Below are positions 1 through 64,000 of a stretch of 64,000 bases of DNA, piece after piece (position 1 is the stretch's first letter; every line of letters starts with the position of its first letter). The DNA is taken from contig NC_010530.1 of assembly GCF_000069785.1 (NCBI RefSeq), positions 676,001-740,000 of the forward strand, given 5' to 3'. Below the pieces are notes generated by a model, which saw only the letters and a program-made list of their open reading frames with translations, was not told the origin of the DNA and searched no databases. The position numbers and the translations under genes were made by a program. Source of the stretch: Cupriavidus taiwanensis LMG 19424. GTDB taxonomy: Bacteria; Pseudomonadota; Gammaproteobacteria; Burkholderiales; Burkholderiaceae.

Positions 1-302
1 AATATGTCGTGTCCGGTCAGATTGCGGAATTTGCCGTGGTGGTGGCCGATGCCTGGCAGGGACAGGGGCTGGGCCGGCGCCTGATCGCCAGGCTGTGCGA
101 GCTGGCGCGCGCGGCCGGCCTGCATGGCCTGCGCGGCGACGTGCTCAGCGAGAACCGGCGCATGCTGGCGATCCTGAAGGGACTGGGTTTTGCCAGCCGC
201 CGCAATCCGCAGGACAGCTACCTGCATGAAGTCACGCTGGCGCTGGCGCAGCCGGCGCGCAGCGCGCAACGGCTGCCGGCGGACTGGTTCAGCGCGCGCT
301 GA
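1..302 (+). CDS. GNAT-family N-acetyltransferase, C-terminal part
   Basis: This is the 3' end of a gene that enters from the left edge of the window. The reading frame is open from the first bases (codons begin at base 3) and stops at 302. The visible part carries the acetyl-CoA binding signature of GNAT enzymes, VADAWQGQGLGRRL, which fits the Q/R-x-x-G-x-G/A pattern, and then the usual ...LRGDVLSENRRML and LGF segments of the last strands. It would transfer an acetyl group from acetyl-CoA to an amine. The substrate cannot be told because the N-terminal half is missing. The GTG at base 9 lies inside the domain, so it is not the start. Confidence 0.8.
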   Translation, partial: YVVSGQIAEFAVVVADAWQGQGLGRRLIARLCELARAAGLHGLRGDVLSENRRMLAILKGLGFASRRNPQDSYLHEVTLALAQPARSAQRLPADWFSAR

Positions 303-322
303 GCTGACACAAGCTTTGCACC

Positions 323-1270
323 TCAGGCTTCCCGTTTGCCGCGCGAAGTGATGGTGCAGCCGACCGAGGCCGTGATGATGCTGGCGATCGCCAGCCACTG
401 CACCGGGCTCAGCTGCTCATGCAGGAACACCAGCCCGGCGAGCGCGCCCATGGCGGGCTCCATGCTCAGCAGGATGCCGAAGGTGCGCCGGTGCAGGCGC
501 TTGAGGGCAACCATCTCGAGCGAATACGGAATCGCGCTCGACAGGATGCCGACCGCCAGTCCGAACAGCAGCAGCGTCGGACTGAACATCGCGGTGCCCG
601 CATGCGCGACCCCGAACGGGAGCACCACCAGCGCGGCCATGGTCAGCCCCAGCGAGGTCGCCTGCCCGCCATGGGCGTTGCCCGCCATCTGCCCGAACAC
701 GATATACAGCGCCCAGCCCACGCCCGCCGCCAGCGCATAGCCGATGCCGACCGGATCGAGCGTGCCGGCGGCATCGCCGACCGGCAACAACAGCAGCAGC
801 CCGGTCACGGCGAAGGCAATCCACAGGAAATCGATCGCGCGCCGCGACGACAGCACCGCCACTGCCAGTGGCCCGGTGAACTCGATCGCAATTGCCAGCC
901 CCAGCGGAATGGTCCGCAGCGACATGTAGAACAGCAGGTTGGTGGCGCCCAGCGCCGCACCATACAGCGCGATCGCGCGCGCGTTGGCGCGCGTCAGCGG
1001 CATGCGCCACGGGCGCCAGACGCACAGCAGGATCAGCGCGGAAAAACTGACCCGCAGCGCCGTGGTGCCTTGCGCGCCCAGCGCGGAGAACAGGCTCTTG
1101 GCAAACGAGGTGCCGATGCACAGCGAGGCCATCGAGCCGGTCAGGGCCAGTACGGCAATCAGGGTCGAGTGGCGATGGGAGGCAACGTGCTGCAAGGTCG
1201 GGTCCTGTATGAATGGTGAGGCCTGCGCGAAGGCTGCCGCATCATGCGGCAAGCGCGGCGCGGGCGCCAT
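323..1270 (-). CDS. EamA/DMT-family inner-membrane exporter (RhtA-like)
   Basis: The 315-residue protein has about ten hydrophobic segments arranged as two EamA repeats, the pattern of drug/metabolite transporters. The segments SLRTIPLGLAIAIEFTGP and the ending EQLSPVQWLAIASIITASVG resemble RhtA, the threonine/homoserine exporter, so amino-acid or small-metabolite efflux is the best guess. The first 30 residues are polar and lie before the first membrane segment. The ATG at 1270 has no clear ribosome site, so the true start may be further in. The gene is convergent with the acetyltransferase on its left and follows the Fur-family gene in the same direction with a 59-bp gap. The substrate is not known. 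Confidence 0.8.
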   Translation of the reverse strand: MAPAPRLPHDAAAFAQASPFIQDPTLQHVASHRHSTLIAVLALTGSMASLCIGTSFAKSLFSALGAQGTTALRVSFSALILLCVWRPWRMPLTRANARAIALYGAALGATNLLFYMSLRTIPLGLAIAIEFTGPLAVAVLSSRRAIDFLWIAFAVTGLLLLLPVGDAAGTLDPVGIGYALAAGVGWALYIVFGQMAGNAHGGQATSLGLTMAALVVLPFGVAHAGTAMFSPTLLLFGLAVGILSSAIPYSLEMVALKRLHRRTFGILLSMEPAMGALAGLVFLHEQLSPVQWLAIASIITASVGCTITSRGKREA

Positions 1271-1329
1271 ATACAGGTGGGCATTGGCCGCTCAGTACAG
1301 TTGCGTCCCGCCGCGGCCCAGGGCGCGGT

Positions 1330-1752
1330 TCAGTGGTCCCGTGCCGCCGCCTTGCGCCGCTTGCCGGGCTTGCCGGCGCAATCCGGGCAGCGCCCCAGCA
1401 GGGTCAGTTCGTGATGCTCCACCAGGAAGCCGGGCGGCGTGATCTCTTCCAGGTGGCCGGGGCATCCTTCCAGCGGAAACACGCGGTCGCACGTCAGGCA
1501 CTGGAAGTAGTGGCGATGCGTCACCGCGCCCGGTTCCTCCGCCAGCTCGTACCGGTCCGCCTGGCCGGGCAATTCCACCGCGTGCACCTGCGCATCGTCG
1601 AGCAGGGCACGGAGATTGCGATAGACCGTGGCCAGGCCCAGGGACGGCACCTGGCGCTGGGCCGCGGCCAGGATCTCGGCCGGGCTCAGCGGCCGGCCGG
1701 CTTCGCGCAGTGCCTCGATCACGGCGCCGCGTTGACGGGTCATGCGTTCCAT
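1330..1752 (-). CDS. Fur-family metal-responsive repressor
   Basis: The 140-residue protein has the Fur-family layout. An N-terminal winged helix (about residues 5-75) contains the typical LGLATVYRNLRALLD recognition segment, and a C-terminal dimerisation part has a metal-binding HRHYFQCLTC and a second GRCPDC motif, giving two CxxC pairs for a structural zinc. The short length and the two CxxC pairs would suit Zur or a Fur paralogue equally well. The divergent neighbour is a siderophore-type TonB receptor, and a Fur-like palindrome (1764-1785) lies between the two starts. Iron-responsive control of itself and of the receptor is therefore the simplest reading. Confidence 0.85.
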   Translation of the reverse strand: MERMTRQRGAVIEALREAGRPLSPAEILAAAQRQVPSLGLATVYRNLRALLDDAQVHAVELPGQADRYELAEEPGAVTHRHYFQCLTCDRVFPLEGCPGHLEEITPPGFLVEHHELTLLGRCPDCAGKPGKRRKAAARDH

Positions 1753-1763
1753 GCCTAGAATCT

Positions 1764-1785
1764 TAGTGAGAATCTATTATCATTA
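1764..1785. promoter_or_regulatory. Fur-box-like palindrome between fur-type gene and TonB receptor
   Basis: The half-sites TAGTGAGAAT (1764-1773) and ATTATCATTA (1776-1785) form an inverted repeat with a 2-bp centre, matching at 8 of 10 positions. The right half agrees closely with the classical Fur consensus GATAATGATAATCATTATC. The site sits 12 bp upstream of the Fur-family start and well upstream of the receptor start chosen here, the normal place for an iron-repressed operator serving both genes. Confidence 0.65.
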
Positions 1786-1911
1786 ATGAGTCGCCGCGGT
1801 TTGCCAGTCGGATGGCCGCCGCGGCGACTCGTTTTTTTCGGGGTGTTTCTTATGCTGCTTGCGCAGCCCAGCCGTGCCCGGCACCCGGTGCCGCTCTCGT
1901 TCCTGCACGTG

Positions 1912-4023
1912 ATGTTCCGGCCGGTGCCGGCCCGGCGGCCGCTGGCCGTCATGATGCTGGCGATGTCCGGCCTGGCCGACGCGGCGGAACCCGCGCAGGC
2001 CTCCGATATTACGCTGCCGGCCGTATCGGTGACCGGCACGGCCACCGCATCATACAACCCGCCCGATGCCTCGGGCGCGACCCGCACCGACACGCCGCTG
2101 CGGGAGATCCCGCAATCGGTGCGCGTGGTGCCGCGCGCCATGCTCGACGACATCGCCGCGACCCGCTTCGACCAGACTTTCGACTACGTCAGCGGCGTGG
2201 CGCGCCAGAACAACTTCGGCGGACTGTGGGACAACTTTGCCATGCGCGGCTTCACCGGCAACGAGAACACCGGCGCCGGCTACCTGGTCAACGGTTTCGC
2301 CGCCAACCGCGGCTATACCGCGCCGCTGGACGCCGCCACCATCGACCGCGTCGAGGTGCTCAAGGGCCCCACCTCATCGTTGTACGGCAGCAGCGAACCC
2401 GGCGGGACCTTCAACGTGGTCACGCGCCAGCCGCAGTTCCGGCCCGCGCAGCGCTACGGCTTCGAGCTGGGCACGCGCGACGGCTACCGCGCCACCGCCG
2501 ACGTCACCGGTCCGCTGGGCGAGGACATCGCCGGCCGGCTGATCGCGGTGGCCGATCACCAGGGCAGCACGCGCGACTTCATCCACAGCCAGCGCTACCT
2601 GGTCGCGCCGTCGTTCACGTGGATGCTCGGCAACGACACCATCCTGCAGTACGCGGCGGAATTCCAGCGCTACACCACGCCGATGGACCGCGGCGTGGTG
2701 GCCGTCAACGGCCAGCTGGGCCGCATCCCGCGCTCGCGCTTCCTGGGCGAGCCAGGCGACGGCAGCCTGCGTCTGGACAGCCAGTCGCACCAGGTCAGCG
2801 TGGAGCACCAGTTCTCGCCGCAGTGGAAGGGCAGGCTGGCCGTGTCATACCGCGGCGGCGCGCTGGCGGGGCACTCGAGCGAGGCCAGCTCGCTCGCCGC
2901 CGATGGCCGCACGCTATGGCGCCAGCACCGCTACCGCGATTTCCAGTCCGACGATGTCGCGCTGCAGGCCAGCGTGACCGGCAAGTTCAGCACCGGCCTG
3001 GCCGCGCATGAACTGCTGCTGGGCGTCGATGCCTACCGCTTCGGCAATACCATGGCGATCCTGCGCAAGAATCCCAGCGCCGCGGCACCGTATGCGATCG
3101 ATATCTACAACCCGGTCTATGGCCAGCCGGCGCCGCCGCTGGCCTGGAACATGGACACCTACGAGCGCCAGCACAATGTCGGCGCCTACGTGCAGGACCA
3201 GATCAGCCTGGGCGAGCGCTGGCGCGTGCTGGCCGGCGTGCGCTTCGACAGCTTCAGCCAGTCGCTGGACGACCACCTGCGCGGCACCCGCACCACGCAG
3301 CACCACAATGCGGTGTCGCCGCGCGTGGGCGTGAGCTACCTGGCCAGCAACAACCTGTCGCTGTTTGCCAATGCCAGCCAGTCGTTCCGCCCCAATGCCG
3401 GCACCGACGCCGCCGGCCAGCCGTTCGACCCCGAGCGCGGCCGCGCGCTTGAGGCCGGCATCAAGTTCGACAGCGATGATCGCCGCACCGGCGCCACGCT
3501 GGCGGTGTTCGAGATCCGCAAGCGCAATGTGCTGGCCGCCGACCCCGCCGATCCGTCGTTCTACCTCGCCGCCGGTGAAGCACGCAGCCGCGGCGTCGAG
3601 CTCGACGTGGCGGGGCAGCTTGGCACGCACTGGCGCGTCTCGGGCAGCTTCGCGCTGACGGATGCCGAGATCACGCAGGACACCCGCCTGGCTCCCGGCA
3701 CGCCGTTGTCGAACGTGCCGCGCACCAGCGCCAGCCTGCTGGCGATGTATGAAGACGCGGCGCCGGTGGGGCAGCGCTATGGCGCCGGCGCCGGCCTGCG
3801 CTACGTCGGACAGCGCCCGGGCGACGTGCAGGACAGCTTCTCCTTGCCCGCCTACGTGCTGGTGGACCTGCACGGCTACTGGCAATACAGCCGCCACGTG
3901 CGCGTGTCGCTCAACGTCGGCAACCTGTTCGACAAGACCTATTACGCCAGCTCGTACAGCAGCCTGTGGGTGGCGCCGGGCGCGGGCCGCAGCGTGCGGC
4001 TGGGCGTGCAGCTGAGCTACTGA
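1912..4023 (+). CDS. TonB-dependent siderophore receptor
   Basis: This is an outer-membrane ferric-siderophore receptor. After the signal peptide come the TonB box region (DITLPAVSVTG), a plug domain (PLREIPQSVRVVP, the segment VEVLKGPTSSLYGSSEPGG, FNVVTRQP) and a 22-strand barrel ending in the expected C-terminal aromatic (VRLGVQLSY). It is of the FhuE/FpvA-like ferric-siderophore class. An open frame runs back to an ATG at 1786, but that codon touches the Fur box. The ATG at 1912 gives a compact signal peptide (MFRPVPARRP, a hydrophobic core, then ADAA), and 1852 is a third choice, so the start is uncertain. The DUF1624 gene follows after 10 bp and is probably co-transcribed. Iron repression is likely. 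Confidence 0.85.
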   Translation: MFRPVPARRPLAVMMLAMSGLADAAEPAQASDITLPAVSVTGTATASYNPPDASGATRTDTPLREIPQSVRVVPRAMLDDIAATRFDQTFDYVSGVARQNNFGGLWDNFAMRGFTGNENTGAGYLVNGFAANRGYTAPLDAATIDRVEVLKGPTSSLYGSSEPGGTFNVVTRQPQFRPAQRYGFELGTRDGYRATADVTGPLGEDIAGRLIAVADHQGSTRDFIHSQRYLVAPSFTWMLGNDTILQYAAEFQRYTTPMDRGVVAVNGQLGRIPRSRFLGEPGDGSLRLDSQSHQVSVEHQFSPQWKGRLAVSYRGGALAGHSSEASSLAADGRTLWRQHRYRDFQSDDVALQASVTGKFSTGLAAHELLLGVDAYRFGNTMAILRKNPSAAAPYAIDIYNPVYGQPAPPLAWNMDTYERQHNVGAYVQDQISLGERWRVLAGVRFDSFSQSLDDHLRGTRTTQHHNAVSPRVGVSYLASNNLSLFANASQSFRPNAGTDAAGQPFDPERGRALEAGIKFDSDDRRTGATLAVFEIRKRNVLAADPADPSFYLAAGEARSRGVELDVAGQLGTHWRVSGSFALTDAEITQDTRLAPGTPLSNVPRTSASLLAMYEDAAPVGQRYGAGAGLRYVGQRPGDVQDSFSLPAYVLVDLHGYWQYSRHVRVSLNVGNLFDKTYYASSYSSLWVAPGAGRSVRLGVQLSY

Positions 4024-4033
4024 CGAGGGACCG

Positions 4034-5209
4034 ATGATGCCGACACCCTTGGCGCGCACCGGGCCCGGATCGACGCACCGGCTGCTGTCCATCGATGCCC
4101 TGCGCGGGCTGGTGATCCTGATCATGCTGCTGGACCATGTGCGCGACATGTTCTTCCTGCACGTGCCGGTCGCCGATCCGATGGATGTTGCTGCCACCTC
4201 GCCGGCGCTGTTCTTTTCGCGGCTGCTGGCCCACCTGTGCGCACCGGTGTTCATCGCGCTGGCGGGCGTGTCGGCCTGGCTCTACGGCAACGCCGCGCAC
4301 GGCCGCCGCGCGGTCAGCGGCTTCTTGCTCAGGCGCGGCCTGTTCCTGGTGCTGCTGGAGCTGACGCTGGTGGGTTTTGCCTGGACCGGGCGGCTGCCGC
4401 CGCAGGTGATCTACCTGCAGGTGATCTGGGCCATCGGCCTGAGCATGATGGCGCTGGCCGCGCTGGTGTGGCTGCCGCGCGCGGCGCTGGTTGCGCTGGG
4501 CGTTGCACTGGTGGCGGGACACAACCTGCTGAGCCCGCTGCATTTTCCGGCTGACAGTGCGTGGCACGTGCCCTGGGCGATCCTGCATGACCGCACCTGG
4601 CTCGAGCTGGCCGATGGCTTGCGGGTACGCACGTCCTATCCGGTGCTGCCGTGGATTGGTGTGATCGCGCTGGGCTATGCGGCGGGGCCGTGGTTTGCCG
4701 CGACCATGCCTGCCCGCACGCGCCAGCTGAGGCTGACCGCCTGCGGCCTGGCGGGGCTGGCGGGGTTTGCGGGGCTGCGCGCGCTCAACGGCTACGGCCA
4801 GGAGCAGACATGGATGCCCGGCGCGGACGCCCTGCATACCGCGATGAGCTTCCTCAACGTGACCAAGTACCCGCCGTCGCTGCTGTTCCTGCTGCTGACG
4901 CTGGGCACGGGCTGCCTGCTGCTGCTGTGGCTGGAGCGCGCGCAGTGCAGCCGGCCGGCGCGTTGCCTGGCCGTGTTCGGCGCGGTGCCGATGTTCTTCT
5001 ACCTGCTGCACCTGTACGTGCTGCAGGGCCTGTACCAGCTTTGCGTGCACCGCTGGGGACTGAACCAGGGCCGCGTGTTCGGCTTCGACCATGTCTGGCA
5101 GCTGTGGCTGGCGGCAGCAGTGCTGGCGCTGGCGCTGTGGCCGGCAGTGCGCTGGTTCGCGGCGCTGAAGGCGACGCGGCGGGACTGGCGCTGGCTGAAA
5201 TACTTCTGA
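4034..5209 (+). CDS. DUF1624/COG3503 multi-pass membrane protein
   Basis: The 391-residue protein has about ten membrane helices. It opens with the SIDALRGLVILIMLLDHVRD signature of the DUF1624 acyltransferase-like family, which is related to heparan-alpha-glucosaminide N-acetyltransferase and to OpgC/acyltransferase-3 proteins. The conserved Arg and His of LRG...DHVRD are present. The family is thought to move acyl groups across the membrane onto sugars, but the job of this member is unknown. It starts 10 bp after the siderophore receptor, so it probably shares iron control. A role in siderophore acylation or export is only a guess from position. It converges with the outer-membrane factor gene, leaving a 28-bp gap. 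Confidence 0.75.
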   Translation: MMPTPLARTGPGSTHRLLSIDALRGLVILIMLLDHVRDMFFLHVPVADPMDVAATSPALFFSRLLAHLCAPVFIALAGVSAWLYGNAAHGRRAVSGFLLRRGLFLVLLELTLVGFAWTGRLPPQVIYLQVIWAIGLSMMALAALVWLPRAALVALGVALVAGHNLLSPLHFPADSAWHVPWAILHDRTWLELADGLRVRTSYPVLPWIGVIALGYAAGPWFAATMPARTRQLRLTACGLAGLAGFAGLRALNGYGQEQTWMPGADALHTAMSFLNVTKYPPSLLFLLLTLGTGCLLLLWLERAQCSRPARCLAVFGAVPMFFYLLHLYVLQGLYQLCVHRWGLNQGRVFGFDHVWQLWLAAAVLALALWPAVRWFAALKATRRDWRWLKYF

Positions 5210-5237
5210 CCCGCGCCGCGGGCCGCCGCGCGCAGCC

Positions 5238-7100
5238 TCAGCGAGGCGCGGTGGCCACCGGGGCCGGCTGGACCGCCGCCGGAGCAGGTGCCGGCGCCTG
5301 CTGTTGCGAAACGGGTTGCGGCTGCGCGGCGGGCTGTTGCCGCGCGACGGGCTGGGGCTGCGCGACGGGCTGAGGCTGTGCGACGGGCTGAGGCTGCGCG
5401 ACGGGCTGTTGCTGCGCTACGGCCTGCGGCTGTGCCACCGCCTGAGGCCGCGCGACGGCTTGCGGTTGCGCCACAGCCTGAGGTTGCGCGCCGGCCTGGG
5501 GACGCACCGCGGCTTGCGGCCGCGCCGCAGGAGCCGCATTGGGCCCTCCGTTGGCCACTGGCGCGGCCTCGCTCACTTCGCGCCAGCCGCCGCCCAGCGC
5601 CTTGTACAGCGACACGCGGCTGGTCAGGCCGGCCAGCTTGTAGGTGATCAGCGCCTGCTGCGCGGCGTAAAGCTGGCGCTGCGCATCGAACACGCCGAAG
5701 TAGTCGTCCACGCCGTTCTTGAAGCGCATCTCCGACAGCCGCCGGGTTTCGCTGCCTTCGCGCACCAGCGCTTCCTGCGCCTGCACCTGGCGTTCGTAGG
5801 TGGCGCGTGCCGCCATGCTGTCGGCCACTTCGCGGAACGCGGTCTGGATGGTCTTCTCGTAGTTGGCGACGTTGATGTCCTTGCGCACGTTGGCGGCATC
5901 GAGGCCGGCGCGGTTGCGGCCCGCATCGAAGATCGGCACGGTCAGCTGCGGCGCGAAGACCCACGCCATGCCGCCCGAGAACAGCCCCGCCAGGCTGCTG
6001 CTGGCCACGCCCAGCGCTCCGGTGAGCGAGATGCGCGGGAAGAACGCCGCGCGCGCCGCGCCGATATTGGCGTTGGCGGCCTTGAGCCGGTGCTCGGCGT
6101 CGAGGATGTCGGGCCGGCGCACCAGCACGCTGGAGGGCAGCCCTTCGGGGAACTCGCGCATCAGCACGCGCGCGTCGAGCGGATCCGGCGCAGGGGCATT
6201 CGGATTCGCCGGCGCGGCACCGGCATCGAGCACCGACTTGGGCAGCGGCCCGCCGATCAGCAGCGCCAGCGCGTTCTCGTCCTGCGCCACCTGTCGGGTG
6301 TATTGCTCCACGCCCACCTGCGCGGTCTGCACCTGGGTTTGCGCGCGATGCTGGTCCAGCTGCGCCATCGCGCCCACCTGGTGCCCGCGCCGCACCATCT
6401 CCGCCGCGTCCTGCTGCGTCTTGAGCGTGTCCTGCGACAGCTGCAGCAGCGCGCGGTCGGCGCGCAGCGTCAGGTAGGCGTTGGCCACTTCCGCCACCAG
6501 GCTGATCTGCGCGCTGCGGCGCGCCTCTTCGGTGGCCATGTATTCCTCCAGCGCGGCATGCTTGAGGCTGCGCACGCGGCCGAAGAAGTCCAGCTCGAAC
6601 GCGGTCAGGCCGATGCCGGCGTTGTAGGTGGTGATCTGCGGCGACTGTCCCGCCGCGCGCAGCCGTTGCGGCAGGCGCTGCGACACCACGCCGGCACTGC
6701 CTTCCACGGTGGGGAACTGCGCCGCGCGCTGGATCTGGTACAGCGCGCGCGCTTCGTCGATGGCCAGCGTGGCCATGCGCAGGTCGCGGTTGTTGGCCAG
6801 CGCCAGCTCGATCAACTGGCGCAGCTGCGGATCGACAAAGACATCGCGCCAGCCCAGGTCGGCGGCCGAGGGGCCGGGAGGCTGCGCCGGCTGCCCCGGC
6901 TGCGCCGCGCCATTGGCGGGTTTGGCCTGCGAGGTGCGGTAGGCCGCGCCGTCGGGCCATGCCGACGGGATCGGGGCTTCGGGGCGCTGGTACTGCGGCT
7001 CCAGCGTGCACGCGGCAAGCGCCAGTGCCAGCGCGCCAGGCAGCAGAAGGCGTGGCGGCAGGGGGGTACGGCGGCGGCGGGGGCGGGGCAGGCTTCGCAT
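5238..7100 (-). CDS. RND/NodT-type outer-membrane efflux lipoprotein with long Pro/Gln tail
   Basis: This is a TolC/OprM-type outer-membrane channel. The lipobox LALAAC appears near residue 30, followed by the CTLEPQYQRPEAPIPSAW start typical of the NodT subfamily. Two OEP repeats then run to about residue 505 (DLGWRDVFVDPQLRQLIELAL, QLTVPIFDAGRNRAGLD, the last ending LYKALGGGW). Normal family members stop there at about 480-510 residues. This one continues for roughly 110 residues of Pro-Gln-Ala-Val hexads. It is the last gene of the operon that starts with the HlyD-like gene, so it is read as the outer-membrane exit of a polysaccharide machine and not of a drug pump, since no RND pump gene is nearby. 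Confidence 0.88.
   Translation of the reverse strand: MRSLPRPRRRRTPLPPRLLLPGALALALAACTLEPQYQRPEAPIPSAWPDGAAYRTSQAKPANGAAQPGQPAQPPGPSAADLGWRDVFVDPQLRQLIELALANNRDLRMATLAIDEARALYQIQRAAQFPTVEGSAGVVSQRLPQRLRAAGQSPQITTYNAGIGLTAFELDFFGRVRSLKHAALEEYMATEEARRSAQISLVAEVANAYLTLRADRALLQLSQDTLKTQQDAAEMVRRGHQVGAMAQLDQHRAQTQVQTAQVGVEQYTRQVAQDENALALLIGGPLPKSVLDAGAAPANPNAPAPDPLDARVLMREFPEGLPSSVLVRRPDILDAEHRLKAANANIGAARAAFFPRISLTGALGVASSSLAGLFSGGMAWVFAPQLTVPIFDAGRNRAGLDAANVRKDINVANYEKTIQTAFREVADSMAARATYERQVQAQEALVREGSETRRLSEMRFKNGVDDYFGVFDAQRQLYAAQQALITYKLAGLTSRVSLYKALGGGWREVSEAAPVANGGPNAAPAARPQAAVRPQAGAQPQAVAQPQAVARPQAVAQPQAVAQQQPVAQPQPVAQPQPVAQPQPVARQQPAAQPQPVSQQQAPAPAPAAVQPAPVATAPR
5241..5570 (-). repeat. 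In-gene hexapeptide repeat, PQ(A/P)VA(Q/R)
   Basis: The last ~110 codons of the outer-membrane lipoprotein gene are a chain of imperfect 18-bp units coding for PQAVAQ, PQAVAR and PQPVAQ, followed by an Ala-Pro-rich end. The best units lie between about 5310 and 5500. The stretch is very low in complexity and has no charged residues except the occasional Arg. The repeat number may differ between strains. Confidence 0.85.
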
Positions 7101-7139
7101 GGATGGTTCCGGAGAGAGAGAAACAGGGAGCAGCAGGGG

Positions 7140-9101
7140 TCAGCCCACCAGCGCCCGCCGCATGAAGCGCGAGATCGCCAGCTTGGGCCGCCCCTGTCGG
7201 GCAATGTTGTGGGCGGGATCGGTAAACAGCAGCCGGATCAGCGCGTGGCGCGCGGCCATGCCGGCATGCAGCGCGATGCCCAGCAGCTGGCCGTCGCGGC
7301 GTACCACGCGGCATGGGATCCAGCCGGTCTGCGCCAGCCACAGCTCGCCTTCCATGCCAGGGCGGAAGGCTGGCGCCAGTGGCGTGGTCACGGCCACGCC
7401 GTTGCAGGACAGGTCCCTGGTGGTGACGCGGTACTCCCGCCCATCCACGCGCAGCAGCGCCGCGGCATGGTGCGGAAAACGCTCTTCCTTGCGCGGCCGC
7501 GGCAGTTCCACGCACACCAGCAAGGAGGCCAGGTACAGCATCAGCGCAATCCCGGTCCATATGGTGTTGAAGGCCAGGCCTTGCGCATCGGGATCCACCA
7601 TCAGCGCGCGGCCGAGCCCCAGCGCGGAAAACCCCAGCAAGCCGGCGTACAGCGCGGCGAACTTGCCGTGGATCACTAGCTTGGAGCGGTCCAGTCCCTT
7701 GTTGGTGACCTTGAACGGCCGTCCGAACGGCTTGAACATGGCGCTGACCAGCGACGCGGTCACCGCCAGCGCCGCGACGATCTGCGTGACTTCGGTAAAG
7801 ATCGGCAGCGCGCGCTGCCCGGTGATCCAGATGCTGTACGCCCAGTACGCCACCAGCGCGGGCAGGCCATAGGCCAGGAACTGCAGCGGCTCGCCGTACA
7901 GCGTGGAGACGCCGAAGTACCAGTACAGCAGCGGCCCCGCCAGCAGCATCAGCGTGAACGGGCGCGACAGCCAGTGCAGCAGGCCGTGCACGTAGTGCAG
8001 GCGCTGCATCCCGGTGAAGCCGCGTCCGCGCAGCGGACCGTCGGCGGTCAGCGCCACCTGGATCGTGCCCAGCCCCCAGCGGCTGCGCTGGCTGATGTAC
8101 TCGGGCAGGCCCTCGGCGGACAGCCCCACGCTCAGGCGCTCGTTGAGCCAGCGCGTGATATAGCCGTGCGGCAGCAGCCGGTAGGTCAGGTGGATGTCTT
8201 CGGTCACCGTGCCGGTGGGGAAGCCACCGATCAGCTCGATCAGGTCGCGCCGCACCACGAACGACGTGCCGATGCAGAACGCCGCGCCCCAGGCGTCCTT
8301 GGCCGGCTGCATCACGTCGAAGAACGCGCGCTGCTCGTCGACCCAGCATTCGGTGGCGCGCAGGTTGTACTGGATCGGATCGGCGTTGTAGTAGAACTGG
8401 GGTGTCTGCACCACGCCCACGCGCGGGTCGCCGAACAGGCCCACGGTGCGCAGCAGGATGTTGCGATGGGGCGCGAAGTCGGCGTCCAGCACCAGGATGT
8501 ATGGCGCGCCGCCGGCGGCCGCGCTGTGGTGCAGGCCGTTGTTCAGGTTGCCGGCCTTGGCATGCGCGTTGTCCGGGCGCGTCACGTAGTGGGCGCCGAC
8601 GCGTTCGCAGAACTCGCGCAGCCAGTCGCGGCGGGTGTCGTCGAGCACCCAGACGCGGAAGTCCGGGTAGTCGATCGCCAGCGCGGAGACGATGGTCTTC
8701 TCCAGGATCTCCAGGCCTTCGTTGTAGGTGGCGATGAAGATGTCCACCGGCGGCACCTGCCGCGCGCGGCGCAGCGCGGCTTCGCCCGCATCCGCATCGG
8801 GCGTGTGGTTGCTGGTGCGGGACAGCACCACGATCGACAGCAGCGTGTAGGCCAGCGTCATGCACTCGAAGGCAAAGAACACATGGGCCCATACGCTGGC
8901 GAAGGTCATCTGCCAGTCGGGCAGGGTTTCGCGGATGCGCCAGGCCAGGTACACGCCTAGCAGCAGGGCCGTGACGCCGCCGAACAGGATGCGGTCCGCC
9001 GGCCGCTCGTGCCGGCACAGCAGCGACAGCAGCACCATGGCCAGCAGCACGCCGCCGTTGATGACCAGCAGCGTCTGGTTTTCCAGGAAGAGGGTGAACA
9101 T
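7140..9101 (-). CDS. BcsA-like processive glycosyltransferase with C-terminal PilZ domain
   Basis: This 653-residue inner-membrane GT2 synthase has all the processive catalytic motifs: DD at 154-155, DAD at 206-208, TED at 300-302 and QRSRW at 338-342. Helices lie on both sides (about 10-95 and 370-530). A PilZ domain follows with RKEER (537-541, RxxxR) and DLSCNG (563-568, D/NxSxxG), both complete, so c-di-GMP binding is expected. The ATG at 9101 sits 3 bp after the stop of the upstream hydrolase-like gene. No bcsB, bcsC, bcsZ or bcsD is next to it. The partners are an HlyD-like protein and an RND outer-membrane factor, so the product may be a beta-glucan other than plain cellulose. Sinorhizobium BgsA/BgsB (mixed-linkage glucan) is the nearest known logic. 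Confidence 0.88.
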   Translation of the reverse strand: MFTLFLENQTLLVINGGVLLAMVLLSLLCRHERPADRILFGGVTALLLGVYLAWRIRETLPDWQMTFASVWAHVFFAFECMTLAYTLLSIVVLSRTSNHTPDADAGEAALRRARQVPPVDIFIATYNEGLEILEKTIVSALAIDYPDFRVWVLDDTRRDWLREFCERVGAHYVTRPDNAHAKAGNLNNGLHHSAAAGGAPYILVLDADFAPHRNILLRTVGLFGDPRVGVVQTPQFYYNADPIQYNLRATECWVDEQRAFFDVMQPAKDAWGAAFCIGTSFVVRRDLIELIGGFPTGTVTEDIHLTYRLLPHGYITRWLNERLSVGLSAEGLPEYISQRSRWGLGTIQVALTADGPLRGRGFTGMQRLHYVHGLLHWLSRPFTLMLLAGPLLYWYFGVSTLYGEPLQFLAYGLPALVAYWAYSIWITGQRALPIFTEVTQIVAALAVTASLVSAMFKPFGRPFKVTNKGLDRSKLVIHGKFAALYAGLLGFSALGLGRALMVDPDAQGLAFNTIWTGIALMLYLASLLVCVELPRPRKEERFPHHAAALLRVDGREYRVTTRDLSCNGVAVTTPLAPAFRPGMEGELWLAQTGWIPCRVVRRDGQLLGIALHAGMAARHALIRLLFTDPAHNIARQGRPKLAISRFMRRALVG

Positions 9102-9103
9102 CG

Positions 9104-10444
9104 TCAGTCCTTGTTGGTGGCAGTGCCGGTGCCGGAGGCGGCAATGGCCGGCGGCGGGCAGGACGGGTCGAGGCAGCCGCCCGGGCGGAACGGGTTCCAG
9201 CGCGCGGCGGCCAGCACCGCCCACGCGGTGGCGCCCAGGTGCGGCAGGTGGAAGTAGTGGAAGTCCTCCGTGGTGGAAGTGGGACCGATCGACAGCCCCG
9301 TGCTGACGCGCGCCTGCGGCGTGGCGTAGAGCATGCCGGACGGCGCGCGCTGCGCGCGCAGCAGCGCCCACAGCGGCGCGGCCTGCTGCGCCTGGCCGGC
9401 GGCCTGCAGCACCAGCGCAGCCTGCCCGGTGCCTTCGGTCCAGATGCCGTCGGGGTTGCCCTTGAACCCGTAGCCGGCGCCGGCGCGGTGCTTCGCCTCG
9501 ACCCACGCCAGGTTGCGGCGCCAGTCCTGCGGCGGATCGGGGAAGGCGATCAGCGGCCACAGCACCGCGTCCAGCGCCGACGGGCCGGCATTGGGCGCGC
9601 GCCCGTCGTCGTGCGTGCCGATGATGAAGCGGCCCTCGCGCGGCTGCCACATGGCGCTAACAAAGCCGCGCGAGCGCGCAGCGCCGTCGCGCCAGCGCGG
9701 ATCGTTGCGCAGGCTGGCCAGCCAGCTGAAAGCCGCATAGGTGTCGACGTTGTGCTCGGTGGACTTCCAGCCCTGGCGGATCTGCTTGGGCTCATGGCCG
9801 AAGAAGCCGCCGATATAGCCGGCCGGCGCGGCGGGGTCTGGCACGGTGGCATGCACCCAGCCCATCAGCGCCGCGGCGCCGTCGAGATAGCGCGCGTCGC
9901 GCGTGGCGTCATGCACGGCCAGCAGCAGCAGCGCGGCCCAGGCCACGTTGCCGGTGGCGGTGCCGGCCTGGTAGGCGTCTTCGAACCAGCGCTTGCTGGG
10001 TTCGTCCCACCAGCCGGGCAGCGGCACCGGGCCTGCCGGCAGCGGGCCGGCGCGATAAGCGTTGCGCAGGCGCGCGTCGCGGAAGTGGCGGTCCTGGCGG
10101 GTGGCCTGCAGCACGGCATCGGCGATGCGCCGGGCTTCGGCGGGCCGCTTGCATGCGACCAGCGCGATGCCGGCCAGCGCGTTGTCGTAGACGAAGGCGG
10201 CATTGCGCAGCGCGGGCGCCAGCGGCTCGCCGCCCGGCGCAGGCTCGTAGCTGGCGAGGAACAACGGGCCGTTGCCGCCGGCGCGGCTGACTTGCGCGGC
10301 CAGCGCCTGGCAGCCTTCTGACAGCACCGCCTGCTGCGCGGGATCGGCGGCGCGGGCCGCGCCTGGCGCCAGCGCCAGCAGGGCGGGAAGCAGCGCGCCG
10401 GCGATCAGGCGGGGTAGGCGTGCGGTCGGGATCGGCAATCGCAT
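9104..10444 (-). CDS. Periplasmic (alpha/alpha)-toroid protein, glycoside-hydrolase-like
   Basis: The 446-residue protein has a clear signal peptide ending ALAPGAARAAD. The mature part is rich in repeated helices with many Trp, Tyr, Asp and Glu residues (AFVYDNALAGIAL, GWWDEPSKRWFEDAYQAGTATGNVAWAAL, STEHNVDTYAAFSWLA, DGIWTEGTGQAALVL), the look of a six-hairpin glycosidase or epimerase toroid. I cannot name the family with certainty. It lies between the HlyD-like and synthase genes with gaps of 23 and 2 bp, so it almost surely acts on the polysaccharide in the periplasm, as BcsZ or AlgL do in other synthase systems. The C-terminus ends in a short Pro/Thr-rich tail. Confidence 0.7.
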   Translation of the reverse strand: MRLPIPTARLPRLIAGALLPALLALAPGAARAADPAQQAVLSEGCQALAAQVSRAGGNGPLFLASYEPAPGGEPLAPALRNAAFVYDNALAGIALVACKRPAEARRIADAVLQATRQDRHFRDARLRNAYRAGPLPAGPVPLPGWWDEPSKRWFEDAYQAGTATGNVAWAALLLLAVHDATRDARYLDGAAALMGWVHATVPDPAAPAGYIGGFFGHEPKQIRQGWKSTEHNVDTYAAFSWLASLRNDPRWRDGAARSRGFVSAMWQPREGRFIIGTHDDGRAPNAGPSALDAVLWPLIAFPDPPQDWRRNLAWVEAKHRAGAGYGFKGNPDGIWTEGTGQAALVLQAAGQAQQAAPLWALLRAQRAPSGMLYATPQARVSTGLSIGPTSTTEDFHYFHLPHLGATAWAVLAAARWNPFRPGGCLDPSCPPPAIAASGTGTATNKD

Positions 10445-10467
10445 CCGGCTCTCCTTTGCGCGGGCGA

Positions 10468-11877
10468 CTACAGCGAGGCCCGCAACTGGCCCAGCCAGCT
10501 CTGATTCAACGTGACGCGGGCCCAGCGGCCCATGCCGCAGTGTCCGGACTGCGCCGCCGCCGCCGGCCCTGCCGCCGCGGCCGTGCCCGCGGTGCCGGGC
10601 GTGGCTGCGCTGCCGGACGCCGCGCTAGCCTTCGCCGGCAGGTTGCCCAGCGGGCGGTCGAGCTTGGCGATCACGTAGATCTCGTTCTTCTCGATCGGCG
10701 GGAACGGCACGAAGTAGCGCGCCTGGTCGCCGTCCGGCGCGCGCGGCAGCACCTCGGCCACCGATGCCGGCAGCGCCGTGGGCACGCCGTCGACCTGCAC
10801 GTTCAGGCGCGCACCCGGCAGCAGGTTGTCGCTGAGGCTGCGCGGGAATACCGCGACCACGCGCGTCTGCGCGCAATTGCTGGCACGCGCCAGCGTGGCG
10901 CCGGCGGCAACGCGCATGCCCGGCTGCGCGATCAGGTCTTCGATGGTGCCGGGCTCGGGCGAGCGGATTTCCAGGTTCGAGAGCCGATCGATGCGTTCCT
11001 GCTCGGTCGCGATCATTTCGTCGACGGACTTGCCGTAGGCTTCGAGCTGCTCCAGCTCCGCCGTCAGCTGTGCTGCTTCCGCGCCCAGCACCTGGCGACG
11101 CTGCGCGAGCGTGGCGCTGGGGCCGTCGGTGGACGACGCATAGACCTTGTTGCGCGACGCCTGGCTCTCGCCGATGGCATTGTCCAGCTCTGCCTTGGCC
11201 GCGGCCTTGGCGTTGGACAGCATCGACAGCTGGTAGCGCGAGGCATTGGTGTAGGCCTCGCTGACCGCGCCGGCCCACTGCATGCTCTGGTTGCGGTTGA
11301 CCACTTCCTGCTGCTGGTCTTCCTGGGCCTTGGCCGATGCCAGGCGCGCTTCCAGTGCCCGCACGCGCGCGGCGTGTTCGCGTTGCGCGGCGCTGTTGTA
11401 GCGTTGCAGGTCTTGCTCGGTGGCTGCCATCAGGCGGCGGTTGCTTTCCAGCCGCGCCTTGGCCGAATCATAGCGCTGCTGGTTGTCGAGCTTCTTGCCG
11501 GTCAGGTCGACCAGCAGCGAACGGTCGATGTTGGGGTTCTGCACCACCATCAACGCCTGGTTGGCCGTGAACGGCTGGCCCGCGGCCACCATCTGCTTCA
11601 TCACCACGCCTTCCACCGGCGACGTCACCAGGCTGACGGGACTGTTCACCACCGCGCGTTCCGACGAGCGCGTAAACACATTTGGAAACATGATCGTCAG
11701 CACGGCCCAGACGATGAACAGCACCACGCCGTAGCCCGCCATGCGCGGCACGATGTGCCACAGCGGCACGGCGACGGGCTGCGGGCGCTGCACCAGGCCG
11801 TCGCCCTGGGGTTGGCGCAGCGGGGCAGGTGTCAGGGAATGGGGGCGCGGCGGCGGGTTGTTGCGCTGGTCGGCCAT
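10468..11877 (-). CDS. HlyD-family membrane-fusion protein of the polysaccharide operon
   Basis: The 469-residue protein has a proline-rich cytosolic N-terminus, one membrane helix (about residues 45-65, GYGVVLFIVWAVLTIMF), a split biotinyl-lipoyl domain (SPVEGVVMKQMVAAGQPF and then RSPEPGTIEDLIAQPGMRV), a long coiled coil between the halves, and a beta-barrel domain. The C-terminus is Ala/Gly/Pro-rich. This is the layout of HlyD/EmrA and also of Alg44 and BgsB, the periplasmic partners of GT2 synthases. The ATG at 11877 is chosen because CCGGAG lies 8-9 bp upstream, while a TTG further out has none. It is the first gene of the operon that continues into the hydrolase-like, synthase and outer-membrane genes. 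Confidence 0.85.
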   Translation of the reverse strand: MADQRNNPPPRPHSLTPAPLRQPQGDGLVQRPQPVAVPLWHIVPRMAGYGVVLFIVWAVLTIMFPNVFTRSSERAVVNSPVSLVTSPVEGVVMKQMVAAGQPFTANQALMVVQNPNIDRSLLVDLTGKKLDNQQRYDSAKARLESNRRLMAATEQDLQRYNSAAQREHAARVRALEARLASAKAQEDQQQEVVNRNQSMQWAGAVSEAYTNASRYQLSMLSNAKAAAKAELDNAIGESQASRNKVYASSTDGPSATLAQRRQVLGAEAAQLTAELEQLEAYGKSVDEMIATEQERIDRLSNLEIRSPEPGTIEDLIAQPGMRVAAGATLARASNCAQTRVVAVFPRSLSDNLLPGARLNVQVDGVPTALPASVAEVLPRAPDGDQARYFVPFPPIEKNEIYVIAKLDRPLGNLPAKASAASGSAATPGTAGTAAAAGPAAAAQSGHCGMGRWARVTLNQSWLGQLRASL

Positions 11878-12322
11878 GGTGTTGTTCTCCGGCAAGCAAA
11901 GTCAAAAAGCATTCCCGCCGGCATCCGGCGCATGGATGCCGGGCGAGCGTATCCGTCAGGCAAGCGAATGGCTTCGCGCAAGGGCTGTCGCGCGTTGCCC
12001 GGCTTGCAAGTCCCCAATTCAGCTTGTTGTCTGCAGCACGCGCGATGTGGCTGGGCCGTATCGGCGCACTTTTGCAATCGGACCGACATACCGCATGCAG
12101 CGGCGTGCAGCCCGTGGAATTGCCCGGCTCTATCCAGGCAGAGTTGAACAATGGCCAGTCGATGGCCAAGACATGGCAGCCCGCTGAAGCAAAGATTCAC
12201 GCACTCAGGCCGCCGCAGGTGAGTTAAGGCTAGTCAGTTGCCCCTTCGCGTGCTGTAAGAATGTGTAAGAGGAGGCTGTAGCACTGCTTAATGCGGCATG
12301 ATGGAAGCGCCACGCAGCAACG
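11878..12322. other. 445-bp non-coding gap upstream of the polysaccharide operon
   Basis: No convincing gene is present. Several short frames on both strands lack ribosome sites and known motifs. The stretch lies between the MFS gene end and the HlyD-like start, so it should hold the promoter of the polysaccharide operon, but I could not pick out a clear -35/-10 or -24/-12 pair on the minus strand. Confidence 0.5.
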
Positions 12323-13789
12323 CTATTCGTCGCTGCCGAGCGGCGGCGCGATATGCTCCAGCGGGCGGCGTTCGGCATCGATGCCAAAGCGCAGCGCCAG
12401 CAGCCCGGCGATGATCACCAGCGCCGCGCCGAAGCCGTAGCCCGCCGCCACCGCTTCGCGGCTGCCGCTCTCGATCAACGCGCCCAGCAGCAGCGGCGCG
12501 ACGAAGCCGCCGGTGCCGGTGCCCACGGCGTAGAAGACCGAGATCGCCAGCGCGCGCATTTCCAGCGGAAATACCTCGCTTGCCGTGAGGTAGGCGGAAC
12601 TGGCCGCGGCGGAGGCGAGAAAGAACACGGCGGACCAGCACAGCGCCTGCGTGCGCGCGTCGAGCCAGCCCTGCACGAAGGCCCAGCCCGTCAGGGCAAG
12701 GCCGATGCCGGACAGCACATAGGTGGCGGCGATCATGCGCCGGCGACCGACGTGGTCGAACAGCGGGCCGAGCAACAGCGGGCCGAGCGCGTTGCCGAGT
12801 GCGAACGGAAAGATGTACAGCGCCACGCGCGCTTCCGGCACGCCGTAAAAGCGCGACAGCACCAGCGCATAGGTAAAGAAGATCGCGTTGTAGAAGAAGG
12901 CCTGCGCCACCATCAGCGCCAGCGTGATCACGCTGCGCTGGCGAAAGCGCCGCAGCAGCAGGCGCATGACCTCGCCCACGCCGGGTGCGGCGCGGCGGCG
13001 CATTGCCACCGCCGCGCAATCGGGCGATACCGGCGGCAGCGGCCCATGGGTGGCACGTATTTCGGTTTCGATCGCGGCGATGATGCGCTCGGCCTCGTCC
13101 AGCCGGCCATGCGTGGCAAGCCAGCGCGGACTCTCCGGCACATGCCGCCGCACCAGCACGATCGCTATCGCCAGCACCGCGCCGAGCGCGAAGCAGGCGC
13201 GCCAGCCCCACACCGGGCCGAATACGCGCGCATCCAGCAGCACCAGGCTGAGCCCGGCACCGAGTGCCGCGCCCAGCCAGAAGCTGCCGTTGATGGCAAG
13301 ATTGACACGCCCCCTTACGCGTGCCGGGATTAGTTCGTCGATGGCCGAATTGATGGCGGCATACTCGCCGCCGATGCCCAGGCCGGTGCAGAAGCGGCAG
13401 GCGGCAAAGACGGCGAAGTCGGGCGCGAACGCTGTCGCCAGCGTGGCCACCATGTACACGGCGAGCGTGGCGAGGAACAGGCGCTTGCGCCCCATCCGGT
13501 CCGCCATGCGACCGAACACCAGCGCCCCCAGCACGGCGCCCGCGATGTAGAGCGAGCCCGACCAACCCACCTCGGTCGCGCTCAGCCCCAGCGTATCGGG
13601 CCGCTCCAGCACCGCCCCGACCGAACCGACCAGCGTGACCTCCAGGCCATCGAGCACCCACGCCACGCCCAGCGCGATCGCCACACGCCAGTGCCAGCGC
13701 GACCACGGCAGGCGGTCAAGCCGCCCGGGAATGTCGGTGCGGAAGGTGGTGTCCGGAGGCGGGCTGGCGAGGGCGGTATCGGTTGGCAT
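12323..13789 (-). CDS. Major facilitator superfamily transporter (AAHS/sugar-porter type)
   Basis: The 488-residue protein has twelve membrane segments. The MFS signature GRMADRMGRKRLFL sits between helices 2 and 3, and a long cytosolic loop after helix 6 contains RRHVPESPRWLATHGRLDEA. That loop and the opening WVLDGLEVTLVG resemble the aromatic-acid:H+ and sugar symporters. The substrate is unknown. The ATG at 13789 is preferred to a TTG two codons upstream. It stands alone in its direction, downstream of the TRAP genes with a 45-bp gap, so read-through from that operon is possible. Confidence 0.8.
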   Translation of the reverse strand: MPTDTALASPPPDTTFRTDIPGRLDRLPWSRWHWRVAIALGVAWVLDGLEVTLVGSVGAVLERPDTLGLSATEVGWSGSLYIAGAVLGALVFGRMADRMGRKRLFLATLAVYMVATLATAFAPDFAVFAACRFCTGLGIGGEYAAINSAIDELIPARVRGRVNLAINGSFWLGAALGAGLSLVLLDARVFGPVWGWRACFALGAVLAIAIVLVRRHVPESPRWLATHGRLDEAERIIAAIETEIRATHGPLPPVSPDCAAVAMRRRAAPGVGEVMRLLLRRFRQRSVITLALMVAQAFFYNAIFFTYALVLSRFYGVPEARVALYIFPFALGNALGPLLLGPLFDHVGRRRMIAATYVLSGIGLALTGWAFVQGWLDARTQALCWSAVFFLASAAASSAYLTASEVFPLEMRALAISVFYAVGTGTGGFVAPLLLGALIESGSREAVAAGYGFGAALVIIAGLLALRFGIDAERRPLEHIAPPLGSDE

Positions 13790-13834
13790 TGCCAACCAGT
13801 ATAGGAAACGGGGGCCGCGGCACGGCCGCGGCGC

Positions 13835-15763
13835 TCAGCGGTACAGCACGGTCGGCAGCCAGAGGCCGATTCCGGGGAAGACGTAGAGCAGCACCAGTGC
13901 AATCAGCTGGATGCCCATGAACGGCAGCATGCCGAGGAAAATCTGGTTCAGCGTGACATGGGGCGGCGCCACGCCCTTCAGGTAGAACGCGGCCATCGCC
14001 ACCGGCGGCGACAGGAAGGCGGTCTGCAGGTTCAGCGCCACCAGCAGCCCGAAGAACAGCGGATCGATGCCGAAGTTGTCCAGCAGCGGGATAAAGATCG
14101 GCATGAAGATGATGATGATCTCGGTCCATTCCAGCGGCCAGCCCAGCAGGAAGATGATGATCTGCGCCAGGATCATGAACTGCACCGGCGACAGGTCCAA
14201 CGACAGCACCCATTGCTCGACCAGCGCCTGCCCGCCCAGCAGCGCGAACGCGGCCGAGAAGATCGACGAGCCCACGAACAGCCAGCACACCATGGCGCTG
14301 GTCTTGGCGGTCAGCAGCACCGATTCCTTGAGCACGCCAAAGGTCAGCTGGCGGTAGGCGGCGGCCAGCAGCGCGCCGCCGAGCGAGCCGACCGCGGCGG
14401 CCTCGGTGGGCGTGGCCAGCCCGAACACGATCGACCCCAGCACCGCCAGGATCAGCAGCGCCAGCGGGAAGAACGACGTCAGCAGCATCTTGAAGATTTC
14501 CACCCGCGCAAAGCTGAAGCGCCAGTAGAAGTACACCAGCACCAGCCCCACCACCGCCAGCGTGATCCAGAACCAGCGCGGTGCCGACACGGTGGCGGCG
14601 GCAGGCGTGGCTGCGGGGCTGGCATCCGCCGCGCCGGCGGCAGGCGTGGCGGGCGCGGACGGTGCGGCAGGCGTGGCCGGTGCCGCGGCGGCCGGCGCTG
14701 CGGCTTCCTCCGACGGCGGCGCAGCCAGGTCGTCGACCGCCGTGCTGCTTTCCTCGGCGCCGCCCAGCGACAGCGGCGATTCGGCGGTGACGCTCGCGGC
14801 CGGCGCCGTGACCGCGCTGTAGATCGTGCCCATCACCAGCGCCGTCACCAGCGCCGGCAGCAGGACGATGCCCAACTGGCGCGCGAACACGGCGCTAGGC
14901 ACCTCGGCATTGCGCGGGCCCTTGAGCGCGCGCATCAGGCCTGCGCCCAGCGCCGGCAGGGCATGGGTGGCACCGCGTGCCTCCAGCGCGCGCGCCACCG
15001 GCGGCAGCGGCACCACGCGTTCGGAAGCTGGCAGCGGCGGCGCCAGTGCGGGCTTGACCTTGGCCAGCAGCACGATGTAGACGATATAGAGTCCGGTCAG
15101 CATCAGGCCGGGGAAGAAAGCCCCGGCATAGAGCTGCACCACCGACACGCCCGCGGTGGCGCCGTAGACGATCAGCAGCACCGAAGGCGGGATCAGGATG
15201 CCCAGGCAGCCGCCCGCGGTCACCGCGCCGGCGGACATCGAAGTGCTGTAGCCCGCGCGCAGCATCGCCGGGAAGGCCAGCAGGCCCATCAGCGTGACCA
15301 CCGCGCCGACGATGCCGGTGGCGGTGGCGAAGATCGCGCAGGTCACCAGCGTGGCCACCGCGAGCGAGCCCGGAATCCACGCCAGCGCCAGGTGCAGGCT
15401 GCGGAACAGCTTCTCGATCAGGTTCGAGCGCTCGACCAGGTAGCCCATGAACACGAACAGCGGGATCGAGATCAGGACATCGTTGGTCATGACCGCATAG
15501 GCCCGCTGCACCATCAGGTCCAGCGTCTGCTGCACCGCGATCTCGGGATTGGCGTGGCGGTAAGCCAGCCAGGAAAACAGCACGCCCATGCCCATCAGCG
15601 TGAAGGCGGTGGGAAAGCCCAGCATGATCGCCACCACGATCAGCGCGAGCATCAGCAGGCCCAGGTGCCCGTTGGTCCAGTCCGCCGGGGCCGGCATGAA
15701 CCAGGCCACGGCGCCAACGATCAGCACCATCAGCGACACGCCAAACCACAGTTCCTTCCTCAT
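13835..15763 (-). CDS. TRAP transporter large permease (DctM-like) with Ala/Pro linker
   Basis: This is the 642-residue large membrane subunit of a TRAP uptake system. The N-terminal half (MRKELWFGVSL..., FPTAFTLMGMGVLFSW, GGCLGILIPPSVLLIVYG) and the C-terminal half (FGLATPTEAAAVGSLGG, PPVAMAAFYLKG) match DctM. Between them is an inserted region of about 120 residues with two membrane segments and an Ala/Pro/Thr-rich run (~14600-14760), so the protein is about 200 residues longer than a classical DctM (about 430). Similar long forms are known among alpha-keto-acid and TakM-like permeases. It overlaps dctQ by 4 bp (ATGA), so the two are translationally coupled. Confidence 0.88.
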   Translation of the reverse strand: MRKELWFGVSLMVLIVGAVAWFMPAPADWTNGHLGLLMLALIVVAIMLGFPTAFTLMGMGVLFSWLAYRHANPEIAVQQTLDLMVQRAYAVMTNDVLISIPLFVFMGYLVERSNLIEKLFRSLHLALAWIPGSLAVATLVTCAIFATATGIVGAVVTLMGLLAFPAMLRAGYSTSMSAGAVTAGGCLGILIPPSVLLIVYGATAGVSVVQLYAGAFFPGLMLTGLYIVYIVLLAKVKPALAPPLPASERVVPLPPVARALEARGATHALPALGAGLMRALKGPRNAEVPSAVFARQLGIVLLPALVTALVMGTIYSAVTAPAASVTAESPLSLGGAEESSTAVDDLAAPPSEEAAAPAAAAPATPAAPSAPATPAAGAADASPAATPAAATVSAPRWFWITLAVVGLVLVYFYWRFSFARVEIFKMLLTSFFPLALLILAVLGSIVFGLATPTEAAAVGSLGGALLAAAYRQLTFGVLKESVLLTAKTSAMVCWLFVGSSIFSAAFALLGGQALVEQWVLSLDLSPVQFMILAQIIIFLLGWPLEWTEIIIIFMPIFIPLLDNFGIDPLFFGLLVALNLQTAFLSPPVAMAAFYLKGVAPPHVTLNQIFLGMLPFMGIQLIALVLLYVFPGIGLWLPTVLYR

Positions 15764-16389
15764 CGGCCGGCTCCCGGCGGGTTGTCGCGCGGCGGCGCAG
15801 CGTCGGCCAGTTCGGCCGTGGGCGTGCCTTGCACCATCTCCTTGAGCTTGTCGACATCGACTTCCTCGACATCGCCTTCGCGCAGCGGCCAGCTGCCACT
15901 GCGCAGGCACAGGACGCAGCGGATGGTTTCGGCCACGCCCTGCAGCAGCAGCAACGCGCCGGCCACCGGGATGACCGCCTTGAACGGATAGATCGGCGGG
16001 CCGTCGGCGGCAATGGAAGAGTGTTCGTTCTGCGCCAGCGAGACCTCGAAAAAGTCGATGCCGGCCCAGGCCAGCGCGATCACGCCGGGGAAGAAGAACG
16101 CCAGGTACAGCACCAGGTCGATGCCGGCCTGCATCCGCGGCGACAGGAAGCCGTAGAGGATGTCGCCGCGCACGTGGCCGCGCTTGGCCAGCGTGTAGGC
16201 CCCCGCCAGCATGAAGAGCGCGCCGTACAGCATGTTGCTGGCATCGAACACCCAGGCGTGCGGCGTCCCCAGCGCATAGCGCGAGAACACTTCATAGCTG
16301 ATCATCAGCGTGAGCGCGATGATCAGCCACGAGGCGGCCTGGCCGACGAAGGTACTCAGCCAGTCGATGCCCAGCAGCAGGCGTTGCAC
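15760..16389 (-). CDS. TRAP transporter small permease (DctQ-like)
   Basis: The 209-residue protein has four membrane segments (SWLIIALTLMISYEVFSRY..., MLYGALFMLAGAYTLAKRGHVRGDILYG, LVLYLAFFFPGVIALAW, AVIPVAGALLLLQGVAE), as expected of DctQ/YiaM, the partner of the large permease. The RGHVRGD motif between helices 2 and 3 is a family hallmark. A charged 45-residue C-terminal tail is present. Translation starts at a GTG, 17 bp after the binding-protein gene, and the end overlaps dctM. Confidence 0.87.
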   Translation of the reverse strand: MQRLLLGIDWLSTFVGQAASWLIIALTLMISYEVFSRYALGTPHAWVFDASNMLYGALFMLAGAYTLAKRGHVRGDILYGFLSPRMQAGIDLVLYLAFFFPGVIALAWAGIDFFEVSLAQNEHSSIAADGPPIYPFKAVIPVAGALLLLQGVAETIRCVLCLRSGSWPLREGDVEEVDVDKLKEMVQGTPTAELADAAPPRDNPPGAGR

Positions 16390-16406
16390 GGCGCGCGTCC
16401 CGGGGC

Positions 16407-17561
16407 TCAGCCGCGCTTGGAGAAGTAATGGCTGGTGGCCAGCCGGTAGTCGACGTTGGTGTCGTTCTGCCAGCGCGTGGAACGCTGCGCGAAGGCCTTC
16501 ATCGAATCATTGACCTTCTTGAACATGGGGTTCTCTTTCTCCTTGCGCGCCACGATCTCGTCCCAGATCTTCAGTTGCGCCTGCAGTACCGAATTCGGCG
16601 TGGCATAGAACTTCACGCCCTGCTGCTGCAGTGCCTGGTAGTCCTTGGAATAGCGGTCGATGGCCTTCATCGACATGTCGGCCGAGGCCGCTTCCACCGC
16701 ATTGGCGATCAGCGCCTTGAGCTTGGCCGGCAACGCGTCGTAGCGCTTCTTGTTGAACAGGATCTCGAACTGTTCCGAGCACTGGTGGAAGCTGCGCAGC
16801 ATGCAGACCTTGGACACGTCCTGGAAGCCCAGCGCGCGGTCGGAGCTGGCGTTGTTGAATTCCGCCGCATCGAGCAGGCCGCGGTCCATCGCCGGCACGA
16901 TCTCGGCGCCCGGCAGCGCGTTCACCGCGGCGCCCAGGCCGGTGAAGATATCGATCGACAGGCCGACGGTGCGGAACTTCAGGCCCTTGAAATCTTCCGG
17001 CTTGGTAATGGGCTTCTTGAACCAGCCCAGCGGCTGGGTCGGCATCGGGCCGTACAGGAACGACACCACGTCCAGGTTCAGGCTGCGGTAGATTTCCTGC
17101 TGCAGTTCCTTGCCGCCGCCGTACTTGTGCCAGGCCAGCAGCATGTTCGGGTCCATGCCCCAGGCCGGGCCGGAGCCCCACAGCGCCAGCGCCGAGTTCT
17201 TGCCGTACCAGTACGCGATCACGCCATGGCCGCCGTCGAGCGTGCCCTTGCTGACCGCGTCGATCAGGTCGAAGGCCTTGACCACCGCGCCCGCGGGCAA
17301 CAGCTCGATCTTGAGGTCGCCGCCCGACATGTCGTTCACCTTGGTGACGAAGTCGCCGGCGAACTCGTGGAAAATGTCCTTGGTCGGCCAGGTGCTCTGC
17401 CAGCGCATCGTGACCGGCCCCTGCGCCTTGACGATGGCCGGAAAGCCCAAGGCGGCCGTTCCCGCGGCAGCGCCGGCGGCGCCGCCCAGGAAGCCGCGCC
17501 GGGATACGACGCTGTCCCGGCCGCTGTTCCCCCCATCTGATTTCCTCGCCCTGGATGCCAT
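16407..17561 (-). CDS. TRAP substrate-binding protein, TakP-like, Tat-exported
   Basis: This 384-residue periplasmic receptor is of the DctP family. A twin-arginine signal, SRRGFLGGAAGAAAG, precedes the mature start AQGPVTMRWQSTW, which is unusual for DctP proteins but normal for the TakP branch. The TakP-like features are ...WPTKDIFHEFAGDFV, the LPAGAVVKAFDLIDAVSKG region, AYWYGKNSALALWG and DAAEFNNASSDRALGFQDV. TakP of Rhodobacter binds 2-oxo acids as a sodium complex, so a 2-oxo or hydroxy acid is the likely substrate. It is the first gene of the TRAP operon, with an AGGGAGA ribosome site. The 279 bp upstream to the dioxygenase gene show nothing else. Confidence 0.88.
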   Translation of the reverse strand: MASRARKSDGGNSGRDSVVSRRGFLGGAAGAAAGTAALGFPAIVKAQGPVTMRWQSTWPTKDIFHEFAGDFVTKVNDMSGGDLKIELLPAGAVVKAFDLIDAVSKGTLDGGHGVIAYWYGKNSALALWGSGPAWGMDPNMLLAWHKYGGGKELQQEIYRSLNLDVVSFLYGPMPTQPLGWFKKPITKPEDFKGLKFRTVGLSIDIFTGLGAAVNALPGAEIVPAMDRGLLDAAEFNNASSDRALGFQDVSKVCMLRSFHQCSEQFEILFNKKRYDALPAKLKALIANAVEAASADMSMKAIDRYSKDYQALQQQGVKFYATPNSVLQAQLKIWDEIVARKEKENPMFKKVNDSMKAFAQRSTRWQNDTNVDYRLATSHYFSKRG

Positions 17562-17840
17562 GACCGTCTCCCTCTGATGAGTGTGGGACTACCCGCGAGC
17601 GTGCCGGCCATGCGGACCGAAGCCACTCGCCACTGACGCGAACACCGGAAAAGTCGGGAAAAGCTGGAGCATGCGAGGCCAGCGGACGCGCGGCAGGGCC
17701 GCGCAGGGGCGCGGATGCCGGGCAGGTGGCCCGTGATTCCCTTCATGGTAGGAAAGGCACAGGCAACCACAATCTAGGGATTACCCGCGCGGTGTGGGCC
17801 GGCGCACTTTGGGCAGGCGGGTGCTGCGTCTTGCGCCGGC

Positions 17841-18536
17841 TCAGGCGCGCGCGATGCCGACCGTGAAGCTGGCCTCGAGCAGCCCCGCCGTCTCGGCTGC
17901 CGGGCGCACGTCCATCAGGTTGGGGCGCGGACCCGCGATGGGATCCTGCGCGGTGGGGCGCGATGGCACGCCGTGCGCGCGGTAGGCCGGATGGCCGACA
18001 AGGACCTCGCGGTTGAGCGCGTCGCTGAAGTAAAGCTGGCTGGTCAGCGCTTCGGCGCGCCCCAGCAGCACCTTGAAGTGGATATGAATGGCGCGCGACG
18101 GGTACCAGCCTGGATAGATCGAGGTGAAGGCGGCGACGCCGTCGCTGTCCGCCGGCTGGACCCCGCGCAGGAAACGCGCCTGCCGGTCGCCGCGGCCTTC
18201 GCCGCTGTACTGGCCTTGCGCATCGCAGTGCCAGATGCTGACCAGGGCACCCGTCACCGGCGCGCAACCGCGCCCGGCGTCGACGACCCGGATGCGCACG
18301 CGCAAAGGCTGCCCGGGCCGGCCGTCCCGGATATCGGCGCGCACCAGGGCGTCGTCCAGGTAGAACGGGCCTTCGGTGGCGGCCGGCGTCAGCAGGCAGG
18401 CGGCGGGCGTTGCTGCCGCGGCCGTGCCCGGTGCGATGCCGGCGGCTGCCAGCAGGCCGAGGTCGCGCAGGAAGCGGCGGCGTGCCGCGTCGGGATCAGC
18501 CAGAGCGCCGGCGCCAGGCGCCGGGCCCTTGGTCAT
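17841..18536 (-). CDS. Intradiol ring-cleavage dioxygenase-like protein, Tat signal
   Basis: The 231-residue protein has a twin-arginine export signal (ARRRFLRDLGLLAAAG) and the fold of the intradiol dioxygenase family: TEGPFYLDDALVRADIRDG at the N-terminus, ALVSIWHCDAQGQYSG with the first iron Tyr, and then YPGWYPSRAIHIHFKV, which supplies the second Tyr and both His ligands. All four Fe(III) ligands are therefore present. Cytosolic catechol dioxygenases have no Tat signal, so this belongs to the exported branch whose true substrates are poorly known. A role in oxidising a phenolic compound near the cell surface is inferred. Confidence 0.82.
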   Translation of the reverse strand: MTKGPAPGAGALADPDAARRRFLRDLGLLAAAGIAPGTAAAATPAACLLTPAATEGPFYLDDALVRADIRDGRPGQPLRVRIRVVDAGRGCAPVTGALVSIWHCDAQGQYSGEGRGDRQARFLRGVQPADSDGVAAFTSIYPGWYPSRAIHIHFKVLLGRAEALTSQLYFSDALNREVLVGHPAYRAHGVPSRPTAQDPIAGPRPNLMDVRPAAETAGLLEASFTVGIARA

Positions 18537-18600
18537 GGTGGCCTCCGTGGTGTTGCGGGTGGGCCGGCAGGCGCCTGCCGCGGCGGCCCGGGCCGCGGCC

Positions 18601-18810
18601 TCAGCGTCCCATCGCCTTGAGCATGGAATAGCCGTGGCTGGTGATGCGCGGCGCCTGGCGGCAGCCGTGCAGGACTTCCAGGTGAACGAATTGCTTGTCG
18701 ACCAGGGCTTTCAGGTCGGTGGGATCGATCTGGCGGGAATCGGTGGAATCCAGGGAATCGGGGCCATCGCTCAGCAAGAGCAGCGTGGCAAGTTCATGCG
18801 GGCTCAGCAC
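18601..18810 (-). CDS. Small protein of 69 residues, unknown
   Basis: The gene starts at a GTG (18808-18810) with GGAGA eight bases upstream. The product begins LSPHELATLLLLSDGPDSL and ends GYSMLKAMGR. It has no signal peptide or membrane helix. The middle and end (DLKALVDKQFVHLE... RITSHGYSMLKAMG) look like a single winged-helix-type domain, as in small putative regulators seen in Cupriavidus and Ralstonia. The upstream open frame to 18984 lacks a ribosome site. It lies 64 bp upstream of the dioxygenase gene and reads the same way. Confidence 0.6.
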   Translation of the reverse strand: MLSPHELATLLLLSDGPDSLDSTDSRQIDPTDLKALVDKQFVHLEVLHGCRQAPRITSHGYSMLKAMGR

Positions 18811-19156
18811 GTTCGTCTCCTTGGCTAGAGGGGGGCGTTTGCTGGGAGTCTGCGCGGCGACATCGCGCCGGCGGGAAAGGGGTAACACGATTGCGCAGGC
18901 GGCACGGCATGGCACTGTTCGGCACATGCGCTGCGCATGTTGCACTGCAATGCCGCAGCGCAGCCGCCTTCTCGCGCAATCCACTGGTTTGACGGGAGGC
19001 TCCGTGCGCGGTTCCGTGCTACGGCAGGCCGTTACATGTGATCCAACGTCGCACCGGCGTCATCCCCATATTAGCCGGCCCTGGTGACAACGGGATGGCC
19101 ATGCCGGCATCGTGGAGAAGGAGCGGCAGCCATCCGCTCCCTGTCATGCCCCGCTC
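18811..19156. other. 346-bp gap without a supported gene
   Basis: The stretch between the small protein and the deaminase shows no frame with a ribosome site and no clear hairpin. It should hold the promoter of the small gene on the minus strand. Confidence 0.5.
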
Positions 19157-19624
19157 TTACTGACGCTGGCGCGCGCGCCAAGCTTCGTACAGGTCGACGC
19201 CCGCGTCGCGGGCCGGGACGTAGGCCAGCTTCATCTCGCGCTGGTCCAGCGGACGGGCCAGCTCGACGTAACCGCGCTCGGCGGACAGGTCATAAGGGGC
19301 GCCATCCTCGTTGGAATACGCGTAGAAGACCGCCTCCACCCCCGCCAGGTACATCGCGGTCAGGCACATCGGGCAGGGATAGCCGCTGGCGTACACGGTG
19401 CAGCCGCTCAGGTCGGGCTTGCCCAGCGCGCGGCTGGCGGCGCGCACCGCCTGCATCTCGGCATGCGCGCTGGGGTCGCAGGTGGCATCCACCTCGTTGA
19501 CCGCGCGGGCCAGCACCGTGCCGTCCTTGACCACCACGGCGCCAAAGGGCCAGGTATTGCGCTCGCGCACGTTCTCCATGGCGAGGCGGATGGAATCCAG
19601 CAGATAGGCTTCGGTTGTCGACAC
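19157..19624 (-). CDS. Nucleoside/cytidine-type deaminase (guanine deaminase-like)
   Basis: The 155-residue zinc deaminase of the CDA fold has the metal-binding HAE motif (SAHAEMQAVR, about residue 54) and PCPMC (about residues 83-87), complete and in the usual spacing. WPFGAVVVKDG and the C-terminal ...YVPARDAGVDLYEAW fit the GuaD/TadA-like group of small deaminases acting on free purines or nucleosides. It is likely cytosolic. It is transcribed alone, away from the ankyrin gene. Confidence 0.82.
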   Translation of the reverse strand: MSTTEAYLLDSIRLAMENVRERNTWPFGAVVVKDGTVLARAVNEVDATCDPSAHAEMQAVRAASRALGKPDLSGCTVYASGYPCPMCLTAMYLAGVEAVFYAYSNEDGAPYDLSAERGYVELARPLDQREMKLAYVPARDAGVDLYEAWRARQRQ

Positions 19625-19820
19625 GCGTTGTCTCCGTTCAGGCCTGGCCCGTGCAGGCGGACGTGATGCGGGCCTCGGGACTATAGGCCAGCGAGCGCGA
19701 CGTTGGTGGCGCCGGTTGTTATAGAGCGTATTTGGTCATGGCCGGCTATTGCCGCAGGCACTGGCGGGCATTCGAAACCATCACTTCGCGGGCCGGACGC
19801 CGCGTGCCAGAATGCGGAGG

Positions 19821-20522
19821 ATGTATCCCTACACCGCACTCCACATGCTGCCGGCGCGCCTGTTCCGTTCCCTTTCCTGTCTCCTGCTCATTGCCATGCT
19901 GACATCCGCCCCCGCCGCCGCGAGCGCAACGCCCGAGCAACAACTGCGCGAAGCCGCGGCACGCGGCGACGCCGCGCAGGTCAGCGCGCTGCTGGCACAG
20001 GGCGCCAGCATCGACGCGCGCGACGCGCAGGGACGCACGGCGCTGCTGCTGGCTACGCACCACAACCACGTGCAGGCGGCGCGGGTGCTGATCGATGCCG
20101 GCGCGGACGTGAACGCGCAGGACGCGATCCACGACAGTCCCTACCTGTATGCGGGTGCGCGCGGCCTCAACGAGATCCTGCGCCTGACGCTGGCGCACGG
20201 CGCCGACCTGCGCAGCACCAACCGCTACGGCGGCACCGCGCTGATCCCCGCCGCCGAGCGGGGGCATGTCGAGACCGTGCGCATGCTGATCGCCGCCGGC
20301 GTGGCGGTGGACCATGTGAACCGGCTCAAGTGGACGGCCTTGCTCGAGGCCATCATCCTGGGCAACGGCGGTCCGGCCCATACCGAGATCGTGCGCCTGC
20401 TGGTCAAGGCCGGGGCCGACGTGAACCTCGCTGACGGCGACGGGGTCTCGCCGCTGCAGCATGCGCGCCAGCGCGGCTATACGCAGATCGAGCGCATTCT
20501 CCGCGACGCTGGCGCGCGCTGA
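19821..20522 (+). CDS. Exported ankyrin-repeat protein
   Basis: The 233-residue protein has a signal peptide (SLSCLLLIAMLTSAPAAASA) followed by five ankyrin repeats: EQQLREAAARGDAAQVSALL, DAQGRTALLLATHHNHVQAARVLIDAGADV, a degenerate third with GARGLNEILRLTLAHGADL, TALIPAAERGHVETVRMLIAAGV and TALLEAIILGNGG...EIVRLLVKAGADV, plus a final half repeat. It probably binds a protein in the periplasm. The start is uncertain: ATGs at 19812, 19821 and 19845 and a TTG at 19749 are all in frame, and GGAGG abuts the 19821 codon too closely to decide. Confidence 0.75.
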   Translation: MYPYTALHMLPARLFRSLSCLLLIAMLTSAPAAASATPEQQLREAAARGDAAQVSALLAQGASIDARDAQGRTALLLATHHNHVQAARVLIDAGADVNAQDAIHDSPYLYAGARGLNEILRLTLAHGADLRSTNRYGGTALIPAAERGHVETVRMLIAAGVAVDHVNRLKWTALLEAIILGNGGPAHTEIVRLLVKAGADVNLADGDGVSPLQHARQRGYTQIERILRDAGAR

Positions 20523-20598
20523 CGCGGCGGCGCTCGGGGCCTTCCGCCATGGGTCGCGAGCGGTTCGCAAGGGGCCGTCGTGACCGTGCCTCATATAT

Positions 20599-20607
20599 AC
20601 TGTCAGT
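20599..20607. promoter_or_regulatory. Small palindrome ACTGTCAGT upstream of marR
   Basis: The perfect 9-bp palindrome ACTG-T-CAGT lies in the AT-rich stretch TATATACTGTCAGTGTGC, 24 bp before the MarR start. The site could be an autoregulatory MarR operator overlapping the promoter. It is short, so the call is tentative. Confidence 0.4.
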
Positions 20608-20630
20608 GTGCATACAAAATGGTGAAGGCG

Positions 20631-21161
20631 ATGGCTTCGAGAGCAAAGCGCAGTGCAGCGAGTGAAAGCGGCAGCCCGGCAACGGCGGAGCCGCAAGCGG
20701 ATCCGGCCAAGGAGCTGCTCTGGGCGCGTCCCGGGTTCCTGGTGCGGCGGCTTCACCAGATCCACGTAGCGATGTTCTTCGAGGAGTGCAAGTCGCCCAA
20801 TGTCACGCCGGTCCAGTACGCCATCCTGACCGTGTTGTCGGTGCTGCCCGGACTGGACCAGACCTCTCTGGGGCAGGAAGTGGGCCTTGACCGCACCACG
20901 ACCATGGACGTGGTGCGCCGGCTGGAAGAGCGCGGCCTGGTCGAGCGGCGCGAAAACCCCGCGGACCGGCGCACGCGCCACGTTCACCTGACGCGCGAAG
21001 GCAAGAGTGTGGTCACGTCGCTGCGTGCCGACATGGCGCGCGCGCAGGAACGCATGCTGGCGCCGCTGAAGCCGGCGCAGCGAGAAGTGTTCATGGAATT
21101 GCTGGCGACACTGGTGGAAGCCAACAACCAGTACAGCCGCACCGTGTTGCGGAGCATGTAA
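20631..21161 (+). CDS. MarR-family transcriptional regulator
   Basis: The 176-residue protein has a MarR winged helix: LLWARPGFLVRRLHQIHVAMF (dimer helix), VTPVQYAILTVLSVLPGLDQTSLGQEVGLDRTTTMDVVRRLEERGLV (HTH) and the wing RRENPADRRTRHVHLTREGK with the DxR signature. The ATG at 20631 follows GAAGG closely. In-frame ATGs at 20619 and further upstream overlap the likely promoter. The divergent-type neighbour to the right, a dioxygenase locus on the other strand, suggests a phenolic effector, but that locus is broken. A terminator follows the gene. Confidence 0.83.
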   Translation: MASRAKRSAASESGSPATAEPQADPAKELLWARPGFLVRRLHQIHVAMFFEECKSPNVTPVQYAILTVLSVLPGLDQTSLGQEVGLDRTTTMDVVRRLEERGLVERRENPADRRTRHVHLTREGKSVVTSLRADMARAQERMLAPLKPAQREVFMELLATLVEANNQYSRTVLRSM

Positions 21162-21168
21162 GCAACAA

Positions 21169-21195
21169 CGGCGGGCGCAAGGCCCGCCGCTTTTT
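21169..21195 (+). terminator. Rho-independent terminator after marR
   Basis: The arms CGGCGGGC (21169-21176) and GCCCGCCG (21182-21189) pair perfectly around a 5-nt loop, followed by C and five T. It ends 14 bp before the stop of the dioxygenase beta-subunit gene on the other strand and could also weaken transcription from that side. Confidence 0.85.
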
Positions 21196-21209
21196 CATTG
21201 CGAAGTGGC

Positions 21210-21734
21210 TCAGACCGGATAAACCAGGTCGTTCGCAATGATGGTGGTGTCGTACACCACCTGCCGCTCGCGCAGCAGCAGCCGGCCCCCCTGGCGACGG
21301 AAGCGGTCGTGATAGGTCCCGGCCAGATGAATCGTGGTGGGGCCTTCGACCAGCGTCTGCAACAGCATGAAGTTGGCCTGCGCCACGATATCCCCGTCCG
21401 CGGTTTCATCGCTCACGCGGGTGTTGGTCACCAGATGCAGGTGGTAGCGTGGCGCGAACATCTGCGTGTTGGCGATGGCGGCGGCGCGGTCGCGCATCAT
21501 GCCGATGCCTTCGGCATACACCAGCCCGACGGGCAGGCCGCGTTCGGCGTTCTCGCGCGCGGTGATGCGGTAGAGCGCGTCGTCGGTGAAGAAGCGCGGC
21601 CAGTGCTCGACCATGCCGGCGTCCAGCGCCGCGCAGTAGTCGGCGTGGAAGGCTTCGATCTCCAGCCGCAGTTCAAGCGCGCGCGCCGTGCCAAGCGTGC
21701 GCTCGCGATAGAGGGAGTAGTTCATCGGTTTCAT
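21210..21734 (-). CDS. Aromatic-ring-hydroxylating dioxygenase beta subunit
   Basis: The 174-residue protein is the small, non-catalytic subunit of a Rieske dioxygenase (SnoaL/NTF2-like cone fold). The features are LEIEAFHADYCAALDAGMVEHWPRFFTDDALYRI, the RAAAIANTQMFAPRYHLHLVTNTRV region and the ending DRFRRQGGRLLLRERQVVYDT. The whole chain is present. Its partner alpha subunit, immediately upstream on the same strand, is cut off after its C-terminal third, so this beta subunit has no intact local partner. Confidence 0.83.
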   Translation of the reverse strand: MKPMNYSLYRERTLGTARALELRLEIEAFHADYCAALDAGMVEHWPRFFTDDALYRITARENAERGLPVGLVYAEGIGMMRDRAAAIANTQMFAPRYHLHLVTNTRVSDETADGDIVAQANFMLLQTLVEGPTTIHLAGTYHDRFRRQGGRLLLRERQVVYDTTIIANDLVYPV

Positions 21735-21760
21735 GGTTTCGGGATTCCCGTCTGGTGTGC

Positions 21761-22240
21761 TCAGAACCCCATCACGCCGCGGTAGTACTGGTACATCGCG
21801 CGGATGGCGGATTCGGAAATCAGGGAGCTGGACGTGCCGACCTGCTGAGCGTCCAGCTTGAGCACGTTGAGGTCGCTGCTGGAGCGGCGCACGCCTTCCT
21901 GCACGAACTTCATCGCCTCGTTGTCTTCCAGCCCGAGGAAGCCGGCGGGGCCCATCAGGTTGCCCTGGCGCAGCCGGTGCTGCGTCATTTCCTCGGAATC
22001 GTCCTCGTAGCCGAACATGGTCCACAGCATCAGCATGCTGTCGGGGCCATTGGGAACGATCTGGCGCACGCCCAGCGTGTTCATCTCGCGCTGGACGATC
22101 AGGTTCGGCCAGATCGTCTGCATCGTCACCGACCACGGCGAGTCGAACTCGCGCACGTACTCCAGGAAGCGTTCGTCCTCCAGCCGCATGCCTTCGTGGT
22201 AGGAACGCATCTCCGACGCGAACAAGCGTGGCGTGCTGAA
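21761..22240 (-). pseudogene. Ring-hydroxylating dioxygenase alpha subunit, 3' remnant
   Basis: The frame (RLFASEMRSYHEGMRLED... through PWSVTMQTIWPNLIVQRE to AIRAMYQYYRGVMGF) is the C-terminal catalytic part of a Rieske-oxygenase large subunit. The whole Rieske [2Fe-2S] domain (CxH...CxxH) and the first iron ligands are missing. Homology appears to end near 22225-22245, where a fragment of an unrelated gene on the opposite strand begins. About 160 residues remain of a normal 420-450. Some translation from an internal codon is possible, but the product could not be an oxygenase. Confidence 0.75.
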
Positions 22241-22562
22241 GGGGGCGGGACAGGACTCGCTCAGCAATTCCAAGGCCGCGGGCGACATTGCCTACCAGCT
22301 CAGAGCCTTGTCGGCCGGCGAGACCGAAGTCGCGGTCGACCTGCAGTATTCGCTGCAGGGGCCGCTGGCCCAGTTCTCGCGCTCGGGGCTGGTCCGCGAC
22401 TTCGTGCGGCGGATGATCGCCGACTTCGGCAAATCGGTGGCGCGCAAAATGGACCCGACGCTGAGCGAGGCCGAACGCAATCAGGTCGCGCGGCTGAATC
22501 CGGTGGCGATGTTCTTCGGCGTGCTGTGGGAGCGCGTGCGGCGCCTGTTCGGCGCGCGCTGA
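22233..22562 (+). pseudogene. CoxG/SRPBCC-family gene, 3' remnant
   Basis: The 109 codons read as the second half of a CoxG-type SRPBCC protein, the family near molybdenum hydroxylases and CO dehydrogenase. GETEVAVDLQYSLQGPLAQFSRSGLVRDFVRRM is the conserved end of the domain, followed by a short C-terminal tail ending RRLFGAR. The N-terminal half is absent. The first codons abut the truncated dioxygenase alpha gene, which runs the other way. The two broken ends meet head to head. Confidence 0.7.
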
Positions 22563-22617
22563 ACCACGCTGGCCGGGGAGCGGGGAAGCGGGGGAGCGCG
22601 CGGCCTTCTTGCCCGCC

Positions 22618-23214
22618 TTACCCCGGATGCACTACAACCAGTAGTGCGGTGGCCGTGGTCTTGCCACCATTGGAGATCGCATGTGCGACATCGGCCGCAT
22701 AGCGCGCGGTCTCGCCGTGCCGCAGTTTCTTCTCATCGGCGCCCGCGCGCACCGTCATCGATCCGCTCAGCACCGACAGGTGTTCCTGGGTGCCGGCCTC
22801 GTGCGGCTCGGAGGCCAGCACGCCGCCGGCCTGGATCGTCAGCTCATACCACTCGAAGCGCCCGGCCAGATCGATCGGGCCCAGGATGCGCAGGTCGCAG
22901 CGCGTGTCCGGGCTTTTCAGCGAGGGGACGGCGTGTGGCTGGACCACGGTGATGCCGCCGCCGGGACGCTCCACGACGCCGCCGGCGAGGAAGTCGGTCA
23001 GGCTCACGCCGAGCGCATTGGCCAGCCGCCAGAGCACCGCCACGGTCGGATTGGCCAGGTTGCGTTCGATCTGCGACAGCATCGACTTGGACACCCCCGC
23101 GCGGCGCGACAGTTCGTCGAGCGAGAGCCGTTGCTGCTGGCGCAGCGCCTGCAGCGCCATGCCGACGGCGGGCGGCCCGTCGGCCTGCGGGGTCTGGACC
23201 AGGGCTTGCGTCAT
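22618..23214 (-). CDS. XRE-family regulator with cupin domain
   Basis: The 198-residue protein has an N-terminal HTH_3 domain ([46 protein letters not shown], shown in part by [11 protein letters not shown]) and a C-terminal cupin_2 sensor ([19 protein letters not shown]). This pair is typical of small-molecule catabolic regulators such as PuuR. It is divergent from kbl-tdh with a 128-bp gap holding palindromic sites, so it most likely controls threonine breakdown, with threonine, glycine or an intermediate as ligand. Confidence 0.85.
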
Positions 23215-23242
23215 GGAATGATGTTCGTTATATTGCGCAAAT

Positions 23243-23268
23243 CGTTCGATATACAGAACGCGTTCGAT
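23243..23268. promoter_or_regulatory. Candidate operator for the XRE-cupin regulator
   Basis: CGTTCGAT occurs twice as a direct repeat (23243-23250 and 23261-23268, 18 bp apart), and CGTTC-N8-GAACG (23243-23247, 23256-23260) forms an inverted repeat within it. It lies between the divergent starts at 23214 and 23343, the expected place for an operator. Confidence 0.5.
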
Positions 23269-23342
23269 TTATCGATCGGATCGTAGCATATCCGCCAGCA
23301 CACCAATCGACCGGTCCACTACCCAGACCCAGGAGCCAAGCC

Positions 23343-24542
23343 ATGCCGAATGCCCAGGCGTTCTATGCGTCCATCCGCGACGAGCTGCAATCCATCCGCG
23401 ACGCCGGGCTGTACAAGAACGAGCGCGTGATCGCCACCCCGCAGGGCGCGCGCGTGCGCACCAGCGACGGCCGCGAGGTCATCAACCTGTGCGCCAACAA
23501 CTACCTGGGCCTGTCGTCGCACCCGCGCGTGATCGAGGCCGCGCACGAAGCGCTGCGCACGCATGGCTTCGGCCTCAGCTCGGTGCGTTTCATCTGCGGC
23601 ACCCAGGACCTGCACAAGACGCTCGAGGCGAGGCTGTCGAGCTTCCTCGGCACCGAGGACACCATCCTCTATGGCTCGGCATTCGACGCCAACGGCGGCC
23701 TGTTCGAAACGCTATTGGGAGCCGAAGACGCGGTCATCAGCGATGCGCTCAACCACGCCTCGATCATCGACGGCATCCGGCTGTCCAAGGCGCGGCGCTA
23801 CCGCTACCAGCACAACGACATGGAAGACCTGCGCGCGCAGCTGGAACAGGCCCGTGCCGACGGGGCGCGCTACACGCTGGTGTTCTCCGATGGCGTGTTC
23901 TCCATGGACGGCACGGTGGCGCGCCTGGACGCCATGCGCGCGCTGTGCGACGAGTATGGCGCGCTGCTGGGCATCGATGAATGCCATGCCACCGGCTTCA
24001 TGGGTCCGCGCGGCCGCGGTACGCACGAGGCGCGCGGCGTGTTCGGCAAGGTCGACATCATCACCGGCACGCTGGGCAAGGCGCTGGGCGGCGCGTCGGG
24101 CGGCTTCACCAGTGCGCGCAAGGAAGTGGTGGCGCTGCTGCGCCAGCGCTCGCGGCCGTATCTGTTCTCGAACACGGTGGCGCCGGCCATCGTGGGCGCG
24201 TCGATCGCGGTGCTCGATATTTTGGAAGCCAGCACCGAGCTGCGCGACCGGCTCGAACGCAACACGACGTTCTTCCGCGCCGGGCTGGACCGGCTCGGCT
24301 TCGACGTCAAGGCGGGCGACCACCCGATCATCCCGATCATGGTCTACGACGCCGACAAGGCGCAGCAGCTGGCGCAGCGGCTGCTGGAGCTGGGCGTGTA
24401 CGTGGTGGGCTTCTTCTATCCGGTGGTGCCCAAGGGGCAGGCGCGCATCCGCGTGCAGATGAGCGCGCTGCATGACGAGGCCACGCTGCAGGCGGCGCTG
24501 GACGCCTTCGGCCAGGCCGGCCGCGAACTGGGGCTGATCTGA
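23343..24542 (+). CDS. kbl: 2-amino-3-ketobutyrate CoA ligase (glycine C-acetyltransferase)
   Basis: This is a 399-residue PLP enzyme of the alpha-oxoamine synthase family. It cleaves 2-amino-3-oxobutyrate with CoA into glycine and acetyl-CoA, the second step of threonine catabolism. The match to Kbl runs over its full length: [35 protein letters not shown], the Asp-Glu-His of [14 protein letters not shown], and the PLP lysine in [12 protein letters not shown]. The ATG has AGGAG six bases upstream. The gene overlaps tdh by one base. Confidence 0.95.
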
Positions 24543-25498
24543 TGGAAGCGGGCAAACCGAAGATCCTGATCGTCGGCGCCAACGGCCAGATCGGGTCCGA
24601 GCTGGCACTGGCGCTGGCCGAGCGCTACGGGCGCAGCAACGTGATCACCTCCGACGTGGTGCCCACCGGCCGTCACGTGCATCTGACCCACGAAATGCTC
24701 AACGCCACCGACCGCGGCGAACTGGCCACGGTGGTGGAGCGCCATGGCATCACCCAGGTCTACCTGCTGGCAGCGGCGCTGTCCGCCACCGGCGAAAAGG
24801 CCCCGCAGTGGGCGTGGAACCTCAACATGACGAGCCTGCTCAACGTGCTGGAGCTGGCGCGGCAGACCGGGCTGGAGCGGGTGTTCTGGCCCAGCTCCAT
24901 CGCCGCCTTCGGCCCGACCACGCCGGCCGGGCACACGCCGCAGCAGACCGTGATGGAGCCGACCACGGTCTACGGCATCTCCAAGCAGGCGGGCGAGGGC
25001 TGGTGCCGCTGGTACCACGCCAACCATGGCGTCGACGTGCGCAGCGTGCGCTATCCCGGCCTGATTTCGCACAAGACTCCGCCCGGCGGCGGCACCACCG
25101 ACTATGCCGTCGACATCTTCCATGCGGCGGTGAAGGGCCAGCCCTACACGTGCTTCCTGCGCGAGGACGAGGCGCTGCCGATGATGTATATGCCCGATGC
25201 CATCCGCGCCACCATCGCGCTGATGGAAGCGCCGGCGGCGCAGTTACGCGAGCGCGGCAGCTACAACATCGCGGGCATGAGCTTTACGCCGGCGCAGATC
25301 GCCGCGGCTATCCGCGAACAGGTGCCGGATTTCCGCATCCGCTACGAACCGGATTATCGCCAGGCGATCGCGCAGGGCTGGCCGGATTCGATCGACGATT
25401 CAGTCGCGCGCGCGGACTGGGGCTGGCGGGCGCAGTACGGGCTGCGCGAGATGGTGGCCGACATGCTGGCCAACCTGCGCGCGACGCTGCCGGCCTGA
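24542..25498 (+). CDS. tdh: NAD-dependent epimerase-type L-threonine 3-dehydrogenase
   Basis: The 318-residue short-chain (extended SDR) enzyme oxidises L-threonine to 2-amino-3-oxobutyrate, which Kbl then cleaves. It has the Rossmann motif GANGQIGSEL, the catalytic Ser/Tyr/Lys (WPSSIAAFG and YGISKQ) and the family's conserved PTTVYGISKQAGEGWCRWY and PGLISHKTPPGGGTTDYAVDIF segments. It belongs to the epimerase-like ThrDH, not the zinc medium-chain enzyme of E. coli. An enzyme of this type from Cupriavidus necator has been characterised. Its ATG overlaps the kbl stop by one base, so the two are coupled. Confidence 0.93.
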   Translation: MEAGKPKILIVGANGQIGSELALALAERYGRSNVITSDVVPTGRHVHLTHEMLNATDRGELATVVERHGITQVYLLAAALSATGEKAPQWAWNLNMTSLLNVLELARQTGLERVFWPSSIAAFGPTTPAGHTPQQTVMEPTTVYGISKQAGEGWCRWYHANHGVDVRSVRYPGLISHKTPPGGGTTDYAVDIFHAAVKGQPYTCFLREDEALPMMYMPDAIRATIALMEAPAAQLRERGSYNIAGMSFTPAQIAAAIREQVPDFRIRYEPDYRQAIAQGWPDSIDDSVARADWGWRAQYGLREMVADMLANLRATLPA

Positions 25499-25502
25499 GC
25501 GG

Positions 25503-26717
25503 CTACTGCGTAGCGGTGCCTTCGACCTTGCCGTCGATGGCGATGCGCACGCCGGCGCTACCCACTGCCACCGGCCCGGCACGGCCGACCAGGTCGCCCG
25601 CCTTCGGCAAGGCGCTGCCGCTGGCGGAAATCCGCGCCTCCAGCATCACCTGCTGTTGTCCAGAGAGCCGATGGTCGGGGCGCATCGCCATGGCATCGTC
25701 CAGCGTGAACGACAGCGGCAGGTCGCGTGCCTGGCGCCGCAGCACGGCCAGCGGCATGCGCGGGCCGTTCACCGGCAACGCATAGACGAACAGCGTATCG
25801 CCTGCTTGCGGCGCGCGCCCGGCCTGATCGCTCAGCGTCACCATGCCGGTGATGCTCGCCGGCGCCGAATCAGGCGTGCCGCGCGCGGCCGCGAGATTGG
25901 CGGCGATGCGCGCCGCGGTCTGCGAGTCCGGCGGCAGCAGCCGGTACAGGTGTTCCCAGTAGCCGATCGCCGCCTGCGCGTCGCCGCGCTCCGTCGCCGC
26001 GCCGGCAGCGAGCGCGAGGCCCTTGGGGTCGTCGGGATCGAGCGCCAGTGCCTGGCGCACTTGCGCCATCGGTGCGCCGTCCAGCACGCCGCCGTTTACC
26101 GTGGCCAGCACGTCGGCGTAATCGGAGCGCAGCGCGGCCACCTCCGGCGCCAGCTCGACCGCGCGCGCGTAAGCGGCCGCGGCATCGGCATGGCGCTCCA
26201 GCACGGTGTACGAACGCGCCAGCATGGCCCAGCCCTGCGCGTCGCCTGGCGTCTCGCGCAAACGCTGCGCCAGCTGGTTCACCATGCCCTCGACCTGCGC
26301 GCCGCTCAGCTGGTGCTCGCTGCCGCTGGCCGCGGGCAGGTCGTCGGCGCGCCAAAGTGCGACCGGGTTGCCCAGATGCAGGTAGAGCAGGATGGCGGCG
26401 CTGGGCAACGCCGCCAGCAGCACTGCTGCGAGCAGCGGCGAGGGTCCCGCGCGGGCCGGCGTGGTGGTGCTGCCGGTGGCCTCGTCCAGCAGACGCCGGC
26501 CTAGCTCATCGCGGGCTGCGGCATGGCGTGCCGCACTCAGGGTGCCGGCGTGCAGGTCGCGCTCCAGTTCACGCAACTGGTCGTGGTAGACGTCGATCAG
26601 CAGCGCGCGTTCGGGCTTGGCGGGGGCAGACGGCGCAGGGCGGCGCAACAGCGGCCACAGCAGGCACGCGGTGGCGGCGGCGATCAGCGCGGCGGCAAGC
26701 AGCCAGAAGGTGGTCAT
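25503..26717 (-). CDS. ccmI: Cytochrome c maturation protein CcmI
   Basis: The 404-residue protein has two N-terminal membrane helices (TFWLLAAALIAAATACLLWPLL and PSPLLAAVLLAALPSAAILLYL) flanking the conserved DVYHDQLRELERDL leucine-zipper loop. A TPR region follows (GDAQGWAMLARSYTVLERHADAAAAYARAV...), and a C-terminal beta-rich domain ends it. CcmI presents apocytochrome to the haem ligase CcmFH. The ATG at 26717 overlaps ccmH by 4 bp. It is the last gene of the nap-ccm operon, ending 4 bp from the convergent tdh gene. Confidence 0.92.
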   Translation of the reverse strand: MTTFWLLAAALIAAATACLLWPLLRRPAPSAPAKPERALLIDVYHDQLRELERDLHAGTLSAARHAAARDELGRRLLDEATGSTTTPARAGPSPLLAAVLLAALPSAAILLYLHLGNPVALWRADDLPAASGSEHQLSGAQVEGMVNQLAQRLRETPGDAQGWAMLARSYTVLERHADAAAAYARAVELAPEVAALRSDYADVLATVNGGVLDGAPMAQVRQALALDPDDPKGLALAAGAATERGDAQAAIGYWEHLYRLLPPDSQTAARIAANLAAARGTPDSAPASITGMVTLSDQAGRAPQAGDTLFVYALPVNGPRMPLAVLRRQARDLPLSFTLDDAMAMRPDHRLSGQQQVMLEARISASGSALPKAGDLVGRAGPVAVGSAGVRIAIDGKVEGTATQ

Positions 26718-27205
26718 GGCGGGCGGCGTTCCGTGGCCGAAGCGTCCAGCAGTTCCGCCAGCTGGCGCTGCGCTGCGGCGTCCAGCGGCGCGTCGGAGTG
26801 GGCGCCGGACGCGGGCTTGCGGGACCGTGCGCGCGCGATGGCGGCCACGGTCGCGGCAAGTAGCAGCAACGGCCCGAACCACAGCAGCCACGTCAGCGGC
26901 CGCAGCGGCGGCTGGTACAGCACGAAGTCGCCGTAGCGCTGTACCAGGTAGTCCTTGATGGCGGCGTCGCTGGCGCCGTCACGCAGTTGCGCGCGGATCT
27001 GGCGGCGCAGGTCTACCGCCAGCTCGGCGTTGGAGTCGGCCAGGGTCTGGTTCTGGCACACCAGGCAGCGCAGTTCGCTGGACAAGGCATGCACGCGCGC
27101 ATCGAGCTGGGCTTCGGTCAGCGCCGCGGCCTGCAGCGCCACTCCGCAGAGCGCCGCGCCGAGCCCGGCGCGGAGGGCGCGGAGCATGTCCCTGTGGCTA
27201 CGCAT
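26714..27205 (-). CDS. ccmH: Cytochrome c maturation protein CcmH
   Basis: The 163-residue protein has a signal peptide, the redox motif LRCLVCQNQTLADSNA (CxxC) and a membrane helix in PLRPLTWLLWFGPLLLLAAT. It reduces the apocytochrome CxxCH before haem attachment. The ATG at 27205 overlaps the ccmG stop by 8 bp. A GTG at 27214 is also in frame. The usual LRDGASDAAIKDYLVQRYGDFVLY of the family is intact. Confidence 0.92.
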   Translation of the reverse strand: MRSHRDMLRALRAGLGAALCGVALQAAALTEAQLDARVHALSSELRCLVCQNQTLADSNAELAVDLRRQIRAQLRDGASDAAIKDYLVQRYGDFVLYQPPLRPLTWLLWFGPLLLLAATVAAIARARSRKPASGAHSDAPLDAAAQRQLAELLDASATERRPP

Positions 27206-27740
27206 GGCCGCCACCCTGCCGCTGCAGCTGCTCGATCAGCGGAATCAGCTTGCGCTCCAGCACCTCGCGCGTGACGGGGCCGACCTGGCGGTAGCGCACC
27301 ACGCCATGCTGGTCGATGACAAAGGTCTCGGGCACGCCATAGACACCGTAGTCGATGCCCACGCGTCCGTCGGCATCGACCAGCGATGCGGTGTAGGGGT
27401 TGCCGAGCCGCCGCAGCCAGTCGCGCGCGGCGACGGCTTCGTCCTTGTAGTTCAGGCCGTACAGCGGCACCGGCGCACGCGCGGCAAAGTCCACCAGCAG
27501 CGGATGTTCGGTACGGCAGGCCGCGCACCACGAGGCCCACACGTTCAGCAGCCAGACCTTGCCGCGCAGGTCGGCACTGTCCAGGGTGCGGCCTTCGGGC
27601 GCCAGCAGCGGCAGGCGGAACGCCGGCGCGGACCTGCCCACCAGCGGCGACGGCAGTTCGCGCGGATCGTGGCGCAAGCCCGCGGCCAGCGCCACGGCGA
27701 GGGCGAGGAAGGCGGCTAGCGGCAGCAGGAAGCGCGTCAT
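27198..27740 (-). CDS. ccmG: Thiol:disulfide interchange protein CcmG/DsbE
   Basis: The 180-residue membrane-anchored thioredoxin has one N-terminal helix, then GKVWLLNVWASWCAACRTEHP with the active-site CAAC (family usual WCxxC) and GVYGVPETFVID with the cis-Pro loop. It keeps CcmH and apocytochromes reduced in the periplasm. It overlaps ccmF by 4 bp (ATGA). Confidence 0.92.
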   Translation of the reverse strand: MTRFLLPLAAFLALAVALAAGLRHDPRELPSPLVGRSAPAFRLPLLAPEGRTLDSADLRGKVWLLNVWASWCAACRTEHPLLVDFAARAPVPLYGLNYKDEAVAARDWLRRLGNPYTASLVDADGRVGIDYGVYGVPETFVIDQHGVVRYRQVGPVTREVLERKLIPLIEQLQRQGGGHA

Positions 27741-29767
27741 GCCGGGGTCTCCTCGCGGGCCGAGGTCAGTGCCGGCATCGCGGGCGCATCAGTTGCGACC
27801 GGCGCATCGACCGCGTCGGCGGCGCGGCGCCGCAGCCGGTAGCGCTTGTCGCAGGCCGCCAGCAGTCCGCCCAGCGCCATCAGCGCGCAGCCGCCCCAGA
27901 TCCAGCCGACAAAGGGCTTGACGTGGATGCGCACGGCCCACGCGCTGCCGTCGGCGTCGTTGCCGACGTGCTCGCCCAGCGCCACGTAGAGGTCGCGCGT
28001 GACGCCGCTGTCGATGGCCGCTTCGGTGGTGGGCATGTCCTGGCTGCGGTAGATGCGGCGCTCGGGATGGAGCACCGCCACGCGCCGGCCGTCGAGCGAG
28101 GCCGCCAGCGTGCCGCGCAAAGCGTCGTAATTGGGGCCGCCGGCCTGGGTCACGCCGGCAAAGCGGAAGTCATAACCGCCTACGCTGACCGTGTCGCCGG
28201 CGCGCATCGGCAGTTCGCGCAGGCTCTCCTGGCCCGACACCAGTGTTACGCCGGCAACGAAGACGCCAACGCCGGCGTGCGCGAGCAGCATGCCCCAGTA
28301 GCCCGGCGTGAACTGGCGCAGCGCCGCCAGGCGGCGGCCCTGCTGGTGCTGCAGCCGCGCCGCCATGCTGGCCACCGCGCTCAGCAGGCACCAGGCCGCC
28401 AGCAGCAGCCCCAGCCCGCTCAGCGCCGAAGCGTTGCGCAGCGCCAGCAGCAGCCCCGCGCCGAGCGCCGCGCTGGCCACCGCGGCCCAGCGCAGCCGGC
28501 GCGCCATGCCGGGCAGGTCGCCATGGCGCCAGCGCGCCAGCGGCGCAGCGCCCATCAGCAGCACCGCGGGCGCCATCAAGGGCACGAACACCTGCTCGAA
28601 ATAGGCGGGACCGACCGAGATCTTGCCGAGGCCAAGCACATCGACCAGCAGCGGGTAGAGCGTACCCAGCAGCACCGTGGCGGCGGCCACCGCCAGCAGC
28701 ACGTTGTTGGCCAGCAGCATCGACTCGCGCGACACCGCCGCAAACGCCACGTGGCGCGCGAGCGCCGGCGCGCGCCAGGCATACAGCGCCAGCGCCAGCC
28801 CGGTCACCAGCCCCAGCAGCGCCAGGATGAAGATGCCGCGCTTGGGATCCACGGCGAAGGCGTGGACCGAGGTCAGCACGCCGGAGCGGACCAGGAAGGT
28901 GCCGAGCAGGCTCAGCGAGAAGGTAAAGATCGCCAGCAGCACGGTCCACGCGCGAAATGCGCCGCGCTTCTCGGTGACCGCCAGCGAGTGCATCAGCGCG
29001 GTGCCGGCCAGCCAGGGCATGAACGAGGCGTTCTCGACCGGGTCCCAGAACCACCAGCCGCCCCAGCCCAGCTCGTAGTAGGCCCAGGCGCTGCCCAGCA
29101 TGATGCCCAGCGTCAGGAAGGCCCACGCCACCGTAGTCCATGGCCGCGACCAGCGCGCCCAGGCCGCGTCGACGCGGCCGGCCAGCAGCGCTGCCACGGC
29201 AAAGGCAAAGGTCACCGAGAAGCCGACGTAGCCCATGTACAGCAGCGGCGGGTGGAACACCATGCCGGGGTCCTGCAGCAGCGGGTTGAGGTCGCGGCCC
29301 TCCATCGCCGGCGGCAGCAGCCGCACGAAGGGGTTCGAGGCAAACAGCAGGAACGCCAGGAAGCCGGCGCTGACCGCGCCCATCACCGCCAGCACGCGGG
29401 CCACCGCGGCCAGCGGCAGCTGCCGGCTGCACACCGACACCGCCAGCGACCACAGCGCCAGCATCAGCGTCCACAGCAGCATCGAGCCCTCGTGCCCGCC
29501 CCACACCGCGGCGATGCGGTAGGCCAGCGGCAGCGCGCTGTTGGCGTTGGCGGCGACGTAGCGGACGCTGAAGTCGTTGCAGACGAAGGACCACGTCAGC
29601 GCGGCGAAGGACAGCGCCACCAGCAGGCATTGCACGCGCGCGGCAGGGCGTGCCAGCGCCATCCAGGCCAGCCGGCCGCGTGCCGCGCCGGCCAGTGGCA
29701 CCACCGCCTGCACCAGCGCCACCAGCAGGGCGACGATCAGGGTGAAGTGGCCCAGTTCGGCGATCAC
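27737..29767 (-). CDS. ccmF: Haem lyase subunit CcmF
   Basis: The 676-residue polytopic protein has about fifteen helices. The tryptophan-rich [19 protein letters not shown] motif and the haem-binding His ([25 protein letters not shown], conserved) show it is CcmF. It takes haem from holo-CcmE and attaches it to apocytochrome c with CcmH. The start is a GTG at 29767 that overlaps the ccmE stop (GTGA). The long frame upstream of that codon is only a shadow of ccmE. Confidence 0.94.
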
Positions 29768-30237
29768 CGGCGCAGCTCCTGTGCGGCCATCGCCCCGGCC
29801 ATGCCAGGGTTGGCCTGGCCGGCCTGCTTCAGCGCAGCGGCGGCCTCGGGCGGCATGTAGTTTTCGTCGTGCTTGGCCAGCACCTCGGTGGCGACGAAGG
29901 TGCCGTCCGCGCGCAACTGGCCGCGCGCCACCACGCCCTTGCCTTCGCGGAACAGGTCGGGCAGCAGGCCGCGATACTGCACCGGCACCTGGCGCGCGGT
30001 GTCGGTCACGACAAAGCGCACCGTCATGCCGTCGCCCTCGCGCCGGATCGAGCCCGACGCGACCAGCCCGCCCAGGCGGAAGCTGCGTGCCACTGGCGCC
30101 TCTTGCGCGGCGACCTGGCTCGGGCTGAAGAAGAACACCAGGTTGGCGCGGAAGGCATTGAGCACCAGCGCCGCCGCGACGCCGCAGCAGGCCAGGGCCG
30201 CGGCCAGCAGCCCGAGGCGACGCTGGCGCGGCGTCAT
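29764..30237 (-). CDS. ccmE: Haem chaperone CcmE
   Basis: The 157-residue periplasmic protein has one N-terminal anchor helix, an OB-fold ([27 protein letters not shown]) and the motif [11 protein letters not shown], whose His binds haem covalently. It follows ccmD with a 4-bp overlap and leads into ccmF with another. Confidence 0.95.
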
Positions 30238-30413
30238 CGGTCGGCTTCCCGGACGGTTTCCGGGTCAGCAAGCGGGCGCGTGGCCCGGCTGCGGTGCGCC
30301 AGCAGCACCAGTTCCAGCGCCAGCAGCAGCGCGCTCACGCCGAAGGCGCCGGCGATGAAGACGCCGTGGCGCCCGTCGGTCAGCAGCGAAGGCAGCAGCG
30401 CAGCCAGGTTCAC
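30234..30413 (-). CDS. ccmD: Cytochrome c maturation protein CcmD
   Basis: This small 59-residue protein has one membrane helix ([20 protein letters not shown]) and a charged tail, as CcmD has. It helps release holo-CcmE from CcmABC. The start is a GTG at 30413 overlapping the ccmC stop, and the end overlaps ccmE. It is too short and too basic to recognise on its own; the position decides the call. Confidence 0.88.
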
Positions 30414-31201
30414 GCGCCGTCTCCGTGGGTCATGGCCGGGCCGTGCGGCACCTCGCCGCGTTCGCGCAGGATGCAGCGCACGCGCACCAGCGCCACCGCT
30501 ACCGTGTACATCCAGCACGCCAGCGTCATCAGCAGCATCCCCGCCAGCATGGTGGCGGCCATCGACGGCGCCGCGGTCAGGCTGACCGAGGCGCCCTGGT
30601 GCAGCGTGTTCCACCACTGCACCGAGAAATAGATCACCGGGATGTTGACCACGCCCACCAGCGCCAGCACCGCACAGGCACGCTCGGCGCGGCGCGGTTC
30701 GTCGATGGCGGCTTCCAGCGCGATAAAGCCCAGGTACAGGAACAGCAGGATCAGCTCGGAGGTCAGCCGCGCATCCCAGACCCACCACGTGCCCCAGGTG
30801 GGCTGGCCCCACAGCGCGCCGGTCCACAGCGCCAGCACGGTGAAGAGCGCGCCGGTCGGCGCCAGCGCCGATGCCATCATCGACGACAGCCGCGTGCGCA
30901 GCACCAGCGCCAGCGCGCAGTAGCCGGCCATGACCAGGTAAATGAACATCGACATCCATGCCGCCGGCACGTGGATGAAGATGATGCGGTAGACCTCGCC
31001 CTGCTGCGCGTCGGTGGGCGCGACGACGAAGCCGGTCCACAGGCCCGCCACCGCCAGCAGCGCCGCCGCGGCGAAAAACCATGGGGCCATGCGTCCGGCC
31101 AGCGGATAGAACCGTACCGGCGCGGCGTACGCCAGCCAGTGGCGGCGGGCGCGGGCGTGTGACGGGACAGGGTGGGGCACCGATGGCAGCGGCTGGCTCA
31201 T
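30410..31201 (-). CDS. ccmC: Haem transfer protein CcmC
   Basis: The 263-residue protein has six helices and the tryptophan-rich haem-handling motif WGQPTWGTWWVWDARLTSE. The two conserved His are in IFIHVPAAWMSMF and NTLHQGAS. It loads haem onto CcmE. The ATG at 31201 overlaps the ccmB stop by 4 bp. The N-terminus has about 20 extra polar residues before the core begins at PVRFYPLAGRM. Confidence 0.93.
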   Translation of the reverse strand: MSQPLPSVPHPVPSHARARRHWLAYAAPVRFYPLAGRMAPWFFAAAALLAVAGLWTGFVVAPTDAQQGEVYRIIFIHVPAAWMSMFIYLVMAGYCALALVLRTRLSSMMASALAPTGALFTVLALWTGALWGQPTWGTWWVWDARLTSELILLFLYLGFIALEAAIDEPRRAERACAVLALVGVVNIPVIYFSVQWWNTLHQGASVSLTAAPSMAATMLAGMLLMTLACWMYTVAVALVRVRCILRERGEVPHGPAMTHGDGA

Positions 31202-31893
31202 GCCGGTGTCTCCATGGCAATGCGCAGCCCGGCGGCGGCGGCCAGCGGGCACAGGAACAGCGACAGCGCCAGGCATGCGCCCAGCAGCGAGAACTGCGCG
31301 GTCACGTCCGCCCCGGCATCGGCCGCGGCCGCGGCGCCGGCGCCGAACACCAGCACCGGCACGCACAACGGCAACACCAGGATGCACAGCAGCACCGCGC
31401 CGCCGCGCACGCCCAGCGTCAGCGCCGCGCCTACCGCGCCGATCAGGCTCAGCGCCGGGGTGCCGACCAGCAGCGATGCCGCCAGCAGCAGCGCGGCGCC
31501 GGACGGCAGCCCGTATTGCTGCGCCAGCAGCGGCGTGAGCACCAGCAGCGGCAGCCCGCTGGCGAGCCAGTGCGCGGCGATCTTGGCCAGCACCAGCAGC
31601 GCCAGCGGATGCGGCGACAGCAGCAGCTGGTCCAGGCTGCCGTCGGCATGCTCCTGCGCGAACAGCCGCGACAGCGACAGCATCGAGGCCAGCAGCGCCG
31701 TCACCCACAGAATGCCCGGCGCCAGCGCGCGCAACTGCTGCGGCTCGGGCCCGATCGCCAGCGGGAACAGGCTGGCGGCCATGACAAAGAACACCACGCC
31801 GCCGAGCAGGCTGCCGCGCCGGCGCCACGACAGCGAGACATCGTGCGCGACGATGGCGGCGAGCGTGCGCAGCATGCCGGTCATGCCCATCAT
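31198..31893 (-). CDS. ccmB: ABC permease CcmB
   Basis: The 231-residue protein has six helices and the opening RTLAAIVAHDVSLSWRRRGSLLGGVVFF that marks CcmB. It forms with CcmA the ATPase that frees haem-loaded CcmE. The start at 31893 is the first of several close Met codons and is picked because it gives an ATGA overlap with ccmA. Confidence 0.9.
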   Translation of the reverse strand: MMGMTGMLRTLAAIVAHDVSLSWRRRGSLLGGVVFFVMAASLFPLAIGPEPQQLRALAPGILWVTALLASMLSLSRLFAQEHADGSLDQLLLSPHPLALLVLAKIAAHWLASGLPLLVLTPLLAQQYGLPSGAALLLAASLLVGTPALSLIGAVGAALTLGVRGGAVLLCILVLPLCVPVLVFGAGAAAAADAGADVTAQFSLLGACLALSLFLCPLAAAAGLRIAMETPA

Positions 31894-32537
31894 GCCGGCC
31901 GGTCCAGGCGCAGCACCGCGCCGCCGCCGGGCAGCAACTGGTGCGTGGCGATCACGGCCATGCCGCCCGCGGCCAGGTGCGCGTCCAGCTGGCGCTGGAA
32001 GCGCGCGCAACTCTCGGCATCGAGCGCGGTGACCGGCTCGTCCAGCAGCCACAGGGTGCGCGGCGCCAGCGCCAGCCGCGCCAGCGCGACGCGCCGCCGC
32101 TGGCCTTGCGACAGCGTGCGCACCGGCACCTGCGCGACGCGCTCCAGCCCTTGCGCGGCGAGCGCGCGCGCGACGCTGTCGGCGCGCTGGCTGGCATCGG
32201 CATGGCGGCCGGCAAGGCGGGCGGCAAAGCGCAGGTTCTCGGCCGGGGTCAGGTCGACGTCAATGCCGTTGGCGTGGCCCAGGTAGGCCAGCGCCTGCTG
32301 GAAATCCGGATCGGCGGCGTGCAGCGGACGGCCGTGCCAGTGCAGCGTGCCGGCATCCGCGCTGGCCAGGCCGCACAGCACGCGCAGCAGCGTGGTCTTG
32401 CCGCTGCCGTTGGCACCCAGCACCTGCAGCAGTTCGCCCGGCGCCAGGCCGAGGTCGATGCCATGCAATACCTTGCGGCCGGCACGCGACACCGCCAGGC
32501 CGCTGGCGCTGAGCACGGGCGCGGCGGCACGCATCAT
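31890..32537 (-). CDS. ccmA: ABC ATPase CcmA
   Basis: The 215-residue ATPase has Walker [12 protein letters not shown], the signature [14 protein letters not shown], Walker B LWLLDEP and the switch His in ATHQ. The short length and the sequence [18 protein letters not shown] fit CcmA. The ATG overlaps the napC stop (ATGA), so the maturation genes are translationally coupled to nap. Confidence 0.93.
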
Positions 32538-33130
32538 TTCGCCTCGGCCTTCGACATGTCCGGAAGATGGTGGGCGATGCCCTTGTGGCAGTCGATGCAG
32601 GTCTTCTCCTTGTTGGCCAGGTAGGTCGAATGCATGGCCTGCGCGCGCGGGCTCTGCCGGGTGAAGTCCATCGACTGGTAATCGTGGCAGTTGCGGCATT
32701 CCAGCGAATCGTTGGCCTTGAAGCGGTCCCACTCGTGCTGCGCCAGCGTCAGCCGGTGCGCCTGGAATTTCTCGCGCGTGTCGACGGTGCCGAAGATCTT
32801 GGCCCAGACTTCCTTGGACGCCTGCATCTTGCGCGCCATCTTGTCGGTCCAGTTGTGCGGCACATGGCAGTCCGAGCATTTGGCGCGCACGCCGCTGCGG
32901 TTGGTGAAGTGGATGGTGCCCTGCAGCTCCTGGTAGACGTTGTCGCGCATCTCGTGGCAGCCGGTGCAGAACTGCTCGGTGTTGGTCAGTTCCAGCGCGG
33001 TGTTGAACGCGCCCCAGAACACCACGCCGGCGATAAAGCCGCCCAGTGTCAGGAAGCCCAGGCTGAAATAGGCGCTGGGCCGGTTGATGGTCCGCCAGTA
33101 GCGCTTGAGCAGGTCGAGCATGGCGCGCAT
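32534..33130 (-). CDS. napC: Tetrahaem quinol dehydrogenase NapC
   Basis: The 198-residue membrane-anchored cytochrome has one helix ([20 protein letters not shown]) and four CxxCH sites: CTGCH, CSDCH, CRNCH and CIDCH. It passes electrons from the quinol pool to NapB/NapA in the periplasm. It starts 49 bp after napB. MRAM gives two close starts (33130 or 33121). Confidence 0.95.
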
Positions 33131-33179
33131 CCACAATGAGGTTGAGGTCGGGGCCGGGCGCTGCGAACTGGTCGCTCCC

Positions 33180-33707
33180 TTATTTGGCCGCTCCCTTGGT
33201 GTCGGCCGCTCCTTTGGCGCCGGGCTTGCGCTTGAGCATCTGCTCGACATCGATGAAGCTATTGCCCACCAGCGGCTTGGCGTCCGCCTGCGGCACGTGG
33301 CACTGCGTGCAGAAATAGCGGCGCGGCGACACCTCGGCCAGCACGTTGTTGTCGCGGTCCATGTAATGCGTGATGCTGACCGGGATTGCCTGGGTCTCTT
33401 CGGTGCGGGTGCGTGCGTGGCAGAACATGCAGCGGTTGAAGTCCTTGTCGAGCTGGTAGCCGTCGATCTTGTGCGGGATCGTCGGCGGCTGCATGGTGTA
33501 GTTGCGGTTGCGGCGGATGTCCTTGTTCTCGGTCGGATACATGATCGGGGCCTTGCTCTCGTTGCCGATGGGCGTGTTGCCGCGCATGGCATCGACCAGG
33601 CCTTGCTGCTGTTGCTGAGCACGCGCCGGCAGCGGCAATGCCGCCAGCACCGCCAGCAGCAGCGTGAACAAGGCCAGCAGTGGCAGCCAGGATCGACTCG
33701 GTTTCAT
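33180..33707 (-). CDS. napB: Dihaem electron-transfer subunit NapB
   Basis: The 175-residue periplasmic cytochrome has a signal peptide ending LPLPARA and two CxxCH sites (RCMFCHART and FCTQCHVPQ), with family segments [18 protein letters not shown] and [13 protein letters not shown]. The C-terminus has a Lys/Gly/Ala tail rich in KGA. It is the small subunit of the NapAB complex. Confidence 0.95.
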
Positions 33708-33732
33708 GGCGTCTCCTGTTGTATCGGCCGCG

Positions 33733-36228
33733 CTAGACCTTGACGATCTTGACCGCGCACTTCTTGAAGTCGGTCTGCAGCGAGATCGGGCAGGTCGCGT
33801 CCAGCGTGACCTTGTTGATCAGCTGGCTGGCGTCGAACCACGGCACGAACACCAGCCCGCGCGGCGGCGCATCGCGTCCGCGGGTCTCCAGGCGCGAGCG
33901 CATGCTCCCGCGCCGCGACACCACTTCCACTTCCACGCCGCGGCGCAGGCCCATGGCTTTGGCGTCCTCGGGGTGCATGAACACCACCGCGTTGGGGAAG
34001 GCACGGTACAGCTCGGGCACGCGGCGCGTCATCGAGCCGGAATGCCAGTGCTCCAGCACGCGGCCCGTGACCAGCCAGTACGGGTACTCCTTGTCGGGCG
34101 ATTCGGCGGGCGGCTCGTAGGGCAGCGCGAAAATCACCGCCTTGCCGTCGGGGTTGCCATAGAACTGGTAGCCGGTGCCGGCCTTCACGTAGGGATCGCT
34201 GCCTTCGCGGTAGCGCCAGCGGGTTTCCTTGCCGTTGACCACCGGCCAGCGCAGGCCGCGCGCCTCATGGTAGGCGTCGAACGGCGCCAGGTCGTGGCCA
34301 TGGCCGCGGCCAAAGGTGGCGTATTCCTCGAACAGCCCCTTCTGCACGTAGAAGCCGAAGGCCTTGGCCTCGGCGTTGTGGTACTCGGCGTTGACTTCCT
34401 TGAGCGGGAACTTGTCGACCTGCCCGTTGCGGTAGAGCACGTCGAACAGGGTCTTGCCGCGGTACTCCGGCTTCTTCGCGATCAGGTCGGCGGGCCAGAC
34501 ATCCTCGACCTTGAAGCGCTTGGAAAACTCCATCAGCTGCCACAGGTCGGAGCGCGCCTCGCCCGGCGCATCGACCAGCTGGTGCCAGAACTGCGTGCGG
34601 CGCTCGGCATTGCCGTAGGCGCCTTCCTTCTCGACCCACATCGCGCTCGGCAGGATCAGGTCCGCCGCCAGCGCGGTGACGGTGGGATAGGCGTCAGACA
34701 CGACGATGAAGTTGGCGGGATTGCGGTAGCCCGGCAAGCCCTCTTCCATCAGGTTGGCCGCCGCCTGCATGTTGTTGTTGACCTGCACCCAGTACGCATT
34801 GAGCTTGCCGTCCTTGAGCATGCGGTTCTGCAGCACGGCGTGATAGCCCGGCTTGTCGGGAATGGTGCCCGGTGGCAGCTTCCAGATGCGCTCGGCTTCT
34901 TCGCGGTGCTTGGGATTGGTCACCACCATGTCCGCCGGCAGCCGGTGCGAGAACGTGCCCACCTCGCGCGCGGTGCCGCACGCCGAGGGCTGCCCGGTCA
35001 GCGAGAACGGGCTGTTGCCCGGCGTGGCGATCTTGCCGGTCAGCAGGTGCAGGTTGTAGACCATGTTGTTGGCCCAGCTGCCGCGCGTATGCTGGTTGAA
35101 GCCCATGGTCCACAGCGACATCACCTTGATGTTCGTGTCGGCGTAGAGCTCGGCCAGCTGGTCGAGCTTGTCCTTGGGCACGCCCGACAGCTTGCTGACG
35201 GTATCGGCGTCGTACTTGGCCACGAAACGCGCGAAGTCGTCGAACGTGATCGGGCGCGAGGCGCCGGGATCGGCGGCGTTCTTGGCCGCCTTCTGCAGCG
35301 GATGGTCGGGACGCAACCCATAGCCGATGTTGGTCACGCCTTCCTTGAACACCGTGTGCTTGTTGACGAAGTCCTTGTTGACCTTGTTGTTCTTGATGAT
35401 GTAGTGGGCGATGTAGTTCATCATCGCCAGGTCGGTCTGCGGCTTGAAGATGACCGGGATGTCGGCCAGGTCGAAGGAGCGATGCGTGAAGGTCGACAGC
35501 ACCGCCACGCGGGTCTTGGGATGGCTCAGGCGCCGGTCGGTGATGCGGGTCCACAGGATCGGATGCATCTCGGCCATGTTCGAGCCCCACAGCACGAAGG
35601 CATCGGCAGCTTCGAAATCGTCATAGCAGCCCATGGGCTCGTCCATGCCGAAGGTGCGCATGAAGCCCTGCACCGCGGACGCCATGCAGTGGCGTGCATT
35701 GGGATCGATATTGTTGGAGCGGAAGCCGGCCTTGTACAGCTTGGACGCGGCATAGCCTTCCCACACGGTCCACTGGCCCGAGCCGAACATGCCCACCGCG
35801 GTCGGGCCTTTCTCTTTCAGTACGCGCTTGAACTGGCGCTCCATCTCGTCGAAGGCGCGCTCCCAGGTGACCGGCGCGAATTCGCCGTTCTTGTCGTACT
35901 GGCCGTTCTTCATGCGCAGCAGCGGCTTGGTCAGCCGGTCCTGGCCGTACATGATCTTCGACAGGAAATAGCCCTTGACGCAGTTCAGCCCCTTGTTGAC
36001 CTCGGCCTGCGGGTCGCCGTTCGTGGCAACCACCTTGTTGTCCCTGACCGCCACCGTGACCCCGCAGCCGGTGCCGCAGAAGCGGCACGGCGCCTTGGAC
36101 CATTTCAGCTTTGTCACCTCGCTGTCCGTGACAAAGTTGGCGGCTCCGGCCGGCAGCGTGACGCCGGCCACCGACGCCGTTGCGGCGACGGCGGTCTGCT
36201 TGATGAAATCGCGGCGGGAGAGGGTCAT
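33733..36228 (-). CDS. napA: Periplasmic nitrate reductase catalytic subunit NapA
   Basis: The 831-residue molybdoprotein reduces nitrate to nitrite. It has a twin-arginine signal ([11 protein letters not shown]), a [4Fe-4S] site [10 protein letters not shown]...NCVKG near the N-terminus, and the Mo-coordinating Cys in [10 protein letters not shown]. The length matches NapA of Cupriavidus. The ATG at 36228 overlaps napD (ATGA). The usual bis-MGD binding segments such as [12 protein letters not shown] are intact. An internal start is not needed. Export requires NapD and Tat. Confidence 0.97.
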
Positions 36229-36563
36229 ATGCCTGCCTCCTCGTTCATTGCGGGGTTCACGGCCTCGTGCATGGCCTCGGCGTCTTCGTTGTGCTGGTAG
36301 ACCAGAGCGGCCGACAGCACGCCGTCGAGCTGATGCAGCAAGGTCAGGTGCGCGGCGATGGCGCGCGAGGTGGGCGCTTCGATGGTGACGACCAGCTTGC
36401 CGCTGTCGCTGGCGGCATGGACCTCGGCGCCGGCCATCGCATCGATGGCCGCGCGCACCTGCGGCAGGCTGTCGGGAAGGGCATGGACCACGACGCCGGC
36501 AATATGCCACTCTGCGCTCGCCGGCAGCGGCTGGATGGGGATGGCACGTCTTGCAGCGGGCAT
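36225..36563 (-). CDS. napD: Nitrate reductase chaperone NapD
   Basis: The 112-residue cytoplasmic ferredoxin-like chaperone binds the NapA signal peptide. [22 protein letters not shown] and GKLVVTIEA are the recognisable parts. The ATG at 36563 has GGAG eight bases upstream. A TTG two codons earlier does not. The 107-bp gap to napE contains a short AT-rich patch (36605-36622), possibly a weak secondary promoter. Confidence 0.9.
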
Positions 36564-36670
36564 GCGCAAGCTCCGGTTCGATGCCGTTTCAGTCTGTGCT
36601 GCAGCTTGTTTTTATCAATCCAATGCACCGGTGGCGGAGGGCCCCGCGGCACCGGCCTGCGCGGGCCCGC

Positions 36671-36835
36671 CTAGTGGGACGGTGGTCCGCTGATCAACTG
36701 GGTCATCCAGACAATGAACCCATAGCCCGCGACGATGATGACGGACAGCACCGGCACCATGACCGCGGTCAGGAAAAGGAAACTGCGCAGTTCTTCTTGC
36801 TTGCGTTGCGGATCGTGGGCTTCACCGGTATCCAT
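36671..36835 (-). CDS. napE: NapE, small membrane protein of the nap operon
   Basis: The 54-residue frame begins MDTGEAHDPQRKQEELRSF and has one helix (VPVLSVIIVAGYGFIVW), the exact NapE pattern. It ends in ISGPPSH before a TAG. NapE is a common first gene of nap operons with no settled function. It is the first gene after the promoter below, and its start is about 45 nt from the predicted transcript start. Confidence 0.9.
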   Translation of the reverse strand: MDTGEAHDPQRKQEELRSFLFLTAVMVPVLSVIIVAGYGFIVWMTQLISGPPSH

Positions 36836-36888
36836 CTCGTTGACGTCCTCGGCAAAAAAGGATCGGGCGCGGCGCGATGCGTTACACC

Positions 36889-36917
36889 ATTAAAGGAAGC
36901 GCAAGCCAAGGTGTCAA
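36889..36917 (-). promoter_or_regulatory. Sigma70 promoter of the nap-ccm operon
   Basis: On the minus strand TTGACA (36912-36917) and TTTAAT (36889-36894) stand 17 bp apart, matching the sigma70 consensus at 6/6 and 5/6. The transcript would start near 36882, about 45 nt before napE. I saw no FNR-type TTGAT-N4-ATCAA site nearby. Confidence 0.75.
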
Positions 36918-37039
36918 GACGGCACTTGCCGGTGCCGGCGCACGCCGGCGCCAGATGCGGCATGGGCCGCAACGACCGCTGTGCGGTGACCCGATTGCGG
37001 TAGTGCGGGCCCGGCGCGGTGCTGGCCCGGATATGTCAT

Positions 37040-37384
37040 CTAGTGATAGGTCACCACGACCAGGTAGGCGGGCGCCGCCGCGCGGCGGGCGGTGCGAACG
37101 GGTTCCACGTTCAGTCTCGCCGTGCCGATGCGCCTGGGCGCTGCCTGCCGCTGCGGGGTGACGGCGAATGGGGCCGAGAGAATCTGCCCGGATGGCTGCC
37201 GGCAGCTGGCCTGCACCATGCCGGCGGATGGCCGCAGGGCGCATGAGGGGTTCGTGATGGCCCCCAGGAAAGTAATCTTGCCGGATTGCGCCGCGGCGCT
37301 GCCGATCCAGGCGCTCACCAGCAGCGTGGCTGCGGCCAGCCGGCCGGCCATGGTGGTGGCCTTCCTGCTCCGTTCAAGCGACAT
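37040..37384 (-). CDS. Small exported protein, fimbrial-subunit-like
   Basis: The 114-residue protein has a signal peptide (TMAGRLAAATLLVSAWIGSAAA) and then GKITFLGAITNPSCALRP, the typical N-terminal strand of type-1 pilus subunits with its conserved Cys, and a second Cys in QASCRQPSGQ. Such a pair could form the pilin disulfide. The rest is too short for a complete pilin (about 150 residues), so it may be a minor or shortened subunit. The start is the ATG at 37384 with GAGG upstream. No chaperone or usher gene is near. Confidence 0.65.
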   Translation of the reverse strand: MSLERSRKATTMAGRLAAATLLVSAWIGSAAAQSGKITFLGAITNPSCALRPSAGMVQASCRQPSGQILSAPFAVTPQRQAAPRRIGTARLNVEPVRTARRAAAPAYLVVVTYH

Positions 37385-37560
37385 GTCTGACCTCACGATT
37401 GTTGGTGCGGCGCCGGGGCGGGCCGCCTTTGTCATCGCGTTCCGTGCAGGCCCACCGATGCGCGTGTGGGCTGCATTCAGCATAGTCTCGGGGTCAGAGC
37501 ATTGTCAGCATTTAAGACAGTTTGGTGAAGTTGCGGCGGATTCCCGGCGTTGGTGCATGG

Positions 37561-38772
37561 CTATGCCGCGCCGCGCAGGATCAGCCGCGAGCGGGCGAAG
37601 CCGGCATGGGTCCGCAGTGCCTGCATCAGCTGCTCGGACGGCGCGCGGTCCAGGTCAGTCACGACATAGCCGGTGTGGCCGCGCGTCTGCAGATGCTGGC
37701 CGGTAATGTTCACGCCTTCCTGCGCCAGCAGCGTGTTCAGCGCGGCCAGCGCGCCGGGCGCGTTGCCGTGCACGTTGAGCAGGCGCGCCGGTGCATGCAG
37801 CGGGCCGGGATCGACCTCGGGGAAATTGACCGCGCCGATGGTGCCGCCGGTGGCGAGGAAGTGCGCGAGCTTGGCCGCGACCTCGGTGCCGATGTTTTCC
37901 TGCGCCTCCTCGGTGCTGCCGCCGATGTGGGGGGTCAGCAGTACGTTGGGCAGGTTCTGCAGTTCGCTGGTGAAGGCGTCCTGGTTGGTTTTGGGCTCTT
38001 CCGGGAACACGTCGATGGCCGCGCCGCCCAGCCGCTTTTCGCGCAGCGCCGCGGCCAGCGCGGCGATGTCGACCACGCTGCCGCGCGAGGCATTGATCAG
38101 GATCGCGCCCGGCTTGCATGCGGCGAGGATGCTGGCATCGATCATGTTGCGCGTGCGCGGCGTGGCCGGGACGTGCAGGGTCACCACCTCGGCCTGCGAC
38201 ACCGCTTCTTCCAGCGAGCCGGCGGCACGGGCCGAACCGTGCGAGAGCCGTGCGAGCACATCGTAGTAGACCACGCGCATGCCCATCGATTCCGCCAGCA
38301 CGCCGACCTGCGAGCCGATATTGCCGTAGCCGACGATGGCGATGGTCTTGCCGCGCGTCTCGAACGCGCCGGCGGCGCCCTTGGCCCATTTGCCGGCATG
38401 CGCCAGCGTGTTCTTCTCGGGGATCCGGCGCAGCAGCATTACCGCTTCGGCGACCACCAGCTCGGCCACCGAACGGGTGTTGGAAAAGGGGGCGTTGAAG
38501 ACCGGGATGCCGGCGGCGGTGGCCGCGTCCAGGTCGACCTGCGAGGTGCCGATGCAGAAGCAGCCGATCGAGAGCAGTCCAGGCGCGCTGCGGATATCGT
38601 CCGCGCGCAAGTGGGTGGCCGAGCGGATGCCGACCACGTCATGGCTGGCCAGCACCTGGCGCAATTCGGCGCCGGCCAGCGCGCCGGTGCGGCGCTCGAC
38701 CTGCAGGCCGGCTTCGGCCAGCCGGGCGTTGGCGCTCTGGTGGATATTCTCGAGCAGGATGGCTGTGGTCAC
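37561..38772 (-). CDS. serA: D-3-phosphoglycerate dehydrogenase
   Basis: The 403-residue NAD enzyme performs the first step of serine synthesis from 3-phosphoglycerate. It has GIRSATHLRADDI, the nucleotide-binding GYGNIGSQVG, catalytic Arg/Glu/His segments (NASRGSVVDI, DVFPEEP, LTPHIGGSTEEAQENIG) and a C-terminal ACT domain (LLNVHGNAPGALAALNTLLAQEGVNI) for serine feedback, as in E. coli SerA. The start is a GTG at 38772 with GGA upstream. The upstream frame to 38832 has no ribosome site. Confidence 0.92.
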   Translation of the reverse strand: MTTAILLENIHQSANARLAEAGLQVERRTGALAGAELRQVLASHDVVGIRSATHLRADDIRSAPGLLSIGCFCIGTSQVDLDAATAAGIPVFNAPFSNTRSVAELVVAEAVMLLRRIPEKNTLAHAGKWAKGAAGAFETRGKTIAIVGYGNIGSQVGVLAESMGMRVVYYDVLARLSHGSARAAGSLEEAVSQAEVVTLHVPATPRTRNMIDASILAACKPGAILINASRGSVVDIAALAAALREKRLGGAAIDVFPEEPKTNQDAFTSELQNLPNVLLTPHIGGSTEEAQENIGTEVAAKLAHFLATGGTIGAVNFPEVDPGPLHAPARLLNVHGNAPGALAALNTLLAQEGVNITGQHLQTRGHTGYVVTDLDRAPSEQLMQALRTHAGFARSRLILRGAA

Positions 38773-38886
38773 GTTGGTTTTCCGCGTGGAGGGTGGGCGG
38801 GCATTGCCGCATCGCCTCCATTCTGCGCGCAAAACGGCGTGGGAGCCGGGGAGCCCCTGCTGCCGGCATTGGCACCGGCCGCGGCA

Positions 38887-39414
38887 TCAGCGCGCGCGGC
38901 GCGCGTCGCCGCCGAGCGGATCGACGATGATCATGGTCTGGCGCAGCACGCCGGCGTTGTCGAAGTAGCAGCTGAAGTGCGCCGTCTGCAGGCCGTCCTT
39001 ATACATGCGCCACGACCACGCTTCGCGCTGCATCAGCGGGTAGTACTGCACCGGCTCGCGCGGCAGGCCGAAATGCTGCTGCACGTCCTGCTTGGTCCAG
39101 ACCCCGACCTGGGCGCGGTAGATTTCGGCCTCGGTCAGCATCTGGCGGTAGCGGGTCAGCCGGCCCGCGGCGTCGAAATCGGCGGCGTAGACCTCATGGC
39201 CGAAGGGTTGCCGCGACCATAGCCAGCGGGTGGTGCCGTCGGCCAGGCGGTGGGTCTCGGTGGGTGGTCCGAAAGTATGGCGCACCGCACTTTCGGGGCT
39301 GCCAATCATCTGCCTGCCGGTCTGTTCCGGCTGCAGCGTGGCGCAGGCGCCGAGCATGGCGGCGGCCAGGCAGAGGGAGCCGAGGGATCGGCCGGGCAGG
39401 GTCAGGGGGGGCAT
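38887..39414 (-). CDS. Putative lipoprotein, BamE/SmpA-like repeats
   Basis: The 175-residue protein has a lipobox (CLAAAMLGAC). Its mature part holds two copies of a small fold. Each starts with a SPESAVRHTFGPPTE- or TKQDVQQHFGLPRE-type helix and continues with WLWSRQPF- or WSWRMYKDG-type strands. This is the BamE/SmpA pattern of outer-membrane lipoproteins. The role is unknown. It reads in the same direction as serA with a 114-bp gap. Confidence 0.72.
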   Translation of the reverse strand: MPPLTLPGRSLGSLCLAAAMLGACATLQPEQTGRQMIGSPESAVRHTFGPPTETHRLADGTTRWLWSRQPFGHEVYAADFDAAGRLTRYRQMLTEAEIYRAQVGVWTKQDVQQHFGLPREPVQYYPLMQREAWSWRMYKDGLQTAHFSCYFDNAGVLRQTMIIVDPLGGDARRAR

Positions 39415-39512
39415 GGCGCGCTCCGGCGAACAGGATGTCCGCAGACGCCATTGTCGGGCCGCCAGCCGGCCTGGCGCAACCGGCGGCACGGTGGCGCAGG
39501 CCGCGCGCGGGC

Positions 39513-39707
39513 TTAGCAGCGGCCCTTCTTGGCCTGGCCCGGCGGGCAGAACGACTCGTTGCCGTACGGGTCGATGCGGCAGTTGCCTTTCTTGGCCTGC
39601 CCCGGCGGGCAGCCCTGCGGGCCGCTGCCGTAGGTGTCATAGGGGGCGACCACGCAGCCGCCGAGCAGTGCGCTGCACGCGACCAGAAGGGCCAGGGCAG
39701 ATTTCAT
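39513..39707 (-). CDS. Small lipoprotein with duplicated CPPGQAKKG motif
   Basis: The 64-residue protein has a strong ribosome site (AAGGAG), a lipobox (LLGGC) and two copies of the motif CPPGQAKKGNC / CPPGQAKKGRC separated by 10 residues. The mature peptide is about 47 residues with four non-lipidated Cys. I do not know its function. Basic Cys-Gly loops could bind a metal or an anion, or form two small disulfide loops. It is expressed alone. Confidence 0.75.
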   Translation of the reverse strand: MKSALALLVACSALLGGCVVAPYDTYGSGPQGCPPGQAKKGNCRIDPYGNESFCPPGQAKKGRC

Positions 39708-39843
39708 TGCATTCTCCTTGTTTTGGGGATTCCGTTTGCGACAGGAGAATAAAGGGTGGCGGCGCCGTTGTCTGTAAGGAATGGTGAAGGCGGCGGGGCC
39801 GCGCCCGGCCTCGCACAGGGCCGGTGGCGCCTGCGTCCCGCGG

Positions 39844-42297
39844 CTACATCCGGAACACCACGCCCAGCCAGAAGCTGCGGGGCGCGCCCGGCGCCACGAA
39901 CAGCGCGCTGGCGGCATCCCCCGGGGCCACGTGCGGCCGCACCAGGCTGCCGCCGGGGAACACGTCGTTGGCGATCTGGCCGTAGGTCTCGTAGCGGCGG
40001 TCCAGCAGGTTTGCCACGCGCGCGTAGATCTCGAAGCGCTTGCTGACCTGGTACGCCGCGCGCAGGTTGATGGTGGCGTAGCCCGGCGTGCTCCAGTCGG
40101 CGGTCTTCGGCGCGGCGCCCGCTTGCGGGTCGCTGCGCAGGCCGTCCTCGTTGCCGCTGGAGACCGCCCCCGACACCGCCACCAGGTCGGCGCCCAGCAC
40201 CAGGCCGGCCACGGGCTGCCAGTCTGCACCCAGTTTCAGCGTATGGCGGGGCAGCCCGGCCATGCGCATGCCCGGGCGGATGTCGATGGTGCGTTCGCCG
40301 GCGGCGAGCGCGCCGGCGGACTGGTAGGTGGCCTGCAGGTAGCTGTAGGCAAGCCGCAAGGTCACCGCGCCCAGGCGGTGGCGCGCGGTGAGATCGAGCC
40401 CCTGGTTGCGGGTGCGGTCGAAATTGGCGAAGTAGCCGAGCTGCGTGTTCGGTGCGCGCAGGAACAGGATGTCGTCGTGGTTGTCGATGCGATAGAGCGA
40501 CGCCGTGACCTCGGTGTGCGGGCGCGGCTGCCAGCGCACGCCGGCCTCGTACGAATGCGACACTACCTGCTTCAGGTACGGATCGGCCTGCAGTCCCGCC
40601 GGCAACCGGCAGGGCCGTTCCGGGTCGGCGCAGCCCAGCTCGAGCACGGTCGGCACGCGGTTGTTCTGCGCATAGCCGCCGAACACCGTGACGCCGCTGC
40701 CCAGCTTCTGCGCCAGTCCCAGCGCCGGATTCAGGCGGCGGTAGGTAAAGCTTTCGCGCGGCTGTTCGCTGCCGTCGCTGTTGCGCAGCGTATTGCTGAC
40801 GGTAACGTGGTTCCAGCGCGCCGATGCGGTCAGGAAGGTGCTGGGTGTCAGCGTCCACGTATCGGACAGGTACATCCCCAGTGTGCGGGCATTGCCGCTG
40901 ACGCCGGAGAACAGGGCGTTGGCTTCGGCGGGATCGGCGACCACGCCGCGGTCGTCGGTGAAGCTGGCGGGCTGTGCGTATTGCGAATAGGTCAGGCGGC
41001 TGCGGTCCAGCGTCAGGCCGGCATTGAGCACGTGGCGCTCGGTCTCCCTGGCCAGGCTCAGCGCCATGCCGACGGTTTGCTGCCGCATATGGCTGGTGTT
41101 GAGCACCGCCGGGTGCAGCGCGGCGCCTTCCGCACGGGTCATGCCGCAGTCGCCGCCGCGCGGGCTGCCGTCGGCGTCGAAGCCGTCCTCGCAGTCTTCG
41201 GCATAGGCTTCATAGTCCGGGTTCACGTCGCCGTTGGCGGTGTCGCGGCGGCTGTTGCGCACATAGGCCAGGGCCGCGGCGCTGGTCTTGTCGTCGAACC
41301 AGTGACGGGCGTTGAGCGCGGCCTGGGTGACCTGGTTGCGGGTCTGGTCGGGATAGGTGTAGACCGCGCGCCGGTTGGACTGGTACAGCTCGGGCAGCGT
41401 GCCGCCGTCGGCGGCGCGATAGCTGGGCACCAGGCCGTTGCCGGTCAGTGTGCTGCGGCCATGCAGCACCGAGACGTCCCAGCTGCTGCTGGCGCCGGCG
41501 TAGCCCGCCTTGGCAAAGACATTGCCGAGCCGGCCCTCGGAATGGTCGCGCCAGCCGTGCTCCTGGAACAGCGTGCCGGCGGCGAACGCGTGCCAGCCGC
41601 CGTCGCTGCGCACGCCTCCGGACAGGTCGGCGCGCCTGCGGGCATGGCTGCCATAGGACAGGTCGGCGGTGAAGCCGGGCGAGTCCAGTCCCGAACGCGT
41701 GGTCATGGCGAGCGCGCCGCCGAGGGTGTTGAGGCCGTACGCGGGGTTGGCGCTGGACACCAGCGACGCGCTTGCCAGCGCCGCCTCCGGGATCATGTCC
41801 CAGCTCACCACGTCGCCGAAAGGCTCGTTGACGCGGATGCCATCCAGGTACACCGACAGCCCCTGCGGCACGCCGGGGATCGATGACGCGCGAAAGCCGC
41901 GGTAGGTGATGTCGGTCTGGAACGGGCTGCCCTGGATGTCGTTGACGTTGACGCCGGCGAGATGCCGGTTCAGGTAGTCGGCCAGGTTGCCGGCGCGCGC
42001 GCCGCCGAGCTCGCTGCCGCGCACGGTCTGCACGGTATAGGGCACCAGGTCGCTGGCCACGCCGATGCCGGGCAGCGGCGCCGCGGCCACCACCAGCACT
42101 TCGGGCAACAGCGTACTGTCCTGGTTTGGCGCAACAGTGTCCTGTTGCGCCACAGCGGCACGCTGGCACAGCAGCGTGACCAGCGCGGACAGCAGCGCGG
42201 CATGCGTGCTCGCGCGCCGCGGCGGGCGGGCCGCAACGGCGCGCGGCGATCGGGATGGCCGCTGGCCTGGCGGCGCAGGACGCGGGATGGCTGGCAT
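39844..42297 (-). CDS. TonB-dependent outer-membrane receptor of the PQQ island
   Basis: The 817-residue receptor has an N-terminal signal region, a TonB box (LPEVLVVAAAP), a plug domain (LADYLNRHLAGVNVNDIQGSPF, ITYRGFRASS, GLSVYLDGIRVNEPFGD) and a barrel ending WLGVVFRM. The strand patterns are those of the vitamin/metal-type receptors, and it lacks the siderophore-type plug of the receptor at 1.9 kb. The context (PQQ dehydrogenase, Ped-like ABC system) points to uptake of PQQ itself, as E. coli PqqU does, or of a lanthanide chelate. The ATG at 42297 has GGAGA upstream. A sigma54 promoter and an activator-site candidate lie behind it (42362-42448). Confidence 0.83.
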   Translation of the reverse strand: MPAIPRPAPPGQRPSRSPRAVAARPPRRASTHAALLSALVTLLCQRAAVAQQDTVAPNQDSTLLPEVLVVAAAPLPGIGVASDLVPYTVQTVRGSELGGARAGNLADYLNRHLAGVNVNDIQGSPFQTDITYRGFRASSIPGVPQGLSVYLDGIRVNEPFGDVVSWDMIPEAALASASLVSSANPAYGLNTLGGALAMTTRSGLDSPGFTADLSYGSHARRRADLSGGVRSDGGWHAFAAGTLFQEHGWRDHSEGRLGNVFAKAGYAGASSSWDVSVLHGRSTLTGNGLVPSYRAADGGTLPELYQSNRRAVYTYPDQTRNQVTQAALNARHWFDDKTSAAALAYVRNSRRDTANGDVNPDYEAYAEDCEDGFDADGSPRGGDCGMTRAEGAALHPAVLNTSHMRQQTVGMALSLARETERHVLNAGLTLDRSRLTYSQYAQPASFTDDRGVVADPAEANALFSGVSGNARTLGMYLSDTWTLTPSTFLTASARWNHVTVSNTLRNSDGSEQPRESFTYRRLNPALGLAQKLGSGVTVFGGYAQNNRVPTVLELGCADPERPCRLPAGLQADPYLKQVVSHSYEAGVRWQPRPHTEVTASLYRIDNHDDILFLRAPNTQLGYFANFDRTRNQGLDLTARHRLGAVTLRLAYSYLQATYQSAGALAAGERTIDIRPGMRMAGLPRHTLKLGADWQPVAGLVLGADLVAVSGAVSSGNEDGLRSDPQAGAAPKTADWSTPGYATINLRAAYQVSKRFEIYARVANLLDRRYETYGQIANDVFPGGSLVRPHVAPGDAASALFVAPGAPRSFWLGVVFRM
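42127..42152. repeat. Perfect 26-bp palindrome inside the receptor's 5' coding part
   Basis: The arms TGGCGCAACAG and CTGTTGCGCCA are exact complements around TGTC. They lie about 145-170 bp inside the gene, at the end of the signal region. On the transcript they would form an 11-bp stem with a 4-nt loop. Confidence 0.8.
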
Positions 42298-42361
42298 GGC
42301 TTGTCTCCTCGGGATACGCGGCGCATGCCTGCATCGGGCTGCGCCTGTCGGCACCGCTTCA

Positions 42362-42376
42362 GCAGTTTTCGTACCG
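42362..42376 (-). promoter_or_regulatory. Sigma54 promoter of the TonB receptor
   Basis: On the minus strand CGGTACG-AAAA-CTGC has the GG-N10-GC spacing and matches TGGCACG-N4-TTGC at 8 of 11 fixed positions. It lies 65 bp before the start codon. The activator-site candidate at 42432-42448 is about 56 bp further upstream. Confidence 0.6.
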
Positions 42377-42431
42377 TGCCGCGTCCCGGTGGCTGGCGGG
42401 CGTGCAGGCGCCCGGCGCGAGGCCTGCGTGC

Positions 42432-42448
42432 TGTCACAAAACAGGACA
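42432..42448. promoter_or_regulatory. Candidate activator site (6-5-6) in the receptor/ped divergent gap
   Basis: TGTCAC-AAAAC-AGGACA is an imperfect inverted repeat with the same 6-5-6 architecture as the sites at 49203, 49222, 56200 and 59692. It lies between two divergent sigma54 promoters (42362 and 42604). A second, weaker copy begins at 42494 with TGTTGC. Confidence 0.55.
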
Positions 42449-42603
42449 GTGGGGCGTTGCCGCAAGCAGGGGCAGTGCTTCATCGCGGCACAGTGTTGCG
42501 CGGCGCATCGCAGCATGCGTCGCCGCGCGATGGCGGCAGGGAGCCGTGCAGCGCCGGCCCGGCAAGGTCCGCGGGGATGCGTCATGCCGTGCTGCATCGC
42601 ACA

Positions 42604-42618
42604 TGGTATCGGCCTTGC
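42604..42618 (+). promoter_or_regulatory. Sigma54 promoter of the Bug/Ped-like operon
   Basis: TGGTATC-GGCC-TTGC has the exact GG-N10-GC spacing and is nearly the same as the element at 59782. It lies 40 bp upstream of the ATG at 42658, and no other good promoter is seen there. Confidence 0.68.
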
Positions 42619-42657
42619 TCTGTCACACCGCATCCCAACCTGGTCCGGTGCTTGCCC

Positions 42658-43641
42658 ATGTTCCGTTGCCTTGCCTGCCTGCTGTCGATATGCCTCGGCC
42701 TATTGCCCGCGGGCGGCGCGCGGGCCGACGGCGCGAGCGCCTATCCCTCGCGTCCGGTCACGCTGGTGGTGCCCTGGCCGGCGGGCGGCGCCACCGATAT
42801 CTCGATGCGCATCCTGGCCGAGCTCGCCGGGCGCGAACTGGGGCAGCCGATCGTGGTGGAGAACCGGCCCGGCGCCGGCGGCACGCTGGTGGGAGGCCTG
42901 CTTGCCGCCGCGCGGCCGGACGGCTACACCATCGGCCAGCTGCCGCTGACGGTGTACCGGTTCCCGCACCAGCAGAAGACGGCCTGGCAGCCGCTGCGCG
43001 ACATCCAGCCGGTGCTGATGATCTCGGGCTACACCTTCGGCATCGTGGTGCCGGCCGGCAGCCCGTGGCGCTCGCTGCGCGACCTGATTGCCTGGGGCCG
43101 GGCGCACCCGGGCCAGCTCACGGTGGGCTCCACCGGCATCGGCACCACTGCCCACCTGGCGATGGAGGATGTGCTGGGCCGCAGCGGCGTGCGCTACCTG
43201 CACGTGCCCTACCACGGCACTGCCGACCAGATGCTTGCGGTGGCCAACGGCTCGCTGATGGCGGGGGTCAATTCCACCGGCTTCGCACCGTTCGTCGAAA
43301 GCGGCAAGCTGCGCCTGCTGGCCGTGTTCAGCGCGCAGCGCTCGGCACGCTGGCCCGAGGTGCCGACCGTGGCCGAGCTGGGCTTTGCCGATGCGGTCCA
43401 CAACGCTCCGTACGGCATCGGCGTGCCGCGCGGCACCGATGCCGCCATCGTCCGGCGCCTGCACGACGCGTTCCGCGCCGCCATGCAGCAGCCGCGCCAT
43501 CTTGCCGAGCTGGCCCGCTACGACCAGGAGCTGACTTACCTGGGCACCGCGCAATATGAAGCCTTCCTGCGCCAGGCATGGGAGACCGAGCGCACCTTTG
43601 CCGCGCGTGCAGGCACGGCGCGGGCGAAGGAGCAGCTATGA
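42658..43641 (+). CDS. Tripartite tricarboxylate (Bug/TctC) family binding protein
   Basis: The 327-residue exported protein has a signal peptide ending GGARAD, the Bug signature YPSRPVTLVVPWPAGGATDISMR and the ligand-loop motifs VVENRPGAGGTLVGG and VGSTGIGTTAHLAMEDV. Bug proteins bind carboxylates in the periplasm and are very common in Burkholderiales. No TctA/TctB permease is near, and it is coupled to an ABC ATPase gene by a 4-bp overlap (ATGA). It may feed the ABC system that follows or act as a sensor. The ligand is unknown. Confidence 0.85.
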   Translation: MFRCLACLLSICLGLLPAGGARADGASAYPSRPVTLVVPWPAGGATDISMRILAELAGRELGQPIVVENRPGAGGTLVGGLLAAARPDGYTIGQLPLTVYRFPHQQKTAWQPLRDIQPVLMISGYTFGIVVPAGSPWRSLRDLIAWGRAHPGQLTVGSTGIGTTAHLAMEDVLGRSGVRYLHVPYHGTADQMLAVANGSLMAGVNSTGFAPFVESGKLRLLAVFSAQRSARWPEVPTVAELGFADAVHNAPYGIGVPRGTDAAIVRRLHDAFRAAMQQPRHLAELARYDQELTYLGTAQYEAFLRQAWETERTFAARAGTARAKEQL

Positions 43642-44417
43642 GCGCGCAGCCGTCCCATGCCGCGCCTGCGCTTGGCTGCGATGCCGTGCGCAAGGCGTTC
43701 GGCGGCCGCGTCGCGCTGGACGGGGTCTCGCTGAGCGTGCGGCGCGGCGAGTTCGTGGCGCTGCTGGGGCCCAACGGCGCGGGCAAGACCACGCTGTTCC
43801 AGATCCTCAGCGGCCTGTTCGTTGCCGATGCCGGGCAGGTCACGGTGATGGGCTGCGACATGCGGCGCGACCCCGTGCGCGCGCTGGCGCAGCTGGGCAT
43901 CGTGTTCCAGCAGCCCGCCATCGACCTGGACCTGCCGGTGCTGGCCAACCTGCGCTTTCATGCCGACCTGCACGGCTTGCCGCGGCGCGTGGCGGCGCAG
44001 CGGATCGCGGGCCTGCTGCAGGGGTTCGGCCTGGCCGCGCGCGCGCACGCGCCGGTACGCGAGCTGTCCGGTGGCAGCCGGCGCAAGGTCGAACTGGCGC
44101 GCGCGCTGCTGCACGAACCGGCCATGCTGCTGCTGGACGAGCCGACGGTGGGGCTGGACCCCGCCTCGCGCGTGCAGTTGCTGGGCGAGTGCCGGCGGCT
44201 GGCGCGGCACGCGCAGGCGGGCGTGCTGTGGGCCACCCACCTGGTGCAGGAAGTGGAGCAGGCCGACCGCGTGATCGTGCTGGACCGCGGCGCGGTGCGC
44301 TTCGACGGCACCCCGGCGGCGCTGCTGGGCGCCACCGCGGCCGCGACGCTGGAAGCCGCTTTCCTGGCCATGACGCCGTCGGTAGTCCGCACGGCACAAC
44401 TGGAGGTCACCGCATGA
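43638..44417 (+). CDS. pedB: ABC ATPase of the PQQ-linked system (PedB-like)
   Basis: The 259-residue ATPase has Walker A GPNGAGKTTLFQ, signature LSGGSRRKVELARALL, Walker B AMLLLDEP and switch ATHL. It is of the ABC-2 export-type branch (as in NodI/CcmA-like proteins), which in PQQ-dependent alcohol-oxidation clusters goes with PedC. The Pseudomonas putida PedA1A2BC system has been linked to use of lanthanides at low concentration. The ATG overlaps the Bug gene, and the end overlaps the propeller gene. Confidence 0.85.
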   Translation: MSAQPSHAAPALGCDAVRKAFGGRVALDGVSLSVRRGEFVALLGPNGAGKTTLFQILSGLFVADAGQVTVMGCDMRRDPVRALAQLGIVFQQPAIDLDLPVLANLRFHADLHGLPRRVAAQRIAGLLQGFGLAARAHAPVRELSGGSRRKVELARALLHEPAMLLLDEPTVGLDPASRVQLLGECRRLARHAQAGVLWATHLVQEVEQADRVIVLDRGAVRFDGTPAALLGATAAATLEAAFLAMTPSVVRTAQLEVTA

Positions 44418-45442
44418 CACCGATGCCATCCCCCGCCTGGCTTGCGGGCGCCTGGCTGCTGGCCACCGCGTTGCTGGTTGCCGCCGGCCTGGCCGAGGGC
44501 GCTCAGGGCGCTCAGGGTGGTGCCGCGCGCGCCGCCACCGGGCAGGTCTTTGTCTCCAGCGAAAAGGACGACGCGCTGACCGCCTACGATGCCGGCAGCG
44601 GACAGCAACTGGCGGCATGGCGTCAGTGCCGGCGGCCGCGCCATCTGCAGCTGTCGCCGGACCGTGCGCGGCTGTACGTGGCCTGCAGCGACGACCACCG
44701 CGTCGACGTGGTCGACGTCGGCACCCGCAAGACCGTGACGTCGCTGCCGGTCGGCGACGACCCGGAACTGTTCGACCTGAGCCAGGACGGCCGCACGCTC
44801 TACGTGTCGAACGAAGACGACGCGCTGCTGTCGGCCTACGACACCGGCTCCGGCAAGCGCGTGTTCGCGGTCGGGGTGGGCGCGGAGCCGGAAGGCGTCA
44901 GGGTCAGCGCCGACGGACGGCAGGTGTACGTGGCCTCCGAGGTCGCCAACCTGGTCCATGTGGTCGACGTGGCCGCGCGCAAGGTGGTGCGCAATATCCG
45001 GGTCGGCAACCGGCCGCGCCGGCTGCTGCTGGTGCGCGGCGGCAAGGAGCTGTGGGTGTCGAACGAGATGTCGGCCAGCGTCAGCGTGATCCGCACCGAT
45101 ACGCTGGAGGTGGTCCAGACCATTGCCTTCGCGCCGCGCGGCATGCGTGCCGAAGACGTGACCCCGGTCGGGATGGCGGCGCGCAGCGACGGCACCCACG
45201 CCTATATCGGGCTGGGCCGCGCCAACCATGTCGCGGTGGTGGAGGTGGCGTCGCGCCGCGTGCAGGATTACGTGCTGGTGGGACGGCGCGCCTGGGGGCT
45301 GGCGCTGAGCCGCGACAACGCGCGGCTCTACGTTGCCAACGGGCTGTCCGACGATGTCAGCGTGGTCGACACCGCCAGCCGCAAGGCGGTGGCCACGCTC
45401 AAGGCGGGCCGCGTGCCGCATTCGGTGGCGATCGATGACTGA
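44414..45442 (+). CDS. Exported YVTN beta-propeller protein of the PQQ/ABC locus
   Basis: The 342-residue protein has a signal peptide followed by about seven repeats of the YVTN type: VFVSSEKDDALTAYDAGSG, LYVACSDDHRVDVVDVGT, LYVSNEDDALLSAYDTGSG, VYVASEVANLVHVVDVAA, LWVSNEMSASVSVIRT, then AYIGLGRANHVAVVEVAS and LYVANGLSDDVSVVDTAS. It corresponds to the PQQ-dependent-catabolism propeller (PedA2-like). Its periplasmic role is unknown. It overlaps both neighbours. Confidence 0.85.
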   Translation: MTPMPSPAWLAGAWLLATALLVAAGLAEGAQGAQGGAARAATGQVFVSSEKDDALTAYDAGSGQQLAAWRQCRRPRHLQLSPDRARLYVACSDDHRVDVVDVGTRKTVTSLPVGDDPELFDLSQDGRTLYVSNEDDALLSAYDTGSGKRVFAVGVGAEPEGVRVSADGRQVYVASEVANLVHVVDVAARKVVRNIRVGNRPRRLLLVRGGKELWVSNEMSASVSVIRTDTLEVVQTIAFAPRGMRAEDVTPVGMAARSDGTHAYIGLGRANHVAVVEVASRRVQDYVLVGRRAWGLALSRDNARLYVANGLSDDVSVVDTASRKAVATLKAGRVPHSVAIDD

Positions 45443-46613
45443 GCGCGCGCTGGCGGTGCTGGCCTTTACGCTTGCGGCGGTGCTGGCGTCGCCACTGCAT
45501 GCCGCGGAGGTGCGCGTGGCGGTAGTGTCGCTGGCCGACGATGCCCGCCACGCGCCGCGGCGGCTGGCGCAGCGCTACCCCGACCAGCCGCAGGGCAGCG
45601 CGCTCGACGCCGCCCGGGTGGCGGCGGCGGAAGCGCGCTTTGCGCTGGAGGCCGCGGGCCAGTCGCTTCGGGTCGAGGCGCAGCAGGCCCGCACCGAAGC
45701 CGAGGTGGCCACGCTGGTTGCGGCGCTGGCGCGCCAGGGCACGCGTTTTATCCTGCTGGACCTGCCGCCGGCTTCGGTCAGGGCCGCGGCGGGCGCCGTC
45801 AGGCCCGGCGAGGCGCTGCTGTTCAATGTCTCGGCCGACGACGATGCATTGCGCGGCGCCGGCTGCGCGCCGGTGTTGCTGCATACGCTGCCGAGCATGC
45901 GCATGCGCGCCGACGCGCTGATGCAGTACCTGGCCGCGCGCAAGTGGCGCCGCGCGCTGTTGCTGAGCGGCCCCACGGCGGCCGACGCCGCGCAGCGCGA
46001 CGCGCTGGTGGGCGCGGCGCGGCGCTTCGGCATCGCCTGGAGCGCGCAGCGCGCGTTCCGGCTGTCCAACGATCCGCGCGAGCGCGACCAGGCCAATGTC
46101 AGGCTGCTGACCGGTGGCGCGGACTACGACGTGGTGGTGGTGGCCGACGCCGACGGCGAGTTCGCGCGCGGCCTGCCTTATGCCACGCAGCTGCCGCGCC
46201 CGGTGGTGGGCGCCAGCGGCCTCGGCGCGCAAGCCTGGCACTGGGCCTGGGAGCGCAACGGCGGGCCGCAGCTCAACCGGCGCTTCGCCCGCGCCGCGGG
46301 CCGGCCGATGACCGGCTACGACTGGGCCGCCTGGGTCGCGGTCAAGGCGATTGCCGAGAGCGTGGTGCGGCAGCCCGCGGGCTTTGCCGCGCAGGCGCAG
46401 GCACTGGCCGCGGGGCAGGTGGTGGTGGACGGCTTCAAGGGCCCGCCGCTGTCGTTCCGGCGCTGGGACCGCCAGCTGCGCCAGCCGCTGATGCTGGCGC
46501 ACCCCGACGGCGTAATCGGCACCGCGCCGGTCGAAGGCGTGCTGCATCCGAAGAACAACCTCGACACGCTGGGCGCCGACGAAGCCGACACCGCGTGCCG
46601 CGCCCCGACCTGA
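45435..46613 (+). CDS. Periplasmic binding protein of the PQQ-linked ABC system
   Basis: The 392-residue protein has a signal peptide (AFTLAAVLASPLHAAE) and a type-I periplasmic-binding (LivJ-like) fold: VRVAVVSLADDARHAPRR, ARQGTRFILLDLPPASV, LLFNVSADDDALRG, YLAARKWRRALLLSGPT and DYDVVVVADADGEFARG. It fits the PQQ_ABC_bind family (PedA1-like). It overlaps the propeller gene by 8 bp and is followed by the permease after 4 bp. The ligand is unknown. Lanthanide or its chelate is a reasonable guess. Confidence 0.8.
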   Translation: MTERALAVLAFTLAAVLASPLHAAEVRVAVVSLADDARHAPRRLAQRYPDQPQGSALDAARVAAAEARFALEAAGQSLRVEAQQARTEAEVATLVAALARQGTRFILLDLPPASVRAAAGAVRPGEALLFNVSADDDALRGAGCAPVLLHTLPSMRMRADALMQYLAARKWRRALLLSGPTAADAAQRDALVGAARRFGIAWSAQRAFRLSNDPRERDQANVRLLTGGADYDVVVVADADGEFARGLPYATQLPRPVVGASGLGAQAWHWAWERNGGPQLNRRFARAAGRPMTGYDWAAWVAVKAIAESVVRQPAGFAAQAQALAAGQVVVDGFKGPPLSFRRWDRQLRQPLMLAHPDGVIGTAPVEGVLHPKNNLDTLGADEADTACRAPT

Positions 46614-46617
46614 CACC

Positions 46618-47448
46618 ATGACCCTGCCCGCCACCATGCCTTCGTCGATGCGCCATCGCTGGCGTGCGCTGCGCGCGGTCTGCGGCCGCGAGCTGCGCAA
46701 GTACGTGCGCCAGCCCGGGCGGCTGCTGTCGTCGCTGGTGCGCCCGCTGCTGTGGCTGCTGGTGTTCGCCGCCGGCTTCCAGAACGCGCTGGGCGTTGCC
46801 ATCGCGCCGCCGTATGACAGCTATATCGAATACCAGGTCTATGTCGCGCCCGGGCTGCTGGGCATGATCGCGCTGTTCAACGGCATGCAGTCGTCGCTGG
46901 CCATGGTGTACGACCGCGAGATGGGTGTGATGCGGCTGCTGCTGACCGCGCCGCTGCCACGCGGCTGGCTGCTGGGCTGCAAGCTGGCGGCGGGCACGCT
47001 GCTGTCGCTGCTGCAGATGGCGGCCTTCCTGCTGGTGGCGGCGGGGTTCGGCATCCGATTTGCGCCGCTGCACCTGCTGGCGGGCTTGGGCGCGATGACG
47101 CTGGCCGCGCTGATGCTGGGCGCGCTCGGCCTGCTGCTGTCGGTCCACGTGCGCCAGCTGGAGAACTTTGCCGGGACCATGAACTTCGTGATCTTCCCGA
47201 TGTTTTTCATCAGCTCGGCGCTGTATCCGCTGTGGCGCCTGCAGGAGTCGGGCGCCGACGCGGTGTACCAGCTGGCGCGCCTGAACCCGTTCACGCATGC
47301 GGTGGAGGCGATCCGCTTCGCGCTGTACGGGCAGCTGGCGCCCCAAAGCCTGGCCATCGTCGCGGGCGGCGCAGTGGTTTTCTTCGCGCTGGCGCTGCGC
47401 GGCTATGACCCGCAGCGCGGCATGGCGCGCCGCGGGCCGCCGGCATGA
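46618..47448 (+). CDS. pedC: ABC-2-type permease, PedC-like
   Basis: The 276-residue membrane protein has six helices and the ABC-2 motif RELRKYVRQPGRLLSSLVRPLLWLLVFAAGFQ at the start. GMIALFNGMQSSLAMVYDREMGVMRLLLTAPLPRGW and IFPMFFISSALYPLW are typical. It is the membrane part for the ATPase at 43638. It overlaps the SoxYZ-like gene by 4 bp. Confidence 0.85.
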   Translation: MTLPATMPSSMRHRWRALRAVCGRELRKYVRQPGRLLSSLVRPLLWLLVFAAGFQNALGVAIAPPYDSYIEYQVYVAPGLLGMIALFNGMQSSLAMVYDREMGVMRLLLTAPLPRGWLLGCKLAAGTLLSLLQMAAFLLVAAGFGIRFAPLHLLAGLGAMTLAALMLGALGLLLSVHVRQLENFAGTMNFVIFPMFFISSALYPLWRLQESGADAVYQLARLNPFTHAVEAIRFALYGQLAPQSLAIVAGGAVVFFALALRGYDPQRGMARRGPPA

Positions 47449-48245
47449 TGCGCCGCCGGCAAGGCATGGTGCTGCTGGTGCTGGCCTGGCTGCGGCTGGC
47501 CAACACCAGCGCATTCGCAGACACCGGCACCGGTGCGGTCATGGCGCACAGCGATCCCATGCAGTCGCCGCAATGGGCCTGGATCCACAAGGAACTGCTG
47601 CAGCAGGGGCCGGTGGTGTTCGACAGCCGCGTGCGCGTCACCGGGCCCGCTTTCGCGGAAGACCCCATGCGCGTGCCGATTGCCTTCGACGCGTCGGCGC
47701 TGGGCGAAGTCGAGCGCATCGTGGTGGCGGTGGACCGCAACCCGATCCGCCCGGTGCTGGCGTTCGAGCCGCTGCGGGTGCGGCCGTCGCTGTCGTTCCG
47801 CTTCAAGCTCGAGCAGGCCTCGCCGGTGCGGGTGGCGGCACGCACGCGCGATGGTACCTGGCATGTCGGCAGCGCATGGGTCGACGCCGGCGGTGGTGGC
47901 TGCACCGTGCCCGGCGCGACCCGCCGCGACGGCAGCTGGAGCCGCACGCTCAACCGGGTCGAGGCGCGCGTATTCCCGGGACTTGGCGAGGGCGGCGCAC
48001 GCGTGCGGCTGCGCGTGATGCACCCGATGGACACCGGCCTGGTCGCCGGCATCCCGGCGTTCCATATCGAAACGCTGGTGCTGGCCGACGCGTCCAGGCA
48101 GCCCCTGTTGCGCCTGGCCCTGCACGAGCCCGTGGCCGAGAACCCGATCTTCTCGTTCGACCTGCGCGAGGCCGTGGTGCCGGGCATGACCGTGTCCGGC
48201 CACGACAACAATGGCAACCACATCGCGGCGCGGGTGTCGCCATGA
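47445..48245 (+). CDS. Quinoprotein-associated SoxYZ-like fused carrier
   Basis: The 266-residue exported protein is a fusion of a SoxY-like and a SoxZ-like domain. The SoxY domain ends in AWVDAGGGGCTVPG, where Cys153 sits in the Gly-rich swinging arm, and the SoxZ part follows (VRLRVMHPMDTG...). In Sox enzymes the Cys carries sulfur intermediates. The version near PQQ dehydrogenases is found together with the zinc-hydrolase-like proteins and is of unknown function. It overlaps both neighbouring genes. Confidence 0.83.
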   Translation: MMRRRQGMVLLVLAWLRLANTSAFADTGTGAVMAHSDPMQSPQWAWIHKELLQQGPVVFDSRVRVTGPAFAEDPMRVPIAFDASALGEVERIVVAVDRNPIRPVLAFEPLRVRPSLSFRFKLEQASPVRVAARTRDGTWHVGSAWVDAGGGGCTVPGATRRDGSWSRTLNRVEARVFPGLGEGGARVRLRVMHPMDTGLVAGIPAFHIETLVLADASRQPLLRLALHEPVAENPIFSFDLREAVVPGMTVSGHDNNGNHIAARVSP

Positions 48246-49186
48246 GGCGCGTATTGCCGTCGCTGCTGCTGTGGCTGGCCACTGCCGCGGTCTGCGCGGC
48301 ACCCGCGCAGCCACCCGACTACCGGCTGGCCCCACGCGAGATCGCCGCCGGCGTGTGGCTGCTGGAAGGCGCCAACGCCGACTTCGCGCCGGAAAATGGC
48401 TGCAACATCATCAATACCGCGTTCCTCGACACCGGCGACGGCGTGGTGGTGATCAACACCGGTCCGTCGCGCGCGTACGGCGAGCAGCAGCGCCGTGCCA
48501 TCGCGGCGCTGACCGGCGCGCCGGTACGGCTGGTGCTGAACCTGAACCAGCATCCCGATTATTTCTTCGGCAACCAGGCCTATGCCGACGTAGGCGGCAG
48601 CGCGCTGCCCGCCACCATCGCGGGCGCGCAGCGCGAAGGCGCGGCCTATGCCGACAACCTCTACCGATTGTGCGGCGACTGGATGCGCGGCACCGAGCCC
48701 GCGCCGCCGGCGCATGCGCTGGAGGCCGGGCCACGCACGATCGGCCGCCGCACGCTGGAGCTGATCCGCCTGCAAGGCCACACCGACGCGGACCTGGTGC
48801 TGCTGGACCGGGATGCCGGCATCGTCTTTGCCGGCGGGCTGGTGTTCCGTGAGCGCATTCCGACCACGCCGCACGCGCACATCGGCCGCTGGCTGGACAG
48901 CCTCGCGCGGCTGCAGGCGCTGATGGAGCAGAGCGGGGCGCGCCTGCTGGTGCCCAGCCACGGGCCCGCGCTGGGCGGCACGGAAGCCATCGCGCAGACG
49001 CGCGCCTACCTGCAATGGCTGGATGGGCGGCTGCGCCAGGCCGCGGCGCAGGGACGCGACCTGGCCGAGGTCATGGCCATGCCGGTGCCCGAGCCTTTTG
49101 CGCGCTGGGGCGCGATGCCCGCCGAGTATCTGCGCAACGTGATCCATCTCTACCCGGCGCACGAGGAAGCCGCGCTGGGCCAGTGA
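48242..49186 (+). CDS. Quinoprotein relay metallo-beta-lactamase-fold protein 2
   Basis: The 314-residue exported protein has the MBL fold. It starts YRLAPREIAAGVWLLEGANADFAPENGCNIINTAFLDTGDGVVVINTGPS. The metal site is altered: the usual HxHxDH reads NQHPDY (LNLNQHPDYFFGN), and the later GD of the fold is GG (FAGGLVF). One His and the Asp of HPD remain, so zinc binding is doubtful. The end of the ABC/SoxYZ operon is followed by the sigma54-controlled dehydrogenase. Confidence 0.8.
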   Translation: MRRVLPSLLLWLATAAVCAAPAQPPDYRLAPREIAAGVWLLEGANADFAPENGCNIINTAFLDTGDGVVVINTGPSRAYGEQQRRAIAALTGAPVRLVLNLNQHPDYFFGNQAYADVGGSALPATIAGAQREGAAYADNLYRLCGDWMRGTEPAPPAHALEAGPRTIGRRTLELIRLQGHTDADLVLLDRDAGIVFAGGLVFRERIPTTPHAHIGRWLDSLARLQALMEQSGARLLVPSHGPALGGTEAIAQTRAYLQWLDGRLRQAAAQGRDLAEVMAMPVPEPFARWGAMPAEYLRNVIHLYPAHEEAALGQ

Positions 49187-49202
49187 AGGCATCTGGCCTG
49201 GC

Positions 49203-49238
49203 TGTTCAATTCTGGCGCAGCTGCAACGCAGTGTTGCA
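49203..49238. promoter_or_regulatory. Paired candidate activator sites before the dehydrogenase
   Basis: TGTTCA-ATTCT-GGCGCA (49203-49219) and TGCAAC-GCAGT-GTTGCA (49222-49238) are 19 bp apart start to start, with the second a perfect 6-5-6 palindrome. They are about 64-99 bp upstream of the -24 element, the usual distance for a sigma54 activator. Confidence 0.55.
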
Positions 49239-49301
49239 CGCTGACGCGGGCCGCGGCCATGCGGCTGGCCCGCCGGGCGCGCGATCTGGGCGCCGGCCCA
49301 C

Positions 49302-49316
49302 TGGCATGGGATTTGC
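49302..49316 (+). promoter_or_regulatory. Sigma54 promoter of the quinoprotein dehydrogenase
   Basis: TGGCATG-GGAT-TTGC matches the -24/-12 consensus TGGCACG-N4-TTGC at 10 of 11 fixed positions with correct spacing. The ATG is 68 bp downstream, with GAGGAG in between. It is the best such element in the window. Confidence 0.82.
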
Positions 49317-49383
49317 CATTTGCGTGCTGGTGTGTGGCGCAGTGGCGCACCAGCGAAACCCAAAACAATGAGAGGAGATGGCA

Positions 49384-51147
49384 ATGAGGACCTTACGAGT
49401 AGGGCTGGCAATCGCGGCAACCTCGGCGGCAATCGCGGCCGCCGCGGCGAGCGTTGCCGCGCAGGCGGCGGTGAGCGACGCCATGATCGAGAACGACGCC
49501 AAGTCCCCCGGCGACGTGCTGTCGTGGGGCATGGGCCCGCAGGGCCAGCGCTATTCGACGCTGGCGCGCATCAATACGAAGAACGTGGACCGGCTGGTGC
49601 CGGCGTGGTCGTTCTCGTTCGGTGGCGAGAAGCAGCGCGGGCAGGAATCGCAGCCGCTGATCCACGACGGCAAGATGTTCGTCACGGCCTCGTATTCGCG
49701 CATCTATGCGCTCGACGCGAAGACCGGGCGCAAGCTGTGGAAGTACGAGCACCGCCTGCCTGAAGGCATCATGCCTTGCTGCGACGTGGTCAACCGGGGC
49801 GCGGCGCTGTACGACAACCTGGTGATCTTCGGCACGCTCGACGCCCAGTTGGTCGCGCTGGACCAGAACAGCGGCAAGGTGGTGTGGAAGGAGAAGCTGG
49901 AAGACTACGCGGCCGGCTATTCGTACACGGCCGCGCCGCTGGTGGCCAAGGGCCTGGTGCTGACCGGCATCTCGGGCGGCGAATTCGGGGTGGTCGGGCG
50001 CGTCGACGCACGCGACGCGAAGACCGGGCAGCTGGTGTGGTCGCGGCCGGTGGTCGAAGGCCATATGGGCTACAAGTACGACAAGGACGGCAACAAGACC
50101 GAGATCGGCATGACCGGCACCCAGAACGCCAGCTGGCCCGGCGAGACCTGGAAGACCGGCGGCGCGGCCACCTGGCTGGGCGGCACCTATGACCCGGCGA
50201 CCGGCCTGGCCTACTTCGGCACCGGCAACCCGGGCCCGTGGAACAGCCACATCCGCAAGGGCGACAACCTCTACTCCGCCTCCACCGTCGCGCTCGACCC
50301 CGCCACCGGCAAGATCGTCTGGCACTACCAGAACACCCCGAACGACGGCTGGGACTTCGACGGCGTGAACGAGTTCGTCACCTTCGACCTGGACGGCAAG
50401 CGCGTGGGCGGCAAGGCCGACCGCAATGGCTTCTTCTACGTCAACGATGCCACCAGCGGCAAGCTGGTCAACGCCTTCCCCTTCGTGAAGAAGATCACCT
50501 GGGCCACCGGCATCGACCTGAAGAGCGGCCGCCCCAACTACGTCGCCGAGGGCCGCCCGGGTGACCCGGCCGCCGCCAACGGCGAGAAGAAAGGCAAGTC
50601 GGTGTTCGCGGCGCCGGGCTTCCTGGGCGGCAAGAACCAGCAGCCGATGGCCTACAGCCCGCAGACCGGCCTGTTCTACGTGCCCGCCAACGAGTGGGGC
50701 ATGGACATCTGGAACGAGCCCATCAGCTACAAGAAGGGCGCCGCATTCCTGGGCGCGGGCTTCACCATCCAGCCGCTCAACGAGGACTACATTGGCTCGC
50801 TGCGCGCGATCAACCCCAAGACCGGCAAGATCGTCTGGGAGGTCAAGAACGGCGCGCCGCTGTGGGGCGGCGCCATGACCACCGCCGGCGGGCTGGTGTT
50901 CTGGGGCACGCCGGAAGGCTACCTGAAGGCCGCCGACGCGAAGACCGGCAAGGAGCTGTGGCAGTTCCAGACCGGCAGCGGCGTGGTCGCTCCGCCGGTC
51001 ACGTGGGAAGAGAACGGCGAGCAGTTCGTCGCGGTGGTATCCGGCTGGGGCGGCGCGGTGCCGCTGTGGGGCGGCGAGGTAGCCAAGCGCGTGAATTTCC
51101 TGGAGCAGGGCGGCTCGGTGTGGGTGTTCAAGCTGCACAAGAGCTGA
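49384..51147 (+). CDS. PQQ-dependent alcohol dehydrogenase, lanthanide-type active site
   Basis: The 587-residue periplasmic quinoprotein has a signal peptide and eight-bladed propeller repeats (W-motifs such as [10 protein letters not shown] and KIVWHYQNT). It has the vicinal disulfide Cys132-Cys133 (MPCCDVV), the metal ligands Glu200 (ISGGEFG) and Asn282 (GTGNPGPWN), and the catalytic Asp324 in WDFDG. The residue two after it is Asp326. In Ca-type enzymes this is Ala, Ser or Thr; Asp there marks XoxF- and PedH-type lanthanide enzymes. It oxidises primary alcohols and passes electrons to cytochrome c. The ATG at 49384 has GAGGAG six bases upstream, while one two codons earlier touches it. 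Confidence 0.9.
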
Positions 51148-51210
51148 GGGAATCAACGGTGGCACGGGCCCCGCGCGGGCGCTAATGCCGTGCAGTCGAA
51201 GCATCAGTCA

Positions 51211-51302
51211 CCACCGTCATTCCCGCGCAGGCGGTAATCCAGCGTCTTTCACGTCCCCTTCGGGAAAAATCACTGGGTTCCCGCCTTCGCGGGAACGACG
51301 GT
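51211..51302. repeat. REP-like imperfect palindrome, copy 1
   Basis: The element has two outer arms (CCGTCATTCCCGCGCAGG... and ...CCTTCGCGGGAACGACGGT) around a short CCCCTTCGGG centre, about 92 bp. It lies in the 200 bp between the dehydrogenase and its cytochrome. The left arm carries small mismatches. A second copy is at 61336-61429. Such sequences are common intergenic repeats in many proteobacteria. It could stop or process the transcript. Confidence 0.78.
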
Positions 51303-51347
51303 CGTCGACTGAACGGCATTGCCACAGCATCGGATCGGGATACAGGT

Positions 51348-51671
51348 ATGAAGAAAGAATGGATGGCGCTGGCGGCGGTTGGCGCGATGTTGCCGGGCGC
51401 GGCGCTGGCCGCCACGGCGGCGGAGATGCAGGCGCTGGCCGACAAGAGCGGCTGCTTTTCCTGCCATGGCATGCAGTCAAAGCTGGTGGGGCCCGGGTTT
51501 GCCGAGGTGGCGGCGCGGTACAAGGGCGATAGTCAGGCGGCCGCTTCGCTGGCGAAGAAGATTCGCGAGGGCGGCAAGGGGGCGTGGGGCAGGATTCCTA
51601 TGCCGCCGCATGGAAATCTGGGAGAGGACGATGCGAGGAAGCTGGCGGAGTGGGTGCTTGGGGGCGGTTGA
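51348..51671 (+). CDS. Small periplasmic cytochrome c (c551/c552 type)
   Basis: The 107-residue class-I cytochrome has a signal peptide ending GAALAATA, the haem site CFSCH (GCFSCHGMQSKLVGPGF) and the Met ligand in GRIPMPPHG. It is the likely electron acceptor of the dehydrogenase just upstream, or the link to the oxidase. It is separated from it by the REP-like element, so its own promoter is unclear. Confidence 0.88.
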   Translation: MKKEWMALAAVGAMLPGAALAATAAEMQALADKSGCFSCHGMQSKLVGPGFAEVAARYKGDSQAAASLAKKIREGGKGAWGRIPMPPHGNLGEDDARKLAEWVLGGG

Positions 51672-51725
51672 GCCAGGGCGGGGCGTGGGCTGCGGGCGCT
51701 GCGTCGGCCGCGGCCCCGTCGTGGA

Positions 51726-51935
51726 CGGCCGGCGCAAGACCCGCTTGCGGCGGCGCCGGCGTGGGCGTTGATTCAGTGCTCGCCGTATCGGTCGGTTCTT
51801 GGTTTGTGATGCTTGGCGGGTGCTGCTGTTCGGCCGGCGCAAGACCCGCTTGCGGCGGCGCCGGCGCGGGCGTTGATTCAGCGCTCGCCGTATCCGTGGG
51901 TTCTTGGTTTGTCGTGCTTGGCGGGCGTGGGCTGT
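51726..51935. repeat. Two tandem 105-bp units
   Basis: The sequence from 51726 (CGGCCGGCGCAAGACCCG...) is repeated from 51831 with only a few changes. Each copy contains GCTTGCGGCGGCGCCGGC, GGCGTTGATTCAG and GTTCTTGGTTTGT. The period is exactly 105 bp, a multiple of three, so all frames repeat with it. Confidence 0.88.
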
Positions 51936-51937
51936 TT

Positions 51938-51985
51938 CGCCGGCGTAGCCGGCGACCTCCTTTCTGTCCGAGCGACAGAAAGGAG
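51938..51985. repeat. Two adjacent hairpins
   Basis: CGCCGGC-GTA-GCCGGCG (51938-51954) is followed at once by CTCCTTTCTGTC-CGAGC-GACAGAAAGGAG (51957-51985), a perfect 12-bp stem. Repeats of the second kind are widespread in Burkholderia/Xanthomonas-type genomes. Confidence 0.75.
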
Positions 51986-52295
51986 GCAAAGAGCGCGTCG
52001 CCTGGGCGGCTGGCCAAGGCGGCGTTGGTGGTTCGAACGGTGGTGACTTGCGGTGAGGCGGTTGGTGGTTCGACCCTGCTGACGCTACCTGGAGGTGCCT
52101 GGCGTTCGAGGTCGGATGGACGAACCCGACTTTAGGTCGGTGGCAGCCTGCTTATCACGTTATTGGTGGGACGCCTTCGGCTGCGCTGCGCGCGCGCTCT
52201 ATCTTAGGTCTAATGCTCTGGCACGGAGTGCGTCGCTGCGCTCGCACGCGTTGTCGCGGGCGACCCGTCTGGCTTTTGTTGCCCGCATGTTTGCT

Positions 52296-52321
52296 CCCCT
52301 CTCCCGCTGGCGGGAGAGGGG
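52296..52321. repeat. Perfect hairpin downstream of pqqE
   Basis: The arms CCCCTCTCCCGC and GCGGGAGAGGGG (12 bp, 2-nt loop) lie 58 bp past the pqqE stop on its strand. No T run follows, so it is not a standard terminator, but it could protect the pqq transcript's end. Confidence 0.65.
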
Positions 52322-52379
52322 CGGGGGAGAGGGCCGGAGCATCCACGAAGTCAACCGCATCTATCCGCGCGGCCCAACC

Positions 52380-53555
52380 TTATCCCCCGGAATTCCGCGA
52401 TGAACCCAATCTCAACGAGTTGGCATCGCTGCGAAACACCATCGGATACTCGCGCGCTTGCGCCGCAGTTTGTGCCGCCGCCAACCGGCCCTCCAGCACG
52501 ATCTCGCGCAGCCGCCCGTGCCCGGGTGCCTGCGCGCAGGCGGGGTCGGTCGCGGCGGCATCGCCGGTGACCAGGAAGGCCTGGCAGCGGCAGCCGCCTA
52601 GATCCGCTTCGCGGTGTTCGCAGGACCGGCACGGTTGCGGCATCCACTGCGTGCCGCGAAAGCGGCGGAAGGCGTCGCTGTGTTGCCAGATATCGCGCAG
52701 CGTTCCAGTCTTGACGTTGGGCAGCACCAGGTCCGGCAGCATGCGGGCCGCGTGGCACGGCAGCGCGGTGCCGTCCGGCGCCACGCCAAGGAACGTCGTG
52801 CCCCAGCCGTTCATGCATTTCTTGGGCCGTTCCTCGAAGTAGTCCGGCACCACGAACAGGAGCTGGCATTGCCGGCCGATGCGCGCGCGGTACTGCCGCA
52901 CCACGGCCTCGGCCTCGATCAGCTGTTCGCGGGTCGGCATCAGCGCCAGCCGGTTTTCCCAGGCCCAGCCGTAATACTGCGTGTTGGCCAGCTCCAGGTA
53001 TTCGGCGCCGAGCTGCAAGGCCAGCTCGATGATGGTGCCGACGTGCGGCAAGTTGTGCCGGTGCAGCACGCAGTTCATCACCATCGGATAGCCGTGCGCC
53101 TTGATCAGCCTGGCAACGCGCTGCTTCAGCTCGAACGTGCGCGTGCTCGACAGGAAGTCATTGAGCTCGCGCGTGGAGTCCTGGAACGACAGCTGGATAT
53201 GGTCCAGGCCCGCCTCGCGCAGCGCCGCCAGGCGGGCATCGGTCAGGCCCACGCCGGAGGTGATCAGGTTGGTGTAGAAGCCGAGGCCGCGCGCATGGCG
53301 CACCAGCGTCTCGAGGTCCTTGCGCAGCAGCGGCTCGCCGCCGGACAGGCCCAGCTGCACCGCGCCCAGCGCGCGTGCCTGGGTAAACACGTCGCACCAC
53401 TGCGCGGTATCCAATTCCTCGGCATGGCGGGCATAGTCGACCGGATTGGAGCAGAACGCGCAGTGCAGCGGGCAGCGGTAGGTCAGCTCCGCCAGCAGCC
53501 ACAGCGGCGGGCCGGGCGGCGCCGGCTCAGACCAGCCAGCCGCGTTCGGTGGCAT
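52380..53555 (-). CDS. pqqE: PQQ synthesis radical-SAM enzyme PqqE
   Basis: The 391-residue radical SAM protein makes the Glu-Tyr carbon-carbon bond in PqqA. The SAM cluster motif CPLHCAFC (CxxxCxxC) is near residue 30, with LGLSGGEPLLRKDLE after it. The C-terminal SPASM cysteines are present (PCHAARML, PCRSCEHREADLGGCRCQAF). The ATG at 53555 overlaps pqqD by 29 bp. The C-terminal end carries a slightly longer tail than in most PqqE. Confidence 0.95.
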   Translation of the reverse strand: MPPNAAGWSEPAPPGPPLWLLAELTYRCPLHCAFCSNPVDYARHAEELDTAQWCDVFTQARALGAVQLGLSGGEPLLRKDLETLVRHARGLGFYTNLITSGVGLTDARLAALREAGLDHIQLSFQDSTRELNDFLSSTRTFELKQRVARLIKAHGYPMVMNCVLHRHNLPHVGTIIELALQLGAEYLELANTQYYGWAWENRLALMPTREQLIEAEAVVRQYRARIGRQCQLLFVVPDYFEERPKKCMNGWGTTFLGVAPDGTALPCHAARMLPDLVLPNVKTGTLRDIWQHSDAFRRFRGTQWMPQPCRSCEHREADLGGCRCQAFLVTGDAAATDPACAQAPGHGRLREIVLEGRLAAAQTAAQAREYPMVFRSDANSLRLGSSRNSGG

Positions 53556-53799
53556 GTTTGACAAAGGCGTGGACCTCCGGCGCGATGCCCTGCACGCCAA
53601 AGGCTGCCTGCAGGTCGTCGATCAGCATGTCGAGGGTATGGTTGCCGTCGCAGCGCTGCAGGATCGCGGCGGCGCTGTCGTTGAGGGTGACCATCCCTTC
53701 CGGATACAGCAGCACCCAGCTTTGCTGCGAGTCTTCCCACTGCAGGCGGAAGGTGCGGTGCAGGGTGGGCGTGGCGAGGTCTTGCGTGCCGGCGGTCAT
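53527..53799 (-). CDS. pqqD: PqqA-binding chaperone PqqD
   Basis: The 90-residue RiPP-recognition protein brings PqqA to PqqE. It has [36 protein letters not shown], characteristic of PqqD, and overlaps pqqC by 4 bp and pqqE by 29 bp. Confidence 0.94.
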
Positions 53800-54488
53800 G
53801 GGTTGGCCTGCTGGATGGCATCGAGCATCGACCACAGCACGTCGAGCTTGAATTGCAGGATGTCGAGGGCGCGCTGCTGTTGCGCGGCGCTGCGGAAGTA
53901 GTCCAGCGTCACGCGCAAGCCGTGGTCGACGTCGCGCCGCGCCAGCGGGATGCGCGAGCGGAAGTAGTCCAGCCCCCCGGCCTCGATCCACGGATAGTGC
54001 GAGGGCCAGCCGGCCAGCCGCTCCTGGTGGATCTTGGGCGCGAACATCTCCGTCAGCGACGAGCACACCGCCTCCTGCCAAGGCGCGCGGCGCGCGAAGT
54101 TGACATAGGCATCGACGGCGAAGCGCACGCCGGGCAGCACCTGCTGGTGGCTCAGCAGCGCGTCGCGCTCCAGGCCGACAGCCTCGCCCAGCCGCAGCCA
54201 GGCCTCGATGCCGCCGGGCTGGGTGTCAGTGCCGTCGTGGTCGAGGATGCGCACCACCCATTCGCGGCGCGTGGCGCGGTCGGGGCAGTTGGACAGGATC
54301 GCGGCGTCCTTCAGCGGGATGCTGGCCTGGTAGTAGAAGCGGTTGGCCACCCAGGTGCGGATCTGCGCGGGCGTGCATTGGCCTGCCGCCATGCGCTGGT
54401 TGAACGGGTGGTGGATGTGGTAGCCGCTTTCGCGGGCGCGCAGGCGCGCCTCGAATTCGGCCGGAGTCCAGGCAACGGTGGCAGTCAT
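53796..54488 (-). CDS. pqqC: Pyrroloquinoline-quinone synthase PqqC
   Basis: The 230-residue all-helical oxidase carries out the last ring closure and oxidation to [35 protein letters not shown] and [50 protein letters not shown] hold the conserved substrate-binding His, Arg and Tyr residues. It overlaps pqqB and pqqD by 4 bp each. Confidence 0.95.
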
Positions 54489-55402
54489 AGCGCGATTTCC
54501 ATGCCGTCGTAAGCCAGCTCGATGCCGTGCCGGGCCAGCTCGGCACGCTCGGGCGAGTCTTCCGCCAGCACCGGATTGGTGTTGTTGATATGGATGAGGA
54601 TCTTGCGGCGGGCGGGCAGGCGGTCCAGCACCTCGATCATCCCGCCCGGCCCGGACAGGGCCAGGTGGCCCATGTCGGCGGCGCTGCGCGTGGAGAAGCC
54701 CAGCGCCTGCATTTCGTCGTCGCGCCAGAAAGTGCCGTCGACCAGCACCACGTCGGCGCGGCGCAGCTGCGCGAACACGTGGTCGTCGACCTGGCCCAGC
54801 CCTGGCGCATAGAAGGCGCTGCGTCCGCTGTGGCGGTCTTCGATGCGCAGGCCGATGTTGTCGCCGGGTTGCGGCGCGTGGCGCCTGGGCGAGTAGGGCG
54901 GCGCCTTGCTTTGCAGCGGGACCGCGGTAAGCGCCACGCCATCGAGCGGCGGCACCGAGAACGCCATGCCGTCGCAGGGCAGCGCGTGGCACTGCAGCCC
55001 GCAATAGTGCGACAGGATGCGCGTCAGCGGAAACGCCCCTGCCAGGTCTTCGAGCACGCTGGCGGTGGCATAGAGCGGCAGCGCCCGGCGGTGCTCGCGC
55101 AGCATCAGCAGGCCGGTGACGTGGTCGATCTGCGCGTCCATCAGCAGCACCGCGGCAATCGCGGTGTCGCGCGCGGCGCGGGCGGGTTGCAGCGCGGGGG
55201 TCTGGCGCAGCTGCTGCAGGATGTCGGGCGAGGCGTTGACCAGGATCGCTTCCGGGCCGTCGCCGCACACCGCGATCGACGATTGCGTGCGCGGCGTGGC
55301 GCGCACGGTGCCGCGGCGCACGCCGTCGCAGTTGCGGCAATTGCAGTTCCACTGCGGGAAGCCGCCGCCGGCGGCCGATCCCAGTACCCGGATGGTGGTC
55401 AT
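54485..55402 (-). CDS. pqqB: PQQ synthesis hydroxylase PqqB
   Basis: The 305-residue MBL-fold protein hydroxylates the tyrosine of the intermediate. The N-terminal [25 protein letters not shown] carries the structural Cys pair, and the active-site region reads [19 protein letters not shown]. The ATG at 55402 is followed by the family's exact start. It is 93 bp after pqqA. Confidence 0.94.
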
Positions 55403-55495
55403 GGCGCGAGCGCTCGAGGGTGGGCCATGGCGTTGCCGCGCAGGCGCCATGCCGGCAACCGCCGGCGGCGCCCGTCTGCGAAACGCGGCGGCGGA

Positions 55496-55570
55496 TCAGC
55501 GGTTGGCGATATACATCGTGATTTCAAAGCCGAGCCGCAGCTCGGTATAGGCGGGCGTGGTCCACGTCAT
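55496..55570 (-). CDS. pqqA: PQQ precursor peptide PqqA
   Basis: This 24-residue peptide is the backbone for PQQ. It begins [14 protein letters not shown] and then [10 protein letters not shown], with the Glu and Tyr three residues apart that become PQQ. GGAGAC stands before the ATG. It is the first gene of pqqABCDE. No pqqF is present in the window. The gap to the neighbouring hydrolase start is 84 bp. Confidence 0.96.
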
Positions 55571-55645
55571 GTCTGTCTCCTTGGGTGGCATGGTTAGTGA
55601 TTAGCGTCGCGGCATGGCAGCGTGGCTGCCGCAAGGCCCTGAAAG

Positions 55646-55660
55646 GCAACAACCATGCCC
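55646..55660 (-). promoter_or_regulatory. Sigma54 promoter of pqqA
   Basis: On the minus strand GGGCATG-GTTG-TTGC has the GG-N10-GC spacing and differs from consensus at two of 11 fixed positions. Its transcript would start near 55634, about 64 nt before pqqA. The element overlaps the ATG of the divergent hydrolase gene. Confidence 0.65.
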
Positions 55661-56590
55661 GACCCGATCATGGACAGCACCGTCTTCCACCTGCGCACGC
55701 CGGACGCCCAGCGCCTGCACGTGCGGCTGAGCGGTCCGCCGCAGGGCGAGCCCTGGCTGGTCCTTCACGGCGGACCGGGCAGCGGCTGCGCGGCATCGAT
55801 GGCGGCATGGTTCGATCTGCAACGGCACCGCGTGGTGATGCCCGACCAGCGCGGCGCCGGCCGCTCGACGCCGGTAGGCGGCCTGCGGCGCAACAACGTC
55901 GGTGCGCTGCTGGCCGACCTGGAACAGCTGCGCACGGCGCTGGGCGTGGCGCGCTGGGGCGTTGTCGGCGGATCGTGGGGCGCGGCGCTGGCGCTGGCCT
56001 ACGCCGCGCGCTATCCGCATGCGGTGGCCGCGCTGGTGTTGCGCGGCGCCTTCCTGACCGGGCGCGACGACGTGCTGGGCTTGTTTGCGCCGCGCGCCGG
56101 CGCAGGCCTGCTGCGCCGCGTCGCGCCGGCCGGCGAGCGGCTGCCCGACGCGCGCGCCCGGCTGCTGACGGTGTCCCGACTGTTGCAAAGTGGGACGGCT
56201 GTTCAAAAACGGGACACCGCGGCGGCGTGGCGCCGGCTCGAGCTGGAGCGGCTCGGCCTGCGCGACGTTGCACAGGGAATCCGGCAGTCCGCGCGCGAGC
56301 GGCTGGCCGCGGTACGCAAATACCGCATCCAGGCGCATTACCTGCGCAACCGCGCCCGGCTGGGCAAGCCGGCGTTGCTGCGCGCGGCGCGGGACATCGC
56401 CGCGCATGGCCTGCCGGTGACGCTGCTGCATGGCCGCGCCGACGCGGTGTGCCGGCCCGCCAATGCCCTGCGGTTGCGGCAGGCCATGCCGGTCGCGCGG
56501 CTGACATGGGTCGACGGCGGGCACCTGCCGGACGGCGCCTTGCGCGACGCGCTCGCCGGCGCGATCCGCGCCAGCGCCTGGCGGCGCTGA
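55655..56590 (+). CDS. Alpha/beta hydrolase, prolyl-aminopeptidase-like (S33)
   Basis: The 311-residue protein has the oxyanion motif LHGGPGSGC, the nucleophile elbow GGSWGAAL and the catalytic Asp and His in GRADAVC and DGGHLPDG, so the Ser-Asp-His triad is complete. It resembles proline iminopeptidases (EC 3.4.11.5). It lies head to head with pqqA, and no pqqF-type M16 protease is in the window, so a role in cleaving PqqA or its product is possible but unproven. It overlaps the relay MBL gene by 1 bp. Two candidate activator sites lie inside its coding sequence. Confidence 0.8.
   Translation: MPDPIMDSTVFHLRTPDAQRLHVRLSGPPQGEPWLVLHGGPGSGCAASMAAWFDLQRHRVVMPDQRGAGRSTPVGGLRRNNVGALLADLEQLRTALGVARWGVVGGSWGAALALAYAARYPHAVAALVLRGAFLTGRDDVLGLFAPRAGAGLLRRVAPAGERLPDARARLLTVSRLLQSGTAVQKRDTAAAWRRLELERLGLRDVAQGIRQSARERLAAVRKYRIQAHYLRNRARLGKPALLRAARDIAAHGLPVTLLHGRADAVCRPANALRLRQAMPVARLTWVDGGHLPDGALRDALAGAIRASAWRR
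56181..56216. promoter_or_regulatory. Intragenic pair of activator-site candidates
   Basis: TGTTGC-AAAGT-GGGACG (56181-56197) and TGTTCA-AAAAC-GGGACA (56200-56216) start 19 bp apart, the same spacing as the pair at 49203-49238. They lie inside the hydrolase gene, about 520 bp from the pqqA promoter and 375 bp before the MBL gene. An additional TGTCCC (56172-56177) lies just before them. Confidence 0.5.
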
Positions 56591-57549
56591 TGGCAACGCG
56601 TCGCGCCTTTCTCGGCACCACGCTGGCACTGGCGCTCGACGCCTGGCGGCCCGCCACGGCGGCCGGCACGCGGGTTGTGCTGGACCGGCTGCAGCCCGGC
56701 ATCTACGTCGCCCGCGCCGCCAATGCCGAAGCCACGCGCGCCAACGCCGGCGCGGTGGTGCCCAGCCTGGTCCATGTCACGCGCGCGGGCGTGCTGGTGG
56801 TCGATCCCGGGCCGCAGGCGGCGTGGGGCGGCGCGCTGCTCGGCGCGATCCGGGCGCTGACGACGCAGCCGGTGCGCTGGGTGGTCAACACCCATGCCCA
56901 TCCGGAGCACGTGCTGGCCAACACGGCCTTCGCCGGGCTGCGGCCGCGGCCGCAGTTCCTGGCGTCGGCCGCCACTGCCGCGTTGATGCGGCAACGATGC
57001 GAGGCCTGCCTGGCCAGCCTGAGCGCGCAGCTCGGGCCCGCGGCCGTGCGCGGTACCGCGATCGTGCTGCCGGAGCCGGCGCTGCAGGACGGCGCGTGGC
57101 TGCACACGGGCGACACGGCGTGGCGGGTGCAGGTGCATGCGCCCGCCCACAGCGCCTCGGACACCGTGCTGTACGCGCCGCAGCGGCGCCTGCTGTGCGC
57201 CGGCGGACTGGCGTACCGCGAACGCGTGCCGGAGATGCAGGAAGCGTCGCTGCAGGGCTGGCGCCAGGCGCTGCGGCAGTTGACCACGCTGCCGGCGGAC
57301 ACCGTCGTCGCCACCGCGACGGGCACGCCCGCGCAGACGCTGGTGCCGACGCTGGCGTACCTCGATGCGCTTGCGAACGGCATCGGCGCGGCGCTGGCGG
57401 CCGGTCATGATGCAAACCAGGCGGCCGATGCCGTGGCGGCCGGGCCGTTCCGCCACTGGCGCCATTTCCCGACGCGCCATCCGCTCAACCTCCAGCGCGC
57501 CTGGCGCCAGCTGGAGGACGCGTGGATGCAGGGCGAGCCGCCGGCCTGA
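56590..57549 (+). CDS. Quinoprotein relay metallo-beta-lactamase-fold protein 1
   Basis: The 319-residue exported protein has a Tat-like start (TRRAFLGTTLAL) and the MBL fold. The metal motif reads NTHAHPEHVLAN, so the three His of HxHxDH are kept but the Asp is Glu. The downstream GD is GG (LCAGGLAY). It is a paralogue of the protein at 48242. The pair is a hallmark of PQQ/SoxYZ-like 'relay' loci. It overlaps the hydrolase stop by 1 bp. Confidence 0.82.
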   Translation: MATRRAFLGTTLALALDAWRPATAAGTRVVLDRLQPGIYVARAANAEATRANAGAVVPSLVHVTRAGVLVVDPGPQAAWGGALLGAIRALTTQPVRWVVNTHAHPEHVLANTAFAGLRPRPQFLASAATAALMRQRCEACLASLSAQLGPAAVRGTAIVLPEPALQDGAWLHTGDTAWRVQVHAPAHSASDTVLYAPQRRLLCAGGLAYRERVPEMQEASLQGWRQALRQLTTLPADTVVATATGTPAQTLVPTLAYLDALANGIGAALAAGHDANQAADAVAAGPFRHWRHFPTRHPLNLQRAWRQLEDAWMQGEPPA

Positions 57550-57573
57550 AGCCGGCATGCGCGTCCAGGGTCT

Positions 57574-59583
<2,010 letters not shown>

Positions 59584-59659
59584 GTCTCGGTCTCCTGTGG
59601 AAAATCCGCCCGCGATCTTTGCGCGGGTCGCCGCCGTCCGCGCCAGGCGCGCTCGGCAG

Positions 59660-59708
59660 TGTTGCGTGGTGAAGCAAAACACTTGCCAGGGTGTGGCATT
59701 CCGGGACA
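59660..59708. promoter_or_regulatory. Activator-site candidates between regulator and cytochrome
   Basis: TGTTGC-GTGGT-GAAGCA (59660-59676) and TGTGGC-ATTCC-GGGACA (59692-59708) match the 6-5-6 pattern of the other sites. They lie 73-122 bp upstream of the cytochrome's -24 box. The first overlaps the -12 end of the regulator's own promoter, so it could mediate negative autoregulation. Confidence 0.55.
59674..59688 (-). promoter_or_regulatory. Sigma54 promoter of the activator gene
   Basis: On the minus strand TGGCAAG-TGTT-TTGC matches -24/-12 at 10 of 11 fixed positions. It lies 91 bp before the regulator's ATG and between the two candidate activator sites. Confidence 0.6.
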
Positions 59709-59781
59709 CCGCCGCCGCGCCGCAGCGATGCGGTGGCCGTTTTGGCCCGGCAAACGCTGCCTTTGCACCGCGCCGCCGCGT

Positions 59782-59796
59782 TGGTATGGCTCTTGC
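59782..59796 (+). promoter_or_regulatory. Sigma54 promoter of the cytochrome c550 gene
   Basis: TGGTATG-GCTC-TTGC has exact GG-N10-GC spacing and matches 9 of 11 fixed positions. The cytochrome ATG is 60 bp downstream. Confidence 0.75.
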
Positions 59797-59855
59797 GGAA
59801 ACAGGGCAAACCAAAGCAGCACACAAAGCCAGCCCCATCACTGTAGGAGACATCC

Positions 59856-60335
59856 ATGAAAACGCAGCGCCGCCTGCTCGCCTTGCTCTCGCTTTGCGCG
59901 TCCCTGACCGCTTTTTCCGCCGGCCCGGTGCTGGCCCACGGCGATGTCACGCCCCAGGCCGTCGACACCAAAGCGTTACCACAGCTGGGCGACGAATGGC
60001 GTCCGGACAATCCCTACCGCACAGGCGATGCGCACAAAGAGGCGCTGCGCATCGGCTCGTCGGCGTACAACCAGAACTGCGCGCGCTGCCACGGTCTGGA
60101 AGCCGTGTCGGGCGGCATTGCTCCCGACCTGCGCAAGCTGGACGGCGACTGCGTCGCGCTGGCTGACGCCAAAAAGAAGCAGGCCTGCCAGAGCGAGATC
60201 TCGCAGTTCTATGCCACCACCGTGCGCAAGGGCCGCACCCGCGACGGCCGTGTCTACATGCCGCCGTTCGACGGCGTGCTCAGCCAGGAGGCGGTCTGGG
60301 CCATCAAGACGTACCTGGAATCGCGCCACGAGTAA
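59856..60335 (+). CDS. pedF: Cytochrome c550, PedF-like
   Basis: The 159-residue periplasmic cytochrome has a signal peptide ending GPVLAHGD, the haem site CARCH ([16 protein letters not shown]), two more Cys about 20 residues apart ([20 protein letters not shown]) that form the extra disulfide of the four-Cys c550 family, and the Met ligand in VYMPPFDG. In Pseudomonas the homologue takes electrons from PQQ alcohol dehydrogenases. It is divergent from the activator. Confidence 0.9.
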
Positions 60336-60391
60336 GGTCCGTCGTGACCCTATGCAAGCCGCCGGTTCCTTCGTCCAATTGGAGAAAGCCC

Positions 60392-61300
60392 ATGACTGCC
60401 AGCCCTGTCCGCGGCCCACGGCTTACCGTTTCCATCCTGCCCGCGCTGCCGGCGCGGGTGCTGCGCTGGCTCGGCCGCGTCCTGCTGGCTGGCGCCGCCT
60501 TGCTCAGCATGGCGCCGGCGCATGCCGACCTGGCCCGGATCCGCCAGGCCGGCACGCTGAAGGTGGCAGTGTACAAGGGCCTGCCGCCGTTTTCGGCGCT
60601 GGCCGGGAGCCAGTACGCCGGCATCGATGTGGCACTGGCGCAGGCGCTGGGCAAGGCGCTGGGCCTGTCCGTGGCGCTGATGCCGTTCGATGCCGACGAG
60701 AACATGGCCGACGACCTGCGCGCCATGGTCTGGCGTGGCCATTACCTGGGCTACGGCCCGGCCGACGTGATGCTGCACGTGCCGGTGGATCGGGCCTTCA
60801 TGCAAGCCAACGACAAGGCGCTGATCATCGCCCCTTACTATCGCGAGACCTTCGTGCTGGTGCGGGACCGCGAGCGGGTACCGGACGTGCGCGGCCTGGA
60901 AGACCTGGCCGGCCAGCCGACCGGCGCGGCCGCGGGCTCGGCCGGCGCCAATGCGCTGTTGTCCGGGGGCGGCGGCGTGCTGCGCGACCGGGTCCGGATT
61001 TACCCCGAGGCCGGCCTGGCGCTGCACGCGCTGTTCTCGGGCGAGATCGCCGCGGCGCTGGTGACGCGCGCGCAGTATGAAAGCGCCCTCAAGGCGGGCG
61101 GCCACGCCGCCAGCCGCTATGCCGCCAGCGATATCAGCGCGCCGCTGCTGCCGCCGCGCGGCTGGGCCGTCGGCATGGCGGTCAAGGCCGGCGAACGCGA
61201 ACTGGCCGAGGCGCTGCAGTCAGCGCTGGACACGCTGCGCGGCAATGGCGAGCTGGCGCGCATTTTCGGCGGCTACGGAGTGTCGATGCAGGCGCCGTGA
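60392..61300 (+). CDS. Quinoprotein-associated periplasmic binding protein (MoxJ-like)
   Basis: The 302-residue exported protein is of the type-II periplasmic-binding (SBP_bac_3) fold. After a signal peptide ending MAPAHADLA comes RIRQAGTLKVAVYKGLPPFSAL, then GIDVALAQALGKALGLSVALMPFDADENMADDLRAMVW and RGHYLGYGPADVMLHVPVDRAFM. Such proteins sit beside PQQ dehydrogenases and are related to MxaJ/XoxJ, which help mature or bind the dehydrogenase. GGAGAA precedes the ATG at 60392. It is 56 bp after the cytochrome gene and probably in the same transcript. Confidence 0.85.
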   Translation: MTASPVRGPRLTVSILPALPARVLRWLGRVLLAGAALLSMAPAHADLARIRQAGTLKVAVYKGLPPFSALAGSQYAGIDVALAQALGKALGLSVALMPFDADENMADDLRAMVWRGHYLGYGPADVMLHVPVDRAFMQANDKALIIAPYYRETFVLVRDRERVPDVRGLEDLAGQPTGAAAGSAGANALLSGGGGVLRDRVRIYPEAGLALHALFSGEIAAALVTRAQYESALKAGGHAASRYAASDISAPLLPPRGWAVGMAVKAGERELAEALQSALDTLRGNGELARIFGGYGVSMQAP

Positions 61301-61335
61301 GGCGGACAATGACGATCAGTCAAGCCATCAATCAC

Positions 61336-61429
61336 TACGGTCCTTCCCGCGAAGGCGGGAATCCGGCGTCTTTTGCGCCCCCTTCGGGGATAAAGTCACT
61401 GGGTTCCCGCCTTCGCGGGAACGACGGTC
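61336..61429. repeat. REP-like imperfect palindrome, copy 2
   Basis: It has the same arms as copy 1 (TTCCCGCGAAGGCGGGAATC... and ...CCGCCTTCGCGGGAACGAC) around CCCCCTTCGGGGAT. The arms here pair more perfectly. It lies just after the stop of the binding-protein gene, so it may act as a transcript end. The rest of the gap to 61656 holds nothing else I can support. Confidence 0.78.
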
Positions 61430-61656
61430 GCTTACGGCATGATCCGTGAGGCGGGGCGTTGTAAAGAATGCATGCGATCCGGCATCCCCGGGTCGTGCAA
61501 CTGGCACACCTGCGGCAGCCCGATGCCGCGCCGGTTTGCGCCCAGATGGCCTGTGGCGCCCCGCCTGCCGTTCGCGCAGCACATCGCCGCAGCACATGGC
61601 GCGGGCAGGAACGGGAATTGCGGGGGCAGGGCAGTATCGTGACTGGGGATCGTGCG

Positions 61657-62676
61657 ATGCCTTCCATTTCGTCGGTTCTGCTGTCCTCGCCCCGCGCGCT
61701 CTACGGGCTGCTGCGGGATACCGTCAACGCCTGGGTGGATGACTACGCGCCCAGCATGGGCGCGGCGCTGGCCTACTACACGGTGTTCTCGATCGCGCCG
61801 CTGCTGCTGATCGTGATCTCGGTGGCCGGCGTGGTGTTCGGGCACGATGCCGCGCGGGGCGAAGTGGTGGCGCAGCTGCAAGGGCTGCTCGGCCCGGAAG
61901 GTGCCAAGACCATCGAAGCCATGCTGCTGGCGGTCAGCAAGCCCGCTGCCAGCGCGCTGACGGCGGTCGTCGGCGTGGTGGTGCTGCTGGTCGGCGCCAC
62001 CACGGTGTTTGCCGAACTGCAGTCCGCGCTGGACCGCATCTGGGAAGTGCCCGAGCGGCGCAAGACCTCTGGCATCTTCGCGCTGCTGCGCGCGCGGCTG
62101 CTGTCGTTCGGCATGATCCTGGGCATCGGCTTCCTGCTGGTGGTGTCGCTGCTGCTGAGCGCGGCCATCTCCGCGCTCAACCGCCTGTGGGGGCCGCTGT
62201 TCGGCGCCGAGGAACTGATCGCGCATGTGCTCGACACCGTGGTCAGCCTGGTGCTGATCACCGTGGTGTTCGCCATGATCTACAAGATCATGCCGCGCGC
62301 CAAGGTACGCTGGCCAGACGTCTGGCTGGGCGCGGCGGTGACGGCGCTGTTGTTCACGCTGGGCAAATTCGTGATCGGCCTGTATATCGGCAAGAGCGGC
62401 GTGGCCAACGGCTACGGCGCCGCCGGCTCGCTGGTGGTGCTGCTGCTGTGGGTGTACTACTCCGCGCAAATCTTCCTGCTGGGCGCGGAATTCACCTGGC
62501 AGTACGCGCGCCGCTACGGCTCGCGCCGGCATGAGGCCGCGGCACAGCGCGAGCGCGAACTGGAGCGCGCGCAGGCGCAGCCCGAGCCGCCGCCTCAGCC
62601 ACCCCCCAGCGCGACCGCGAACAGCGCCGAGATCAACGGGCGCTCCTTGCGCACGGCCAGGCAGCACAGGGAATAG
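61657..62676 (+). CDS. YihY/UPF0761-family membrane protein
   Basis: The 339-residue protein has about six membrane helices in the YihY/BrkB order: DDYAPSMGAALAYYTVFSIAPLLLIVISVAGVVFG, then VVGVVVLLVGATTVFAELQSALDRIWEVP and YGAAGSLVVLLLWVYYSAQIFLLGAEF. The C-terminal tail is Glu/Pro/Gln-rich and overlaps the LysR gene by 82 bp on the other strand. The family was once called ribonuclease BN, but its role is not established. The ATG at 61657 has GGGGAT upstream. A GTG at 61639 is possible. Confidence 0.82.
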   Translation: MPSISSVLLSSPRALYGLLRDTVNAWVDDYAPSMGAALAYYTVFSIAPLLLIVISVAGVVFGHDAARGEVVAQLQGLLGPEGAKTIEAMLLAVSKPAASALTAVVGVVVLLVGATTVFAELQSALDRIWEVPERRKTSGIFALLRARLLSFGMILGIGFLLVVSLLLSAAISALNRLWGPLFGAEELIAHVLDTVVSLVLITVVFAMIYKIMPRAKVRWPDVWLGAAVTALLFTLGKFVIGLYIGKSGVANGYGAAGSLVVLLLWVYYSAQIFLLGAEFTWQYARRYGSRRHEAAAQRERELERAQAQPEPPPQPPPSATANSAEINGRSLRTARQHRE

Positions 62677-63467
62677 TCGATCGACAGCAGCGGCTCGTCC
62701 ACCGGCACCACCTGCAGCCCCGGCAGCGGGATGCATTCGATCTGCGTGACGAAGCTGAGCCCCATGCCGCTCGCCACCGCATGCAGGATGGCCTCGCGGC
62801 TGTTGATCTCCATCACGCAGTGCAGTGCCATGCCATGCTGCGCGCAGGCGCGCTCGACGCGGTCGCGCGTCTTCGAGCCGGGCTCGCGCTGGATCACGGG
62901 TTCGCCGGCGAGGTCCTGCAGCGTGACCGACGCGCGCGCCGCCAGCGCATGGCCGGCCGGCATGACCGCGACGATGCGTTCCCTGCGATAGGGCGCGATA
63001 TGCAGGCCCGCCACCGGGTCGGGCTCGGCGACGATGCCGACGTCGATGTCGAAGTCCTGCAGCCCGCGCAGCACCGACGCTTCGGAGCCGATGGTGACGG
63101 TCAGCTCCAGCGCCGCGTGCGCGCTGCGGAAGCTGCGTGCCAGTCCCAGCGCGATCGGCGGCGACACCGCGCCCACCCGCACCAGCCCGGTCTTGAGCTT
63201 GTGCGCGCTGTGCAGGAACTGCATGGCTTCCTCTTCTTGCCCGAACAGCCCCTGCGTAATCGCATAAAGCCGCTCGCCGGTATCGGTCAGCCGCACGGTG
63301 CGCCCGCTGCGCAGGAACAGCTCCACGCCGAAGCGCGTCTCCAGCGCCTTGACCTGGTCGGTCACGGTGGGCTGCCCGATATGCAGGTACTGCGCCGCGG
63401 CGGTGAAACCGCCGGTGCGCGCCACCGCGTGGAAGCAGCGGATCGACTTGTAGTACTGGTGGAACAT
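62595..63467 (-). CDS. LysR-family regulator, aminoethylphosphonate-associated type
   Basis: The 290-residue LysR protein has the N-terminal HTH (IRCFHAVARTGGFTAAAQYLHIGQPTVTDQVKALETRFGVELFLRSGR) and a C-terminal ligand domain. It resembles the group found beside 2-aminoethylphosphonate catabolism genes. The divergent neighbour is an iron-type alcohol dehydrogenase of the phosphonate-associated kind, so the pair probably belongs together. The last 82 bp overlap the end of the YihY gene tail to tail. The ATG at 63467 is chosen from the homology to the HTH. Confidence 0.83.
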   Translation of the reverse strand: MFHQYYKSIRCFHAVARTGGFTAAAQYLHIGQPTVTDQVKALETRFGVELFLRSGRTVRLTDTGERLYAITQGLFGQEEEAMQFLHSAHKLKTGLVRVGAVSPPIALGLARSFRSAHAALELTVTIGSEASVLRGLQDFDIDVGIVAEPDPVAGLHIAPYRRERIVAVMPAGHALAARASVTLQDLAGEPVIQREPGSKTRDRVERACAQHGMALHCVMEINSREAILHAVASGMGLSFVTQIECIPLPGLQVVPVDEPLLSIDYSLCCLAVRKERPLISALFAVALGGG

Positions 63468-63714
63468 GGATAGGGACGAGGGCTGTGCGCCGCCTGGCGC
63501 GGCGTGTCCGAAGAGTCTCCCACAGCTGCGTGCCGATGCGTACAGGGTTTCCCCGAGGCCGGCGTAGCGCAGCGGCGATCCATCGGTTTTGGCGCAGGCG
63601 GGCGTCAAAGATGCGATTGGACCGGGTGGTTGGCGTCTCCCACACTTCTGGCAACCGGGCGCGCGGCGCAGGCCGCGGCCAAACGCTACCTGAAGCCAGA
63701 ACAAAGGAGACCCC

Positions 63715-64000
63715 ATGATTCACGCCTACCACAACCCCGTGTCGATCCATTGCGGGGCCGGCGCGCTCGACCAGCTGCCGGCGCTGCTGCACGGCCGGCG
63801 CGCCGTGATCGTGACCTTCCCGGAAGCGCGCGCGCTGGGACTGGTGGCACGGCTCGAGGCGCTGCTGGGCGCCGACCTGGCCGGGCTGATCGAAGACGTG
63901 CAGCCCAACCCGGACGTGGCGCAGCTGTCCGGCCTGTACAACCGCTTCTGGGAACACGCCGACCGCTGCGACGCCATCGTCGCGGTCGGCGGCGGCAGCG
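63715..64000 (+). CDS. Iron-containing alcohol dehydrogenase, phosphonate-associated (partial)
   Basis: The gene starts at 63715 with AAAGGAGA five bases upstream and runs off the right edge after 95 codons. The product opens NPVSIHCGAGALDQLPALL, continues RRAVIVTFPEARALGLVARLEALL and ends in the nucleotide-binding AIVAVGGGS, the iron-ADH pattern (GGGS). It fits the phosphonate-linked Fe-ADH group, which may reduce phosphonoacetaldehyde. The metal ligands lie beyond the window. Confidence 0.78.
   Translation, partial: MIHAYHNPVSIHCGAGALDQLPALLHGRRAVIVTFPEARALGLVARLEALLGADLAGLIEDVQPNPDVAQLSGLYNRFWEHADRCDAIVAVGGGS

Follow-up and report, generated by a model that had tools for sequence, protein, structure and literature searches.

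The PQQ alcohol-oxidation island of Cupriavidus taiwanensis LMG 19424 very likely forms the core of one activator-driven σ54 regulon for periplasmic alcohol oxidation, which would include pqqABCDE and, in trans, exaC. The boxes, palindromes and gene families described here, and their conservation and co-location, were read directly from the DNA; positions are those within the window, the 64-kb stretch analysed, of which the island covers approximately 21 kb, in a genome of 6.48 Mb containing one rpoN. A sequence-only reading had placed six −24/−12 boxes in the island, and inspection of the sequence and a matrix scan located all of them, upstream of the gene for a TonB-dependent receptor (42361..42376 (−), CGGTACGAAAACTGCT), the Bug/ped operon (42604..42619 (+), TGGTATCGGCCTTGCT), the alcohol dehydrogenase (ADH) gene (49302..49317 (+), TGGCATGGGATTTGCC), pqqA (55645..55660 (−), GGGCATGGTTGTTGCC, overlapping the start codon of a divergent hydrolase gene), the activator gene (59673..59688 (−), TGGCAAGTGTTTTGCT) and pedF (59782..59797 (+), TGGTATGGCTCTTGCG). 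The six boxes show the σ54-promoter pattern, GG-N10-GC in TGGCAY/TTGC surroundings, with the TonB box carrying CTGC instead of TTGC. The proposal that they mark one σ54 regulon including pqqA turned out to be the best reading, as all six boxes recur in relatives and five of the six have an upstream palindrome, four within 200 bp and that of pqqA at 548 bp.

In a matrix scan weighted after the published consensus, ranks 1, 2, 4 and 5 among all positions on both strands of the 64 kb went to the activator, ADH, Bug and PedF boxes, respectively, and the pqqA and TonB boxes ranked 16th and 28th, so that box scores alone prove little. The TonB (10.6 bits) and pqqA boxes are weak, lying at or below the 95th percentile of shuffled 350-bp regions (12.5 and 11.5 bits, respectively), and the loose consensus with up to three mismatches was not enriched in the window (132 observed versus 157 expected). 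The pattern TGGYAN6TTGC matched 129 times genome-wide versus 41 times for the reversed control, and five times in the 21-kb island versus approximately 0.4 expected at the genome rate, these five being four of the six reported boxes and one site within the TonB gene. A genome scan with a model of the relatives' boxes gave six matches at E ≤ 10 (150 of 2190 candidates scored), which include the PedF and ADH boxes but not the TonB, Bug, pqqA and activator boxes; the place of PedF is partly built in, the model having the window's own PedF site as one of its 37 rows. The case is carried by conservation and the common palindrome rather than by box score, and for the TonB and pqqA boxes, as predicted promoters, it rests on their recurrence in place.

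A box of at least 13 bits precedes pedF in 61 of 61 loci and the ADH gene in 36 of 44, the other eight being without one. Upstream of pqqA, a GG-N10-GC site stands at 57–115 bp in 43 of 43 loci (11.5–18.8 bits), scoring in 33 of them only 11.5–11.8 bits, close to the 11.5 bits at which the 95th percentile of shuffles lies. The activator box reaches at least 15 bits in all 26 of the nearest loci (L042–L067, comprising Cupriavidus, Ralstonia and three labelled Burkholderiaceae only) and at least 13 bits in 32 of all 80. Within the genus, the TonB box scores at least 9.7 bits in 27 of 30 loci, own included; it lies 43–83 bp upstream of the inferred start, with three exceptions at the inferred start itself, and is degenerate in L168 and L169 (6.2 and 7.2) and absent from L178. 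The Bug box is kept in 17 of 21 loci, again counting our own. Boxes at six control genes totalled 4 in 264 (PqqE 0/46, PqqD 0/47, PqqC 3/47, PIP 0/43, c551 1/23), with none of at least 13 bits upstream of the MoxJ-like gene in 58 loci; in the window, this gene, encoding a quinoprotein-associated solute-binding protein (60344..61300 (+); TIGR03871 weak, below cut-off), is probably co-transcribed with pedF.

The 17-bp palindrome, a putative upstream activating site of the form TGtTnCatnatGnAaCA, was modelled solely on 61 PedF upstream regions. At the held-out ADH gene, 35 of 36 loci scored higher with it (width 17) than 95% of the 288 control regions. In the window, palindromes lie at 59660..59676 for PedF (16.0 bits, 114 bp from its box), at 49203..49219 for ADH (16.3 bits, 91 bp) and at 42476..42492 (13.7 bits), the last being common to the TonB and Bug promoters at 108 and 120 bp from their boxes, respectively; a weaker intergenic copy at 42432..42448 (10.4 bits) recurs in close relatives. 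Palindrome–box pairs at 30–200 bp numbered four, solely at TonB, Bug, ADH and PedF, compared with a mean of 0.22 and a maximum of one in 60 shuffles, with a box threshold (10.4 bits) that was set after the TonB score was known. Among 96 other genomic TGGYAN6TTGC sites, one had a palindrome of at least 10 bits within 300 bp, and the palindrome model searched genome-wide gave no match at E ≤ 10 (150 of 338 candidates scored).

The pqq genes, pqqA (55499..55573 (−), TIGR02107), pqqB (54485..55405 (−), TIGR02108), pqqC (53796..54491 (−), TIGR02111), pqqD (53527..53817 (−), TIGR03859) and pqqE (52380..53558 (−), TIGR02109), all scored above cut-off. The window's best palindrome (56200..56216, 17.1 bits), assigned to pqqA, is within the coding region of the divergent prolyl-aminopeptidase-like hydrolase gene, PIP (55655..56590 (+); TIGR01249 177 bits, cut-off of 260 not reached), together with a weaker second one (56181..56197, 9.1 bits); behind PIP is a second quinoprotein relay metallohydrolase-like gene with a tentative start (56593..57549 (+); TIGR04559 164 bits, cut-off of 280 not reached). 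A palindrome of at least 10 bits was found within 1200 bp of pqqA in 42 of 43 loci; only six of 43 have the palindrome within 260 bp. Where PIP is shortened, decayed or undetected (six loci), the distance from the palindrome to the pqqA box is 70–249 bp, and in five of six loci with pqqBCDE and no detectable pqqA the palindrome is missing. Synonymous codon use at the palindrome within PIP was not unusually conserved.

The AcoR-type GAFTGA activator noted in the sequence-only reading was borne out (57574..59583 (−)), the translation containing a GAF domain (PF01590), an AAA+ domain (PF00158) with GAFTGA and a Fis-type helix–turn–helix (PF02954). None of the 25 NCBIfam families listed, with no AcoR model among them, reached the equivalog cut-off, and identity with DhaR was rejected (266 bits versus 551 needed). 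The PedF palindrome overlaps the −12 element of the activator promoter, and a second one (59692..59708, 12.4 bits) is 3 bp upstream of the activator box in a block conserved in a nine-locus alignment. The activator's own box is thus flanked and overlapped by palindromes, suggesting that in Cupriavidus and Ralstonia its expression may be self-limited, not co-activated.

The regulon probably extends past the island to exaC, the acetaldehyde dehydrogenase gene, which is unlinked and 1.05 Mb away. At exaC, which was outside the training set, a palindrome of at least 13 bits and a box of at least 10 bits were present in 29 of 30 closely interrelated Cupriavidus loci. Furthermore, exaC and the activator co-occur: of 26 genomes in which the activator has a match, 25 contain exaC, versus two of 14 without such a match (Fisher P 2e-7, kinship ignored). 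Around exaC in the host genome, no activator relative was seen in the 14 kb examined.

It is unlikely that these σ54 promoters have another main activator, of the acetoin-type AcoR or the CbrB/NtrC type, with the local activator controlling only pedF and the ADH gene, though the palindromes could belong to a related activator and another AcoR-like protein could act at exaC. Consistent with such an arrangement, the palindrome–box pair precedes ExaC-like genes in eight of 19 activator-relative loci without PedF (seven have no pair), the pqqA palindrome is unusually distant from its box, and exaC in some genomes is perhaps served by a lower-scoring relative, the match being only 1e-184 to 1e-203 in G107, G172, G196 and G237. 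According to the available text, pqqA transcripts change in cbrB mutants of P. aeruginosa, mostly indirectly in the authors' view (PMC3480352). Against it, PedF, ADH, TonB/Bug, pqqA and exaC have the palindrome in common, pedF and the activator gene stand side by side and diverge in 59 of 80 loci, and one protein in the genome matches the activator at E ≤ 1e-150 (4 of 42 candidates scored).

Among the structural genes, the TonB-dependent receptor gene (39844..42297 (−); PF00593/PF07715) has NCBIfam matches all below cut-offs, and a sequence search showed no similarity to the PQQ importer PqqU, PqqU/YncD (6V81, 9C4O) being absent from the four PDB matches at E ≤ 1e-3. The Bug/TctC-type solute-binding protein gene (42658..43641 (+), PF03401) is followed by four adjacent genes scoring above cut-off with the families of the lanthanide-linked PedA1A2BC ABC system, encoding a PedB-like ABC ATPase of the PQQ-alcohol system (43638..44417 (+); TIGR03864 333 bits, cut-off 302), a PedA2-like PQQ-associated beta-propeller (44414..45442 (+), TIGR03866), a PedA1-like ABC substrate-binding protein (45435..46613 (+), TIGR03863) and the ABC permease PedC (46618..47448 (+), TIGR03861), and then by genes for a quinoprotein-associated SoxYZ-like carrier (47445..48245 (+), TIGR04557) and quinoprotein relay metallohydrolase 1 (48242..49186 (+), TIGR04558), both above cut-off. 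Cytochrome c550 PedF (59856..60335 (+)) scored 207 bits with TIGR04494 (cut-off 122), and a small c-type cytochrome (51348..51671 (+)) gave a weak cytochrome c551 match below cut-off. The PedH/ExaF-like dehydrogenase (49378..51147 (+); TIGR03075 771 bits) best matches 6zcv/6zcw in the PDB and shares their WDFDG, versus WDFSG in 1flg, a second Asp thus standing two residues past the catalytic Asp. This second Asp marks lanthanide use in PQQ alcohol dehydrogenases; it is present in 41 of 44 relatives' enzymes, with WDFSG in two (L047 and L107) and one unread. The dehydrogenase is thus predicted to be PedH-like, of the lanthanide type. The genome's two TIGR03075 proteins above cut-off are this enzyme and a haem-fused type, and no calcium-type PedE-like partner was seen between them.

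Still less probable is LuxR-type or two-component control as in Pseudomonas, with σ54 in addition as in Azospirillum brasilense Sp7, in which, to go by the title of Singh's 2017 report, the quinoprotein alcohol dehydrogenase is reportedly under σ54 and a LuxR-type regulator. This precedent resembles the island in its σ54 link but differs in its named regulator. The Pseudomonas ped genes are regulated by LuxR-type AgmR and PedS2/PedR2 (PMC12997753; PMC6115532), and the P. putida cluster, comprising PedH/PedE, PedA1A2BC, PedF, AgmR and PedS2/PedR2, shares with the island a PedH-like dehydrogenase, a PedA1A2BC-like transporter, a PedF-family cytochrome and a PQQ-linked beta-propeller. In contrast, among the 20 island proteins scanned there was no AgmR-type regulator and no rare-earth switch of the PedS2/PedR2 kind, with neither a histidine kinase nor a LuxR-type regulator seen, and the island holds the GAFTGA activator with its putative sites at five of six boxes. 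Yet weaker, the reading of boxes and palindromes as chance or coding by-products, to which the unenriched loose consensus and the unraised synonymous constraint in PIP would be congenial, is very improbable and fits poorly with the conservation found, given the held-out recurrence, the recurrence at an unlinked gene, the shuffles and the near-zero control genes.

Control by σ54 had been thought striking by comparison with Pseudomonas; that contrast stands for AgmR and PedS2/PedR2, but the host is a Cupriavidus and σ54 precedents from Ralstonia solanacearum and Azospirillum are already published, which makes σ54 involvement less unexpected. In R. solanacearum, rpoN1 is required for growth on ethanol and the AcoR-type activator Rsc3129 is predicted to control exaC (PMC4676750); the available text of that paper does not mention pqq, alcohol or quinone, its regulon passages hold no PQQ genes, and its reference list includes the P. 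aeruginosa quinoprotein ethanol system. AcoR/DhaR-type activators have the same GAF, GAFTGA AAA+ and Fis-type domains but different target genes, and BmoR of Thauera butanivorans, an alcohol-responsive member of the σ54 activator class, acts at an alkane monooxygenase promoter, unlike the island activator (PMC6366067). In the available text of a 2026 review, AcoR is unmentioned and σ54 is mentioned once, for CbrB (PMC12997753). No title or abstract start among the matches listed from the open-licence literature describes such control of PQQ synthesis.

Considering these results, we propose the following scenario, in which activator binding, transcription, inducer and operon limits are inferred. 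The AcoR-type activator would sense a small molecule through its GAF domain, bind the 17-bp palindromes and, by ATP hydrolysis, open σ54–RNA polymerase complexes at five promoters, those of the TonB receptor, the Bug-pedABC-SoxYZ-SoxH operon, the PedH-like dehydrogenase, pqqABCDE, and pedF with the MoxJ-like gene. The distant pqqA palindrome may act by DNA looping, and the activator may limit its own expression through the palindromes at its box. Acting in trans on exaC, it would place ethanol-to-acetate oxidation, cofactor synthesis, the electron acceptor and probable lanthanide uptake under one control, ethanol being most likely the alcohol oxidised. We give about even chances to the wider proposition that throughout the Burkholderiales a dedicated σ54 activator, limiting itself from enhancer sites over its own σ54 promoter and in place of a LuxR-type or two-component system, runs a lanthanide-type PQQ alcohol-oxidation regulon, cofactor synthesis and an unlinked aldehyde dehydrogenase included, with an approximately 550-bp-distant pqq enhancer in the divergent hydrolase coding sequence that outlives decay of that gene.

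The activator, the 17-bp site, the target promoters and the unlinked exaC would together provide a complete and testable regulon governing how a large group of bacteria of soil and plants oxidises alcohols with PQQ. The palindrome may serve as a tool for finding alcohol regulons and building alcohol-responsive promoters. Comparison of Pseudomonas with the Burkholderiales suggests that the same enzyme machinery has been wired to unrelated regulator classes, and raises the question of how a lanthanide-type enzyme is managed with no evident lanthanide switch in the island.

NCBIfam and Pfam models recognised a PQQ alcohol-oxidation gene set in the island (~39844..61300) of the window, which corresponds to C3:676001-740000 of the three-contig, 6.48-Mb genome. 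A 1401-base segment of contig C2 matched a Cupriavidus taiwanensis plasmid record at 100% identity, with 80% for the next best match. The set comprises a TonB receptor, a Bug protein, four PedA1A2BC-type components, a SoxYZ-like carrier with a relay metallohydrolase, the PQQ alcohol dehydrogenase (49378..51147, plus strand), a small c-type cytochrome, pqqABCDE, a prolyl-aminopeptidase-like hydrolase gene (PIP; 55655..56590, plus strand) divergent to pqqA, the activator with GAF, AAA+ and Fis domains (57574..59583, minus strand), cytochrome c550 PedF and, by a weak match, a MoxJ-like solute-binding protein. Behind PIP lies a second metallohydrolase gene of the quinoprotein-relay type (56593-57549, plus strand; TIGR04559 at 164 bits, below the cut-off), which was absent from the gene list of the sequence-only reading. 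Between the c-type cytochrome gene and pqqE (51185-52210), a reading frame of the HSRAGGNP type was observed along with low-complexity repeats, and no gene was recognised. In P. putida, PedA1A2BC is reported to be indispensable for growing efficiently when lanthanide is scarce (PMC6839425). The genome carries a single rpoN.

All six -24/-12 boxes (GG-N10-GC) that the sequence-only reading had placed before the TonB receptor gene, the Bug/ped operon, the dehydrogenase gene, pqqA, the activator gene and the PedF gene exist. Scored within the window on a matrix of the published consensus, four boxes ranked 1, 2, 4 and 5, that of pqqA 16th and that of TonB 28th. Genome-wide, a box model of 37 rows, one of them identical to the PedF site of the window, placed PedF and the dehydrogenase among six matches with 150 of 2190 candidates scored. 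Given the two low ranks and loose matches without enrichment, box score by itself was rejected as proof, and because scores alone were unconvincing, a comparison was made across 80 loci with an activator relative (the best 80 of 392), in which tblastn placed the island genes.

A box of at least 13 bits preceded PedF in 61/61 loci and the dehydrogenase in 36/44, and such a box preceded the activator gene in 32/80, with every one of the 26 loci L042-L067 included (members of Cupriavidus and Ralstonia, plus three loci labelled only Burkholderiaceae). At pqqA, a GG-N10-GC box of at least 11.5 bits was found 57 to 115 bp away in 43/43 loci; ten scored at least 13, and since 11.5 bits is the shuffle 95th percentile there, the remaining 33 count by constant place and sequence rather than by score. 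Because the pqqA box and the PIP start codon overlap in Cupriavidus and Ralstonia, conservation of the box in these two genera is partly shared with coding; several other genera have the box in its classical TGGCAY form. Control boxes numbered 4 in 264 (PqqE 0/46, PqqD 0/47, PqqC 3/47, MoxJ 0/58, PIP 0/43 and c551 1/23), and null rates were about 1 to 3 percent; PqqB (10/47) was not counted as a control, as the pqqA promoter falls within the 350 bp upstream of it. The TonB box, with scores of 9.7 to 12.6 that lie inside the shuffle range, recurred in 27/30 genus loci, and the Bug box in 17/21, the own genome being counted in both. In the four Bug exceptions (L199-L202, of G184, G079, G309 and G115), exaC, the acetaldehyde dehydrogenase gene, sits immediately before Bug in the same orientation, and Bug may thus be transcribed behind exaC. 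It is this comparative evidence, not the box scores, that supports the claim of one sigma54 regulon.

A 17-bp palindrome, TGtTnCatnatGnAaCA, is a candidate site for the activator. Expectation-maximisation on the 61 PedF upstream regions alone yielded it, with width 17 picked from among six tried (15-20), for which 31, 15, 35, 19, 35 and 27 of 36 held-out dehydrogenase regions, respectively, lay above the control percentile; for the 17-bp form, this was the 95th percentile, taken over 288 control regions. Two early guesses, GCAAC-N-GTTGC and CAGTGTTGC, were discarded after this unbiased motif learning. The five best palindrome sites of the window all lie in the island, as do six of the eight sites of at least 10 bits. 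With thresholds of 10 bits for the palindrome and 10.4 bits for the downstream box, the latter chosen just below the already known TonB score, exactly four pairs at 30 to 200 bp occurred in 64 kb, before Bug, the dehydrogenase, PedF and TonB; 60 Markov shuffles averaged 0.22 such pairs and never gave more than 1. Extending the distance up to 650 bp raised the count to six, through pqqA and a site at 1605 (shuffle average 0.6, maximum 3). In 90 other stretches of the genome, a palindrome of 10 bits lay within 300 bp of one of 96 other TGGYAN6TTGC sites (drawn from the first 100 of 129 genome places), only 30 bp apart. Scoring 150 of 338 candidates genome-wide with the palindrome model, none of whose 48 rows occurs in the window, gave no match at E<=10, and within the window the model matched weakly. 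The strict palindrome pattern had 16 genome matches and none in the island, as the island sites deviate from it.

The palindrome lay within 260 bp of pqqA in 6/43 loci and, after post hoc widening, within 1200 bp in 42/43, shuffled loci having 0.105 sites per kb. Its distance was 514 to 583 bp in 36 of the 42, and it lay inside the PIP frame wherever that frame is intact. In L046, L047, L049, L084, L089 and L108, whose PIP is truncated or decayed or was not located, 70 to 249 bp separate the palindrome from the box; for the first three of these, the palindrome falls within the PIP remnant, so inertia is a possible reason for its persistence there. Six further loci (L068, L069, L071, L074, L075 and L090) have pqqBCDE and PIP with no pqqA detected nearby, and a palindrome of at least 10 bits was missing from all of them except L090. 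In 21 sequences from Cupriavidus and Ralstonia, synonymous conservation was not distinctly raised at the PIP-embedded palindrome (best overlapping window 0.709 vs 0.597 overall, with values of up to 0.797 elsewhere), nor was there an excess in other genera, and the embedded-enhancer reading is thus unsupported by the synonymous-site test. An enhancer of pqqA embedded in the neighbouring gene is nevertheless judged likely.

On the opposite strand just 5' of the pqqA ribosome site (55586-55600), a conserved element, TGGCAT(A/G)NNNN(G/A)TGA, was observed in the window and in pqqA loci L042-L118, its strict form TGGCAYGN4RTGW occurring in 16/43 loci vs approximately 0.001 expected per locus. It resembles a -24 half with GA in place of GC at -12. 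A role as the PIP promoter was not accepted, because a related form persists in L047 and L049 despite the decayed PIP.

At the activator's own promoter, the palindrome at 59660-59676 shares bases with the -12 element of the box, and a second one, at 59692-59708, stops 3 bp from the -24 side of the box. This layout occurs in Cupriavidus and Ralstonia, and the block is conserved in a nine-locus alignment. Activator bound at these two sites should hinder the polymerase rather than help it, from which we infer that the activator limits its own expression. The 59660-59676 palindrome is also 114 bp from the PedF box and would serve PedF too.

Nineteen loci had an activator relative and no PedF within reach. 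Palindrome-box pairs stood before ExaC-like genes in eight of these (the ExaC family was tested for L072 only, the other calls being similar N-terminal letters) and before other genes in some, and were absent in seven. The pairs before ExaC-like genes led to the prediction of exaC as a target in the genome of the window. There, exaC (C3:1789595-1791112) has a palindrome of 20.2 bits with a box of 11.0 bits 91 bp downstream, and no activator relative lies in the 14-kb stretch around it. At thresholds of 13 bits for the palindrome and 10 bits for the box, 29/30 Cupriavidus exaC loci, own included, had both, with exaC 92-100% identical; the exception, L302, fell short at 11.0 bits. Furthermore, among 40 same-genus genomes, exaC (E<=1e-200) was found in 25/26 with an activator match (E<=1e-150, some of lower score) vs 2/14 without, counts that ignore kinship. 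In five Cupriavidus genomes (G184, G079, G115, G309 and G271), exaC is beside Bug or the activator, physically joined to regulon members.

Among PDB entries, the dehydrogenase was closest to 6zcv and 6zcw, structures of the P. putida PedH type, and it has WDFDG vs WDFSG in 1flg. The second Asp of this motif is a mark of lanthanide use. It was present in 41/44 relatives, with the motif unread in one. The remaining two, L047 and L107, have a calcium-type dehydrogenase at the activator locus (WDFSG, 52% identity), yet box and palindrome are present; the same regulon thus seems compatible with dehydrogenases of both metal types. Elsewhere in the genome, just one further TIGR03075 protein exceeds the cut-off (C1:1649641-1651239); it is a haem-fused alcohol dehydrogenase with a C-terminal haem-binding part (CVLCH) and WDYTS at the metal site, and its gene has neither a good box nor a good palindrome.

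Pseudomonas, with which the sequence-only reading compared the island, belongs to another family than Cupriavidus. A quinoprotein alcohol dehydrogenase of Azospirillum is reportedly controlled by sigma54 together with a LuxR-type regulator (Singh 2017). The sigma54-ethanol link is already known: in R. solanacearum, growth on ethanol requires rpoN1, and exaC is predicted to be under an AcoR-type activator (PMC4676750). In P. aeruginosa, pqqA transcripts are up in cbrB and crcZ mutants, mostly indirectly according to the authors (PMC3480352), and a review of Pseudomonas ped genes describes LuxR-type and two-component regulators, mentioning sigma54 once, for CbrB (PMC12997753). A term search of a 2025 survey of sigma54 regulons gave no mention of PQQ (PMC12316311), and no paper on AcoR-type control of pqq genes was found among the titles and abstract starts listed from the open-licence literature, which mostly excludes subscription papers. 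The candidate binding site, the putative distant pqqA enhancer and the predicted unlinked target are additions to the sequence-only reading. Known parts are wired in a new way here: a regulator and a promoter, each of a known kind, are applied to a whole PQQ alcohol regulon.
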